NCBI GenBank assembly: GCA_037892935.1
Contig: JAYXKI010000006.1
Coordinates: forward strand, 124,001 to 188,000
Direction: 5' to 3'
Length of the DNA: 64,000 bases
Source of the DNA: Phlebopus portentosus
Lineage: Eukaryota; Basidiomycota; Agaricomycetes; Boletales; Boletinellaceae
Part shown: positions 1-64,000 of the stretch, piece by piece
Numbering within the stretch: the first letter of the stretch is position 1
How the letters are laid out: every line of letters starts with the position of its first letter
Notes under the pieces: model-generated
Database searches by the model: none
The model's input: only the letters and a program-made list of their open reading frames with translations
What the model was told of the DNA's origin: nothing
Translations under genes and position numbers: made by a program

Positions 1-2
1 GG

Positions 3-3000
3 GTGGAGTGGACTCCTCCATCCGTGCACGAGGGCCAAAATGACTCAACCCTGGCAGTGCAAAAGCAGTCGGTAAGCTTCACCACACGAAGCAGAGGTAC
101 AAGCAGGAGTACTTCGGGTCGGGAGCGCCGTAGAACTAAGGCTACGAAGCGTACTAGGTTCGGCCACCTAGCGAGATCTCCTCCTACGAGAGACCGAGGA
201 GTGACTAGACATGAGACGCCGTTCAAGGGTAGGCTAGTGTCTAGGAAAGTGGTCCACCCCAAAGGGAGGGTAGTCCCACTCAAGCGGCACGGGGCCGAAG
301 TTAGTACGCCGCAATCATCAAGTAGGCTAGCTTCGGGAGCTCAAGTGCGCCCGCGAAGACCACGGTTTAAGGACCAAATGCAGGGCCCTGCTCCGACAGG
401 GAAAACAAATGGTAAAGGTAACAGGTTCATTTCGAATTATGCCGCGATGGAGCAGGGGCTCTCGCAGGGGCAGAAGAGGCGCCGATGGCGCACGCCTGTT
501 GACTCGGTTATGCAGCCGCCCAAAGTGGAAGGAAAAGTGCTAGAGAGAAGAGCTGGATCTGAGACGGAGTTCAAGGGTATCCTAGGATCGCACAAGCCCG
601 CTACCTCAATGGAAGCGGAGGACGCCTCTCGAAGAGGAAGGCCACCCAAGCCTCCTCACTGGATCCGCCGCCTAGAGCATCGACAAGTCGCATCACGGAG
701 AGAACGCCTTCTCAAGTACAACAGCATAGCTCAAAAATATGCACAAGAGAAAGCACTCGATGAAAGGATGGCAGGCTCTGCTGGCGACAAATCTCTCGAA
801 GACATTCTTCCAAAACAAATATGGGAGTTCAGGGATAGGTTCGACAAGGATGCTGCTAAGCGGCTACCTAAGTCGGGACAATGGGACATGAAGATCGAGC
901 TCCTACCAGGAGCAGAGCTCCCGAAACCTGGACCGGTATATCCACTCGCTCCTGCTGAAAAGCGAGCGGTAGAAGAATGGATTCGCGAGGACCTGAAGAA
1001 GGGATGGATTCGTGTTGTAGGAAACCGAGTACCAGCTGAAGAAAAGGCGAACACTTGCGCACCAGTATTTGTCATAGCCAAGAAGACAATAGGGAAGGAT
1101 GGCAAGCCGGAGTATAGGATTGTTATCGACTATAGAGGACTGAATGCGGTGGTCATTCCAGACCACCAACCGATGCCTCTATTACATATGCTCCCGGACG
1201 ACCTTGCACATGCCAAATGGTTCTCTACACTGGATTTGCGAAGCGGGTATAACAACATCAGAATACACCCTGGGCATGAGAAGTATGCCGCCTTCAGGAC
1301 TCACATGGGAGTATACCAGCCAATGGTAATGCAGTTTGGATTAATGAATGCACCTGCGGTATTCCAACGTGCAATGAACGAGCTCTTTCAGGACATGATT
1401 GGGCAGGGCATACTCATTTATTTGGACGACATTATAGTCTATGCGGAAACGGAACAGGAACATTGGGACCTGTTAGCAGAGTATTAGCGCAGGTTGAGGG
1501 AAGCAGACTTCTTCTGCAAACCAGAGAAGTGCTACTTCGGAAAGAAGGAACTCGACTATTTAGGATTTGTGGTTAACCAGTCGGGCATGCAGATGGATCC
1601 CTACAAGGTAAAGGCAGTTCAAGAATGGCCAGATTTGTCAAGCAAGCGAGACATTCGAAAGTTTATCGGTTTTGCAAACTTCTACCGAAAATTTATTGAA
1701 GGCTTCGCCAAGATCGCTAGGCCACTAACAGAACTTATGTCCGGCAAGAAGACGTTTACCTGGGGAGAACGACAACAAGAGAGCTTTAGGAAACTTAAAG
1801 AAGCTTTTACCACTGCACCAATGCTAGTACGACCGGATCATGAGAAGCAATTTGTGCTGGAAACCGACGCGTCAAACTTTGCGATGGGAGCCGTGCTCTC
1901 GCAGCTTGGGGACGATGAAATTTTGCACCCCATTGGATATTGGTCGAACACCTATCGAGACGCCGAGAATAACTATCCAGTAATGGACAAGGAATTACTA
2001 GCGATTGTCAAGGCCTTGAGCAACTGGAGGCACCACTTGGAAGGAGCTAAACATGAGATTCGAGTGGTCAGCGATCAAGCTAACCTTCGATATTTTATGG
2101 GAGCTAGGAAGCTAAGTGGCCGCCAAGCAAGATGGGCGACATTTCTCAGCAGATTTCGATTTCGAATCGAGTATCGACCTGGAACCAAGAATTCACGAGC
2201 GGACGCATTATCAAGGAGGCCAGACTATGAACAGGGCCAAGAGGACCAGCCAGAACAAGTCCTACTTCCTCCGCAATTGTTCAGAACATCGGACTTGCCC
2301 ATGCGCACAGTACGGGTATTTGAGCTTACAGGGGGTCCTGAACTGGGAGAGAAGATTCGAGACGCCTATGAACGATCCAAAGAGCCAGCAATCGGAACGT
2401 TCGAAGAAGGATATTGGTGGAAGGATGATAAATTGGTTATCCCACCAGATGAAGAAGTTAAGAAGGAAATTGTACGACAGTGCCATGACGCACCGGCGTC
2501 AGGACACCCGGGGTTACAGAAGACTATAGACAAACTGGAAAGAAGAGTTTGGTGGCCAAAGATGAGGGAATGGGTCGAAGAATATGTGCGCACATGCGAC
2601 GTGTGCCAAAGGACGAAAGCGCGACGAGGAAAGACGCAACCACCGCTACAACCATTGCAGATAGCGACAAGGCCCTACGACGAGATTACTATGGACTATG
2701 TCACCGGACTTCCAACGACGAGCAAAGGAAACAATGCGATACTAGTGGTGGTAGACAGGTTCTCTAAAATGGGAACTTTTATACCTACTACAGTAAATGC
2801 AAACTCGAAGACCACTGCGGACTTGATGATCAATCATGTCTACAGCAAGGTCGGAACTCCGAAGACAGTAATCAGTGACAGGGGACCTCAATTCGCTAGC
2901 CGGTTTACAGAACAGGTGAACCAGGCCCTCGGGATTGAAACGAAGCTTAGCACGGCGTATCATCCACAAACAGATGGTCAAACAGAGCGAGTAAATCAAG

Positions 3001-4067
3001 AAATGGAACAGCTGCTACGTTGCTATTCCAGCTTGCAGCAAGACGATTGGGACGAACATCTACCTATGGCAGAATTCGCCTATAATAGTCGCTCTCACTC
3101 TAGTACAGGCAAGACACCGTTTGAATTGGTGTATGGATTTCAGCCGGAATTAGGATTCAAGCTTCCGATCCGAGGAACACAGGACTATGTGGCTATGCGA
3201 AAGAAGAATCAAGAAGAAGCAACAAAGGCGCTGGAGAAGGCACGAGACGCGATGAAGAGATTCGCAGACAGACACCGAGGCCCGATGCCGTCATTCGAAG
3301 TTGGCGATAAAGTTATGTTAGATGGTCGGAATCTAACCTTGCTAGTTCCCACTAGGAAGCTAGGGGATAGAAACCTAGGACCTTATCAAGTCATCGCGAA
3401 GCATGGGCTAGTCAACTACGAGTTGGATCTTCCGAAGGAATTAAGGATCCACCCGGTGTTCTATGCAGGACTGTTGATTCCCTATCGAGAAAGAAAAGAT
3501 CCGGCACAGAGAACAAGACCACCACCAGAAGTTATCGCTGGAGAAACCGAGTATGAGGTTGAAGCGATCCGGGACATGAGGAAAAGGCACGGAAAATGGG
3601 AATATCAGGTTAAATGGCTCGGCTACCCGGAGGAAGAGAATACCTGGGAACCTGTAGAAGGGCTGCGCAATGCCCCAGAGAAATTGCGGGAGTATCACGA
3701 GAGGAATCGTTGGCCGGACACGATAGATCTTCCCTCTAGAAAGAAGATCGCAGATATTATAGACTCTACGCAGAGAGTAATCGACATCAAAAAGGAGGAT
3801 GACGAGTTCCTGAGGACGGCACTAGGAGAGTCCGTAGCTCAGAGGGTAATTAGGAGAAGAAGATACCAGAGCAAGACAGGTATCAAGCAGCGAGATTTCG
3901 GTTATCCGGAATGGCACAAGCGTCATTGGAGAGCCGCAAAAAGGCCATTCACTCGAAACAAAGCGCTGCCGGTTCGCAGATGGGATCTGCCAGAAGAAAA
4001 AGGGAATCCTTCATACAAGGATTGGTTTTGGGCTGACTCCTCGGATAGTGAGTGCAGCGAGGCTTAG
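3..4067 (+). pseudogene. Gypsy-C chromovirus pol polyprotein, one in-frame stop
   Basis: This is a Ty3/Gypsy pol reading frame of about 1,355 codons, open to the left window edge and interrupted only by TAG at 1485-1487. Upstream and downstream parts are in the same frame. Seen in order: a basic, low-complexity leader (first ~250 residues, no clear Gag or protease); reverse transcriptase with catalytic YLDD at 1419-1430; then, after the stop, connection domain and RNase H (ETDAS motif near 1860); integrase HHCC zinc finger (2490-2610); the D,D,E core with SDRG near 2875 and GQTERVNQ near 2980; and a C-terminal chromodomain (about 3550-3710), which marks a chromovirus. RT, RNase H and IN would copy and integrate the element in the nucleus. 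The stop lies just after the RT catalytic motif, so without suppression the product lacks RNase H and integrase. The 5' LTR and gag lie outside the window. Confidence 0.93.
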
Positions 4068-4470
4068 GAAGGCCATATTTGACCTGAACAAGTCGTTAAA
4101 CTATTCCAAGCGTACTGGGACGTACCTTGTAAGTTGGGACCGACACTAATCGAGGTCATATTTGACCTGAACAAGTCGTTAAACTATTCCTAGCATGTTG
4201 GGAAGCATCTAGTATGTTGGAAGCCGACACTCAGCGAGGCTTTGAGTTATTGAGCAAGTGTCACGTGACCGCCGCCTTTCTCTGAGAACAGGTTGAGCGT
4301 CAATCACGTGATTGCCACCCTCTCATCTAAACAGGAAGTGTTTAAGTCACATGACTGCCGCACTTTTGTTCGAACAGGTTGTGCGTCAGGTCACATGATC
4401 AATAATGAGTGGAGGACTCTGGATGTACAGTGCTACAGTTATTCCAGACAAGAGGAATGAGACACTAGTA
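4068..4470 (+). repeat. Gypsy-C 3' non-coding region with direct repeats and CACGTGA-type motifs
   Basis: A 34-bp sequence starting CATATTTGACCTGAAC occurs identically at 4074-4107 and 4157-4190. Further right, roughly 4255-4400, a degenerate unit of about 50-60 bp carries TCACGTGA or TCACATGA together with a 'GAACAGGTTG' phrase three to four times. CACGTG is the core recognised by bHLH factors, so these could be enhancer-like, but that is inference. No gene is seen here. Confidence 0.6.
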
Positions 4471-4571
4471 CACAAGAAGGGTCTGGTCTAGGAAGCAACA
4501 ATACGAAACAGCAAGATTATGGCTACCACAATTAAGGGATCCACACTCTCCTTGCAGTCCGAAGTGGATCT

Positions 4572-4590
4572 TAAGGGGAGGAATGTTACG
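4572..4590 (+). other. Polypurine tract followed by possible 3' LTR start (TGTTACG)
   Basis: The purine run TAAGGGGAGGAA at 4572-4583 is followed directly by TGTTACG. Gypsy elements place a polypurine tract immediately before the TG of the 3' LTR, and Gypsy-D in this window shows the same arrangement. A chance match cannot be excluded because no 5' LTR is available for comparison. Confidence 0.5.
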
Positions 4591-6189
4591 AAAATTGTGG
4601 ATATACAATGCGGCGTGGTATCAGACGCTTTACACACCGAATTATGCAGCCTAATCAAGAGCATTTCGAAAGGCTTCAAGGACAGAATAGTGGAGGCGAT
4701 TCTCGCCCACTAGTACAGCAAGGACCTGGGGAGGTCGCTGTGGAATATATTCAAGAGGAACCTGATCGACGATATTACGAGGACGAACGCGACGAAAGGG
4801 AGGACCCATACGATTTACAGCAAGGATTAGCTGGAATGCATATTGGACATACTCCTCCACCCGAGCGAAGCTATGTGGACATGGAAGAACGGAACATCGC
4901 AAGATACGTGGAACTCCTGCAGAAGAGACGATATCGACATAGTGCAACCAGACGCTTTGTTCATGAGAGCCTGGTTTGTACAAACTGCTATTTGGCATAC
5001 CAAAGGAGTTGGGTTCTTTCGGAGTGGCTCCTCAAGAACTTCGTGGAGCGCTTAGTAACTAGGGAAGGGGCCGATGTCAAGATTCGGCATAAACCTGGAC
5101 CCTCAGAACGAACGTTTGACCAACCATTACCGAACCGCGGAATGAGCGCATACGACCACGAGGTATCTGTATGGCTCGGCGACAGGGATATCTATGCACT
5201 GAAGGTTGGCGTGAGAGCTTGGATCAATCAGCATCGTCACCAGACCTTGTGTCGAAACACTGCAGTGGAAGTCGATTGGCCAATCTATTACAGGGCGCCA
5301 TCGGACGTCGAAAGTCTTATCGAAGAAGCAACAGATCGAATGCTAGAAGCATGGGAACGATCGGAAGAAGGGGTTATTACAGTCGACGAATGGCGCGGGA
5401 CGAATCACCTGGGAAGAAGATACAGGTTAACGTCGGGTACCGGACTACAATTCTCCGACATCGATATCGCGGCTAGGCACAGAAGGGTGTCTGCTAAATT
5501 TACACAGCCGCCAAGGTTAATCTCCGACGATCGGCAGGGGTTGCCGATCCCTAATCCCGAGATAACGGTCAGCCCCATGATGGAAGATTAAACGGCAGAA
5601 GCTCGGCCGGAGTAACGGAGCGCCGGCGAAGCGAGATCGCGGCACATGGAAGAAGTCTCTCGTGGGAGGATTGGCGTTAAGGATTAACATGTGATAGGAA
5701 CGGAGATCGATAGAAGTCTGGGGAAAGCTTCTTCTGATCGAAGGTAAAGAAGGGCCTGCCTAATAGGGAAGGAAGTAGTCGGTGGTGCAACTAGGAGTTT
5801 CAGTAGCACCACCAGAGTTGTCAGTGGTACCACCGACTCAAGCAAGAGGTGGTGAAACCAGCTGAAACACATTGTCCTAACTAATGGCAAGGCATGGTCG
5901 GTAGTATTTGGTAGTCGGTAGTATTCAGTAGAAACTTTATTTAAAGCGCCAGCTGAGCGGGGTGTTGTCCCTCAGCAAAATTATTTTGTACTTTCAATCA
6001 TAACTGTACCCCTTTGATTGAACCTCTGCTCTACTGCTGGGTCAAGCTTGAGCCTACAGCTCGCTTCTTAGTAGTACATCTAACCTTCGCTACTCTACTC
6101 TCCAATTACACATTGTTAGAAGGAGGAAGCAGGGACTTGTTCCGGTACGCTCGGACTAACCACCTCGTCCGAAAATACTGGTCCTAACA
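4584..6189 (+). repeat. Tentative 3' LTR of Gypsy-C (TGTTA...TAACA)
   Basis: Proposed from the polypurine tract and TGTTACG at its left and the complementary CCTAACA ending at 6189. Near the right end are a TATTTAAA box (about 5939) and a pyrimidine-rich tail typical of an LTR promoter and R/U5. At 1.6 kb it would be long and would contain almost the whole 327-aa ORF at 4608-5591. The alternative is that the true LTR is only the right-hand part and the ORF lies between pol and the LTR. A second LTR copy is not in the window. Confidence 0.3.
4608..5591 (+). CDS. Unrecognised 327-aa ORF downstream of Gypsy-C pol
   Basis: An intact ATG-to-TAA reading frame on the same strand as pol, beginning 541 bp after the pol stop. 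I do not recognise the protein. It is hydrophilic, with an acidic Asp/Glu-rich stretch around residues 45-75, a Cys pair (VCTNC) near residue 125, a basic-aromatic middle, and no obvious signal peptide, membrane segment, zinc knuckle or protease motif. It therefore looks unlike an envelope protein and is not a clear Gag. A TGGTATCAG-like sequence (4616-4624) resembling an initiator-tRNA primer site lies inside its start, which leaves open that this is the Gag of a rearranged neighbouring element. Codon use and GC resemble pol. Its length is close to the accessory ORF in the same relative position in Gypsy-A (8885-9883), though I see no alignable motif between them. Confidence 0.6.
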   Translation: MRRGIRRFTHRIMQPNQEHFERLQGQNSGGDSRPLVQQGPGEVAVEYIQEEPDRRYYEDERDEREDPYDLQQGLAGMHIGHTPPPERSYVDMEERNIARYVELLQKRRYRHSATRRFVHESLVCTNCYLAYQRSWVLSEWLLKNFVERLVTREGADVKIRHKPGPSERTFDQPLPNRGMSAYDHEVSVWLGDRDIYALKVGVRAWINQHRHQTLCRNTAVEVDWPIYYRAPSDVESLIEEATDRMLEAWERSEEGVITVDEWRGTNHLGRRYRLTSGTGLQFSDIDIAARHRRVSAKFTQPPRLISDDRQGLPIPNPEITVSPMMED

Positions 6190-7993
6190 CAAAGGTGGCG
6201 GCAGTGGCGTTCGACCACAGGGAGGCGATGTCAAAGGTGTCGAGAGGAAAAAGGGGAGGTCCTACCAGATCTACAGACTACCTACAGGCTTTCAGAAGCG
6301 ACACTCAGCTCAGATGCACAAGGATCTGGCCGTTAGGCAGATCCGCCGCGCCTTCGAATAACTCGCCGCGGCGATACGGACCTCGATGGGTGTATAGGGA
6401 TCGCCGAGTCTGACTGAACCGGCGAAGGGGTCGCAGCGGCGGACTGGGTGCGGCGCCGGCGGAGGTTCGCACCAGTGCAATTCCGCCTGGTAGTCGGGGA
6501 GATGACGTCGGAACGACGCAGAGAAGGTGCGGGAGAGAGAGCGTCGACACCACTTGAAAGGGTAGTAGTGTCGGCGGTGGAACGACGCGGAGGCGGCGAG
6601 AAGCAGGAGACTGGATTCAGTCGAAAAGGGGTGCCGGCGCCGACGGTAGCGGCAAACACAAGAAGAGTGACAGCTGCGTCGAGACGTCGAGGAAGTATGA
6701 CAGATGCCTAGAAGAGTGACGGCTGCGTCGAGGCGTTGAGGAAGAATCACAAACGATCTGAACCGAGCGGCGGCAGCGAAAGACAAAAGGGGCCTCAGGC
6801 GCAGGGAGAAATCGAAGACCGCGGGATTGATTACTAGAGGAGTGACGGCTGCGTCGGGATGTGGAGGAGGAATCCCAAATGCTCAGGACTGAGCGGCGGC
6901 GGAGACTAGAGAGAGAGGGACGGCGATGCAGATATAAGTGGGAAGTCCTCGGAGCGATTACTAGACGAGTGACAGCTGTGCAGAAGGGAGATGACCAGGG
7001 CGGCAAATGAGCCCAGCGGCTTCTATCCTGTGAGATTGGGGCCGATGCCGTCAGGACGGGATCGGCGGGGGCACGTGACCGGGAGTTCGCCCGATCTGGC
7101 TTGTCTGGTTCTCTGTATATACTGGTTTCTTGAAGGAGGCTTCTTTACTTGTGGTTGGTCTCTGGTAACTGCGTTCTAGAGTGTATATCTGCTGCTCTTT
7201 AGGATAGATACATGCTCTCTATATATACTATGAGTCCTTGATAAGAAATATCACTTAAGGCGGCGGGCGGCGAGGCGTGACAGGCGCGCCGCGATGGCGG
7301 GGGCCGCCGCCGAGATGCACCGCCAAGCCACCAAGACCTAGGGGCGCCCCAATTGGAATGGCGGAGTGCTGGTACGTCGTGTCGAACGTCGGGGCCGTTC
7401 GGATCGGTCAGGGCGCGCTCTATATGGATCTGAAACGCCAAGGGGTCGAATAAAACTAAAAGGGGGAATATACGGACGGCCGCCGGGCACGCTACCATGC
7501 TCGGCGTACAATGTGGGATGATAAGAATATGAAACAATCAACGAAATGGACCTGAGATTGGTTATCGTTCACCCAGCCGGCGCGGCGGTGGGCATACACC
7601 TCCGCGATGGCGCGATATACATCCGCCGCAGCGTGTCCGGCCGCCGTGCGAGCATTTCCGAAGCCTGGAGTCACCGGATTCGGCGGAACCATTCTTGAGA
7701 GAGGCTGGAGAAGGGGAACTAGGGTCTGGTCGAAGGGGGGACAAGGTGATCATAGGATAGGAGTGGAGGTGTCACCGCCGGTTCGTATGGTCGGTGGCGG
7801 CGGCGGCGGCATGGGTGCTGTTCCCAGGCCGCCGAAGGTCCGGTGGCCGCTGAGCAGGCTGTATTATGGGTAACGGCGGCGAAGGCTGGTTTGCTGACAA
7901 TAGTACGCGGGGTGTCCTGGGTATGGCATAGGGGAGTACAGCCCTTACAGGCCTGTGCCGCTGGACCGGTACAGGTTAGTGCGGCGCACTACA
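6190..7993. other. GC-rich anonymous region, no convincing gene
   Basis: This stretch is rich in CGG/CGGCGG runs that keep several frames open on both strands. The longest, 158 codons on the minus strand (6310-6786), has the Ser/Arg-rich composition of a GC shadow. One minus-strand segment near 7570-7690 (Ala-rich, peptide like YRAIAEVYAHRRAGW) reads like a real coding fragment but matches nothing I recognise. It also contains the tandem repeat listed separately. Confidence 0.5.
6661..7000. repeat. Degenerate ~126-bp tandem repeat
   Basis: The phrase GAGTGACGGCTGCGTC, with small changes, recurs at about 6711, 6837 and 6964, spaced 126-127 bp, with an extra truncated copy at 6664. Sequence between anchors (GAACCGAGCGGCGGC / GGACTGAGCGGCGGC) also aligns. 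Function unknown. Confidence 0.6.
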
Positions 7994-8172
7994 GCGCTTC
8001 CCTCATATCCCCGGTTCTCACCAAGCCCTTCTATTGTATATCCCTATTTCCCTCCGCTCCTTCGTGCCCTTAGCTTGGGTGTAACTCTCTGCTGACCGCT
8101 TGAAGGTATTCTAGGACAGCCCCTCGAACTATACACTCCCTGTCCGGCATCAGAACGTCCACAGGAGTTTCA
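7994..8172 (+). repeat. 3' end fragment of LTR-B (179 bp)
   Basis: Nearly identical to 54,920-55,098, the last 179 bp of the Gypsy-B 5' LTR, ending in the same GGAGTTTCA. The rest of the LTR is missing to the left, and the sequence to the right is not the Gypsy-B primer site, so this is a truncated remnant. Confidence 0.85.
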
Positions 8173-8174
8173 AC

Positions 8175-8578
8175 GCGACCAAGGCAACGGTCACGGGCAT
8201 CAATGGCAATATACGGGTACCTAAGAAGTACGCCACAAGTACGTAACCTCACGGACTACCTAACACCACCGACCGGTAATTACCACCACCAGTTTACTAC
8301 GGTCGACCGTCACCTTAACACCACCAACCAAACTCCTGATCCAACCTGATCAAAAGAAGTCAAGAAGCGATCAAAACTACTAGAAGCCCGAGAAGTCTAG
8401 AACACAATTACCAAAGCCTAACACCTAACAACTAAAGTCTAAAGGCTAATCCGAGCCCAATAGAGACATCACTGGCATTCCAGCACTGTCAGACTTGTGC
8501 TCGAGTGTACATGGTCCTTTATGAGATATACTTCACAGTATGTCATGCTACAAGTGAAACACGTGACTCCCCTTCCTC
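8175..8578 (+). repeat. Left arm of a ~400-bp inverted repeat (partner 41,780-42,173)
   Basis: Read on the minus strand, this sequence matches 41,780-42,173 on the plus strand over its full length, with scattered substitutions. Together the arms bracket the whole 8.2-42.2 kb nested block. It may be the 5' end of two oppositely oriented copies of one retrotransposon. The junction with LTR-B at 8172 is sharp. Confidence 0.7.
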
Positions 8579-8884
8579 TGTATAGAAGATAAGAAAAGAG
8601 TGCATAATGTGCCATGTATCACTGGCATGCACAAGAGGTGCAACAGTTGATAGTTGGTTAAACCAAGTAGGCTTAAACCGCCTATCAACTTATTCACAAC
8701 TTGGCATATCAGTGAATATGGTGAATAAATACCATAGTGAGTTGGGAATAATGGTTGCATGAAGGCATAGTTTGGTCAGATGTGACCATAAATACCATAG
8801 AAAGAATAGAATGCATAATTGACCATGTCAGGTCGCGATATGGGAAAGGGGTTGCATAAAAGGATAATGAAAAGCTTGCATAAA
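8579..8884. other. Non-coding 3' flank of Gypsy-A copy 1
   Basis: About 300 bp of AT-rich sequence between the accessory ORF stop and the inverted-repeat arm. It contains a purine run (minus strand, AGAGGAAGGGGAG near 8578-8590) that could be a polypurine tract. No gene is seen. Confidence 0.4.
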
Positions 8885-9883
8885 TCATAGTTCTTCACTC
8901 TCAGGTACCATTTCCTGTGAGTTCATTAGTGTAGGTGGTGGTTTGCTAACCTCATCTGAATCATCTGAATTGGTTTCATCTGATGAACCAAATTCCTCAT
9001 CCTGCTCCGTGATAGTGAGCATGTTGTCTGGCTGGTAGATCTCGCTTGGATACTGATAGATTGTGATCATCATATCCTCTATCATCAGATGTCTCGTCGC
9101 CTGTAGTCTTTCCCTTGCTTCCTCTTCTCGCTCATTGAGTTTCATAAGGTATTGTGGATCATAGTTGACTATCCTTCCTTCAACTAGGTGGTGTGTGATG
9201 TCGTCAATTGACAGACCATTCGCTTGGCCTGTAGATCGTCTGGCTTGTATGAGCTCCTGGTACCTTGTACCTTCATAGTACTTTATCATGTTGAGTACCA
9301 TCATGAACTGCATGGCATGGGAAGCGTAAAAGGCTGTCTGATCGGCTAGGTAGTTCATGTACTTCATCATATCCATGCTGATAGGATGGTAGTGACTCCA
9401 TCACATTATTTGGTTAAGAGTTGCAATTGTCAAGCCTCATCTGTAGGCACAAATTTGAATTGCTGAATGGTAGATGCCCATGACATTCTTGTATGTCGGC
9501 TTGTGGCTGAAGTCAATTTGTCCTCGATGTAGGGCTCGTGTTTCGAGTTCGACTGCATAGGTAAGAAATGCATCGTTGTTGAGTCGTTGGACTGCTATGT
9601 CTCGAGGGTTACTGAGTTTAAGCAGTTGTCCTTCTGGTTGCTTCGGTATCATAAGATCAGGTTGTTCTTTGGCTGGCTGATGGACTGCATTCCATTTGTC
9701 GAATAGGTCATCGAAGTATTTCCCTGGGCATGAGGGTATAATTTCTTCTTCGTAGTTCTCTTGGTTAAAGCGATTGCAGAGCTGTGGCCATTGATAATGT
9801 TCGGTAGGTGGCTTTAGTACAAATGTCCAATCAGGTGCATCTTTAGGTGTACTGAATGCTTGGAGTTCGTCGAAGACTGGCAT
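8885..9883 (-). pseudogene. Gypsy-A accessory ORF (~332 codons) downstream of pol, two in-frame TGA
   Basis: Two open segments (9437-9883 and 8885-9376) are in the same frame and separated only by TGA codons at 9437-9439 and 9401-9403, so this was one ORF of about 332 codons. It lies on the pol strand, after the chromodomain, where most Gypsy elements have only a 3' UTR. I do not recognise it: the N-terminus is Trp/Pro/Tyr-rich, the middle is alpha-helical and Met-rich (MDMMKYMNYL), and the C-terminus is acidic and Ser-rich. Both stops are TGA and could come from CGA by C-to-T change. A second copy of this region is split by element 2 (42,286-42,511 and 50,322 onward), so the ORF is a regular part of this family and not a chance frame. 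Confidence 0.7.
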
Positions 9884-10138
9884 GTCTAAGTAGTAGTTAT
9901 CTTTGAGAGATGACTAGCTGTTAGGATTCGAGTTAATGATCCTTAGGCTCGAGTTTCTTCGTCTTTTTATACCATCTTGTTGGTATGTTGCCTCTCTCTT
10001 GCCTAATTTGTCTTCCTCTGCTATCACTTTGAGGTGCCACTGTGATGTCATTGCTTGGTAAGGTTGTTGGATACCTTACTCATTGTTTCTATTATGGTTC
10101 CATGTGTGGCTCCATTGGGTGGAGTGCATGTGATGCAA

Positions 10139-13100
10139 TCATCTCCTAATTTGTCTTTGTTTGGCAATCCATTGATTAAGGTTTGGTGGCCTCATCGCCT
10201 GAGGGTGCCTTTTGTAGAACTCTTCTATCATTTGATAGGAGTTCTTGAGGTTATCGAGTGGCTCCCATGTTCGCTCTTGGTATCCTTTCCATTGAATAAG
10301 ATACTGTATCTTGTTTTGATAACATCGTGTGTCATGAATTGTCTCCACTTCATATTTCGCTTAGCCCTCTACTTCAATAGGTGGTGTCTCATCCAAAGTG
10401 GGTCTTTCAGGGTAGTCCTTTCACTTGTAAGGCCTGAGAAGACTTGCATGAAACACTGGGTGGATCAGAAGGGTTTCAGGTAAGCGTAATCTGAATGACA
10501 CTTGTCCAACTGCCTTCTTTCCAATCGACTGAGATTCCTCATGTCTAGTAACACTTCATCTCCTGGCTTGTACTCTGGCAGTTTGCCTCAATGCAGGTCT
10601 GCATAAAGCTTCATTGCCTCGTTTACTTGCCTAATCAAATTATAGGCTTCTTGCTGTACTTGTCGAAGCTCCTCTAGGTGATTTATTGCTTCTGGCACAT
10701 TTGAATCACCAGTCTCTGCAACATCCAGGTGAGGGTGCCATCCATACAGTGTATAGAATGGTGACTGATGAGTGGTACTGTGTTTTTGATTGTTGTAGGT
10801 GAATTCTGCCATATTGATGTACTCTGCCTAATCTGTTTGGCAGTAGGACACGTAGCAGCGTAAGTACTGTTCGAGTTCTTGATTGAGTCGCTCAGTTTGA
10901 CCATCAGTTTGTGGGTGATATGCTGTACTAGTTTTCTAATTGACATCAATGAGTCTGCAGAACTCCTTGAGGAATTGCGCAGTGAAGTTGCTACCTCGGT
11001 CGGAGATTACTTGTTTAGGGGCCCCATAGTATTTGAAGATGTGTTGGCGAAACAAGTGTGCCAACTGCTTAGCATTGGGTATCCCCTGACAAGGAATGAA
11101 CTTCCCCATTTTAGTGAGCTTGTCCACTATAACAAGTATCGAACTGTAGCCTTCATTGCTGACTGGTAAATCAGTAATCAGGTCACAGGTTATGGTTTCC
11201 CATGGTTGATGTGGTGCCATCAATGGTTAGAGTGGCAGATTTCAAAACTGTTGAATCAGTTTTGCACGTTGACATATGTCACAGGATGAGATATATTCTC
11301 AGATCATCTCTTCCATCTTCAGCCAATAGTATGATCGCTTTACAAGCTCTATGGTCTTTTCTGCTCCTGGGTGGCCTGTGAGCTTGTGGTCATGGTGCCT
11401 TCAGATTAGCAATGCTTTTAGGTTGGTGGATGGCGGGACATATAATGTGTTGGTTATGTAGTGCAAGCCATTCCTGTAACTGTAGCTGTTGCTCTTCTTG
11501 ATTGCCAATATTTCCTTCTTAGCCTCCTTGGTGTTGTAGTGTCTCTTAATTGTTTGAATGATCGGATCAGAGATGGTGACCATTTCTGTTTCTAGCCTGT
11601 ATAGACTATTGATCTCGGTTCGTCATAATGTCTGCTGCTCGATCATATCGGGTGGTAATAAGGTAACACCTAAGTTATCCTTGTCCTCTGGCATATAATC
11701 GGCTCGTCGTGATAGTACATCTGCCTGATTCTTCTTGCCTGGCCAATGGAGAATCTTGAAGTTATATTGTGATAACTCTAGTGCCCATCTCACTTGATGT
11801 CTTGTTAAGTTCTGTGCTGTCATGAAGTATCGGAGGTTTGCATGATCACTTCGGATGGTTATTGGTTCCTTTGTTCCTTCTAATAAGTGTCTCCAGTGTC
11901 CGAGTGCTTCCATGATTGCTAGCATCTCTTTGTCATGCGTCAGATAATTTTGTTGAGCACTTGATAGTGTTTTTGACATGAAACCTAAAGGTCTCAGTTC
12001 TCCTTGGTCATCTTCTTGTTGTAAGACTGCACCAATTGCTACATCGGATGCATCAGTTTCCAATGTATATGGTTTGTCTGACTTTGGCATTGCCAATGCC
12101 ACTTCAGTTTCGAATGCCTTCTTGATACTTTCAAAAGCTTTGTCCTGTGCTTCTGTCCAAATGAACTTGTGATCCTTCTTGATAAGTTCACCAATAGGTG
12201 TGTATAAATCGGCATAGTTTCTGATGAATCTTCAGTAGAAGTTGCAAAAGCCTTGGAACTTTTGGATCTGTCATTTTGTCTTTGGTGTTGGCCACTCTCG
12301 TATCACCTTGAGTTTGTAAGGATCTATTTGGATGCCTTTTGTTCTTACTATAAATCCCAGATAGTCGAGTTGGGTTTGGAGAAAATGACATTTCTCGATT
12401 TTGAGATAGATGTTGAGTTCTCAGCATTTCTGTAGAATTGCCCTGAGGAGTGTCCAATGCTCCTTTTCAGTTTGCGCTTGGCCAATGAGGTCATCTAGGT
12501 AGTTGAGTGCCTCTTCTGTTCTGAGCCAATATTTGAAGTTGTCATTCATGAATCGTTGGAATACTGCAGGTGAGTTCTTCATTCCAAACATCATGACCTT
12601 CGGCTTGTAGACTGCATTGCCAACTCGAAATGCTGCCTTCCATTCATCTCCTTCTCGAATTCTCAGGTTGTTGTATCCTGACCATATATCGAGAGTAAAG
12701 AAGAATTTTCCTTTCTCCAGTTTCTCTGGTAGAACACTCATAATTGGTATTGGGTATGGATCTGATACTGTCGTGTTGTTGATGTCTTGGTAATTGGTTA
12801 CTGCTCGTGCTCCTCCATCTTTCTTTCCAACAAAGAAGACTGGTGCTGCTACCGGACATAGTTCATGTGGGTGAACCTTTTCAATCCATCCTTTGTCCAA
12901 TAATTCCTGGACATAGGTGTTAAGTGCTGCCTGCTCTTCTCATGTGAGCTTGATAATAGGCCTCGGTTTCAGTAATGGTACTCCTTCCTTGAGGTTTATC
13001 GCCATATCCCATTTTGTATACTTGGGTAACCTCCTTGATCTGTCTGGATCAAATACATCTGCATAGTCTGCAATTTGCTTTGGTAGGAGTTTTCACCAAT

Positions 13101-14515
13101 CTCGTTTCTCTGTGCTGAGTAATCCTTCTGCAGCTGCCTTCTGCTATGAATGCTGCTGTGATACTGAACTCGCTTTGTTCAGTAGTTGTGAGACTTGGTT
13201 TCTTAGTGACCAATTTCATTTAAGGTCTTTTCAGTGAGCTCTTCCTTTCTGGTGAGGGTAATTGGTTGATCGCTCGTTCTGAGCCTTTCGATATCTAGTG
13301 GCTCTATATCATGCATAGGAGTGTCTTCTGTTGTCTCCTGTTCATCTTGCATATTGATATTGCTATTCTCATCTGCCCATCTTGTACACTTTGGTGTGGG
13401 AGTTGCTTCTCTAAGTGGTATTGGTCGTAGTGTCCAATTTTGTTTCATTCCTGCCATTTGTTTGTCATAATATTGTTCCTCTGGTGAATGTGTACTAGTT
13501 GTCATCCCAGGGCTTTCCTTTGGTACTGGCTAGATTTCTGTGCCATCTGGTTTCTTCTGTACCAGTGGTAGTGGTTGCCTTCTTTGTAGTGGCTGTTTCT
13601 TCCATTGCTTAGGAGAGTCATTTCTTTCCTCCTGTTCATCTCGGTTATGCTTGCCTGTTACTTCAGTAACTTCACTTTCAGATGTCTGGTACAATTGCCA
13701 TACTAGGATCATCCTTCTTAGTATGTGCCTTGTTTGTCATTGCACTGTAATCATTCCTTCTGATGATTGTCTCGATGTAGAGTCTGGTATATTTTCTATG
13801 CTTGGACTCTTTGCTTCATCTGCCTTCTTTGGCTGTTCTGGTTTTAGTGTTGCTGGTTGACTTTCCAGTTTTGCTTGCGGCTTCGTCTCTTGAGGGTTTC
13901 CATTATTACTTTCCCTCCATGGTGCGAATAGTATTCCTGGTGCTCCAGAGTGTCTATAGTTGTCTCTGTTCTGAGCTTGTTGCTTCATGTTATATCTAGG
14001 TCTTGTCTTGTTGGCTTTGTCTTTCCTTTGCCGCTTTTGCTTGCACTTTCTGCGCTTTCGCTTCTTAATAGCTCGTATGATGTTGAGCTCGAATGGTATT
14101 GCATTACCATTCCGATTCCATATTTGATTCTTCCAATCAATTTCTGGATTGACTTTGGCCAAATAGTCAATGCCTAGGATCACTTGATCCTGTCCTGTAG
14201 TTGCTACTGCCAGCGTTTGGGGCTGTGGCTTAGGTCCATCAAAGATTAATGAGTAGACCTTGTGTGTGATCGCTCCTCCTTAGTTTGGGCTTCCATTGGC
14301 ATTATTCAGGGGTCAAGAGTGATCAAGCCTCTTCTTGAATAGGTTATGGTGTTGTACCAAGTTGGGGTGTATCGTACTACATGTTGCTCTGGAATTGATT
14401 AACACTTGGACTGCTAGGGTCTTTGTTCCAACCTTCACTCAAATAGATAATCGAGGATGCAATGCATGTATTGGCAATCACTTATTATACATCGCTTCAC
14501 TAGGGTTGAACCCAG
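10139..14515 (-). pseudogene. Gypsy-A copy 1: protease-RT-RNase H-integrase-chromodomain, degenerate
   Basis: Reading right to left: the C-terminal part of an aspartic protease (14,100-14,450) whose active-site triad reads Asn-Ser-Arg (codons around 14,391-14,396) where Asp-Ser-Gly is expected; a Lys/Arg-rich linker; RT (12,188-12,960, catalytic YLDD retained); RNase H (11,623-12,102, ETDAS); integrase (10,588-11,380, with SDRG) and a chromodomain (10,139-10,390). It is broken by many stops and several frameshifts, and no long ORF survives. The protease changes and several stops fit G-to-A or C-to-T decay. Its gag continues at 38,225 beyond element 1. Family: chromovirus. Surely non-functional. 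Confidence 0.9.
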
Positions 14516-15620
14516 GCATCAGGAAAACAGTCCAAAGTATCCACTGCTACTCCCTGCTACTCCCTGTTACTCCCTACTACCTACTGCTATAGGCTGCTAT
14601 ATAGAGGCCTATAATAAGTTAGTAGTCTATAGTGATTTATCGTGACCCCCCTACTATATAGAGGCTTGTAAAGCTTTATAGAGGCCATAGTTACATAGTT
14701 GATATTTATTTATAGGGCTACAAAGTAGTAGATAGTACATATTGTCTAACTACCAATATTGTTGAATAGTTGTCAATAAGTGGGGTTAGAGTAAGTTGGT
14801 ATGTAGATGGTAGCAGGTAATAGTAGCAGATATGAGGCTATAGTTTGCAGTAGTATTGTGTAATTAGTAGTATCTATAGCGGATACTAGACTAAAGTCTT
14901 ATGTAGTAGTAGGTAGTCATAGATAGTAGCCAGTACCTATTAGAGGATATTATGTTATACCAAGATAGTTATTAATAGTAGTTTATTATAAAGTATAATA
15001 AACTATATTTGTTAGCCAGTATAAACTGATAGAAGGCTAATAAAGTGGTGAGTAGCTTATAATTACTAGTAGCGGATATTACTGAATAGCATACTAATGC
15101 CTGATAGAGATTCTTAGTAAAAGATAGTTGCTGATAACTGCTCTGTTCATAGTCAGACAGTAGATAGTAGCGCACTTAGATTATCATAGCTGCAGTTTAA
15201 ATCTATTCACACGCCTATTAAGCACTTCTGAGAGTGATCTAGATATATATAAACCTCGTAGGGATGATTAGAGTTACAATTAAGTAAGGAATGGCGGTGA
15301 ATTAAAAGAGCAAGAGAGGAAAATAAGATGAAAGAAATATATAGGTGCTATCAAATGGTGAGCTAGCTGCTTCTAGAAGCTAATAGAAGCTGCTTACATT
15401 ACTGGAACAGCTAGATGAGCCTAGTCAAAGACGCCCTTCCTATAGCCAGAGTACGTCATATTTAGTCACTACTATTAGTAATGAGTGGCGAAATCACAGT
15501 AGAAGGTTCACTTTGACTTACCTGTCAGTACGCCTTCTCTTATTAGGGTTATAGCCTACTGCCACCTTCTTCTGCTCTAAGATGTGCTTTCCCCTTGAAG
15601 ATAGATGAGCTCTACTTAGA
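14516..15620. repeat. A-end subterminal region of element 1 (TATAG-rich, TACTCC repeats)
   Basis: Starts with the terminal inverted repeat, followed by CTACTCCCTGCTACTCCC repeats and many CTATAG/TATATAG words for several hundred bp. The first ~160 bp match, inverted, the right end of element 2 (50,160-50,320), including GATTTATCGTGACCCCCC. Repetitive subterminal blocks are typical transposase-binding regions in CACTA-like elements; that role is inferred. No gene is seen. Confidence 0.7.
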
Positions 15621-15657
15621 TGTTAATAGAAGACTATATAGTATATAATACTAATGC

Positions 15658-17718
15658 TTACTTTCCCATATTAAGTATCGCTGTTCGTACTTTCTCGAAT
15701 GACTCGGGTTCATTTATCTTGAAGAGCTTTATATTCTCCTTCAACACATTGACAGACGACCTGTACCTGGCACTTGAAAAGCTAGTTGAAGCTCTCTGTG
15801 CATTTCCAGAAGAATGCTCTTCTAGTGCGCAACAGATCTAACTTATGTTAGCTCTCAAATAGGCTTCTTTACAGTAAAGCAACTTACAGCTTGTGTAGCT
15901 ACTGCGATGAGATGGATTGGTATTGGCCGGACCCAGCCTGGTTGGCGCTCAGAGAGAGCTACCAAATCCTTGGTATGTGTAAAGACTGTTCTCGCAATGA
16001 GCTCATGAATGGCTTCATGGGAGTAAGGATCCTCTTTATCACTCTGAGACGTTGAGATATGAGTTCACTGCTAAGAAAAAGTTGGCAGACGTACATCTAA
16101 GGTGGCAAACATGTAGTTGCTGCTCGGCTCCTCAAGCAAGTCACCTATCAGTGCTGCTACACGGCCTTTCTTTGCTGCTTTAAGAGCCTTTCTCATCGCA
16201 GTTTCCTTAACCTCCTCAGTGATCTTGTCAGAAAGCTGTTCAATACGACCTTTGTAAATGTCTTTGACATCTTTATCATTTCGGCCTGGAGTGATTGAGT
16301 AGTACTCGAGCACTATCTCTCTGGCAGTTCTTATAAATGCCCCTTTTATGGTAGTCGTCTCTCTACTGAGCTAAAGGCCAGCTGTCAATTGTAGCAATGC
16401 CATATATTGAAGTACTTACACAGTCTATCATTCGGTTAGTTGTTGGTATCTGCTCCTCCGAAAACTCTAGAAAGTAAACTCGGCTAAGCACTTTGGACGC
16501 AGATCCACTCCTATAAAAGCTACTCACCATTTTGGTTATTACTACCCAATTGCTGCCTTGCTTTACTCAGTACGCTGCGCTGAGTAGATGACTGTGTATG
16601 GTAGTCTGGGAAAAACTGGTAGGCAAGCGTATATAGTCTAAGCATGCCAGATGCAGTAATCATAAGTAGCTTCTCTGGACCCTCGAATTTGGACAGAAAG
16701 TGGTCATCCTTCGCTCGACCTGGCTCTGTCCTTTGTTAGTAACAGCTTGTAATAGCTGGTAGACACTTACCTTGCTCAAGCCTTGACTTCCGCTTTCTCT
16801 GAGCTTTTCTATGCTGCTTGCCATCCTTTCCAGAGGGATCGTCACTTAGGTTGCCCTCGCTCTCCATAAAGACCTCTTGATTAGACTTTAGAAGTTTCTT
16901 AACACTTGTGTTTCAGCCCTTGTTTTGAACTGCCTCCCAGTCGCTATTGTCAGTAGAGTAGGCCTCTTCCGCACCCTTGCCCTTGTGGTAGCTTCCACTA
17001 CCATCATCGCTCCCACCACCATCGTCACTCCCACACCCATCCTCACTGCTGCTGCTATCTTTGCTGGAGTTTTCACCGCTGTCCTTCTCAGCTTCATCTT
17101 GATCTTTAACCTCATCCTCGCTAGTCCTCTCGTCGTCTCTCTGCCCTCCACCATCATCGTAAAAAGTAGCACTGTCCTGCCTGAAATCCTCTATCTGGCT
17201 ATCGCTATGATTGCATAAGGAGGGCTGGGGCTCTAACCACCAATATCAGATACATCTTAGATAGATGGGCTATAGGCTCACCGCTACATCCCTGTAAATT
17301 AGTCTGGAAACCCTCTCCCTGCTGCAGTGCTACTTCTTCTATAGCAGTAGCCCTGCTGCCTTCTAAGGCAGTGGCATGCTCCTCCAGATACTCTGGAGAG
17401 GGAAGCTGTCCCCTTGAGCGAGTTGTTCTCTTTAAGTAAAAAGGTGCAGTGCGTTATCACTGGGTTCCTGCAAGAATGAGGTGCTAAGGCTTACCTGATA
17501 GGCTAGAGGTGCAGAGTGCAGCTTCTCTTGATTGCCAATCCTTGATTCTGGCTGCTGCTACTGCAGGGTTAAAATGCCAGCAACTCTTAATGGTGTAAAT
17601 CTCCTTACCGCAGCTGCTCCTGCCAATTGCCTGAGTTTTCTGGGCTTTGCTATGATAAGGATGAGATAAGCTTGCAAGTGCTGTAAAGATTGAGGAACTT
17701 GCCAGCTCTAGGAGGCAT
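15658..17718 (-). CDS. Multi-exon acidic protein with DUF6532-like C-terminal domain (tentative)
   Basis: Start chosen at ATG 17,718 (MPPRAGKFLNLY); the frame ends at TAA 15,658-15,660. Exons on the minus strand join through good GT..AG sites (GTAAGT after SRLEQ near 16,770; GTGAGT near 16,535; GTAAGT near 16,425 and 15,880). The translation gives an acidic Asp/Ser/Gly-rich segment (16,920-17,170), a basic KRKSR patch like a nuclear signal, then a helical domain including LMITASGMLRLYTLAYQFFP and a late segment GWVRPIPIHLIAVATQA. This order resembles DUF6532 proteins common in Agaricomycetes, but that assignment is from memory of the family's look and is uncertain. It sits between the A end and the TET/JBP gene, same strand. 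Some exon boundaries in the first third are unclear. Confidence 0.5.
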
Positions 17719-18196
17719 CTTAACAGGCTAGGGAGGGGAGGAAGGTGGGGGGGGCAGTAGCGGTACGTATGCTACATGGCAGTTGTAGTGGGCGGGTGAA
17801 AAAGAGGCCAAGCAATAGCCGAGATTGGCTAAGCTACTGCGGTTTGGCCGCTCACTTTGGCTTACTAAGAGCAGGCCCTTGTAATACGCAGATGCAAACC
17901 TAAGCTGCAAGTAGACATGGAATATGGCAGCAGTGACAATCAAGTCTATATTGTAAACGACAAAGCAAAAAAATAAAGCAAACAGGAAACTGTAAATTAT
18001 TTTTTGCCATAACCTAAGCGACAATCTTATCCTAGAGAATTTGAGTGTTATGTTATTTTGTCAATCAGAACGGCTGTTTAGACAGGTAGTTCTGAGTAAA
18101 GTAGCTTACATTGCTGGTAAAGTGCTAGCCCTTATCAGGCCTGATACCAGAGCCTTGCCAACTCTATCTGTTTTCATACATTAGGACTGGCGCAGA

Positions 18197-18505
18197 TCAG
18201 TCGAGAAAAAGTCTTACAGCAAGAGCATGCACAAGGTAGTCCCTAATTACTGGAGGTGCCTCCTGGATGGCTGTGGTTCTGAGCGCAGTGTAGATGCTGA
18301 ATGCTGCTAGACTTGCAGGTTGAAACGTTCCAAGTCTAAATTCCAGCCACATGAAAGTCGTCCAAAGGCTAAACTCCTCGTATGTAATATGATGCCTTGA
18401 CAGGGGTTCGTGCTGTAGAGCTAGCTGGGCATCCTCGACGAATGGCTCTAGGCTGAGCTGGGAGAGGGCACGCCTGCCTTGTGAGTGGGGGCACCTAGTT
18501 GGCAT
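18197..18505 (-). CDS. Hypothetical 102-aa protein
   Basis: An ATG-to-TGA ORF on the cargo strand between the TET/JBP gene and the acidic gene. It is a Leu/Ala-rich, probably helical protein with no motif I recognise. A GTAAGAC donor-like sequence overlaps its end, so it may instead be one exon of a larger gene, possibly the downstream end of the TET/JBP transcript. Confidence 0.3.
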   Translation of the reverse strand: MPTRCPHSQGRRALSQLSLEPFVEDAQLALQHEPLSRHHITYEEFSLWTTFMWLEFRLGTFQPASLAAFSIYTALRTTAIQEAPPVIRDYLVHALAVRLFLD

Positions 18506-18634
18506 GATGTTTGTTGCTAAGAGCTAAGTTGTTGCCGAGGCATGCCTGCTGATGTGGAAAATTCTGCTGACTAAGCTATCTGCAGCAATTTTCCAGTGGC
18601 AGTGGCAGCCTTCAATTCTACCCTACTAGATCAG

Positions 18635-20427
18635 CTATGTACAGGTTCTTATACTCTGGAGATCCTCCAGGGTGGAGTAAAGGCACCACCCCTCACATGA
18701 ACGTCTATATCCAGCCTCTGCCTCCTCCTTTCTCTCTTTATAACTTCTGCACCCTGCTGTCTTATGCCCCTGAGCAATATGCTGAAAGTTTGCCCCAGCT
18801 GTAAAAAGAACTACTGATCTCCTGCTTGAGTCATTGGCAATTGGAGCATTCCTATGTGTTAGGGCTGCTGATGGGAACAGTACGACATCTCCAGGCCTAA
18901 GTTCAATGATGACCTTCGCCTCCTTGAACATCAGCTGTCCAGAATTTCTCCAGTCAAAGCACCCAAAGACACCGACACAGCAGAGGCCAAAAAATAAATT
19001 CTTTGCATCCCTGTGCCAGCATGTTGCAACCTCCCCACCTAAGTTAAGAGCCATAGAGGAGAACTGTGATTTAAGAAGCGCACTTGCTGTTATGCTGTTG
19101 TGACTCGCGGTGCATCGCTTTTCTCTCTCATAGAGCTCAGATATGAGTGGAAACCAGGTCTTGAAGGTGCCTGGCAGCAATGAGAACTGGCTAGTAGCAA
19201 TTGCCAGGACAGGTCAACTTACTAGAAACAAATCCCAAATAATGCTCTACGCTGGCATCATTTTGGAATTTTTGCAGAGCTTCTACCCTGCTATCCTTGA
19301 CCTTTACAGTCACAGGTTGCTATAGATATATGCTAAGTGAGTCTCATTCAGATAGAGAGAGGCTCTCTGCTTACTGATCGTCCCCCTCCATGTGCAGCAT
19401 CACCAAATACAAAACTTGGGAACTCCCCTCGTCTGTGATTAAAGAGATCCTTGTTCCCAAGGTTAATTGCCGAGCTAAATTCATCCATGGCTTTCTCAAC
19501 CCCAGTCACAGTGCGGTCCCAGTTGTTGGGTGTTCTGGCTTTAACAGCAAAAACTCGCCTCCCCCTGTCTAACAAGACCTGTGCCCTCCTTGATGGCCCA
19601 TGTTAGAATAGAAGTTAGGAATCCAACAGCAACTTACCTGGGGTCATTTGGAATATAGCGCCACCCCTCATGCTCTACAAGCCGTTTTATCTCGCTGCCA
19701 TCCAAGGATGTAACTTCTGGCCCTGTACCTACATCTACTGCTCAGCAATTTTTTTAGCAAATGTAGCAATGCACCTACTGTCGCCTAGGCCTATCCAACC
19801 TGGCCCTGTCCCTTGAAGATGGTGGACATCTAGGTCTACCACATACTCCTGTGCACTTAAGACTGGATCACCTAGCGGAGCTCCAATAGAACCTCTGTAA
19901 TGGCCTTCTGGCTTTGGAGAAGCTGGGGTGTTGAATGTCGGTTGACTACCAGGTGATGGGCTGTGCTGAGCAAGACTTGTAGGAGAATAGCTGGCCACTC
20001 ACTCCTTAACCTGCTCCATATGTTGCCTGTGTCGCTTGACATGCTTCTCACGAGATGCCCTGCCTCTCAGACGATTTTTTCGTTTTGAAGCGATGGATGG
20101 TGAGGGCACTTCTGCCAACTCTTCTAGTCCTTGAGGGATTAGCTGCTCACCAGGTAGGCCTGGAGCCCTTAAGCTCGCCTGCAAACCCAGTCTCAATGCA
20201 CCCTCAGATTGGCAAGCAGGCTTTATAACTGATGCTTGCAGCGATGTGCTGCTCTCATTTCGCTGGCCAGCACCAGCTGCCTTAGACTTAATAGAAGTAC
20301 CTGCTGCCATCTCTACCTGTAAAATAGCGCTCAGTGCTGGCCTGACTACAGAGGACTGGTGAGATTCAGGGCTGTGGATGGCTGGCGGAGTGCTATGGCA
20401 TGCCCAGCACAACCCCCAACCTCCCAA
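18635..20427 (-). pseudogene. TET/JBP-family 2OG-Fe(II) dioxygenase carried by element 1
   Basis: Proposed exons (minus): 20,427-19,735; ~19,720-19,635; ~19,591-19,375; 19,301-19,223; 19,190-18,635. The last exon has the double-stranded beta-helix core of fungal TET/JBP proteins: HxD iron ligands as HRD (codons 19,015-19,007), GDVVLFPSAALTHRN with the distal His (18,856-18,854), and an Arg-containing RRSVVLFTAG for 2-oxoglutarate. The preceding exon has the family's HRRGEFPSFVFGDAAHGGG segment. The N-terminus is a Ser/Pro-rich region with a basic KRHRQH patch. TET/JBP enzymes oxidise 5-methylcytosine or thymine in DNA in the nucleus. In basidiomycetes they are often linked with KDZ-class transposons. 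An in-frame TGA (19,999-20,001) and unclear joining near 19,735 suggest a damaged copy, although the catalytic exon itself is intact. Confidence 0.75.
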
Positions 20428-20436
20428 GCTGGCTCA

Positions 20437-20830
20437 CAAAGGGCCAAGGTGTGGCAACACTGCCCTGGCTAAGTGGCACAGGTTCAGCAGTGCACAGCAT
20501 GCCTTCCAGCTGGCTTGCATAGGGCCGAGGTGCGCCAGTGCTGCCCCAGCTAAGCGACATAGGTTCAGCAGTATGTAGCACACCTCCCAGGTGTCTGGCA
20601 GAGGACCGAGGTGTGTCGGCACCACCCCAGCTAAGTGGCATGGGTTCAGCAGCGCATAGCGCACCTCCCAGATGGCTGGCAGAGGGCCGAAGTGTGCCAG
20701 CGCCGCCCCAGCTAAGTGGCATGGGTTCAGCAGCGCATAGCACACCTCCCAGATGGCTGGCACTGCCCCGGCTATGCAGCACGGGCTCAGCAGCACTCGG
20801 CCTTTTCAGCACCTCTGCTTGAGCAGGCTG
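20437..20830 (-). repeat. 81-bp minisatellite, about five units
   Basis: Units such as the one beginning CACCTCCCAGATGGCTGGCA repeat every 81 bp with moderate divergence; because 81 is divisible by 3 they stay open in frame (27-residue repeats with HLGG and AAEPMPLSWGG). Related units occur in element 2 at 49,500-49,640 in the opposite orientation. Probably non-coding or a transposon-specific repeat, not a gene. Confidence 0.8.
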
Positions 20831-20982
20831 CCAGCTATGGTGAGATGAGGCTGTTTGGGGATCACTTACCTGCCAAAAGCAAGTGTAGCTGAATCCAAAC
20901 CGGGGCCCAGGGAGCAGCTGTGGCTTAGAAAAGCAGGGGACCGGGGGTGGGGGCTTGGGTGCTAATTGCGGGGGGGGGGAGG

Positions 20983-20996
20983 GATGCGTACGCATC
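20983..20996. promoter_or_regulatory. GATGCGTACGCATC palindrome
   Basis: Perfect 14-bp palindrome between the TET/JBP and JmjC genes of element 1. The same word recurs only within elements 1 and 2 (see 33,303, 35,026, 35,077, 49,329). A role as a binding site is inferred. Confidence 0.5.
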
Positions 20997-21060
20997 TGCA
21001 GTCGACGTGTCCGCAGTTGGATGCTATACAGCAGTATCACGTGCTAATTACTATACACAT

Positions 21061-24000
21061 CTATTGCCAGCTATGCCTGCCATTATGGCGATGGTCTACA
21101 CAAGTTACTTTAATGCTTCTACCGTCATTGGCCCAGCTATTTCCGACTTCTTTTGCCAACCTCACTTCAAAGTCCTTCACTATTCTGAAAAATTCATCCT
21201 CTGCGCTCATGAGAGCGTCAGAGGCGGCCTCCTCCATGCGATCCACGACGCATCTTAGCGCACCCCTGATTAGTGGATAGTCCAATGCAAACTCCCGAGT
21301 TTTTTGCCATGCATCTGTGTCGTCCGGGCAGCACTCGGGTTGCAGCTGATCAATGTGTGCATTTATGATGAGTAGATATGCGAGGTCCTCGTTCGTCGCG
21401 CCCTTGAGCATGACTTTCGGCTTACCCAGCCCAACCCTCCCCTCTGCATCCGGCGGTGTACCTGAACCGCAGCGTTCTGCCAAAGAAGCAAGGCATTTTG
21501 CGAGCATAATGGGTGATGTATTGTGCAGGACGTTTGTGCTTGTCCTGCCGAGATAGTGCACTCGTAGCAGCCCCACGAGCGTTTCCTTCATGGACGAGAG
21601 AGAATAGAAGTGAGCTCCAATTACCGTCGAATGGACCAGCGTAACAACGAAGTGACTAGTTCCAGGCTTCATTAAGCTGCAGCAAAGCGTGAGCCGTGTC
21701 GAGGTGGGTTAGAGGGGGTTACTTACAAGGTATCTCCCCTTTCCAGCAGTACGGCGTCGCATGCTAGACGTCCGTCGCGCTCTTCTTGCCAGCCCGCCGG
21801 AAACAGTCAAAAGTCACGAGGGATAAAGATTAGTTTTCTGCCGTCAATCACGTGGAGTGCCGTCGCCATCCCTGCGGTGTCGATATGCCAATCCGACCAG
21901 GCTGATCTTATGCTGGCCAGCAGCCAGGACTTGCCAAATTGCTCAGGAGGGCAGGGGGTGGAGAATACGTATAGCTTGCTGTCGCGCACGAACGACTGTT
22001 GTGCAAAGAACTTTGACAAATCATCGAGAGGTCTGAAAGGGGCGAGGTCAAAGCAAACATCGTATGGAGGCGGGTAGTTGTAGGGCCCACCTTTCAAAAA
22101 TGTCTCCACTTAGAGGCATATCTAAGAAGTTCAAGGGGCGAAGGTGGCTAAGCTTGTCTATCTTTGGCTCTGCCCTAAGCTTAGCAGGCTTCGAAGGTCT
22201 CTTCCAAGGCTTAGCACTCGTTCTCCCTTCCTTCATACTTGCGTTATATGCCGCTAGCTTGTCTTCATACTCTGCCCTGTCCTTCTCCCATTTCTTCATG
22301 TCTTCCCTGTATTTCTTTAATGCCTCATTCCAGCTCTTTTCATCAACTTCAGTAGCGCGGGCAAAGTCTCGGTAGTTTCCCCTCACTTGCTTGAATAAAT
22401 TCTCCCCCACCTCTGTCTCTGTGCAGTCTTGATTTGTGTCAGTAGGTGGCCCATAAGTACAGTAAAGGACGTAGGCGCACCGTTTGCAGAGATTGGCACC
22501 TCAGTATCGAAGGCCTCCCTCATACCGCACCTCACACGACCATCAAATGCCTCTAGGTCCCTTCCATGCCGTTTAATAAGTATATGTCCACTTCTAAACG
22601 TGCTGCGCTGCTCAAGAATCTTCAAATTTTCCCATTGGTCTATCGAGTAGACTTGTACCGTCGCGTACGGTGCAGTCTGATAGCTCGTGTCCCTCATAAG
22701 AGCCTTGATGTGTCGGGCAAGAACTTGCTAAAAGAGAAAGATCAGCGTCAGAGGTGAGAAGTGGAGAGCAACTGTGCATCTGATGTGCCCTCTTGTCTCA
22801 CGAATAAACAGTGAAGCTTTCTTTCTCCCATTCGAGTCTATAGGTTTTCAACTTTGCTCCCTTCTTGGATGTCTTTTCCATTTGCTTGAATTTGATGACT
22901 GGAACATTGTGAATAGATATGAATTCTGGTTTTTTCTTTTGGAAAGTTAGCCCAACGAGGCGATGATGCAACTCGAGACTGCACTGACCTTGGGAATGGC
23001 CCAGCTTTGCCACTCTAGATCTGTAGCTTGTCCATATACATCGGGGACTGGCAGGCTTGCCGATGCTTGAGAGCCAGTTTCATTCGATTCAATGAGCGCC
23101 GCCGATGCTAGGGTGTGCCGGCCGTTACCAGTCGACCCACCAACATTAGCTACAATCTCCTCTTCATGGACATCGGCATCACCTTGCGATTCTGCAGGTC
23201 TCTCCACATCCGCCCTTCTCTCTTCATCTACGACCTCCTCACCCCCGCCTTCTTCCTCCCCATTGCTACTGGTGTCATCATCGACGACCATCTTCACGCT
23301 CTTGCGTTTCTTATGCCCCGCCTTCCTTCGTCGGCTGGTGGCTTTTGAACTCTCTTCTCCAGTCCTGATGCGCTTGGAAGGGCGGGAGTTGTCATCCCCA
23401 TCGTTGTCTGCCATGCATTTGCTCGACGGCTCCAAGGGAGCCCTGACTGGGATCCGTGACCATGATGCTAGCTTTATGGGCTTTAGCTGATAAGGCTTTC
23501 CACTGTTATTTTGCACCTGTGAATATGCATCGCGTAGGACTCCATCAACCATGGCCGAGCCATCACCTAGCAAGTTCACGCCTTTCATATCATCGACAAG
23601 GGTTTGACGGATTGCAGAAAGCAAGCGTCGATGAAGGTACGTTGTCTCATCAGTGGTTTCTTTCAGCATCCTTTCCCATTCCTTGGGTGTCACCTTGGTG
23701 TCTCTGACTAGCGCTCTTGAGTTCTCGAACTCTGCGTCCTCATTTGAACCGCCATCACTTAAGCCATCATCGCTTGCAGGAGGGTGCTCTGGGACCACCG
23801 GAGAAATGCCAGGCGCAGGGTGGGAGGAAGCTCTGCTAGGAGGAGGGCTTTGTTCTTGGATGTAGGCTTGAGCGCCTGGAGCACTCGTGCTTTCCTCGTT
23901 CCAGAGAGAGTCACATTCTCCTAAAATGGCAGAAATACCGGCTTCATACACCTTTGCACCGTAAAGAGTCATGCCAATCACTAGCCGCGACAGCATATAC

Positions 24001-25732
24001 TCGATACGCATTCTCGTCCTGTCTCTCTTAAGTCCCCGAGCAGTAGCAGTCTATGCTTCAACGTAAGCGCAGAACCGATGGAATATGCACAGGCGTACCT
24101 GGGCGAGGGCGAATAAAGGAATCCGCTCATGGGAACTGCTAACGACAGAGCTGCCCAGAAGGGTAATCGGCGATATTATTGACATGACGTACAGTGGGCG
24201 AAGCAGTTGAAAGTCCCCCGCAGTCTTCTTTTTCACGATATCCCCAGTGTCCTTCGAATTTGGGCTGTTGTATGCGTTACACTCTATTCGGTCTGTCTTA
24301 GAAGGGGAAAACGCACTTGAGTAGATCATATAGCTTTTTCATTGAGCCCTTCTCCGAACGGATCTGTTCACCTCTCTGCCAGTAGCATCAGTCTAAGCTC
24401 CGTACATATGTGGAATTAACTCACTAGCATCAAACCACGCAAGCCAAGTGCGGCATAGCAGAAGTTAGTAAAGACCATGCTGGCTCTGGCGCTACCCCAG
24501 GTCTTGTTCAGAGCCTGAATCAGAGATCGTGAAACCTCGTCTATCTGTCCAGGGCCATCACATTCCGGCCTAGCAGGGCTAGGGGTGCCATCGTTGTTAC
24601 CAGAAGCTGCATGAGCTTGTGAATCCGCATCAACGTCCATCTCATCATTACCAGAGTCAGGCTGAGGTGGGGTTTGCGTGGGAACATCTTTCAAGAGGGA
24701 CGGCATCAGCTGGGAGCTGTAGTCAGATTCTACCAGAGGCTTTACAACATCCATAGAATCAGCGCCCTCGATGAACCCCGCCCTTACCCAATCAGAGATT
24801 GCGTTGCCCTTGCTCCAGGGGAAAATGTATTGGTTATCGTTGTACCTCCAGGTGTGTTCCATCACCTCTTTGAACTCCTTAAGCGTCGTCCTCCAGTCTT
24901 CATATCGGTCAAACACCTTCTTCAGACTCTTGTGAATGCCGAGACTTCCCATACTTGGAGATTGCAGCGGCCTGTCGTCCTCGGCAGGGCACTTGGAGAG
25001 GGCGAATGCGACCTTGTCGAAAACGAGATTCTGGGCAAAGCCATGCATCCACTCTGAAGCCACGTTCTCCTTGATCTTGAGGAAAGCGGATCTGGCAAAT
25101 ACATTACCATTTTTGGCTCCGTTGATGAATTTGTCATTAAACTTGTGAGTGACAGCGTACAGGCGGCGGAGGAGGAATTCGGGTGTCCCAGGAACGTCCT
25201 CTCGACGGTCAACTTGCGCAAGTAGGTCCCGCACACTCTGTGGATGCATGTAGTAATTTGCTGTAGAGCTAACTGGGGAAAGTAGCATGGCTGCATCGAC
25301 CGGGCTCGGGCCACGCTGGAATCTCTCGATCAGGCTGTTGAGATGATCGCGAGGTGGTGGAGAGGCCTCGGGTGTCTCTGATGAAGTTGGCACGCCATCC
25401 AGCAGTGGAGAGAACGAGACCCCATCTGTCGTTGCATCACGCAACGGCTGGGTCGGATCAGGGTTTTCACCTGCCATTGCAGGAGGATGGGAGGTGGGTG
25501 TGGGCGGATCTGGCATGAGCGGATCTGGCGTGAGAGGAGAGTCTTGAGGCTGCTCTGGCGTGGGCGGAGAGTCTTGAGGCTGCTCTGGCGTGAGCGGAGA
25601 GCCTTCTGGCATGAGCGGAGAGTCTTGAGGCTGCTCTGGGCTTGGCAGTTCATCGGGAGGAGGAGAGAGAGAGCTACAATCCGTAGTTGGTGAGTCAGGT
25701 GGCCGTAGTGGCCCATCACTTAGGCCTGCCAT
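21061..25732 (-). CDS. JmjC-domain-like protein of element 1, multi-exon
   Basis: Start set at ATG 25,732 (MAGLSDGPLRPP); a Pro/Ser/Asp-rich region with PEQPQDSP repeats follows. Main open blocks: 25,732-24,416; 24,329-24,051; 24,011-22,947; 23,013-22,798; 22,697-22,383; 22,410-22,048; 22,109-21,807; 21,672-21,061. The block at 22,950-23,500 has a nuclear-type region rich in Lys/Arg and Glu. The catalytic region contains WSDWHIDTAGMATALHV, the H-x-D iron ligands of JmjC oxygenases (codons 21,887-21,879), and the last block gives KPGTSHFVVTL..GAHFYS with the expected distal His. Family members are 2-oxoglutarate oxygenases that mostly demethylate lysines. An in-frame TGA at 21,807-21,809 shortly after the HxD block, with no usable intron visible, may make it a pseudogene. 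It could be two adjacent genes split near 24,030. Confidence 0.6.
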
Positions 25733-26426
25733 TGTCACTCCGGAGGTGAGTTGGGCGTGGGTGTAAGGGAGGCGAGCGTCTAGAAGGGAGACGTAGTTGA
25801 CACGCCATGCAGTCACGTGACTCTATCCTACCTACGAAACAAACGATAGATAGGTACATTAAGTCTTTGGCCCCCCTATTTATGGAAGGTGATTTGTATG
25901 CCTTCTCGGGAAACAAACAGTTGCGAAACGAGGTGATCCCTCACCTTTGCCGATATGGGCAAGTTGGTTGGCAAGGTGCTATCTGACGCCTGTGGTACTA
26001 TTTATATATATAGGTATTTATAAAAAGCATGCAAATCCTCCTTCCTAAACCAGGGGGGTCGAAGACTTAACGCACCCACCTGTAGTATATAAATCCAGAA
26101 TAAATTAGCAACTGCATAGAAGTAATGGCTCTGTAATGCTAAAATTATTGATAAATGTCTTGTAGGAGGACCTCAGACGCACATTCACCCCATATAATCT
26201 GGGAGAGACATCATAACTCAGATATATGACGGTTAATGAGGGTACATTACCTTATATAAGTTGCAAGTCTTAGTAAGTGATGGGGCTTTTCCTGATGTAA
26301 GCATCATCAGACAAAACTACACACCCCTTACTTACTTTACTCAAACCTCTCTGTTCCTGAATTCATTTCTCGACTATTTTCTCCTGAATGGCATCTACAT
26401 TATCAAACACCCTACTTCGACTCTTC
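25733..26426. other. Intergenic region of element 1
   Basis: Lies upstream of the JmjC gene and downstream of the transposase, both on the minus strand. It is AT-rich between 25,990 and 26,300 and would hold the JmjC promoter and the transposase 3' end. I see no gene, repeat or RNA. Confidence 0.4.
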
Positions 26427-29400
26427 TCAGTACACATGTTGATAAGTAATTTTGTCACAGAAGGGGTTAATGTGAAACTCCTCAGCCTCTTCTACTGCGG
26501 TGTCACATGTCCACTCTGGAGGGCACCTCTTCCCAAATCTAGGGACCAACTCAACAGGCCTCCAAATATCTTTCAGAGCAACCACTGTTCCTACCCTCTC
26601 TCCACCTCTCAAACACCTTCTCCTAACACGAAACATCTCTGTACCAGCATCCGGGCAAAACTGCCTTTCACCTTCTATGGACTTAACTGACTTGTCTCCA
26701 GGAATAAGCACATGCACATATGCAAGGGGCTCAGACCTCTCCTTTGAGTGCTTGTTGCAGGCTACAAACACCATGCGGAGCTGTGCCGCAAAGTGATCTC
26801 CTGACATTATCTAGTTAGCACTATGACAGCCTGGTCTCTGAATGGCTTACCAACAATCCCATAGATGCCCAATTTACTTGCACCATTAACAAGAACAAAA
26901 TTAAAGCATGCCGGTTTTAAGGCAGTCTTTGGACGTGCAGAAATTCGTTGCAGCGGTTGTGGAGAGCTTTCATCTTGAGGATCTTTAAGTTGGACCCTGA
27001 CACTCCACCAGATGAACAGCTCATTGAATGGCATGCGGAAACCTTCGAAAGGCTGATGATGGTGCTGATCCTTAAGGTATTTGAGGAGTTCTTCCTGAAA
27101 CTGGGCTGCACCATAATGAGGCTCCACAGAATCAAACTTGACATGGATATGGTCGAAGTGGAAGTTTAGCAACTAGGTGGAATTATCGCCCCGCACTGCC
27201 ATCTCATTCATTGATATGTCCTCCACTGGCTGTGGCAAGAACTTCTGGTGCAGCTTCTCTGACATCTGCTTTGTGAGGCAGGTGTTTTCCTTGGGATCTA
27301 GGTCTGCCTCCTGGGATGAGAGGCCAGCTTGCTTCCTACACTCCTCCCAAAGCACAAGCTGGCTGACCACATGGACACGAAGTAGGTTGTCTAGTCTGCG
27401 ACACATCTGCTCTTGGTAGCTTCTGTGGTTTGTGAGCTTGTAGGGTTGTTTGCACTCTGTGATGTGTGCTCTCTCCGACTGTTCAGTTGAGAACTGAGGG
27501 GCTGACCCCAACATTCGTATAGCTTGAACCACATGCATCAGCAGCTCCATCTTAGGAATGCAAAATTCCCCCCTCTTCTGCATTCCATCCCTCACCCCAG
27601 CATTCGAAAGTGCCTTCTTGTGCCTGTGGAAGATCTTGATGTACTTGTCCATATCTTTTAAGGTACCTGTCGACTGGCTCTCGTATTGTGCGGTGTAAAT
27701 AAAATCCTTCAGAGCTCGAAATGCCTTCAAGGTTTCCAGTTCAACCCTAGGGTGGCCCTGCAAAATTGCAACCAGAGAGCACTCTAAATCCCTAGTCTCC
27801 CTTAAGGAGTGTTGCTTGAACTTTGTGACACCTCGGGGAAGCTTCTATACCCAATACGTGGCTGAAGGGCTGATAGCCGCTTGTCATACTCCTCCTTCCC
27901 TAGAAGAGAGACTGCCCACTTGAGAGGGTGGTCGGCAAAAAATTTGTGCCATTGATGCAGAGCATCAGGAGCCAGGACAACAGAGGGGTCTGCAAACTTC
28001 CAGTCTCTCCAGAAAGGCTCCTGAACTCCATTAAGGCCCTTCTCCTTCGCAATCTTCTGAAAGTGAATGAAGTTCCGTGGACTGGTGTGGCTGAGGAGTG
28101 AGTCGATCTCCTTGAGCGTGCTCTGGCCCTTTCGTAGCTTATGTTGCTTTCCATCTCCAAAGTCAGCTTGCTCAGCAGTTGAAACAGGCGACACCCTCTG
28201 TGAAGTGCAGGCGATTGTGTGCATTTCAGATAGATCAGCTTGCAGTGCAGCAGCTATTGTCCTGACTAATTGTCTATCGCCAGCTGGGTCGACAATAAGC
28301 TTGGGGGTATGCGAGCATCTCTTCATGTTCTCCAGGATGATATCCATGCATCGGTGGTACAGCCGAGCTGCAAGCATTCCTGCCACTTCCTTATCCTCCA
28401 TAAACTTTGCAATGGGAATTTGGCCTATCAACATCCAACTTCGTGAAGTGGCTTTCCTACGTAGATCCTTGTGGATATTTCCACAGGTAAGATACACGGC
28501 ATGGCACTCCTTATCACCTTGGAAGTTCGTGAGGTGAGTCTTGTCAGAGGCTAGGATAACAAGTCCCAGTGTTTCACCAGGCGAAACCTTTGACTTTGCA
28601 ATGCTTCAGTATGCGAGCACTTAAGAAGAGGTTGTAATAACAGACCTGCACATCCCAGACTAGGTCACCAGTCATCATCTCTGAGTACAGCCGCTCTGCC
28701 CTATCCCCCTGCCAGACTTTTTGGGGCACAAACTCCATCTTTCCATTAAAAACTGGGTTTCCAAAGAGGTATTCGAAGCACTCCAAAGCATCTCGATAAA
28801 ACAGCTTCAAAGGGTGCTGAGTCTTGGCTCCAGGGACTTCTACTTCTGCTTCCTTCCAACATGGAGGGCTCGGAAGCTGCTCCACTTTCTTTCGCAGGGC
28901 ATTGCTGCTATCAAATGAAAGCGGTCTATCCTGCACCTAAATTTTTTAGTCAGTACTTAGATTTCATGGAGGAATTAAGGTGTACCATACATATTTAAGC
29001 TTGAAAAACTCATCAATCTTGGACTGTGATATGCCCAACTCCACAAGCCATTTTCCAACTTCAAAGTCCGTAAAGCAGGAGAAGGGATAGTATGGGTTGG
29101 CCCTTCTATAGCTAGCACATTCACCAGAGGTCCAGAGTCTGCTAAAGGTGTCCTCCCCCTTGCCATAGACCTTCCCAGCTCCTTCAAAGTAGTCGACTGC
29201 AGCTCTACTCTCCACTTCTGCCTGTCCACAAGATTCCAGATTCGCTGGTTGGTGAGAAGTTGGTGTAGGATGGTTGCCATTACTGGCAGCTTCGCTGTTG
29301 TTCAAGTATGCCCATCCCAGATCATTGTCTACCTCTATGACATAGTCAAGCAAGCCCGTGACTTCATTGCTGTCAGTTTGTTCAAGGTTTTTGTGCAAAT

Positions 29401-29569
29401 CGCCTGCGTCATGATGGGAGGGGGATCTGAGAAAGCTTGGCTGAGGTGTTGAATGGCGCCCATCCCTGACATTCTCTCTGCATCTGCTGACTTTGATATG
29501 CCTGGTGACATCAGCTGAATTGTTGAAAGTCTTGAAGCATGATGGACACCAGTTGCTAGAGATGGGCAT
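26427..29569 (-). pseudogene. Plavaka-family transposase, multi-exon, one internal TAG
   Basis: Start set at ATG 29,569 (MPISSNWCPSCFKTF), an N-terminal C2HC-type zinc finger ending HIKVSRC. Further blocks: 28,936-28,574, about 28,570-27,802, 27,763-26,807 and the last exon to 26,427. The block near 28,545 reads LASDKTHLTNFQGDKECHA followed by YLTCGNIHKDLRRKA, highly characteristic of Plavaka transposases of Agaricomycetes, and DALHQWHKFF and GSAPQFSTEQSERAHITE follow in the family's usual order. The family is a cut-and-paste, RNase H-fold transposase related to CACTA/KDZ enzymes. A clear short intron (GTAAG..CTAAC..CAG) separates the last two exons at 26,794-26,850. TAG at 27,173-27,175 interrupts the frame, and a frame change occurs near 28,570, so this copy is probably inactive unless those lie in introns I did not resolve. 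Confidence 0.85.
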
Positions 29570-30598
29570 GTTGTTGGTAGGAGCAGAGAGCACCTTGTGC
29601 TGAAAATTGCCACGTCACTACCCTTGGCTAGTGTAGAGGTCAGCAGCTCACAAAGTTTGCCCATCTACGATGGTGGCTGTGGCTGGGGGAGGGTATTTAT
29701 AGTCGGGGACAGCTGTTACTTCTGGATCTGAGAGAACTGACCAGGTGCTGCTATTAGACTGCTGTGTCAGCAGCCCATACCCTTACAGCGCAGGCGGTAT
29801 GGGCTTACAAGAAAAATCAAAATCAGACATAGCCTTGATACGCACGTATATGTAAGGTCATTCCTTTGCACAGCACATTATGAGCTGAGCTGTACTACTC
29901 AAACATGGGATCCCAGCTGTACTAGTAGGGGCGCTGAGTCTTAGATATCAGCTTACATATTGCAGCACTCACAAAACATGGCAATAAGATATGATTCCCA
30001 AGCCTGCCCATATTGACATACTTAGAGGCCTGTGCCACCGCCAAAGCTTGGGCCTTTCTGACAATGCCAGACTATTTTTAGGACTGCTGTGAGCTGAAAT
30101 TTAGCACTGCATAAAATCCCTGTGGCCAAGAGATTCTAGAATTTTGCCAGAATGTAATTAAAAGTTTTTATACAGTAAAATACATGACAAAAATTCAGGT
30201 ATCAATGCACGTTTGTTGAGTTACCCTTGCACTATCAAAACCCCCTACTGGCCAACTTTGAAGAGCTGTCACGTGGTCAGATGTATCTCGACAGGATGCG
30301 TACGCACCCGCCCAAACTATCACGTGACATGGCACCCAACGGATGCATCCACACAGCAGGCAGCTGTGGAATCACCGCGGGAGATATATAATGGCTTATA
30401 TCTACATGGATATTGAAAGCACTGTTAAGATTTCCATTTGGGTATTCCAAGAGGAGATATTTTGAGCATCACCATGAAAGACTCCCAAAAGAATATTTTA
30501 AATATCCAAAAGAGTATTGGTGGCATAGATACTCGCAGCTAAAACGGTAACAAATAATTGCAATATCCAGAAAGGTATGGGAGGCTTGGATATGTAGA
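29570..30598. other. Non-coding region upstream of the transposase
   Basis: Should contain the transposase promoter on the minus strand. One near-copy of the GATGCGTACGCATC palindrome lies at 30,295-30,308, with a CACGTGAC just to its right. No gene is seen. Confidence 0.4.
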
Positions 30599-30726
30599 CA
30601 CACCGGGCAAAAACTCATTTCCAAGCTATGAAAATGCTACCCAAAATGGAAAGAGCCAGTCAGATGAGAGCTCGCCCGTTCCGACCAAAATTTCTAAGGG
30701 CTCGGAATGAGTTTTTGCCCGGTGTG
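30599..30726. repeat. 128-bp MITE with perfect 21-bp terminal inverted repeats
   Basis: Begins CACACCGGGCAAAAACTCAT and ends with the exact reverse complement (21 bp match). The internal ~86 bp has no coding capacity. The size and ends fit a miniature inverted-repeat element. No clear target duplication. Confidence 0.85.
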
Positions 30727-31331
30727 ACAGGAATGATATTCTGAGTTGCTTACAAGCCATGTAAAGTAGTCCATAAATTTTTTATTGGATTTCATGTAAA
30801 TTTTTTTCAACCAAAATTGAAACAGCCTTGGCATTTCTTTCAAACTGCGTATTTTGGGCCATTAGATTGAGGATATGCGGTTTGTTGGTCATTGATTATC
30901 GGTTTGAATTCATATGCGTGGCTTTTCTACACAGACCCAAAAAGTTCAGAACCGATTAAGAGAAATAAGTGCAATATTGCTATCTTTGTGAACAGCTTGA
31001 TACCTCTTCGTATGTGTATAGCCAGTGGAATAGGACTGAAGAAGACCATTGCATAGTGGGGTGAGAGGCACTGGCCGAATCTGGTAGCTGTGTGCTTAAG
31101 TCAACACGACTTGCCTATCGTCGTGCCCACCCGCCTCTAGCTCGCTGCCTACGCTGATCACAATCTACACAGGTCAGCTCATGGACACTATAGAAGTGGG
31201 TAAACATCTCCTGTCCTCTGATATCCATGGACTTACGATCTTTGCTCAATGGCACACCCAATACGTCACGTCTATTTGGTCACCTCGAATTTGATTAAAC
31301 CTACGCAGATCGCAAACAATACTCTCCGCAA
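30727..31331. other. Non-coding spacer in element 1
   Basis: AT-rich sequence between the MITE and the small spliced gene on the plus strand. Its right part would serve as that gene's promoter. Nothing else is recognised. Confidence 0.35.
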
Positions 31332-31752
31332 ATGGGTGTGAAGTTGTCGAAGACCGCGCGCCAGCGTGAAAATGCACAGAAGGATGGTGCGCAAGCCGCA
31401 ATCGCGGCTGGAGTGCCGGTGGACGAGTTGGGAGCAGGAGAAGTGCGTTACATTCTTTTTTTTATTTGTACATATCTACTTTCATATCCATGTCATCCTC
31501 ACTTCTCTGGTCGGAATTTATGTGTTCGTCTGCATTATCGAGTACGACCGGCTTGTCCTCAGTCTCATCATCCCGTATTTCAATTCACCTCGCCTAGTCC
31601 CTTCACGAGAACGCCCCCTTTGTCCTTTTCATCTTTCTTTTTCGCAGCGCTTTGCCCTTGCTTGCCCTATCGAGGGTATCATCGGTGGTGCGGTAGCCAG
31701 ATCTTCTGGCAGCAGGCAAAGTATTTCATTGGTGCTTGGGGAGGATCTGTGA
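31332..31752 (+). CDS. Small two-exon gene or gene fragment, 71 aa
   Basis: Exon 1 is 31,332-31,442 (MGVKLSKTARQRENAQKDGA...), exon 2 is 31,648-31,752, ending TGA. The 205-bp intron starts GTGCGT and ends in a pyrimidine-rich TTCTTTTTCGCAG; the two exons join in phase 0. I do not recognise the protein: it has a basic N-terminus followed by a Gly/Ala/Ser-rich C-terminus (IIGGAVARSSGS). Being opposite in strand to the other cargo, it may be a captured host gene fragment. Function unknown. Confidence 0.35.
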
Positions 31753-33302
31753 TTGGTCTTTGGATTCAAACTTTCAGAGAAGGCTGGTTGATCTGATGAG
31801 GAGGTAGTTCGAAGAGCAAAACCCCGACCTGAAGTTCGGGGTAGGATTACGAAAGCACGAGGAAAGAAAGAAGCAGAGCATAAAGAGGAAAGAAAGGTTG
31901 AAAGGGAAGAAGGTGAGTTCTCTTGTATATTTTTACAGGTGCAAACTGCCTATCCTTTTTTTTCTGAACAGATTCCGAAAGTAAAGAACGTACAGGGCGG
32001 TACTGTTGACCTTGCCGATTAAAGTAAATGAAGTGCTGTATAAGTGAAGTGCTGTATCGAATAATTCATTTGTGAAGGTATCACTGGCTCTTCTTCTGGA
32101 TATTTGCCCAAGAGTCATAGACAACCATTTGTGTCCAGAAAGAGCACCTTTCCTAGGCTGTGATAGAAAGATAGTGATCACCTGCTAAGACAAATGCCGT
32201 ATGCTGCCCAGATATGAAGCCAGGTGCAGCTATACGAGGTCCCAAGAGATGGCCTTCTTGACGTCCCGACCAAACCTCAACAACCTCGACTGACACATAC
32301 ACTTTACTCTTGGCTTCCATCCTTTGAATAACTCCACGGTTACCTGACACCGATACTGACTTTATGTTCTATTATCCGAATATCATTAATCGTGTTTTTG
32401 TGCTCCATCGTAAAACTTCCCCGTATATTTTGTACCGGTCTCCTCCCTCATTTGGGTTTGCGTGCTCTCATTTTCTCTGTTCTTTTATTTCAGTTGACAT
32501 TAAACTTGAGTTTCAATAAATAGTACAGTCCCATGACAAAAGTTTTGTCACCCATTCTTGGTGTAATCTTCATTTTTTCATGCTCAATTCAGCCCTGTTG
32601 TTTCTGAAAAAAATTTACAATCATTCTATGATATGAACCAACATACATGCAAAATTTGATGGCGAAAACTTGAAAACTGAGTTGGAACTGGAAACAGGCC
32701 AAAGTGACTATATGCACCAAATTGGCCCAATTTTTCGGTCTTGTTTGACCTCCAGAGGCTCAACAAGTCCTTGAAACAATATGAAATATTGCACATTTAC
32801 ATTTCTCATATGTAGGAATAACATATGATTTTTTCAGATTTTTGCGTCAAGCGAGAGAGCCTGGGCTGCACTTGCTGGGGTTGGAAAGTGGCAGTTTTGC
32901 CAATTTTCCCTTTTGTTTTGGCTATTTTTGACCTCACTTGAGCTTCATTGCCCTCCAGACTATTCCACACATGTAAGAAAAATCCAGTAAATGTACATGA
33001 TACGCAATACTATCAGAACAGCATGTTTACAAAGTCTCATGCTAGAAGCTTGTGTAGAAATACTTTTATGAAGAAAGGAGTCTCCGAGAGTCAATCATTT
33101 TCCCTATGTAATTTGACACCACCCGAGCTGTGTTTTGAACTCAATTTCTGGTATTTTCTCATGAAACTTCACAGGAATGTTACTTCTTATGACAGAATAA
33201 TGCTGATTTTTTTTCAGAAGGAACAAGTAAAAATTGACAGAGAAATTTGCAAAAAACATGTAAAAAAAGGGGGTGAAAACTTTTGTCAGGGGACTGTACA
33301 TG

Positions 33303-33368
33303 GATGCGTACGCATCCGTCCAAACTGTCACGTGACACGGTACCCTAACGGATGGATGCATACGCATC
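33303..33368. promoter_or_regulatory. Paired GATGCGTACGCATC / GATGCATACGCATC palindromes
   Basis: Two copies 52 bp apart, with TCACGTGAC between them and ATCACGTGA just after. This lies downstream (3') of the kinase gene. See the dispersed-palindrome finding. Confidence 0.5.
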
Positions 33369-33450
33369 CCCTCGACTGATCACGTGAAATTTGCCCTGCC
33401 GCTGCCGCGCGGGGGTGGATAAAAATTAGGGAAAATATAGAGAAGCTATA

Positions 33451-33487
33451 ACAACAACAACAGCAGCAGCAGCAGCAGCAGCAACAG
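33451..33487. repeat. CAA/CAG trinucleotide microsatellite
   Basis: Uninterrupted CAA then CAG repeats for about 37 bp just beyond the 3' end of the kinase gene. It is not inside a recognised coding frame. Confidence 0.9.
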
Positions 33488-33534
33488 TAACTGCTACAGA
33501 GCTTTTGCTAACAATGAGCAAGCAAGCAGGCAGC

Positions 33535-34605
33535 TTATTTGAAACACGTAAAGGACCAGCCTGGTTTCACGGCTAGATAAGGATGCTGGCGTAGCTCAGA
33601 TGCAGTTGGTCGCCCATCTGGGCTGATGGAAAGGCAGCACCTTCTAAAGTCATCCCCATCAGGCCCAGGAACTGCATCCAGTGGGACGCAGGGGGGCTCT
33701 GGCTTTTTTCCTCCTAACTAGAGACAACCGCAGCAAGTTAGTTAGCATGAAACAATGCCATTTCAGCACTGCTTACCACAAGAATAATATTAGCCACCTC
33801 TCTGCCCTCCCAGGGTCGATGGCCAGTCCACATCTCAGACACCACACAACCCAAGCTCCAGATGTCTACTTTCGCGCTGTATCCAAACGTTGCTCGTAGC
33901 ACCTCCGGCGCCATGTAGATTAATGTGCCTCGGAGGGGAGAGTGCATTTTGTTCGTGTAAACGTCGTCAGTGCGCTTTGAAGTGCCGAAATCTGCAATTT
34001 TACAGACCCCATAAGGACCGACAAGTATGTTGTCGCTCTTCAAGTCCTGCATATATGCTCAGTAAATGTGGTGTTACAAAACAATAAACCAGCTTACTCT
34101 GTGGATTATGCCTTTGGAGTGACAGTAGCCAATTCCTTCAAGAACTTGACCCGTGAACGACCGACAAACTTGGTCTTCGAACCTGCCATGCTCCCTTAAG
34201 CAGGCCCTGATAGATCCATTCGAGACATATTCCATGAACCTGGAAAACGCCCCTTAAGTGCCTGGTAAAGGTGTGCAAGAGGCACTCACATCATTTCAGA
34301 GCCATCCCTGCCTTCAAATCCCAAGTACTGCACAATATTGGGGTGGCTGAGGCTCCCTAGAATCTCACTTTCATTCCTTAACGCATCGGAGGCCGCCTTG
34401 CCTCGTATCTTATCGTCCTGGTCAATAACTTGCTTTACTGCAATTAAATCGCCAGTCGAGCGGTTCAATGCACAGTATACGGCCCCAAACGACCCTTTAC
34501 CAATGCACTTGCACAACAGATAGTTGATATTGGCTATGGGCAGGCCATTACATTACGAAGGCAATTCACCATTCATTACTTACACTCAGATGCAGGGCCT
34601 GCCAT
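33535..34605 (-). CDS. Small MAPKKK-like (STE11/BCK1-type) serine/threonine kinase, intact
   Basis: Five exons with canonical sites: 34,605-34,584; 34,533-34,290; 34,239-34,098; 34,046-33,777; 33,717-33,535. They sum to 861 nt, an exact 286 codons plus TAA, starting MAGPASESNINYLL. All kinase landmarks are present: Gly loop GKGSFGAVY, catalytic Lys in AVKQV, HRDLKSDN, metal-binding DFG, APE, DIWSLGC and the late RPTASEL Arg. HRD and DLK are joined exactly across intron 3. The protein is a bare kinase domain without the long regulatory N-terminus of cellular MAPKKKs, so it would lack normal upstream control. It lies alone between non-coding stretches of element 1 on the cargo strand. It may be a captured host exon set or a true element gene. 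Activity is likely from motifs alone, unproven. Confidence 0.8.
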
Positions 34606-35855
34606 TTATTCGTGCTGGAAGTGATCACAGATGGTATAGAAGGGAGTGTCGAAGATAGTGGGGATGGGAGTGAAGGGCGTGTGATTAAAACAGAGGGCAG
34701 ATAGGGGGTGAAGTGCAAATATGCCTTCGCACCATCATATTTTGATGTTTACCACTCACAAAAGAAATAGACGCTTAGATACATGGATGTAGGAGGCTAT
34801 CTCTGACGAAAAAATTCAATTTTAAGGGGTGCTAGAGCCCTCACTATACAGAAACAAGGCACTTGCAACTGGCAGGAGTCCTCCCCAAACCCAGATTTAT
34901 AATTTTATGGGAATGTGTACGTACCCATTAAACGGCTGTACAGATATACATGGGTGTTAAGCAAAAATTCTTCACAGATGATCAAAGAACGTGATGCACA
35001 TCACCACCTTGTATAGCTTTGGCCAGATGCGTACGCATCCGCAGCTTTTTGTCACGTGACTTGACTCAGTTGTTGCGATGCGTACGCATCTTGGCCTGAG
35101 ATGGCTTCCGGGATGCAGCTGCACTCCTATAACACATCAAACTGCATAAATTTTATGATGTATTATATCTGCAATAAATTCCCGAGCCTCGGATACCCTT
35201 TTGGACATTTTAAATATCTTTTCTGTGTATTTCACGTGCTTATATTTATAATTTTCTTGGTCTGCATATATAATCGAATATGTATAGACATCCAAAATAT
35301 CCCTATTACACCCGTTTGCGTTAGTAATGGTGCTCTGGATTTTTTTTTGAATGAGGAGAATTTGTTTTCAGAAGTGGATGGGAAAATAGACTTCGCTGTT
35401 ACAATCCACATCTGACATGCCTTCCACCTTTCCTCCGGCACTACCCATTTTGTCTTGAGCTCAATTTTCAACCAAATTGCTCAGAACAAGCTTGTAAATT
35501 AATCATTGACTGCCTACTGCCTGTCAAAATTTGAAAGAAAAGATTTGATTTGTAGAATAAAATTGAATACCTTCTAATCTTGAGGTAGTAGTGGGTAGGA
35601 AGGCACCTAAGGGGACCTGCATTGGATATCGCCATTGAGAAAAACTGTGGTTTTCTCAATCTATGAGTAACACATGTAAACCAAGTTTCAGTAAAGAAGA
35701 GTCATAACTGATGATTTTGTGATGCTATTGACCCTCAAATCCAACCAAATTTTCCACTGAGTCCAGTCATCACGTGTTATATTTTGTCTTTACTTCATTC
35801 AAAAAAAAAAAAAACACCTGGGAGTGCCATTGCTAACGCAAACAGCTGTAATAAC
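34606..35855. other. Non-coding region upstream of the kinase gene
   Basis: Contains GATGCGTACGCATC at 35,026-35,039 and 35,077-35,090, separated by GTCACGTGAC. Otherwise AT-rich. An ORF of 104 codons (35,101-35,415) has the Phe/Ile/Tyr-rich composition of AT-rich noise and is not called. Confidence 0.45.
35026..35090. promoter_or_regulatory. Two GATGCGTACGCATC palindromes flanking GTCACGTGAC
   Basis: Perfect copies 51 bp apart, about 420 bp upstream of the kinase start. The nested palindromes suggest dimeric DNA-binding sites; that is inference. Confidence 0.5.
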
Positions 35856-35970
35856 GTAGGGAAAGTATAAACTCGACCGGCCCACCACGTGACTGATGGC
35901 TCTGATGAACCCTGAGCTAACTTTATTTGGAAGGACCCTGTGGCAAAAATCTTCGAGGAGACATCACAGC

Positions 35971-36437
35971 GGGCAAACTGCTATTTAGGCCTGGAATAAA
36001 TTCATAACTAAATGACAAATGAAATTTGAAATAACAAAAGGGATTAAATTATAAGTAAAGTCATGTGAGAAATGCATAAAGAAATTTGAAATCTCATAAA
36101 GGAAAGATGCTTGCATTTCTTCATGTGCGACATTTTATATTATCCCAAGGAAGACATTTGAAGTTTCTTTTGTAATCTTGTCAAGGAAGAAATAACTCAT
36201 TGACCACAAAAGTTATTTCTTCCTTGACAAGATTACAAAAGAAACTTCAAATGTCTTCCTTGGGATAATATAAAATGTCGCACATGAAGAAATGCAAGCA
36301 TCTTTCCTTTATGAGATTTCAAATTTCTTTATGCATTTCTCACATGACTTTACTTATAATTTAATCCCTTTTGTTATTTCAAATTTCATTTGTCATTTAG
36401 TTATTAATTTATTCCAGGTCTAAATAACAGTTTGCCC
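35971..36437. repeat. 467-bp near-perfect palindrome (foldback/hairpin)
   Basis: Two arms of about 225 bp, starting GGGCAAACTG on the left and ending CAGTTTGCCC on the right, pair almost without mismatch around a loop of about 13 nt centred at 36,204 (between AGAAATAACT and AGTTATTTCT). Transcribed RNA would form a very long hairpin. No ORF. Confidence 0.9.
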
Positions 36438-36533
36438 ACTGTGCATGACTGACCCAGGAAGTTTTACATTTCTCCTCTCACAAAGAGGTTGAGTTGACTT
36501 GTACAGGCTCTCCTTAGATATTAGAAGCTTGTA

Positions 36534-37265
36534 TGTATTGTCACTCGCGACTTCTGTGATTTTTGTCACACAGAGCACCTCATAATATAAAAATCACCAT
36601 ATCTCACTCAATTCTTGACCATTTTGCATGATCTAAGTTGCTTAATTCATAGTTTTAAGATCGGTTTCAAACCTCAACAATTATAAATAGAAATGAGCAA
36701 ATAATGAGTGGGATATGTCGCAAAAGGCCGATTTTAGACACATCTTTCATGTGCAGTTTTTCCTGCCCTCATCCCTGCTTCTACAGTCCTACAGGCAAGT
36801 CCAAAATGATATAATTATTTTATTGTAAATTTACAGACTGACTCTGAGCTCTATTCTGTGTTGTATCTGCTGGTTTGATACATGTCTGAGCTGAGCTCAA
36901 ACCTACCTTTTCTCAAGGGCCTCCAGACCTCAAAATAAATTCATTCTTAGGCAATCTAATGTCTGTAAATTCATATTATGCCAATAGCACCACTCTGGTG
37001 CAGTCTAGGTTGTTGTAGCACCCAGTCTGAGGGCAGGAAAAAATGCACATGAAGGAAGTGTCTAAAATCGGCCTTTTACGACATATCTCACTCATTATTT
37101 GCTCATTTCTCTTCATCCGTGTTGGAGTTTGAAGAGGATCTTAAAACTATGGATTTAGCAACTTAGATCACGCAGAAAGGTCAGAAATTGAGTGAGATAT
37201 GGTGATTTTTATATTATGAGGTGTTCTGTGTGACAAAAATCACAGAAGTCGCGAGTGACAATACA
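36534..37265. mobile_element. 732-bp non-autonomous element with ~240-bp terminal inverted repeats, TA flanks
   Basis: Left arm (about 36,534-36,775) starts TGTATTGTCACTCGCGACTT; the right arm (about 37,020-37,265) is its inverse with few changes. About 245 bp lie between. The dinucleotide TA flanks both ends, as for Tc1/mariner-type insertions. No coding capacity. Confidence 0.75.
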
Positions 37266-37688
37266 TATGAAAAAGGCAGTAAGGCCAGTAGATAGCTCTT
37301 CCACCCCCAGACAGATTTACTATATGAAGGTATGACAAATACTTAGTAAATTATGTTATTGTATTACAAATAAGCTCATTTGCATAATATTTTTGTATTT
37401 GTAAGCAGCAAAAATCTTGTTGAAAATTTTCAGCTTGCTCTAGAATTCACGGGAGTAAGTTTGCTAAGTTTGACTTTTTCCTAAAATAGGAAGCTCATTT
37501 TACTTTATTTTTAGAAATTATAATGATCAAATTGTAGTTATAGGTGCCCTTTACACATCTTTGCACCCAGAATTTGTATTTGAAATGTTGTATTTTCTTT
37601 ATTTCTGTAGATGTTGTGTGGGAGGGTTATTGACCAAAAGGTATAAGGTGTGGCACATCACTGTTGGTCGAGTTTATACTTTCCCTAC

Positions 37689-38224
37689 CTTTTATATAAC
37701 TAATCTCTATTACTATCTGGATACTAATATAAATAACTTACTACTATGAACAGCTATATCTTTTTTTGAACTATGGACTATAACTATTTATCAGAATTTA
37801 TATAGAGATATCAAGCTATATTACATCATTGATTATTATTCATGTTTATGTACTATATGTTACTGTAAGATACTATCTATATGCATCTATATATTTCTAT
37901 ATATTACTAGCCATATATTAACTATGTATAACTAACCTCTATTACTATCTAGATACTAATATAGATAGCTCACTGCTATGAACAACTATACACTTCTTTG
38001 AACTATAGACTATAACTATTTATCAGAATTTATACAGAGATATCAAACTATATGATACTATCATTTGCTATTCATACCTATGCATTATATGTTACTATAG
38101 GATACCATCTATATGTATCTATATATTACTATACATTATTATAGTACACTATGTACTACTATAAACTACTATGGTGTTATAACTCACTATCCATTAATAA
38201 CCCAAATGGACTGATTTCCTGATG
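37689..38224. repeat. B-end subterminal region of element 1
   Basis: Very AT-rich, with TACTATCTATAT-like words, ending ..CCATTAATAACCCAAATGG and the terminal CTGATTTCCTGATG. Its inverse matches 42,512-43,150 of element 2 over several hundred bp. No gene. Confidence 0.75.
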
Positions 38225-40582
38225 CAGGAGGTATGAAACACTGGTTGTTGAAACTATTCTTGCTACCCTTCGTACTCTCGCATCGTGCAGCCTCGTTTGA
38301 TGGAGGTTCTAGTCTTTTCCCTGTTGCTCGTTACTTGCTAGGCATTTCTAGAAGTTGTTTCGGTATTTTTCATCATGCTTGCAGGTGTATCCTGCTGATT
38401 TGTCTCCTCTAGCCCATGCTATGTGATCATAGTGGACTGGCCTTCAACAATAAGGATCGGGACATGTTTCCTTGAAATTCACAGCTCGTGCTGTCATTGG
38501 CTTTCATTTCTGACCATTTGTTCTCTTCTTCAGCTGTCCTAAGGAAGAACCCTTTTGCTTCCTTGGTGCTTTGCAATTCTTTGAGTAGTGTCCAATCTTT
38601 CTACAGTTGTAGTATTTTGCTCCCTTCTTCGGCAAGCCTCGGAGTGCATCTACATCCATGGCATCTGGATCACATTTTGATTATTGTATTGGTGGTTGAA
38701 ATGATAATTGCCCATTTGTCTTGAATCTCAGGGTGTATGTCTGACTTCCAATCAGCTTCTGTCTTGCATCCACATCTGCTAAGTTGCTTGTCCATGTCAT
38801 CCATTCCTCCAGCTTGTACTTTTCAAAAGCATCGGGTTGTACAGATTCGACTCGTCATTTGACCCAATTATCTAGTCCTTTGACATAGATGTACTTGAGC
38901 ATAGTAGCATCGATTGATGGTGGTGCTCTAGCTCTGAGTTGTCAAAATTCATCGTTGTATGCTCTGATGCTCAATCCTTTTTGCTGGATGCATAGAAGAT
39001 GAAATAGCACTTCTTGTTCTTCAACTATTGGATGTCCTGCTCGGACTCTCATCCAATCCAACATCCCCTTCAAGGATGTGAACATTCCTCCCCCATTTAG
39101 ATCGATAATTGCTGGCACTGGTTTCAGCTTTCCTTTATCATCAAATGATGTTAAGGTCTGCTTTTCTGCAAACCAATTGTAGCTGTCGCCTTCAAGTGCT
39201 GCAAATAGACTCTTTGCAATCTCATCCTCACTCTTGACTCCATGCTGTGCCAACTTTGAAATACATCGGCTGACCCACAGATCAATATCTTCACTTCACT
39301 TGCCATAGTATTTTGGCAACTTGATACTGTGTTTAGAGAGTTGTATCTGAAGAGTTTGTAGTTGCATCTCCAGGATCTGAACTTTCTGGTCGGTGGTCGA
39401 CATAATCATATGCAATTATAGGCACTGCTGGTGGTGAATATGTAGCTAGATGTTCTGGTGCTTGGGTTGCTACTGAACCACTGGTTGGTACTTGGAGTGT
39501 AGCGCTTTGACTGTTAAACCCTTGCAACAAGTATGGGTTTATTGCTTGTGATAACTCCTCATCAGATGATACTGTTCCGTCAGAAGTATGCTCTATTCAA
39601 TGATGTAGCTCTCGGATTCATTGAGCTTCTTGTCTGAGATACTCTGCATGCTTGAGTATGTTTCTTGCAGTGCTTTCTGTTGTTTGTACTGATGCAATCA
39701 ATGTCAAGTAGGCTTGTTGACTTGATTCGACTGTTCATCCTAGCGTCAGGAGTGCTTCTCGTAAGTTGCTAATGTCTTCTGCAATGTTGGGTGTCAATTG
39801 AGCGATCCTTGTGAGTTCTGTAGTTGCTGTTTCAACTGCTTGGATGCGTTGCTCATGAGCGTTAAGTGTATTGTGTAAACATCCTATCTCCTCTTGAACT
39901 ACTGATATTTCTGTAGTGACTTGTTGGCTTAGGAGTATGACTGATCGATCTAGTGAATCATTGTTTTGATACAGTGTTGCTACTTGTGCTCCTAGTCCAT
40001 TGGTGTTAATCTCGAGTGCTTCGAGTCGCTCTCCAACTGTAGTTGTGTATGCTCTGCTCAGCAGATTATTATTTGCTTGAGCTCTCGCTTGACTAGTCTG
40101 TAGTCCTTCGAGTCGTACTATTCTCTCTCGTAGAGATAGTATTATAGGTGGGTATTCGTTGTCTGTTTAGGTAGTAGTTCCCCAAAGAATGTCTCTATCC
40201 AGTTCTAATCTTGATATTCTTCCTTGGATATGATTCAGTTTGCTATCTCGGTGCGATCCTAATCTCGTTCGGTTATTTGTTCGGTTACTCATCCTTTGGT
40301 TGTTACTTCTTCCACTTGAGTTCTCTGGATGGTTCATTAACCATGTTTCTTGCCTATAGCTTCAGGCGTATCATTATGAGGTATGGTAGACCAAGCCGTT
40401 CCTTTCTTGTCGAATTTAGCAATAGTAGATGGTACTGTTGCTACCTTGGTTGTTGTTATTTGTATGCTCCCAACTGCAGGGCTACCAGATGCCTTTGCTA
40501 TTAGATACACTTCGTCAGTAAAGGGGTTATGATAATAGATGTTTGATTTGAGTGAATCGGGTTTGTTCTCCAGGATGTGCAC
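38225..40582 (-). pseudogene. Gypsy-A copy 1 gag, degenerate
   Basis: Continuation of the split Gypsy-A. The segment at 38,942-39,253 is a recognisable retrotransposon Gag core (peptide DGKLKPVPAIIDLNGGGMF..), preceded in coding order by a Ser/Thr/Pro-rich part (39,333-39,530) and helical sequence to about 40,582. Near 38,600 a CCHC zinc knuckle reads YYNCRKIGHYSKNC: the first Cys is now Tyr (codon 38,615-38,613), a G-to-A change. Multiple stops. The frame at its left end joins the protease across the element 1 insertion. Gag would form the particle in the cytoplasm; this copy cannot. Confidence 0.75.
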
Positions 40583-41222
40583 TTGTCCTAGGGAATGGAT
40601 TTGCTAATCTCGAAACTAGCAGCGTCGATAGGGACTTGAGGTTGACAGTCCTCACCTTGATAAAACACTAGCCAAGAACCTTGCCCGTGAGAGGTGGTGT
40701 TAAAACTAGCGAGTGATCTTTCAATCCAATGTTAGAGGTGTAGGTCCAAGGTTACACCAGTTTTGATCCTTTTGCCTAAGCAGCAGTATGTTGTGCAGGG
40801 GTGGTCTATCTACCCACGTTTAGCTATACTATGTGGTCCTCTTACTAACCTTCCTAGTCACAGTCCTAATTAGGGATGCTTTTAGAGACAAGGTAGAGTA
40901 AGAGCAGATTGGGATTTCCAAGAGGCGTAGTAGTACAAAGCATACAATGGATAGTGTGTTGGGACACTGTCGCTGTGTGTTAAGAGGATCAAAAGATGGA
41001 GAAAGAGGGCCTACTTCTAATGCTATTTATGCTTTCTAGATAATCCATTTTCCGTCCTATTTCTTACTCATCTTCTCTCCACTTTACTCCACTTTGCTCC
41101 ACCTTGCTCCACCCTTACATCACTTCCTTCATCATTCTGTTCCACTGAGCACCACTTTGCTCCAATATATCTCCACTATGCCAGAATTCTGTAGGGTTGC
41201 TGACTGAGACAATAGAGGTGCT
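40583..41222. other. Non-coding region between Gypsy-A gag and a degenerate ORF
   Basis: Likely 5' leader of Gypsy-A copy 1. Holds TCCACTTTGCTCCACC-type short direct repeats near 41,080-41,110. No gene. Confidence 0.35.
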
Positions 41223-41888
41223 GTGCCAGTATGGAAAGCTCCACTGTCAGTGCTCCACTATGACGTCGATTCCATCACCAGGTGGGATTGTAGCTCTTGG
41301 TGCAATGTAGGCAGCTCAATATATGACTCTTCACTGTTCGTCTTGTGGTCCGAAGGGTGTAAGCACAACTCGCACATCGGTATTGAGATGTCGGGTTGGT
41401 GTAGAGTATAGTTCAATGCATACCATGAACTGTATGAGTCCTGCTGGGGGATGCAGTTGTGTTCAAGTGACTAGCTATGCTTTGCCTGGAAGTCAAATGT
41501 CGCAAATATATTGCCATATCCTTCGTTGGAGTACCAGTTGTAGTTGCTTAGTGTCCAGGTTTGCGTCCCTTGGTAAATAAAGGTTTGCTTGTACTGTAGA
41601 GGCTGGACATGGATTGTGCAGCTCTGGCTTGTACCATCCTAGTATTCTCCAAGTTATCAGGTCTGCAGCTCAAGGGGTTCGAGTTGTAACAATAAGTTCC
41701 TCATGTCACTTGGGTATTATAGGATTTGGTGGATTGGCATGTAATGCTTCTTGCGTGTGACATTGGACTTCGATCTGGCAGTCATGTGTTTCACTTGTAG
41801 CATGATATACTGTGAAGTATATCTCATAAAGGACTATGTACACTCGGGCACAAGTCTGACAGTGCTGGAATGCCAGTAATGTCTCCAT
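41223..41888 (-). pseudogene. Degenerate ORF of ~220 codons, unrecognised
   Basis: From ATG 41,888 (METLLAFQHCQTCARV) the minus strand reads coherently through about five stop codons to the end, including peptides LYLPRDANLDTKQLQLVL and PTRHLNTDVRVVLTPFG. The start overlaps the inverted repeat at 41,780-42,173, and the partner copy near 8,475 has ATA in place of the ATG. It may be an extra 5' ORF of Gypsy-A or a captured gene. No domain recognised. Confidence 0.3.
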
Positions 41889-42173
41889 TGGGCTCGGATT
41901 AGCCTTTAGACTTTAGTCATTAGGTGTTAGGCTTTAGTAATCATATTCTAGACTTCTCGGGCTTCTAGTAGTTTTGATCACTTCTTGACTTCTTTTGATC
42001 AGGTCAGATCAGGAGTTTGGTCAGTGGTGTTAAGGTGACGGTCGGCGGTAGTAAACCGGCAGTGGTAATTACTGGTCGGCGGTGTTAGGTAGTCCGTGGG
42101 GTTACATACTTGTGGCGTGCTTCTTAGGTGCTCATATATTGCTGTTGATGCCCGTGACTGTTGCCTTGGTCAT
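41780..42173 (-). repeat. Right arm of the ~400-bp inverted repeat (partner 8,175-8,578)
   Basis: Same sequence as 8,175-8,578 in opposite orientation, with more TG/CA in place of CG. Contains a pair of related words GGTCGGCGGTAGT / GGTCGGCGGTGTT. Confidence 0.7.
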
Positions 42174-42285
42174 GTGAACAGTAGTTTAGCTCCAGTGCCT
42201 GCTAGACTGTTACTAGTCGTGTTTGGAATGCTGATCCTGTTGAACTGCTGATCATGTCAATCTTGATGCGAGTTTTTAAGCAGAT

Positions 42286-42511
42286 CCTTTCACCTTCCTT
42301 TGACTAGATGATGTGTGATGTCATCAATTGATAGACCATTTGCTTGGCCTGTAGATCATCTAGCTCTAATGAGCTCCTAGTATCTTGTACCTTCATAGTA
42401 CTTTGTCATATTGAGTACCACCATAAACTGCATGGCATGGGAAGCATAAAAGGCTGTCTAATCAGCTAGGTAATTTATATAGTTCATTACATCTACACTG
42501 ATAGGATGGTA
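42286..42511 (-). pseudogene. Gypsy-A copy 2, left part (accessory ORF end region)
   Basis: Aligned along its whole length with 9,172-9,391 of copy 1, inside the accessory ORF. It stops exactly where element 2 begins, after GGATGGTA. Several stops. Confidence 0.85.
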
Positions 42512-43660
42512 CATCAGGAAATCAGTCCATTTGAGTTATTAATGGATAGTGAGTTATAACACCATAGTAGTTCATAGTAGTGCATAGTATACTATAGTAA
42601 TATATAGTAATATATAGATACATATAGATAGTATTCTATAGTAATGTATAGTATATAGATATGAATAGCAATTAATAGTATCACATAGTTTGATACCTCT
42701 GTATAGGGCCTGGTAGACAGTTATAGGTAATAGTTCAAAGAAGTATATAGCTGTTTATAGTGGTGAGCAATTCATAACAGTATTTAGATAGCAATAGAGG
42801 TTAGTAATATATAGTCAATATATGATTAGTTATATATAGTAATATATAGTAATATATAGATGCATATAGATGATATCCTATAGTAACATATACTACATAG
42901 ATATAAATAGTAATCAATAGTAGTATATTGTCTGATATCTCTGTATAGATCCTAATAAATAGTTATAGTCCATTAGTTTAAAGAAGTATATAGTTGTTTA
43001 TAGTGGTAAACTGTCTATATTACTGGATAGAGATTAGTAATACATAGTCAATATATGACTAGTAATATATAGTAATATATAAATGCATATAGATGATATT
43101 CTATATCAATATTAGTACATAGTTATGAATAGCAATCAATCACTGCATATTGGAGATCCTTAACACATGCCTGTATAGCTGAATGTACCCAAGATAAGGA
43201 AATCTACACAAAAATCTGTCTTACATCACACAGAAAATTTGTGTAGAACAAGGTACATTAGGTACACAAATATATGCATTTCTGTGTAGATCACCTAACA
43301 TAAATGTCTGTATAGTTTCGTCTAGCTGACATGGTGTTTGATTAGGTTTTGAGAGTTGATATACAAGAACTGGACTAGATTTGCATAATAGAACTATGTA
43401 AATCTACATAGATCTACATGAGCCAGTGCCAGTATTTGACGGGCTTAGATTCATTTTGACATATTGTCCTCTTTGTCTCTTGCCACCACTGTCATGCCAC
43501 TCTTTTCACCCTCAGCACCTACAAATCATCTCCATCCCTGCTTTATCCTCCTCATTCATGACTGTTTTACAGCACCGTCACTGAGGCTGTCATCACTATT
43601 CTTGCTTACTTTAACAACTTGCAATGTCAGGCAACACCAGTGTTATCTCTAGCCTCAACT
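42512..43660. repeat. B-end subterminal region of element 2
   Basis: TATAG/ATATAGTAATATAG-rich repeats, about 640 bp of them matching the inverse of the element 1 B end. Two or three internal blocks resemble one another (around 42,600, 42,840 and 43,070), each with ATATAGATGCATATAGAT-like words. From 43,150 the sequence becomes ordinary non-coding DNA up to the Hsp70 piece. Confidence 0.75.
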
Positions 43661-43674
43661 TCTTCTAACTTATC

Positions 43675-44345
43675 AATGAACCCACAGTGGCTGCTATCAT
43701 GTATGGTCTTGACAAGAAGCTCTAAGGCAAGTGCAATGTCCTTATTTTTGACCTTGGTGGAGGTACCTTTGATGTATCACTCTTGACCATTAAGGAGGGT
43801 ATCTTCGAAGTTAAGGCGACTGTCAGCAATAGTCACTTGGGTGATGAGAACTTTGACAATCACCTTGTAAACCACTTTATTCAGGAGTTCAAGTGCAAGA
43901 ACAAGAAGGGTATGTAATTTAAGTCATTCCGATAGCGTATGATCATGGTATTGACACTGATTTTCTTAGATCTTTCATTGAACCCTTGTGCTCTTTACTG
44001 ACTCTATACCGCTTGCAAGCGTGCGAAGTGTACACTGTCATCAGTAGCACAGATGACCATTGGAATTGATTCACTCTATGAGGGTATCAACTTTTACATC
44101 TCAATCACCCATGCACAATTCGAGGAGTTATGCCAAGATCTCTTTCGGTCTATGCTTGAGCCTGTTGAGAAGGTTCTCTGGGACTCCAAGGTTGATAAGT
44201 CCAATGTACACGAGATGGTCCTTGTCGGAGGTTCCACCTATATCCTCTATATTGTCAAGCTCTTTTCTGACTCCTTCAACAGCAAGGCGCCATGCAGGTC
44301 TGGCAACCCAGATGAGGCTGTCGCGGATGTCTACATAGTAACTTG
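43675..44345 (+). pseudogene. Hsp70 (SSA-type) fragment, copy a
   Basis: Translation in the plus direction gives NEPTVAAIMYGLDKKL, a TAG stop, then [18 protein letters not shown], the Hsp70 ATPase signature, and after a former intron (GTATGT..TTCTTAG, about 43,913-43,971) [15 protein letters not shown] and [12 protein letters not shown], ending VLVGGST.. . Hsp70 is a cytosolic ATP-dependent chaperone. Here both ends are missing and stops and substitutions (e.g. IEIDSL now IGIDSL) show decay. The retained intron means the piece was copied from DNA, not from mRNA. Confidence 0.85.
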
Positions 44346-44356
44346 ATAGAGAAATG

Positions 44357-45005
44357 TATTAATTTTTTGGCACATACTGTCATCACTGGAGACCCAAATC
44401 TGGAACTGGACGAAGTTGCTGCACTGAAGAGCATCATCATGCCTCTCACATACCAAGAAAGAGGTTAGTAGGAAGAGCATCTTGGTTGATGTGTGATTTA
44501 AAATTGTTTGACAGTGACTCCGTACAATATTGCGTACTTATAAGAGCTCGTGCAGAATGGATCGAGAGAATACCCTCAAGTGCAATATGTAATTCAAGAT
44601 ACCGGAAAGCATATAGATCTTTGGTACAATAAGCATATGAACGTCTTTCTTCAGTATCAACATGGTTATATCATCTTCAACTGACAGCCATCGTTGCACA
44701 AGATGTCTATGGTGTGTCTCCAGGTCTGACTAGTGCCCTATTTGAGTGCATACCCAACCTATATATTCATGTCTGAACTCTGACCAATTTTATGCAGGCT
44801 TTCATCTCAATCTTTCTGTCACTCCTCTGTACAATGCCAGCTTCTATAGTGATGAATAAACATGTAGTATGTTGTATTGCTTTCGCTTTGTGTTATTGTC
44901 TCTGATCTCTGTGTGGCATTCCCCAGAGCGAGGAGACTGGGGCCAAACTCAGTCAAATAGTGTGGGTCGCCAGGCAGATCATTTTGCTCCAAGTGAACAA
45001 GATTG
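44357..45005 (+). pseudogene. RNA polymerase II largest subunit (Rpb1) fragment
   Basis: Plus-strand peptides ITGDPNLELDEVAALKSI, then after an intron (GTTAGT..TTGACAG near 44,463-44,514) VTPYNIAYL-stop-ELVQNG, YVIQDTGKHIDLWYNK, QPSLHKMSM and finally ETGAKLSQIVWVARQI match the conserved active-site half of Rpb1 in order. The metal-binding NADFDGDE region is present only in ruined form near 44,850. Stops throughout. Joined directly to an Hsp70 piece at its right end, inside a sequence with no host promoter. Confidence 0.8.
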
Positions 45006-45412
45006 TTGGCTGCTATCCTCAAGGGCGACACCTTGGAGAAGACCCAAGACCCCTTCTTGCTCAATGTCGCTCCTCTGTCGCTTGGTATTGAGACCACTGG
45101 CAGTGTCATGACTGCATTTATCAAGCATAATATGACTGTCCCAATGAAGAAGTCAGAGATCTTCTTGACGTATGCCGACAATGATTCAAGGAGCTGTGCC
45201 AGGATCTCTTTCATTCCACGCTTGAGCCTGTTGAGAAGATTATCCAGGACTCCAAGATAGACAATTCCAATGTACACAAGATCATCCTCATCAATGGTTC
45301 TACCTGTATACCCCGAATTGTCAAGTTCATGCCTGACTTCTTCAACAGCAAGGAGCCATGCAAGTCTATCAACCCAGATGAGACTGTTGTGTATGGTGCC
45401 ACCATCTGCTAA
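45006..45412 (+). pseudogene. Hsp70 fragment, copy b (fused to the Rpb1 piece)
   Basis: Begins [14 protein letters not shown] and continues [17 protein letters not shown] and [15 protein letters not shown], the Hsp70 linker and substrate-domain start, then jumps back to [17 protein letters not shown], which repeats the part already seen in copy a. So it is itself rearranged. Frame disrupted. Confidence 0.8.
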
Positions 45413-46065
45413 GCTTGCATGTATTTTGATAATTTCTAATCAAATATAATTATAAATTGGTCTGAAAGTGGAAAACAAAATTTCTAACTGTTGAGGCAGC
45501 AGAGCCTGTTAATAAAGCAGAGAGTAAATATATGCAGGCCTACACATAGAGATGTAGGTCATGTATGCATATCTATATGTATGTACAACCTATTTCATCT
45601 AGACGCTCCGTGCTAAACCAGTGCTGGTTATACATTTGCAATTTAATACGGATCTCGTGTAGATGATGTACAAAGCTAGTGTAGTCATGGGTTACATGAC
45701 CTACCCAAATACACACCTCCTAAGAGTAAGAGCAACAGATGCGTACACATCCGAGTTTTTGAAGACTTTCCCACAATCACATGATAGAGTTAAATAACAC
45801 CTTAAATATAGTACAGTACTTTCTGGTTATGCTGACCTTCTGAGCTTGCTTTGTTTACATCAGGCAGCTTTAGAAAGTGCTATAATGATATAAATTTAGG
45901 TTCAATTTTATCAAGATTTGTTTGTTATCATTAGGACTTGTGAACATGGGGAGCATCAATCTTGTCTTTTTTTTTCGGTCTTACCCTTTTGTTGCACGTG
46001 ACAAAGTTGACTTTGCAACTCGCAACTCACACAAGTCACATCCCTCCTTCCCCATCCTCACCTCC
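45413..46065. other. Non-coding spacer in element 2
   Basis: AT-rich; holds a near-copy of the dispersed palindrome (GATGCGTACACATC, 45,738-45,751). No gene. Confidence 0.4.
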
Positions 46066-49000
46066 TTACTGCCCTCGACCGGCGACATCACCTTGCACAT
46101 GCTTGACTTGCCAGTAGGCTGGCAGTTTCAGGCTCACACCCTTCGTTGATACTGACCACAGGTATGAGATTTCATTGATGCCTTGCTGTAGGGTGTTGGG
46201 AGATAACTTCTTGTCATTATGGAGGACGGTGTAGTGAACTGCACGAGCGATACCTTGCATGCCTGCATGAGCCTGCAAAGAGAAATCGTAGTCGTAAATG
46301 CTCATCATGCCCTGGTCTATGCTCATTCCCACCATAGAGCACGAGGTCTTGTCAGTCGTCGTGATGTGCAGGATGCGTCTGATGAACTTCAGTGACTTCA
46401 CGGAGACTCGGGCATTTGCCAGAGATTGCTCTCGAGCTGTACGCAACGGTTTCACAATTCAGCAAGACAACAGACCAATAGCTATCGAGTCTCACGAATG
46501 ATGTACACGTTTTCATATCCTTTCACTCTATCTCATGTACGACATACCTACGTTTGATCGAGCTTTGGAGATCCAGCAGCTTATGAACTGTGAGTCCTCA
46601 ATCTTGCCGTCAAGTTGTTGTCTGGATCTTTACGCCTGCAAAAGCTCTGCTGTCTCTAAAGGAGTTCTGTGACGATCAAAGAGGAAAGGCTGAATCACCT
46701 AACGAATTGGAGATGCGTGTATACCGTTGTCTCAGCCTCATCCATGACCAGCACAAACAAAATGACAGACCTCCACCACATATTGCCAGCGACCTAGCCT
46801 TCCAGCTTATATCCTGTTTCTGCAGTGAAGTCCAGGCTGCCACAGTCCGATCACGAAGACTTCGAAGCTCAGAGTCAATGGGGCTGCCATGCAAACGTTT
46901 GCCGAACTAGCGACCACCACTGACGGTCGTCAACATCATCGACACTTGTTTGACGGGCAGCCTCGGGAATATGCAAGTTCCAGTGTTTTCGTACAGCAAC
47001 TCAAGAAACTGTATAGGGACATTTCGAACTTAGGATTGTCTGCGGCTGGGGTAGAACTGAGTCTGATGACCTTTGCTACAAGTGATGTAAGTCAACTTCG
47101 GTTTGTATTTCTTCAGTTCACCGAATGCTTCGTTCAGCTGCTTGATCTCGGTGGCCATTACCCGCGCATGCTGGCCGTCTGAAATACTGGCACGGAATAT
47201 AAGGATCCGTTTAGGGAATGAGCCCATGCTTTGACGGTAGTTCTTTAAGCATTCCAGAATCATACCACGTAAGTTTTCAACTGTCTATGAATAGCTGCAT
47301 CAGGCGCCTGCATAATAGCATAAAAACGAGAGCTCACCTCTTCTTTTACTCCCTGAAGGGAGACACTTGCATGGCACTTTCTGAAGTTCACGTCGCACGA
47401 CACCACGACCGCTGCGATACCAGGCGCACCCTTGACCGCATTCCCACCTGGCTTAATCACATCGAACCCGACCACCATCGTGTTTGCCAGCCGTTTCAGA
47501 GAAGCAGGCTCCAGCCGATGGTTGACCCCACTGAGCTTTGTGTTAACCTTGAGCGCGAGATTCGGCAGATACTGATTGTGGCCCTCCTTGTCGAGCATGT
47601 TCTTGATGAGGCCAATCACGGACTGGAAGTCCTGGCCAACGTCAAAGTACCGGTGGAGTCCCGCATAGATGTGCTTATTTTTGTTTGACATGAGGGCAAG
47701 AACCATTTGGGGCCTGCCTGGCAGCGATTTGAACAACCTTGATACTTTGTCCACATCCTCATCATGGTATGGATCCTCTCGACTCGGACGGCGGAACTGC
47801 AGGACCTGCATGATGAAGTCCGAGTTGACGTTCATTCCACGTGCATGACATTTTCCGATCAGAGCCTTCACCGCCTCGCGCACCTGCACCTCGAGCGAGC
47901 TGTCGGACTCTTCTATATTCCCATCCTCAAGACCACAACTGCAAGGCGTTTAAGCTCTGCAAGCCTTGCGAACTGAATGCCACGCGCCATCTAAGATCTA
48001 TTGACAATTTGTGCACGGCCCGAAGGATAAATCACCAACGGTGCGGGGAGAACGCGAGCCGCAACAACAGCCATATTTGTCGAGATTTTGATTCCGAAGC
48101 TGACCATCGGAGGTGTGCCCTCCTCGAAGCCTAGGAGACGGAGACCCTTGATAGTGATTGTCTGTGTGTGACCGGCTGGCGTCTTGTTGTTTGCAGCACA
48201 CAGGGCTGCGCTCTCCCCAGACTTCAGCTCACCCGTGAAAAGGGTCCCTGGTACAATCTTGCACAGCTCGGCTGGTACGAAAATGTCCTTGCCCTCTTTC
48301 CTGACATTCACCACGGGCAGGTCATCTGCATGGCGGAGTGTGATATGGAACTCTGTGCGATAGTCAGCACGATTCCTATTCGATCCACGGATGACTTACT
48401 TTTCTGGAAATATTCCTCCACTGTGATATTGCTGAATTTTTCACTCTGGATCTTTGTCCGTCTCGCCGTACCGGGTCCAATCGCCTTCACGGTGTTGCGC
48501 CTATCGTACCCGAGGTAACTTGTAACTACCCTCATATTACCGAAGAATTTCTGAGGTACGGCACCGCGAGATTGCTGCATGAACTCGCGCAGTGCATCGG
48601 CTATGCTTCGCGGGATGTGGAACGCGCTCATGCACGTATTCATGCTGACCATGAGGGACTTGTGAACTGGACGGACGGAAGCGAAGAAGCCGTTGATGAC
48701 CTTGATGCTAGGGCGAGTAGGCACGCCCGTATCCGCATTGGGGTCGAAATAGTATGCATCCTTGGTGAGTGCGCAAAAACCAGTGTGAGCGGCATGCGCC
48801 ATAATGATCAGGTTGAAGGCCGAGACGATAGGTGCAGGATCGTAGTCGGGATTCTCACCACGTAGGTACCTGTTGAAGAAAGAAGTCAGTATCACTATTA
48901 GATTACGGTTGAAGGGCAAGCCTTACCCAGCGAGGTCCGCTGATTTAAGAGGATTAGGTCCGACAAGTGTGACAAAGTACGGGATATTGTGCGTGCGTGC

Positions 49001-49178
49001 GCCCAGTTCCTCGGATGATGGGGCCGGTGCCGTCATCGTGACCTGAAAGTTTTTCGGCAGCGGCAGCTTTGCGACGAGGCGACTGACGCCATCATGTGCA
49101 ATGCCCTGCACGTTCTGCGATAGTTCCTGAGACTGAGCAAATTCGGCAACAATGTGCCTGCGCAAGTCGACGGCCTCC
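46066..49178 (-). pseudogene. Argonaute, N-terminally truncated captured copy
   Basis: Reading right to left: part of the N domain (48,923-49,178, GIAHDGVSRLVAKLPLP), an intron with good sites (48,870-48,926), linker 1 and PAZ (48,919-47,991, including GFFASVRPVHKSLMVSMNTC and VPAELCKIVPG), then MID/PIWI (47,889-47,030) and the PIWI end (46,455-46,066, SLQAHAGMQGIARAVHYTVL). Argonautes bind small RNAs and silence targets. The first catalytic Asp is kept (VVGFDVIKPGG) and the HY near the end is present, but the second Asp (RDGVS in slicers) is Ala here (RASIS; codon 47,191-47,189). A ~570-bp foreign piece with SAC3-like sequence separates the last two PIWI parts. No start region; probably non-functional. 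Confidence 0.88.
46600..46890 (+). pseudogene. SAC3/GANP-like fragment inserted within the Argonaute copy
   Basis: Plus-strand peptide LKEFCDDQRGKAESPNELEM followed by RVYRCLSLIHDQHKQND resembles the SAC3/GANP family segment in which DQRGK..E.RVYH..IHIRDQ is usual. SAC3 is an mRNA-export scaffold at nuclear pores. Only about 95 codons remain, opposite in strand to Argonaute. Identification is from family memory and moderate. Confidence 0.55.
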
Positions 49179-49265
49179 TAGGTACGGCACTGCAAGATTA
49201 CTGCATGAACTCGTGCAGTGCATTGGCCATGCTGTGTGGGACATGGAATGCACTCATGCACGTCT
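49179..49265 (-). repeat. Diverged duplicate of an Argonaute exon segment (source 48,553-48,640)
   Basis: About 87 bp repeat the 48,553-48,640 region. Most differences replace CG by TG or CA (e.g. CCGCGAG to CTGCAAG, AACGCGCTC to AATGCACTC). Confidence 0.85.
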
Positions 49266-49328
49266 CCAGGCTGGTGCTGAATGGACCTGTAAGGTAATTG
49301 GCTCCTTATATTGAGCCACCGAATTGTG

Positions 49329-49342
49329 GATGCGTACGCATC
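49329..49342. promoter_or_regulatory. GATGCGTACGCATC palindrome in element 2
   Basis: Perfect copy of the word found in element 1. See the dispersed-palindrome finding. Confidence 0.5.
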
Positions 49343-49499
49343 CACATTCTGAACCGTCTCTCACCTTGCAGATTGCAATGGCTTCAGGCCACTTCATTAC
49401 CTTTTCTTTTAATTGTTGTTCTGGCTGTTGGGAGGTCTGTGGTTCTTGGATACCTCTGTCCCTGTTGCAGCGGGCAGCCCAGGTGTAGAGGCAGTATGT

Positions 49500-49640
49500 T
49501 GAGTGCTGCTGAACCTGTGCACTTAGCCAGGGTGGCACCTATTATACTGTGGCTGTTTGCCAGCCAGCTGGAGGTGTGCTATGCACTGCTGAACCTGTGC
49601 CACTTAGCTGGGGCGGTGCTAGTGCACTCTGACCTTGTGT
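49500..49640 (+). repeat. Minisatellite related to the 81-bp repeat of element 1
   Basis: Two degenerate units containing AGCTGGAGGTGTGCTATGCA and CTGCTGAACCTGTGCCACTT match, in inverse, the repeat at 20,437-20,830. The orientation agrees with element 2 being inverted relative to element 1. Confidence 0.75.
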
Positions 49641-50321
49641 TAACCAGTTTGGGCCTTGAAGCCAGTGGAAGTTCCTTTGTCCTGTCAACAGTGTCTAGTG
49701 TTAACACTTTTGACTATTTATTATCTCCGACAAGTAGCATTGGTCTATATTAGTATAGATGTATATGAGTGTACACCTAGCTCACATAGATTCTGTAGTA
49801 AGCTGTACATGTAATTAGTTACATGCTTGTATGGGTCTGTAAGTAGTATACTATCAATATATTTAAATTTAATAAAAATTAAATATGTTCTCCGATATGC
49901 TCGTGGTCTCTAATAAGTGCTATCTATGATAATATATGACTATCTATATCTTTAATATGCTATGGCAATATATCACCTATAAGAACTATCAACTATAAGC
50001 ATCTAGTATCAGCTATAAACTCATACTAATTACTATAAGGCACTATGCACTATGCGCTAGTAGTACTATAAATCTGTATCAATTGCTACAGGTTGCTATA
50101 TATTATGCACTATTCATCTCTTTCTAGTACTATGAATAAATATTAACTATAGCATCTATACACTGTTACAGCCCTCTATATAGTAGGGGGGTCACGATAA
50201 ATCACTATGGACTACTAACCTACTATAGGCTGCTATATAGCAGCCTATAGTAGTGAGTAGCTATGAGTAGCTATGGGTAGCTATGGGTAGCAGTGGATAA
50301 TTTGGACTGTTTTCCTGATGC
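49641..50321. repeat. A-end subterminal region of element 2
   Basis: TATAG-rich, with TATATAGTAGGGGGGTCACG and repeated GGGTAGCTATGGGTAGC, matching in inverse the first part of element 1. Ends TTTTCCTGATGC. No gene. Confidence 0.75.
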
Positions 50322-52215
50322 TAGTGACTCCATTGCATTAATTAGTTAAGGATTGCAATTGTCAAGCCTTGTCTGTAGGTGTAAATTTGAATTGCTGAAT
50401 AGTAGATGCCCATAACATTCTTGTATGTTGGCTAATAGCTGAAATCAATTTGTTCTCGATGTAAGGCTCATGTCTCAAGTTCAACTACATAGGTAAGGAA
50501 TGCATCATCATTGAGTCATCAGACTGCTGTGTCTCGAGAGTTACTGAGTTTAAGCAGTTCTCTTTCTGGTTGCTTCAGTATCATAAGATCAGGTTGTTCT
50601 TCAGCTGGGTGATGGACTATGTTTTATTTGTTGAATAGGTTATCAAAGTATTTCCCTGGGCATAAGGGTATGATCTCTTCTTTGTAGTTCTCTTGGTTAA
50701 AGCAGTTGCATAGCTGTGGCCATTGATAACGTTTTGTAGGTGGCCTTAGTGCAAACATCCAATCAGGTGCATCTTCAGATGCATCTTCAGGTGCACTGAA
50801 TGCTTGGAGTTCATCAAATACAGGCATGTCTGAGTAGTAGTTGTCTTTGAGAGATGACTAGCTGTTAGGATTCAAGTTGATGATCCTTAAGCTCGAGTTT
50901 CTTCATCTTTTATACCATCTTGTTAGTATATCGCCTCTCTATTGCCTAATCTGTCTTCTTCTGCTTTTGCTTTGAGGTGCTACTGTGATGTCATTGCTTG
51001 GTAAGGTTGTTAGATTCCTTACTCATCGTCTCTATTGTGGCTCCATATGCAGCTCCATCAGGTGGAGTACATGTGATGCAATTATCTCCTAATTTGTCTT
51101 TATTCAGCGATCTATTGATTAAGGTTTGGTGGCCTCATCGCCTGAGGGTACCTCTTGTAGAACTCTTCTATTATTTGATAGGAGTTCTTGAGATTGTCAA
51201 GTGGCTCTCATGTTTGCTCTTAGTATCCTTTCTATTGAATAAGATACTGTATCTTGTTTCGATAACGTCATGTGTCATAAATTGTCTCCACTTCATATTC
51301 TGCTTGATCCTCTACTTCAATAGGCAGTGGCTCATCTAAAGTGGGTCTTCCAGGGTAGTCCTTTTGCTTGTAAAGCCTGAGAAGACTTGCATGGAATACA
51401 GGGTGTATTGAAAGGGTTTCGGGTAAGCGTAATCTGAATGACACTTGTCTGACTGCTTTCTCGACTTTATAAAGGCCTGCCCATTTCATTGCAAGTTTCT
51501 TTGTTAGTTCCAGTTGACTGAGATTCCTCATGTTTAGTAACACTTTATCTCCCAGCTTGTACTCTGGCAGTTTGCCTCAATGCAGGTCTGCATAAAGCTT
51601 CATTGCCTCATTTGCTTGCCTAATCAAATTATAGGCTTCTTGCTGTACTTGTCAAAGCTCCTCTAGGTGATTTATTGCTTCTGAGATATTTGAATCACCA
51701 GTCTCTGCCCCATCCAGGTGAGGGTGCCATCCATATAGTGTATAGAATGGTGACTGATGAGTGGTACTGTGTTTTCAATTATTGTAGGCAAATTCTGCTA
51801 TATCAATATACTCTGCCCAATCTGTTTGGCAGTAGGACATGTAGCAGTGTAGGTACTGTTTGAGTTCTTGATTAAGTCACTCAGTTTGACCATCAGTTTG
51901 TGGGTGATACACTATACTAGTTTTCCAATCAACATCAATGAGTCTGCAGAACTCCTTGAGGAATTACACAGTGAAGTTGCTACCTTGGTCAGAGATTACT
52001 TGTTTAGAGGCCCCATAGTATTTGAAGATGTGTTGGCAAAATAAGCATGCCAACTGCTTAGCATTGGGTATCCCCTGGCAAGGAATAAACTTTTCCATTT
52101 TAGTGAGTTTGTCCATTATAACAAGTATCAAACTGTAGCCTTCATTGCTGACTGGTAAATCAGTAATCAGATCACAGGTTATGGTTTCTCATAGTTGATA
52201 TGATGCCTTCAACGG
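50322..52215 (-). pseudogene. Gypsy-A copy 2, right part: accessory ORF start, chromodomain, integrase
   Basis: Collinear with 9,392-11,220 of copy 1. Includes the accessory ORF start (50,624-50,827, MPVFDELQAFSAPEDAS, with a six-residue internal duplication EDASEDA), the chromodomain region, the segment before it (51,268-51,543) and the integrase core up to 52,215, where LTR-B begins. Notably 51,440-51,540 contains sequence missing from copy 1 near 10,510, so copy 1 has a deletion of about 60 bp there. Full of stops; CG-poor. Confidence 0.85.
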
Positions 52216-53468
52216 TGAAACTCCTGTGGACGTTCTAATGCTGGACAGGGAGTGTATAGTTTGAGGGGCTGCCCTAGAATACCTTCAAGCGGTCAGCAGA
52301 TAATTACACACAAGCTAAGGGCATGAAGGAATGGAGGGAAATAGGGATATACAATGGAAGGGCTTGGTGAGAACTGGGGGACGTGAGGGAAGCACTCAAG
52401 GAAGAATTCCGAGGGTGAACTTCTTCCGAGATTGATGGTGGCAGTGCAAAGGCTAAATCGACTCTTTGGCTCAGCTGTGAGCTCTGGACTAAAGCCGACT
52501 AACCCAAGGCACAAGAACTAAACTAACTAAGCTACACTAGTTGAACCACCAACTTGAACATGACTAATCGACTGTGCTAACACACTGGTAAGCGACTGCA
52601 GTCAATCTCACTTATAGTCTAAAGTGTCGGAATACAGCGTAACAATTCGAAACACAATACGATAGACAAAGGACAATTGCTGAGTGTGTTAAAATATGAT
52701 GCAAGGGATGGAGGTGCAAAACGATGATGGAAGGGGACTGAGAGAATCAAAGGATATGTGTGGGATGATGGAACTGACCATTTCCGATCAAAACAATGTA
52801 GAACAATGCCGGGCAACGACTTGAGGAAGCGGGGAGAGGAATGTCAGGAGGAAGGGGGTGATATAGTGTCCTTTTCCGATGACAATAGAGAGTAGAAGGT
52901 GTTGTAAGACCAATGCGAGCGGCACGCAGAGTAACTGGGTTATGAGCGAAACTGGGCGAAACAGTTCGGAACACGTAAGGAGGTTTTGATTTGGGTGAGA
53001 GAAGTAAGAGGAGCCTTTATACGATGACAGTGAACTATACAAACACACAAACAGCTCTACTGCAAAGAGAGATCACCGATCGACTGTACAGAACACAAAA
53101 TGTCATATATTAGACTATAGAGATGAGAGAAGTCCACTACAAACAAGTAGACTAGGGGTCGAGGGACTTTGAGACAATGTGAGAACTGCCTAGCTAAGCT
53201 GTCCCTCTACTATGAGAGTCGTGCTATATTTATACTAAATGTCTAAGACTGAGCCTCCCATCGGTCAGAGAACATACATCATAAAGAAAAGGGAACACAT
53301 ATCACTATCTATAAAGGAGAGGAGCACATATGAATGGTTTAAGGGACACATAAGTCAAAAGAAACAATACTGAGCATGTCTGGAACAAGAGCATAATGGA
53401 TTAAAGGGAATGCATATAGAAAGGTCAGAATATGAGCGAAACCTTCGGAACTGGATTTCTTTGAGCGG
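52216..53468 (-). repeat. LTR-B copy 1 (solo, minus strand), CpG-decayed
   Basis: Reverse complement of 53,825-55,098 over 1.25 kb. A TATAAATA box matches that of the partner. The 3' end TTTCA (52,216-52,220) abuts Gypsy-A integrase sequence, so this LTR inserted into Gypsy-A copy 2. Many CG of the partner are TG or CA here. Short ORFs in it are chance. Confidence 0.88.
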
Positions 53469-53824
53469 TGAAGAGTAAGTCTGAAGCTTGGGAACGTACA
53501 GAGTCGTTACGACCAGTTCCGCGGTGTTCCGACTGGTTTCGCTCGGTTTTGACTGGTTTCGATCGAATGAGTAGACTTAGCAAGAACGCCATAGTCCAGA
53601 TGGCACGTGCACCGTTCTTTGATCGGCCATCAAGATGGGAGAATCATGGCATCAAGTTTGCATGCGTCGATCACAAGTCTCCGGACCTCGGATCCGCATT
53701 CCAGACAAAGAGATTTGACCCTGCAACCTCGTCCTCAGTCCCTCTCCTTTGTTAAACATCACAGACTTACTTTGTCAGGCTAGCCAGAGCCCTTCCGAGT
53801 CATTTCCCCGAGTTCCACTTCGTT
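53469..53824. other. Spacer between inverted LTR-B copies
   Basis: About 356 bp, containing the peptide-like but unassignable ORF 53,468-53,755 and a GTTCCG / GGTTTCG repeat cluster near 53,510-53,570. The true LTR starts may lie in it. No gene is supported. Confidence 0.5.
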
Positions 53825-55098
53825 CCGCTCAAAGAGACCCGGTTCCAAAGGTTTCGCACGTATTCTGACCTTTCTATATGCGTCCCCTTTAATCCATTAT
53901 GCTCTCGTTCCAGACATGCTTAGTATTGTTCCTTTTGACCTATGTGTCCCTTAAACCATTCATATGCGCTCCTCTCCTTTGTAGATAGCAATATGCATTC
54001 CCTTTTCTTTATGACGTAGGTTCTCTGACCGCTGGGAGGCTCAGTCTTGGACGTTTAGTATAAATATAGCATGACTCTCGTAGTAGAGAGACAGCTTTGT
54101 CGGAGCTGAGAGGGGAGCTTAGCTTACAGTTCTCACATCGTCCCAAAAGTCCCTCGACCTCCAGTCTACTTGTCCGTAGTGGACTCTCTCGTCTCTATAG
54201 TCTAATATACGATATTTCGTGTTCTGTACAGTCGATCGGTGATCTCTCTTTGCAGCAGAGCCATTCGTATGTTCGTATAGTTCGCTGTGATCGTACAAAG
54301 GCTCCTCTTACTTCTCTCACCCGAACCGAAACCTCCTTACGTGTTCCAAACCGTTTCGCCCGGTTTTGCTCGTAACCCAGTTACTCTGCGTGCCGCTCGC
54401 ATTTGGTCTCGCAACACCTTCTCCTCTCCATTGTCATCAGGAAAGGACACCATATCACCCCTTTCCTCTTGACTTTCCACTCTCCGCTTCCTCAAGACCA
54501 GCCCGGTGCTATTCCGCATCGTTTCGATCGGAAACGGTCAGTTTCATCATCCCACACATATCCATCGATTCTCTCAGTCCCCTTCCGTCATCGTTTCGCA
54601 CCTCCATCCCTCGCATCACATTTTGACACACTCAGCAATTGTCCTTCATCCATTGAATCGCGTTTTGAATTGTTACGCCGCGTTCCGACACTTTAGACTA
54701 CGAGTGAGATCGGCTGCAGTCGCTTACCAGTGTGTTAGCACAGTCGATTAGTCACGTTCGGGTTGGTGGTTCGGCTAGCGTAGCTTAGTTAATTTAGTTC
54801 TTGTGCCTTGGGTTAGTCAGCTTTAGTCCAGAGCTCGCAGCTGAGCCGGAGAGTCGATTTAGCCTTTGCACCGCCACCGTTGATCTCGGGAGAAGCCTAC
54901 CCTTGGAATTCCTCCTCGAGCGCTTCCCTCATATCCCCGGTTCTCACCAAGCCCTTCCATTGTATATCCCTATTTCCCTCCGCTCCTTCGTGCCCTTAGC
55001 TCGGGTGTAACTCTCTGCTGACTGCTTGAAGGTATTCTAGGGCAGCCCCTCAAACTATACACTCCCTGTCCGGCATCAGAACGTCCACAGGAGTTTCA
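53825..55098 (+). repeat. 5' LTR of Gypsy-B (1.27 kb)
   Basis: Lies directly before the primer-binding site and gag of Gypsy-B. Contains a TATAAATATAG promoter box near 54,058, a pyrimidine-rich R/U5-like part and the end CAGGAGTTTCA. The left boundary is set by homology to the inverted copy and may be incomplete. CpG-rich, thus younger than the partner. No matching 3' LTR follows the element at 61,033. Confidence 0.85.
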
Positions 55099-55100
55099 AG

Positions 55101-55118
55101 TGGAGCCCCCGGCGAGGG
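55101..55118 (+). other. Candidate primer-binding site of Gypsy-B
   Basis: TGGAGCCCCCGGCGAGGG begins two nucleotides after the LTR end CA. Starting with TGG it is complementary to a tRNA 3' end (..CCA). Which tRNA is not determined. Confidence 0.55.
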
Positions 55119-55157
55119 GGATTTCACTGTCCAACCATTACGAATACCCCGCCAAAT

Positions 55158-57611
55158 TTGTCTAGCAGACGAGTTACACGTAGCCAATCCGCTCGAGTCT
55201 CTGTAGAACATCAGGTTTTGCCGCTGACTCGAAGGCCTAGGATTGTCAATCGCAACATACGTTCCGCTGCGGAAAATGCGGAACACAGCGAAACACCCTT
55301 GCGACAATCCGTTAGCACCATTCCTTCCAACATCGATTCCCTAGATCATTCCCCATCTACCATCGCCGATTCAAAACTTCCCAACCTCTCATCCGTGCCA
55401 GTTTCCACCCCAGGATCACCGAGCAGACCAGCTAGCCCGCCTACCAATTACCAACTACCTACCGTAACTCAACAAATTTTAGCCAGCAACGCAGCGGTAA
55501 TAGCTTGTCTATCTGCTAATGCTAATGTATTACAACAACTTACAAATCGACAAACCGCAATGGCGTACCAACCGCCCTCGCGTGGGGACAAACGTGCCCC
55601 AACGTTTGATGGCTCAGAACCAAAGGAACTCCCTAGGTTCTTCGAAGACGTTGCAGAGATCGCAAGACAGGCCGCGTGGAACGATAGAGATCACGTCCGG
55701 AAGTTCTTGTACTATGCAAAGACCGACGTCGCAGAACTTTGGGAGACTACCGACGAAATTAACGACCTGAACCCTGATGTGGAGACGGTGAAGAGAGAGA
55801 TTATAGCTCTATACCCGAGTCTCACGGCAGGGAAACACTACTCCAAGGGAGAACTGGAGCATTTGGTCGTAGAACAGGCGAAGAAAGGGATCAAGAACCG
55901 AGAAGACCTAGGCAAATATCATCGAGAATTCGTCAGGCGCTCTAAGTATCTTATAATGAACGGAAAGATCTTGGAGTCCCAAGCTGACGAGATGTTCCTG
56001 ATGGGAATTACAGGAGACCTTAGAGAGGCGCTCATTTGTTGTATCGAGATCAAGCTACCAGACCACGATTCATCTACGCCTTACAAGATTAAAGACGTTC
56101 TCGAGCATTCGAATTTCGTGCTGGGAGGAAAGATTGTGGGGAGTTTCGGCAGTAACTTTCCACCCCCAGCTACCGGAGAAGCTTTGACAAGTATCGTAAA
56201 GAAGGAAGAAGTGGATTTGGCCAAGGTAATGGATACGTTGAAGAGTTTCCAGGTTACGCTCGATGCCCTGAGCAAAGGGAACGTTCCGCATCGACCAGGG
56301 GCGGAACACAGTGAAACCCCACGAAACCCAGTTTGCAACTTCTGTGGCGAAGCGGGACACTATATTCGATTGTGTACGAAGGTTCTCGAGTATATCCAAG
56401 CCGGAAAGTGCGTCAGGAGCCCGGATGGAAGGATTGTGTTGCCGAACGGCGGTCTCATTACAAGGTCGCTACCGGGGAACAATCTCAAAGAACGAATCGA
56501 TAGCTTTCACGCTAAAGCTCCGGCAACACACACAGTAGGAATGGTCGAGTCGGTCGCACCCGCTTATAGCCATCAAGCTGGTCCAGCGTACGCATATAGT
56601 CACGACGAAGAAGATCAGGACGAGCAGGAAAATTACGACATCGAACGTTTGGAGATTTTGATTAACGAGGTGAAGAAGAAGGCAGCTGGTGGACGAAGAA
56701 CGAAGCCCGATGGCGTAGAGATCCCTAGAGTTCAGCCTCATAAGAAGGCGCAGGCAAAACCGCAGCCCACGCCACCAAGTGGCACACGGCCCTCGACAAG
56801 GTCACTCCAGTCACCGCAGCAGGACGACATTACCAGGAAATCACAACCCCAGTATAAATACGTCGTACCAATAGAAGACTCGAGCGCAGTCTCCAACGTT
56901 CTGACTCGTACCCTCGATACCCCTATCACCATCAGCCAACGTGAACTCCTCTCAATTGCCCCGGACGTTAGGAAACAGATGAAGGAGCTGATGACGGTGA
57001 AGAGATACAACGCGGCTGAAGTCAAATACGGTGAGGTCGTAGATGATTCACTTACGTTACAAGTTGGGCGTTTCGCATCGGAACAAGTCGAAACAGGCGA
57101 AACGCTTTCGACGGAGGAAATACTGGCGCTCAGTGGACAAGGCGTTGCCGCAGAGGCATCCATGCCCCTCAGGACCATTAGCGCATTGATTGAAGACACT
57201 CTGGAAGTCGAATGCGTGCTCGACCAGGGAGCCGTAGTGTGTCTGCTCCGCGAAGACGTATGGGAGAAGCTTCAGATACCCCTATCCCCTGACAAAGGAA
57301 TGATCCTCGAGACAGCAGATGCAGCTAGGTCATCTACCATTGGCATGATCTCTAATGCGAAGTTCACGATAGCCGGGATTGACGTTTCACTCCAAGTGCA
57401 AGTCATTCCGAACGCTCCCTTCCAGGCTTTGTTGGGGAGACCGTTTTTCGCTATTACGGAGTGCGAAACGAAGGATTACACATCAGGTGACCAACATATC
57501 ACCTTAACAGACCCGAACAATCGCAGAAAGCAAAGCAAAGTGGCCACCGGAATTCGAACAATCGCGCGAGGACCACTTCCAAAGGGTTTTCTGCAAGCGT
57601 CGAGGAACTGA
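55158..57611 (+). CDS. Gypsy-B Gag-protease polyprotein
   Basis: 817 codons. The start at 55,158 is TTG in a context where the frame opens after the leader; the first ATG (MAYQPPSRGDKRAPTFDG) is at 55,560 and could be the true start, losing a Ser/Pro-rich N-terminus. Domains: retrotransposon Gag/capsid (about residues 145-300, AELWETTDEINDLNPDVETV), a CCHC zinc knuckle CNFCGEAGHYIRLC at residues 392-405, a basic/Pro-rich linker, and an aspartic protease (about 665-790) with active-site LDQGAVVC and flap/loop ending ALLGRPFF. The active site is DQG instead of the usual DTG/DSG, as in several fungal Gypsy clades. The Gag part would package RNA; the protease would cut the polyprotein. The last 22 codons overlap the pol frame, which lies at -1. 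Confidence 0.9.
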   Translation: MSSRRVTRSQSARVSVEHQVLPLTRRPRIVNRNIRSAAENAEHSETPLRQSVSTIPSNIDSLDHSPSTIADSKLPNLSSVPVSTPGSPSRPASPPTNYQLPTVTQQILASNAAVIACLSANANVLQQLTNRQTAMAYQPPSRGDKRAPTFDGSEPKELPRFFEDVAEIARQAAWNDRDHVRKFLYYAKTDVAELWETTDEINDLNPDVETVKREIIALYPSLTAGKHYSKGELEHLVVEQAKKGIKNREDLGKYHREFVRRSKYLIMNGKILESQADEMFLMGITGDLREALICCIEIKLPDHDSSTPYKIKDVLEHSNFVLGGKIVGSFGSNFPPPATGEALTSIVKKEEVDLAKVMDTLKSFQVTLDALSKGNVPHRPGAEHSETPRNPVCNFCGEAGHYIRLCTKVLEYIQAGKCVRSPDGRIVLPNGGLITRSLPGNNLKERIDSFHAKAPATHTVGMVESVAPAYSHQAGPAYAYSHDEEDQDEQENYDIERLEILINEVKKKAAGGRRTKPDGVEIPRVQPHKKAQAKPQPTPPSGTRPSTRSLQSPQQDDITRKSQPQYKYVVPIEDSSAVSNVLTRTLDTPITISQRELLSIAPDVRKQMKELMTVKRYNAAEVKYGEVVDDSLTLQVGRFASEQVETGETLSTEEILALSGQGVAAEASMPLRTISALIEDTLEVECVLDQGAVVCLLREDVWEKLQIPLSPDKGMILETADAARSSTIGMISNAKFTIAGIDVSLQVQVIPNAPFQALLGRPFFAITECETKDYTSGDQHITLTDPNNRRKQSKVATGIRTIARGPLPKGFLQASRN
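57581..57590 (+). promoter_or_regulatory. Candidate -1 ribosomal frameshift site AAAGGGTTTT
   Basis: In the gag frame the codons are AAG GGT TTT; both A AAG GGT and G GGT TTT fit the X-XXY-YYZ slippery rule in phase. Slipping back one base enters the pol frame, which is open through here. The site is 19 bp before the gag stop (57,609-57,611). Confidence 0.6.
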
Positions 57612-60600
57612 TTGAGAGAAATCAGCGAGACGAGAATGGTAGTAACCAATTGCCGGTTCAGGTATTTTCCTATGATTTCGAATTTATTTCACACATGATC
57701 CCATCTCTTTTCAACCAACGGTTGCCTTATTTATTAAACAAAAATTGCTATACTACTGACAAAGAAGAACGGACATATTGTTCATGTGTTTTAGAAACCC
57801 CAGAAGAAGAAGACGTGGCGGTAATGGCTTACAAACGAGTAGCGCAGAAAGTCAGGCCGATCCCGGGAGTCCTTCCAGAAGAATACAGGATCGTACGAAG
57901 GCAGCATCCGGATCCGTTGAGAGGGATGCCCGAGATGCCAATTGTACCAAAGCCGTTCGAACCCACGGGTCGTGTAACCGCCGAAAGGATGGAAGCACTG
58001 AAGATCGACGAGAATACCTTTCTGTGGCCGGTGGAGAGGTTATTAGTGAAGAATCTGATTATGTTGCAGGGAGAAGCGTTAGCATGGACCGAATCCGAAC
58101 GCGGAACACTCGATCCGATGTATTTCGACCCAATACGCATTCCCACGATACCGCATATACCGTGGCAGCACAAGAGCATTCCAATTCCCCCGGGAATTCA
58201 TAACAAGGCCCTCGAACTTATTCGAGAGAAGATTCGCAACGGGGTTATTGAACTGTTGAATTTGTCGTATCGGTCCAGATGGTTTTGCTTGGTAAAGAAA
58301 GACAAAGAAATGTTGCGATCCATCATCGACTTGCAGGATCTTAATGCGGTTACGGTTAAGGACTTGGCAGTACCACCAAACGTCGAAACGATCGCGGAGA
58401 GTAGTGGAGGGCGAGCTTGTTACACGGAGTTGGATTTATTCATTGCCTTCGACCAAAGAAAGCTTGATGAACACTCACGAGATCTTACTACGTTCCAGAC
58501 ACCCTTGGGAACATTTCGAATGACGGTTCTACCAATGGGATACACCAATTCCTTGCAGATTATGCATAACGACGTGGCCTTTATCCTTCAGGACGAGATT
58601 CCGCATGTTACGAACCCTTTCGCAGATGATGCGCCCGGTTTAGGCCCGAAATTGCGATACGAGTTACCAGACGGTTCGTACGAGACCATACCGGGAAACT
58701 CCGAGATTCGTCGTTTCGTGTATGAGCATATATGTGATATGAACAGAATTTTGCAGCGAATGAAGGCCGTAGGAGGAACGTTTTCAGGAAAGAAGTTGGT
58801 TCCGTGTGTGGAGTCAGCCGTATTCGTGGGACACAAGTTGACATACCAGGGACGCGAGCCAGATGATTTGAAAGTACAGAAGATACAAGATTGGCCGCCA
58901 TGTAGAACACTCACGGAAGTCCGAGGATTTCTGGGAACGGTAGGAGTCCTTCGGATTTTTGTCAAGGATTATTCGAAACTCGCTCGCCCATTGTACCGCA
59001 TGACAAGGAAGAACCAGATTTTCGCATGGACAGACAAAGAACAGAATGCAATGGACGAACTAAAGCAAGCTGTTATTATTTGCCCGGCGCTGTGCGCAAT
59101 CGACTACGCATCAGACAACGAAGTAATACTGGCAGTAGACTCGTCTATTATTGGAGTTGGTTGGTATTTAGGACAAGAGCACTCGGATGGAAGGCGTAGG
59201 ATCAATCGTTTTGGTTCTATTAACTGGAATCAGACCCAGGCATCGTATTCACAGCCGAAAATCGAGTTATATGGCTTATTTTGGGCACTGCACGCGATGC
59301 GACTGTATCTCATCGGAGTCCGGAATCTAGTAGTCGAAATGGATGCAGCATACATCAAGGGGATGATCAACAATCCTGATCTACAGCCTAATGCGACCAT
59401 TAACAGATGGATCGCAGGTATCCTTCTCTTCAGTTTCAAGCTCAGACACATCCCAGCAGCCGATTTCCGGTGTACCGATGGATTATCCAGACAAAGAGCA
59501 GCTGAAGAAGACCCCCCTCCAGATGAAACGTACGAAGACTGGGTAGATGAAACGTACGGTTTTGCGATAGAAGAGCCGGTTTCGACATACCAAGTAGCGC
59601 AACAGAGCAGAACACCTAGCGAAACAGCGACCGAGAACCTATTTCCTTCTACGGAATCCGTGAAAAGGAAGGATAGCCGCTTAGATGACGTCACGAAGCT
59701 AATCACGCATCTCACACGCCCAGACAATCTTAGCAATAGTGGCTATGCGAAGCTAATCAGGTATGCAGCTGACTTCTTCGTGAAGGGAGGCCGTCTGTGG
59801 AGAAAGGCGCGGAACGGCCAGCACCAAGTCGTAATAGAAGCAAAACGCAGGTGGGACCTAGTTAAGCAAGCTCACAACGATCTAGGACACAAAGGAATTT
59901 TCTGCACTCGAATGCAACTGCTGGAGAGATTTTGGTGGCCGTCATTAGGACAGGACGTGAAGTATTTCGTGTGCACCTGTCATGAGTGCCAGATACGCCA
60001 GACGAAGAATATTCTTATCCTGCCAAACGTACTGGAGGTAGCCCCTCTTTTTCAACGCATCCATATTGACTCGAAGGTTATGCCGAAATCGAGTGGATTC
60101 CAGTATATCGTGCATGTGCATTGTTCGTTAACCGTGTATCCTGAATTTAGACTTCTTCGAGAAGAAACTGGTAAGACCGTAGGCCAGTTTATCTTCCAGA
60201 ACCTTTTGTGTCGATATGGAGCATGCCCCAAAATTGTTACAGATAACGGCACACCATTCGTCGCTGCGCTAGATTACTTGAAGATGCGGTATCACATCAA
60301 CCACATTCGGATTTCGTCATACAACTCATGCGCAAATGGATTAGTCGAACGCAGACATTTTGACGTACAGGAAGCCTTGATTAAAGCTGCAGACGGTAAT
60401 GACAAGCGTTGGAGTGATCACGCTGACTCGGTATTTTGGGCCGAAAGAATCACGATCAACAGAGCGACTGGAATGTCCCCATATTACATGGCCCATGGAG
60501 TCGAATCGGTTTTGCCCTTCGACCTCGCAGAAGCAACATACCTAGCACCGCCACTCGATTCGCCAATTACGACGTCGGAACTCATCGTAATACGTGCGAA

Positions 60601-61033
60601 ACAACTCCAGAAGTGTCCAGAAGAGTTGGATCGCATTGCGAAACTCGTCATGAATGCAAGGCATGCATACGCGAAGCAGTTCGCCGAGGTGGAGAAGCAT
60701 AGAATCAAGGACTACGACTTTCAGCCAGGAAGCCTCGTACTCTTGCGAAACACGCATATCAAGATGGAACTCAATCGTAAAATGAAACCCTGCTATTTAG
60801 GCCCCTACATGGTAGTTCGACGCACCCAAGGCGGTTCGTATATTGTCGCCGAACTCGATGGAGCAGTTTCGAAACTCCGAATAGCAGCGTTTCGCCTGGT
60901 TCCGTACTTCCCGTGTTCGCATTTGACTGTTCCGGTGACCAAGCTCATTGGATCGGACGAAGATGATGACATACCCGAAATAGAAGATTCGCCAGAGAAA
61001 TTCCCTGATGATGAGTCCCAAAATTCCAATTAA
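57590..61033 (+). CDS. Gypsy-B Pol: reverse transcriptase, RNase H, integrase
   Basis: Open without stops from inside the end of gag to TAA at 61,031-61,033; no ATG is needed if made by -1 frameshifting. Numbered from 57,650: RT about 190-440, with catalytic FADD at residues 324-327 where YxDD is typical; RNase H about 490-640 (AVDSSIIG; HIPAADFRCTDGLSR); integrase with HHCC finger (about 743-782, GHKGIFC.. CHEC) and D,D,E at about 806 (HIDSK), 864 (TDNG) and 899 (LVERRH). No chromodomain; it ends in an acidic tail. Intact and CpG-rich, so recently active. The upstream part RTTSKGFSASVEELIERNQ in the overlap is typical of the family. It acts in the cytoplasmic particle and nucleus. No 3' LTR or polypurine tract is visible after it. 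Confidence 0.93.
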   Translation, partial: SASVEELIERNQRDENGSNQLPVQVFSYDFEFISHMIPSLFNQRLPYLLNKNCYTTDKEERTYCSCVLETPEEEDVAVMAYKRVAQKVRPIPGVLPEEYRIVRRQHPDPLRGMPEMPIVPKPFEPTGRVTAERMEALKIDENTFLWPVERLLVKNLIMLQGEALAWTESERGTLDPMYFDPIRIPTIPHIPWQHKSIPIPPGIHNKALELIREKIRNGVIELLNLSYRSRWFCLVKKDKEMLRSIIDLQDLNAVTVKDLAVPPNVETIAESSGGRACYTELDLFIAFDQRKLDEHSRDLTTFQTPLGTFRMTVLPMGYTNSLQIMHNDVAFILQDEIPHVTNPFADDAPGLGPKLRYELPDGSYETIPGNSEIRRFVYEHICDMNRILQRMKAVGGTFSGKKLVPCVESAVFVGHKLTYQGREPDDLKVQKIQDWPPCRTLTEVRGFLGTVGVLRIFVKDYSKLARPLYRMTRKNQIFAWTDKEQNAMDELKQAVIICPALCAIDYASDNEVILAVDSSIIGVGWYLGQEHSDGRRRINRFGSINWNQTQASYSQPKIELYGLFWALHAMRLYLIGVRNLVVEMDAAYIKGMINNPDLQPNATINRWIAGILLFSFKLRHIPAADFRCTDGLSRQRAAEEDPPPDETYEDWVDETYGFAIEEPVSTYQVAQQSRTPSETATENLFPSTESVKRKDSRLDDVTKLITHLTRPDNLSNSGYAKLIRYAADFFVKGGRLWRKARNGQHQVVIEAKRRWDLVKQAHNDLGHKGIFCTRMQLLERFWWPSLGQDVKYFVCTCHECQIRQTKNILILPNVLEVAPLFQRIHIDSKVMPKSSGFQYIVHVHCSLTVYPEFRLLREETGKTVGQFIFQNLLCRYGACPKIVTDNGTPFVAALDYLKMRYHINHIRISSYNSCANGLVERRHFDVQEALIKAADGNDKRWSDHADSVFWAERITINRATGMSPYYMAHGVESVLPFDLAEATYLAPPLDSPITTSELIVIRAKQLQKCPEELDRIAKLVMNARHAYAKQFAEVEKHRIKDYDFQPGSLVLLRNTHIKMELNRKMKPCYLGPYMVVRRTQGGSYIVAELDGAVSKLRIAAFRLVPYFPCSHLTVPVTKLIGSDEDDDIPEIEDSPEKFPDDESQNSN

Positions 61034-61478
61034 ATCATTCACTTCCCTTCATATATGCTCCTTACTTATTTCCGATTCTCTCTCTCTCCTCTGATCAATT
61101 CTAATCTTCCAATTCTCCTTCTATAGTTTCGTCTCTGCTAGCGTGATCCACTATAGGATCTAACGCGTGTACTTTTACTTAATACGCAGTTCCGCACGGT
61201 TTCGCCGTTCAAAACAGCGGAACGACGGCGAAATGCCTCAATTCACTTCGTATCAGTTCCTTTCATCCTATTCCTTGAATTCCTTGATCTATTCTTCTAG
61301 TCATCGCTCAGTCTCACTCAATCACACGAAAATTCACAAAAACCGAAACAAAATCGTATAAATAAACTATAAAAACAACTATGTACAGTACAAGTTATTT
61401 TTCTTTTTCTTTTGTCCTTTTCTTTTTCTATTTTACAAAAGTCCGACCAGGACATAGAGCATACACGATGATTATACT
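61034..61478. other. 3' region of Gypsy-B, no gene
   Basis: Pyrimidine-rich, then AT-rich. Near 61,187-61,240 an imperfect dyad GTTCCGCACGGTTTCGCCGT / GGAACGACGGCGAAAT could form a stem. No LTR-B sequence, so the element's right end is missing or displaced by the neighbouring element. Confidence 0.5.
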
Positions 61479-61751
61479 CTATTCCCGAGCCCTACCTTTC
61501 CCCTGCGACTGACGAACCCTCTCCACTTCCCCTCTATCTTCCTCTTCCTCGTCTTCACCTTCCCCCATCTTCACCCCAGCCAACTCGAGCAGCAGACGAC
61601 GATCCGCATGCACCTGCGCTACGAGGATGCTGAATTCGTTCAGCATCCGGGACAGGACCTTGTCCTGGTGATCCATCCGTGCCAGCACGAACTGCAGCTC
61701 GGATTCCCCGACCTCCCGCTGCAGAGCTTCATGCTCAATGTGACCACCCAC
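61479..61751 (-). CDS. Possible gag-like fragment (90 aa) next to LTR-D
   Basis: A frame open from the LTR-D boundary (first codon GTG; first ATG gives MDHQDKVLSRMLNEF) to TAG. The N-terminal half is a predicted coiled coil (LARMDHQDKVLSRMLNEF, heptad-like), the C-terminal half acidic then basic (EDEEEED.. GKGRARE). Its position directly downstream of an LTR on the same strand is where gag starts. If LTR-D is the 3' LTR of the element to the right, this would imply a second element in tandem. It could also be host sequence. No zinc knuckle. Confidence 0.35.
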   Translation of the reverse strand: MGGHIEHEALQREVGESELQFVLARMDHQDKVLSRMLNEFSILVAQVHADRRLLLELAGVKMGEGEDEEEEDRGEVERVRQSQGKGRARE

Positions 61752-61755
61752 CGAT

Positions 61756-62213
61756 TGTTAGGCGGACGGCTCAAGGACTGAGTCGAGGCAGGCCAACACA
61801 ACAACAAACAAGCGTGGATGAGATAATCCCAAACGCGTCGCTCAGGTCAAGACAGCTAAGACGAGGCTTAAGTCCAGACCGTCGAACGCTAGGTCGCAGT
61901 GAAGGTAAGTAGAATTCAGCAAACTAATAATACAAGAGTAGATACCTAGGTCGCAGTGAAGGTAAGTAGAATAGAAAGACAAGGAACGAAAGAGTCAAAC
62001 TATCTACTTATATAGACTTTGGGCACGGGAAAGGTCTACCCTAATGGGAAGTCACATGACAAGGAATGGGATGATTAGTGAGCGTGATAGAACATTGTGG
62101 AATGTTCCGGCAAAAGGATGAATAAGCGCATAAGAAAAATAAAAGAAAAGAAAAAGAATATTAAAATAAATGATGATGTCAGAAAAGAAAAGGAAAATGT
62201 TCGAGTCCTTACA
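61756..62213 (-). repeat. LTR-D of Gypsy-D (458 bp, TGTAAGG...CCTAACA)
   Basis: On the minus strand it starts TGTAAGGACTCG right after the polypurine tract and ends GCCTAACA at 61,756. It has a TATATAAG promoter box (62,008-62,015) and a 27-bp internal direct repeat starting CTAGGTCGCAGTGAAGG (61,889 and 61,946). Confidence 0.75.
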
Positions 62214-64000
62214 TCACCCCCCCTTCAAGGTTGGGCGTCCCGACCAACCACATAAGCCTTCTGAGGACGTGAACTTGTACAGCGCTCGCAGGCTTTGTCG
62301 AGGTATCGTTAACTTCCTTGGAGCTCCAGGATGTTTGCGATAGAATTCTTGAATTGACTCCTGCGCATTATCCTTGACGTCGGATTCTGGCTGCCAAGTC
62401 GCTTCCTCATATCCAACCCACTTGACCAGGAATTGGAGCTTGCCTCGATGCAGACGCGAGTCGAGTATTTCTTCAACCTCGTACTCTTCCTGCTCATCAA
62501 TGATCACTGGCGGTGGTGGAGGTGGTTTCTTCTGCAATTCAAAGGACGGTTGGACGGCTGGTTTGAGCAAGATCTCATTGAAAACTGGATGGACCTTCTT
62601 CCAGGTCTTCGGTAGTTTGAGTCTGTATGCGCTTGCGCCAACCTTTTCCACTACCTCAAAGGGACCGAACCATTTATCATCCATCTTCTTCGTCGGTCGG
62701 ATCGTCTTGATATTTCGTCCATCTAAGAAGACTTTCTGCCCTGCCTCATAGGTAATGGACTTCCCAGCATGGCGGTCGTAGAAACGCTTCATGTCTTCGT
62801 TTGCTTGGGTTAGGTTACCTTGAACGAGTTCGTGCACCTCCTTGACATGTTTGGCAAATTCTTCTGCCGACAGGTTTGATGATGCCGTTCCAACCCCCGT
62901 GAAGTCTAAGGGGTGCATTCCCGTATTGACGAAGAAGGGAGATAGCTTTGTCGCTGAATGTTCACGATTGTTGTATGCGAATTCTGCGAGGGCCAGCCAG
63001 TCCGCCCAGTCCGACTGCCGATGGTTGACGTATAGCCGCAGGTATTGTTCTAGTTCCTGATTAACCCGCTCTGTCTGTCCGTCAGTTTGTGGGTGATACG
63101 CTGTCGATGGGTTGCCTTCAATGTGGAGGAGCTTGTACAACTCCTTCATCATCTTTGTGTCGAATTGCACCCCTCGGTCATGAATGATCTTCCGTGGTAG
63201 TCCGTGTAATCGGAAGACGTGGTCTCTGTAGATCCTAGCCATGCCTTCCGCCGTTAACTTTGTCGTTGTTGGAATTGCATGGATTTGTTTGCTAAAGTGA
63301 TCGACCACTACGCAAATCGCATTGAACCCATTCGATTCTGGCAACTCTCCGATTAGGTCGACCGTGACAATCTGCCATGGCGCCTCCGGCACCTCATTAG
63401 GGTGCAAAACCTTTGCTCTCGTTGTCCTTAGAGCCTTCGTCCGCTGACAACGATCACACCCCCGCACGTACACCCGCACATCTGCACTCATCCTCGGCCA
63501 CCAGTACCTGCGTGCTATCAGCTGGATCGTCTTTGTTGCTCCTGGATGTCCTGCCAGGGTCGAGTCATGGTGTTCCTTCATGACGTCCTCTCTGATGCTC
63601 GCTGGTACATATAGTCGGCGGCCCTTTCTCCACATGTCCCCTCTCTTCTCGACGTCCTTCGGCCTCACTCCCTCGTCCTCTTGTCTCTGCGCTTCCACGA
63701 CCTTTTCAACGAGTACTTCTCTTGACGTCTGAACCATTCCTCTAACCAGCCATTCCTTCTTGATGAAAGTCACGTTCTCATTATCGCGCTCGCCCTTGTC
63801 ATAATCTGCCCGGCGTGACAACAGATCCGCTTTTCCCAACGTCTTTCCGGGTTTATGGACTAGCGTGAAATCAAACTCAGCTAAATCGAGTCGCCAACGA
63901 GCTTGTCGACGATTTAACTTCTGCGGCGATCAGAAGTACGTTAGATTTGCATGGTCTGTCCATACCTCAAAAGGTTGGTTAGCTCCCTGGAGATATTGTC
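62214..64000 (-). pseudogene. Gypsy-D chromovirus pol (RNase H end, integrase, chromodomain), partial
   Basis: The frame runs from the right window edge to TGA at 62,214 and is broken once, by TGA at 63,932-63,930 inside the RNase H motif (ANLTYF-stop-SPQKLNRRQARW; CGA for Arg is usual, so a C-to-T change). Then RADYDKG (end of RNase H), the HHCC finger (about 63,440-63,570), integrase core with TVDLIGELP, HDRGVQF (usual SDRG, Ser replaced by His) and [13 protein letters not shown], the C-terminal domain, and a chromodomain (EYEVEEILDSRLHRGKLQFL, WVGYEEATW) near 62,360-62,520. Chromodomains guide integration to marked chromatin. The purine run GAAGGGGGGGTGA follows at once. No accessory ORF in this family. 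CpG-rich, hence fairly recent. Confidence 0.92.

Follow-up and report, generated by a model that had tools for sequence, protein, structure and literature searches.

Plavaka transposons are grouped with the CACTA-related CMCT clade, and the PlavakaB type is defined by CATCA..TGATG termini and by target duplications 2 or 3 bp long (Kojima 2025, PMC12730594, section 3.2). PlavakaB transposons carrying a TET gene were already published from Agaricus bisporus and Gymnopus confluens, and in rust fungi IS3EU transposons carry TET beside an alpha-kinase (Kojima 2025, PMC12730594).

The stretch of Phlebopus portentosus DNA analysed here, i.e., the window of 64,000 nucleotides, contains a Plavaka transposon with PlavakaB-type ends, named element A, and one copy of a sister family, element B (Table 1). 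Element A shares the Plavaka transposase, the CATCA..TGATG ends, short target duplications and an internal TET/JBP-like gene with the published TET-bearing PlavakaB elements. The two were compared by description only, and JmjC and Argonaute have no occurrence in the main text of that paper (PMC12730594). The TET-bearing IS3EU elements also have a TET/JBP gene adjoining transposase and kinase genes, but their transposase is another one, their kinase is an alpha-kinase and not MAPKKK-like, and no JmjC is reported in the main text (PMC12730594). Plant VANDAL transposons are DNA transposons too, and with the protein VANC they encode a means of opposing their silencing (PMC5735166), as predicted below for element A. 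TET on Plavaka is therefore known, whereas JmjC together with a MAPKKK-like kinase on Plavaka is apparently new. In the open-access literature searched, neither gene was found on Plavaka, and no JmjC or Argonaute was recognised as transposon cargo. To our knowledge, VANC is not an oxygenase.

Table 1. Features of elements A and B in the window (positions counted from the first letter of the window)
Feature	Position	Strand	Details
Element A (Plavaka transposon, PlavakaB-type ends)	14517-38224		~24 kb
Target duplication CAGG, left copy	14513..14516		end-pair comparison
Target duplication CAGG, right copy	38225..38228		end-pair comparison
Left terminal inverted repeat, element A	14517..14533	+	end comparison; recurs in genome
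Right terminal inverted repeat, element A	38208..38224	-	end comparison; recurs in genome
TET/JBP-like oxygenase core	18635..19735	-	exons 19735-19638, 19588-19375, 19319-19223, 19170-18635; open; N-terminal exons outside model
JmjC oxygenase core (putative)	21061..22700	-	exons 22700-22481, 22418-22091, 22032-21727, 21676-21061; one in-frame stop in window copy
Acidic and basic ORF, 367 aa	22947..24050	-	ORF call; no Pfam match
ORF, 468 aa	24416..25822	-	no Pfam match
Plavaka transposase with DUF6830, partial model	26851..29569	-	Pfam; frameshift in window copy
MAPKKK-like protein kinase	33535..34605	-	5 exons, 286 aa, open
Subterminal direct repeat, right end of element A	37695..38141		two copies, each ~215 nt
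Element B, related ends, opposite orientation to element A	42512..50320	-	7.8 kb; one copy in window
HSP70 pieces, element B	44002..45409	+	
Argonaute gene (ArgoL1, PAZ, ArgoL2, Piwi), element B	46069..49177	-	broken in window copy
Paralogous empty site of element B	9385..9391		

The transposase was recognized by Pfam PF18759 in two exons (E 1.3e-61 and 2.6e-22), which bears out the Plavaka transposase of the initial annotation. The link to KDZ-class transposons made there was not retained. Plavaka is distinct from KDZ, and the KDZ family was absent among the Pfam matches of element A. The first paper on TET/KDZ is reportedly that of Iyer et al. 2014.

The TET/JBP-like oxygenase was matched by Pfam Tet_JBP at E 2e-4, but the score of 21.1 bits is under the curated cut-off of 34.9. 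2OG-Fe(II) oxygenases have an HxD, a distal His and an Arg motif, which were recognized by eye in the core as WHRD, LTHRN and RRSVV. The PDB sequence search with TET matched no oxygenase, and the fold prediction of one TET exon gave a mean pLDDT of 39, i.e., no usable fold. The JmjC-type oxygenase was upheld in part. Its iron-binding core, including the HxD and distal His, matched KDM7/PHF8/KDM2A sequences in PDB (best E 9.7e-6), but no Pfam family, JmjC included, was matched, and the window copy has a stop. The core, over which alone the comparison was made, resembles the KDM7/PHF8/KDM2 JmjC histone demethylases; in contrast to these, the gene is transposon-borne, and its activity is putative. 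Homologue searches with TET and JmjC found none in a database that is possibly poor in fungi, so that absence is not implied. The acidic, putatively nuclear protein noted earlier corresponds to acidic ORFs at 16913-17245 and 22947-24050, and the latter may represent the N-terminal portion of the JmjC gene.

The kinase was confirmed as intact. Its five-exon model has a start, a stop and GT-AG introns, and the domain is complete (Pfam Pkinase, E 4.5e-62, positions 5-263 of 263). The closest PDB chains were MAP3K2 and MAP3K5, and a relative with 66% DNA identity is located elsewhere in the genome (C1:2487042-2488041).

No transposase was seen in the window copy of element B. The Argonaute carried by B-type elements lacks the usual slicer motif. 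Element A was first described as splitting one Gag-protease reading frame that is rejoined when the insert is removed. This was not reproduced. When the flanks were joined and the 4-bp duplication was left out, no minus-strand frame across the join exceeded 53 codons. By eye, a decayed gag-like stretch adjoins a decayed protease-like stretch there, in differing frames and with stops.

The end sequences of element A are CATCAGGAAAACAGTCCA on the left and CATCAGGAAATCAGTCCA on the right, and the termini are CATCA..TGATG as in PlavakaB. The matching inverted termini of the initial annotation are thus present, but the first base of the left terminus is 14517 instead of 14516, and the short target duplication was found as CAGG, 4 bp. 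A repeat with many genomic matches lies at about 36532-37283, inside element A. In the genome, eight left and eight right ends were found, each at 99-100% identity, forming seven pairs with different flanks and spans of 23.7 to 84.9 kb, of which the longest has another copy nested inside. Two ends, C6:317247 and C3:80404, have no partner. Exact target duplications of 2-4 bp flank 18 of 26 end pairs (A-type 6/7, related B-type 12/19), against a chance rate of about 8% by our own estimate and 0/4 in crossed end pairings used as control. The length was 2 bp in 15 pairs, 3 bp in one and 4 bp in two, including the window copy of element A.

All four modules, i.e., the TET/JBP-like oxygenase, the JmjC region, the Plavaka transposase and the MAPKKK-like kinase, lie inside all seven pairs, and one other copy is collinear with the window copy across the 19.8 kb read. 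Seven differently flanked pairs share this cargo set, which has moved as a group to several genomic sites. That element A is one bounded, cargo-carrying Plavaka unit, as proposed at the outset, is strongly supported. The ends could instead belong to a small element with the genes in unrelated flanks, or come from two separate insertions, and an internal CATCAGGAAA at 26288 is indeed oriented so as to close off the left half. Its resemblance to the true ends spans no more than about 11 bases, though, and neither a pair bounded by it nor a half-only copy was seen among the seven pairs. Small-element ends are ruled out by the seven cargo-bearing pairs, and this whole alternative is extremely improbable.

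The copies of this unit are decayed. Among the private changes, 457 of 492 were C>T/G>A, affecting 264 of 742 CpG sites and 193 of 4309 sites elsewhere. Such CpG-biased change is what methylated DNA would be expected to show, which suggests that the copies are methylated by the host and then mutate chiefly at CpG. An active, RIP-like hypermutation of repeats could also leave C>T scars, and the cargo would then guard against mutation and not against silencing. The raised C>T rates outside CpG (CpA 0.083 and CpC 0.046 vs CpT 0.007; CCA 0.159) and the mutation load, which varies widely between copies, favor it, whereas the change frequency per site, about eight times higher at CpG than at other sites, argues against it in comparison with slow methyl-CpG deamination. 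We regard the RIP-like process as rather unlikely. At least one stop or frameshift was found in the partial transposase model in 8/8 copies, while the kinase is open in 7/8, the TET core in 3/7 and the JmjC core in 1/7. Both the TET core and the kinase of the window copy have open frames. The majority base across copies, which may mask changes common to most copies, is open over 315 codons of TET, 490 of JmjC, 287 of the kinase and 539 of the transposase. This supports, for the modelled stretches, an ancestral element with probably open frames of all four genes.

It is reasonable to consider element A a cargo transposon whose oxygenases would counter its own silencing, a predicted function to which we give somewhat better than even chances. 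The PlavakaB-type transposase would act at the CATCAGGAAA ends, move the whole interval and duplicate a few target bases. On copies methylated by the host, the TET-like enzyme would most likely oxidise 5-methylcytosine, and the KDM7/PHF8/KDM2-like JmjC enzyme would most likely strip repressive histone methyl marks, so that the cargo may act on both host methylation and histone marks. With the marks removed, the transposase could be expressed long enough for a move. The kinase, probably a host-derived capture, may tune expression or host signalling, which is the weakest step. The TET-like, JmjC and kinase genes might instead have been picked up by chance, with no benefit to the element. Silent, changing and stop mutations fit neutral decay in all four genes, and since decay after insertion is as neutral C>T predicts, no selection is visible between copies; the same decay is equally expected where genes help in trans. 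The HSP70 pieces of element B and the kinase relative also look like simple gene capture. On the other side, the majority base is open across every modelled stretch, two of the cargo genes would each encode an enzyme that removes silencing marks, and many fungal transposons of unrelated lineages carry TET genes (Kojima 2025, PMC12730594). We regard chance pick-up as improbable, at about one chance in four.

An extension of the counter-silencing function is more doubtful still. A-type elements would bring the DNA-methylation eraser, the histone-methylation eraser and the kinase and mobilise in trans the B-type elements with the same end type, and the B-type Argonaute would poison host RNA interference, as one shared kit. 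If the counter-silencing function is true, DNA transposons would oppose histone marks besides DNA methylation, and perhaps RNA interference, with their own enzymes. This arms race would be directly testable in a genome with several near-identical copies, since the cargo and the C>T scars left by the host are both preserved in them.

The termini of element A, a PlavakaB-type transposon, were searched in the 38.4-Mb, 23-contig genome (G000), probably that of a basidiomycete fungus judging by its transposons, where the window corresponds to C6:124001-188000. Read inward, the termini are CATCAGGAAAACAGTCCA and CATCAGGAAATCAGTCCA. For the end 10-mer the expected count in the window was 0.31 and the observed count six; genome-wide it occurred 212 times, compared with 85 for its backwards-read pattern. 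The first 204 bases matched at least eight places at 99-100% and at least 22 at 78-81% with a match length of 177 bases or more, and the last 225 bases at least eight at 99-100% and at least 22 at 83-88%, with shorter pieces in both searches. These counts are lower bounds, the best 31 candidates having been scored in each search.

Ends were paired by orientation, at most 90 kb apart. Thirty pairing rows were obtained, and excluding four crossed pairings left 26 pairs. Among the ends found, the A type, i.e., the end group of element A, made seven pairs (table) with two orphans, C6:317247 and C3:80404. The diverged B-type ends made 19 pairs with six unpaired. Exact target duplications of 2-4 bp were found in 18 of the 26 pairs (A, 6/7; B, 12/19), i.e., 2 bp in 15, 3 bp in one and 4 bp in two, and in 0/4 of the crossed pairings. 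The A pairs look like separate insertions, since their 25-bp flanks are mutually different. The nesting of one A copy inside another on C14 is repeated activity of the family.

Coordinates of element A and the other A-type end pairs
Feature	Contig positions	Window positions
Element A, A-type pair (window copy)	C6:138517-162224	14517-38224
A-type pair	C1:2083793-2120558	
A-type pair	C2:1726003-1763732	
A-type pair	C7:1639971-1670422	
A-type pair	C7:1677691-1701558	
A-type pair, inner of nested two	C14:398341-422436	
A-type pair, outer, enclosing the inner	C14:380126-465042	

The initial annotation had proposed one large cargo-bearing element; the alternative is that the ends belong to a small element with the cargo in unrelated flanks. 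The TET (window 18000-20000), JmjC plus acidic ORF (21700-25850), transposase (26300-32500) and kinase (33520-35900) regions all lay between the ends in 7/7 A pairs, the JmjC region being in three pieces in C2 and the transposase region in two pieces in two pairs. The proposal of one unit was upheld, and element A is almost certainly bounded. The C6 orphan also carried the TET region, and the C3 orphan the transposase and kinase regions and the far part of the JmjC/acidic ORF region. The copy at C7:1639971 kept the order of element A, with insertions, over the 19.8 kb examined. An 87% relative of the JmjC/acidic ORF region was placed at C3:2731196-2734367, outside all pairs found.

Internal repeats were also seen. 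An internal CATCAGGAAA (window 26288-26297, minus strand), with only about 11 bases in common with the true ends, was present at the corresponding spot in several other copies. A near-perfect palindrome (35965-36443; 233-nt arms, 98%) was followed by an inverted repeat (36532-37283) with relatives at more than 20 other genome places.

Gene models were built by joining exons by eye at GT-AG signals. The TET core (314 aa) matched Pfam Tet_JBP at E 2e-4, under the gathering score. It was stop-free in three of seven copies (window, C14 outer and C7:1639971), had one or two stops in four, and was frameshifted in the C6 orphan. The JmjC core (489 aa) had no Pfam match; over its iron-binding core, PDB matches were a lysine demethylase 7 homologue (E 9.7e-6), PHF8 (4.3e-4) and KDM2A (1.1e-3). 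It was open in 1/7 copies, with one stop in the window copy. The kinase (286 aa; nearest PDB chains MAP3K2 and MAP3K5) was stop-free in 7/8 copies. The transposase, with a Plavaka domain and DUF6830, carried at least one stop or frameshift in 8/8 copies over a partial model of 851 codons; the window-copy frameshift was absent from the other seven. A 66% DNA relative of the kinase outside the pairs, C1:2487042-2488041, may be the host gene from which the transposon kinase came.

Private changes were counted in the four gene regions of seven or eight copies. C>T or G>A made up 457 of 492 substitutions, i.e., 264 at the 742 CpG positions versus 193 at the remaining 4309 C or G positions. The C>T rates there were 0.356 at CpG, 0.083 at CpA, 0.046 at CpC and 0.007 at CpT. 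The excess was weaker at the element ends, where rows of at least 90% identity were used (A left 8/8, B left 18/21, A right 8/8, B right 20/22; B left end L036 was excluded beforehand). C>T changes versus reverse transitions and transversions numbered 67 versus 14 and 24 at A left, 107 versus 28 and 46 at B left, 31 versus 4 and 6 at A right, and 104 versus 48 and 79 at B right ends. CpG was the most mutated context at the first three, whereas CpA (0.255) and CpC (0.226) exceeded CpG (0.111, 36 sites) at B right ends. In all four genes the silent/changing/stop split was close to the neutral C>T decay prediction, so decay apparently proceeds unchecked once a copy has inserted. The majority base of the copies, which may mask changes common to most of them, was open in all four stretches (539 codons only of the transposase); the element that spread therefore probably had intact TET, JmjC, kinase and transposase stretches.

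Element B, the sister element (window 42512-50320, minus strand), has ends 80% and 88% like those of element A and lies in the opposite orientation. Its stretch 42900-50320 matched over the whole length at nine places, itself included, at 96-100%, and its empty site was found within the window at 9385-9391, with a TA duplication plus one extra base. Encoded within element B are an Argonaute with ArgoL1, PAZ, ArgoL2 and Piwi domains and pieces of HSP70. No transposase was seen among 10 scanned of its 27 ORFs of at least 75 aa, so element B probably relies on an A-type transposase for its mobilisation. Among the 86 of 103 candidates scored, 15 genome rows span the large exon of the Argonaute gene (about residues 156-486), and 13 of them are stop-free. 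Two of these, C4:1882642 and C4:1897022, with no found end nearby, may be host genes. The dN/dS was 0.26 and 0.19 for C4:1897022 against two B copies and 0.54 between the two B copies, values that leave host selection and selection in element B undistinguished. The Argonaute gene of the window copy is broken. Slicing Argonautes have an RDG motif; the window and C8 copies have RAS at this position. An apparent decayed ArgoL1 duplicate was seen upstream by eye (49130-49300 vs 48530-48700, minus strand). At three other loci (C12:1562463-1565267, C18:88733-91534 and C20:329807-332608) an Argonaute piece, 66-74% to that of element B, and a JmjC relative, 35% to that of element A, are no more than about 2 kb apart, as if a third mobile family bore both genes.

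In the available text of Kojima 2025 (PMC12730594), PlavakaB has CATCA..TGATG ends and 2-3 bp duplications, TET+ PlavakaB is described in two Agaricales, and the TET gene of IS3EU adjoins an alpha-kinase. Element A shares these ends and a TET gene with PlavakaB. Therefore, TET on Plavaka is already known from that text, as is TET beside a kinase on another lineage, although the IS3EU kinase is an alpha-kinase and that of element A is MAPKKK-like. Neither JmjC or a MAPKKK-like kinase on Plavaka nor an Argonaute-bearing sister family was found in the literature searched, including the available parts of PMC8290104, PMC9674265 and PMC13317346.

In this family the ends are paired, target duplications are present, the transposase belongs to a matching family, the cargo moves together and the decay is CpG-directed. 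A counter-silencing function of the element A cargo is the somewhat favored reading. The host would methylate cytosine on element copies, and the TET-like enzyme would oxidise 5mC on the element. The KDM7/PHF8-like JmjC enzyme would strip repressive histone methylation from it. A role for the kinase would be a guess, and the cargo enzymes would be of benefit to the element.
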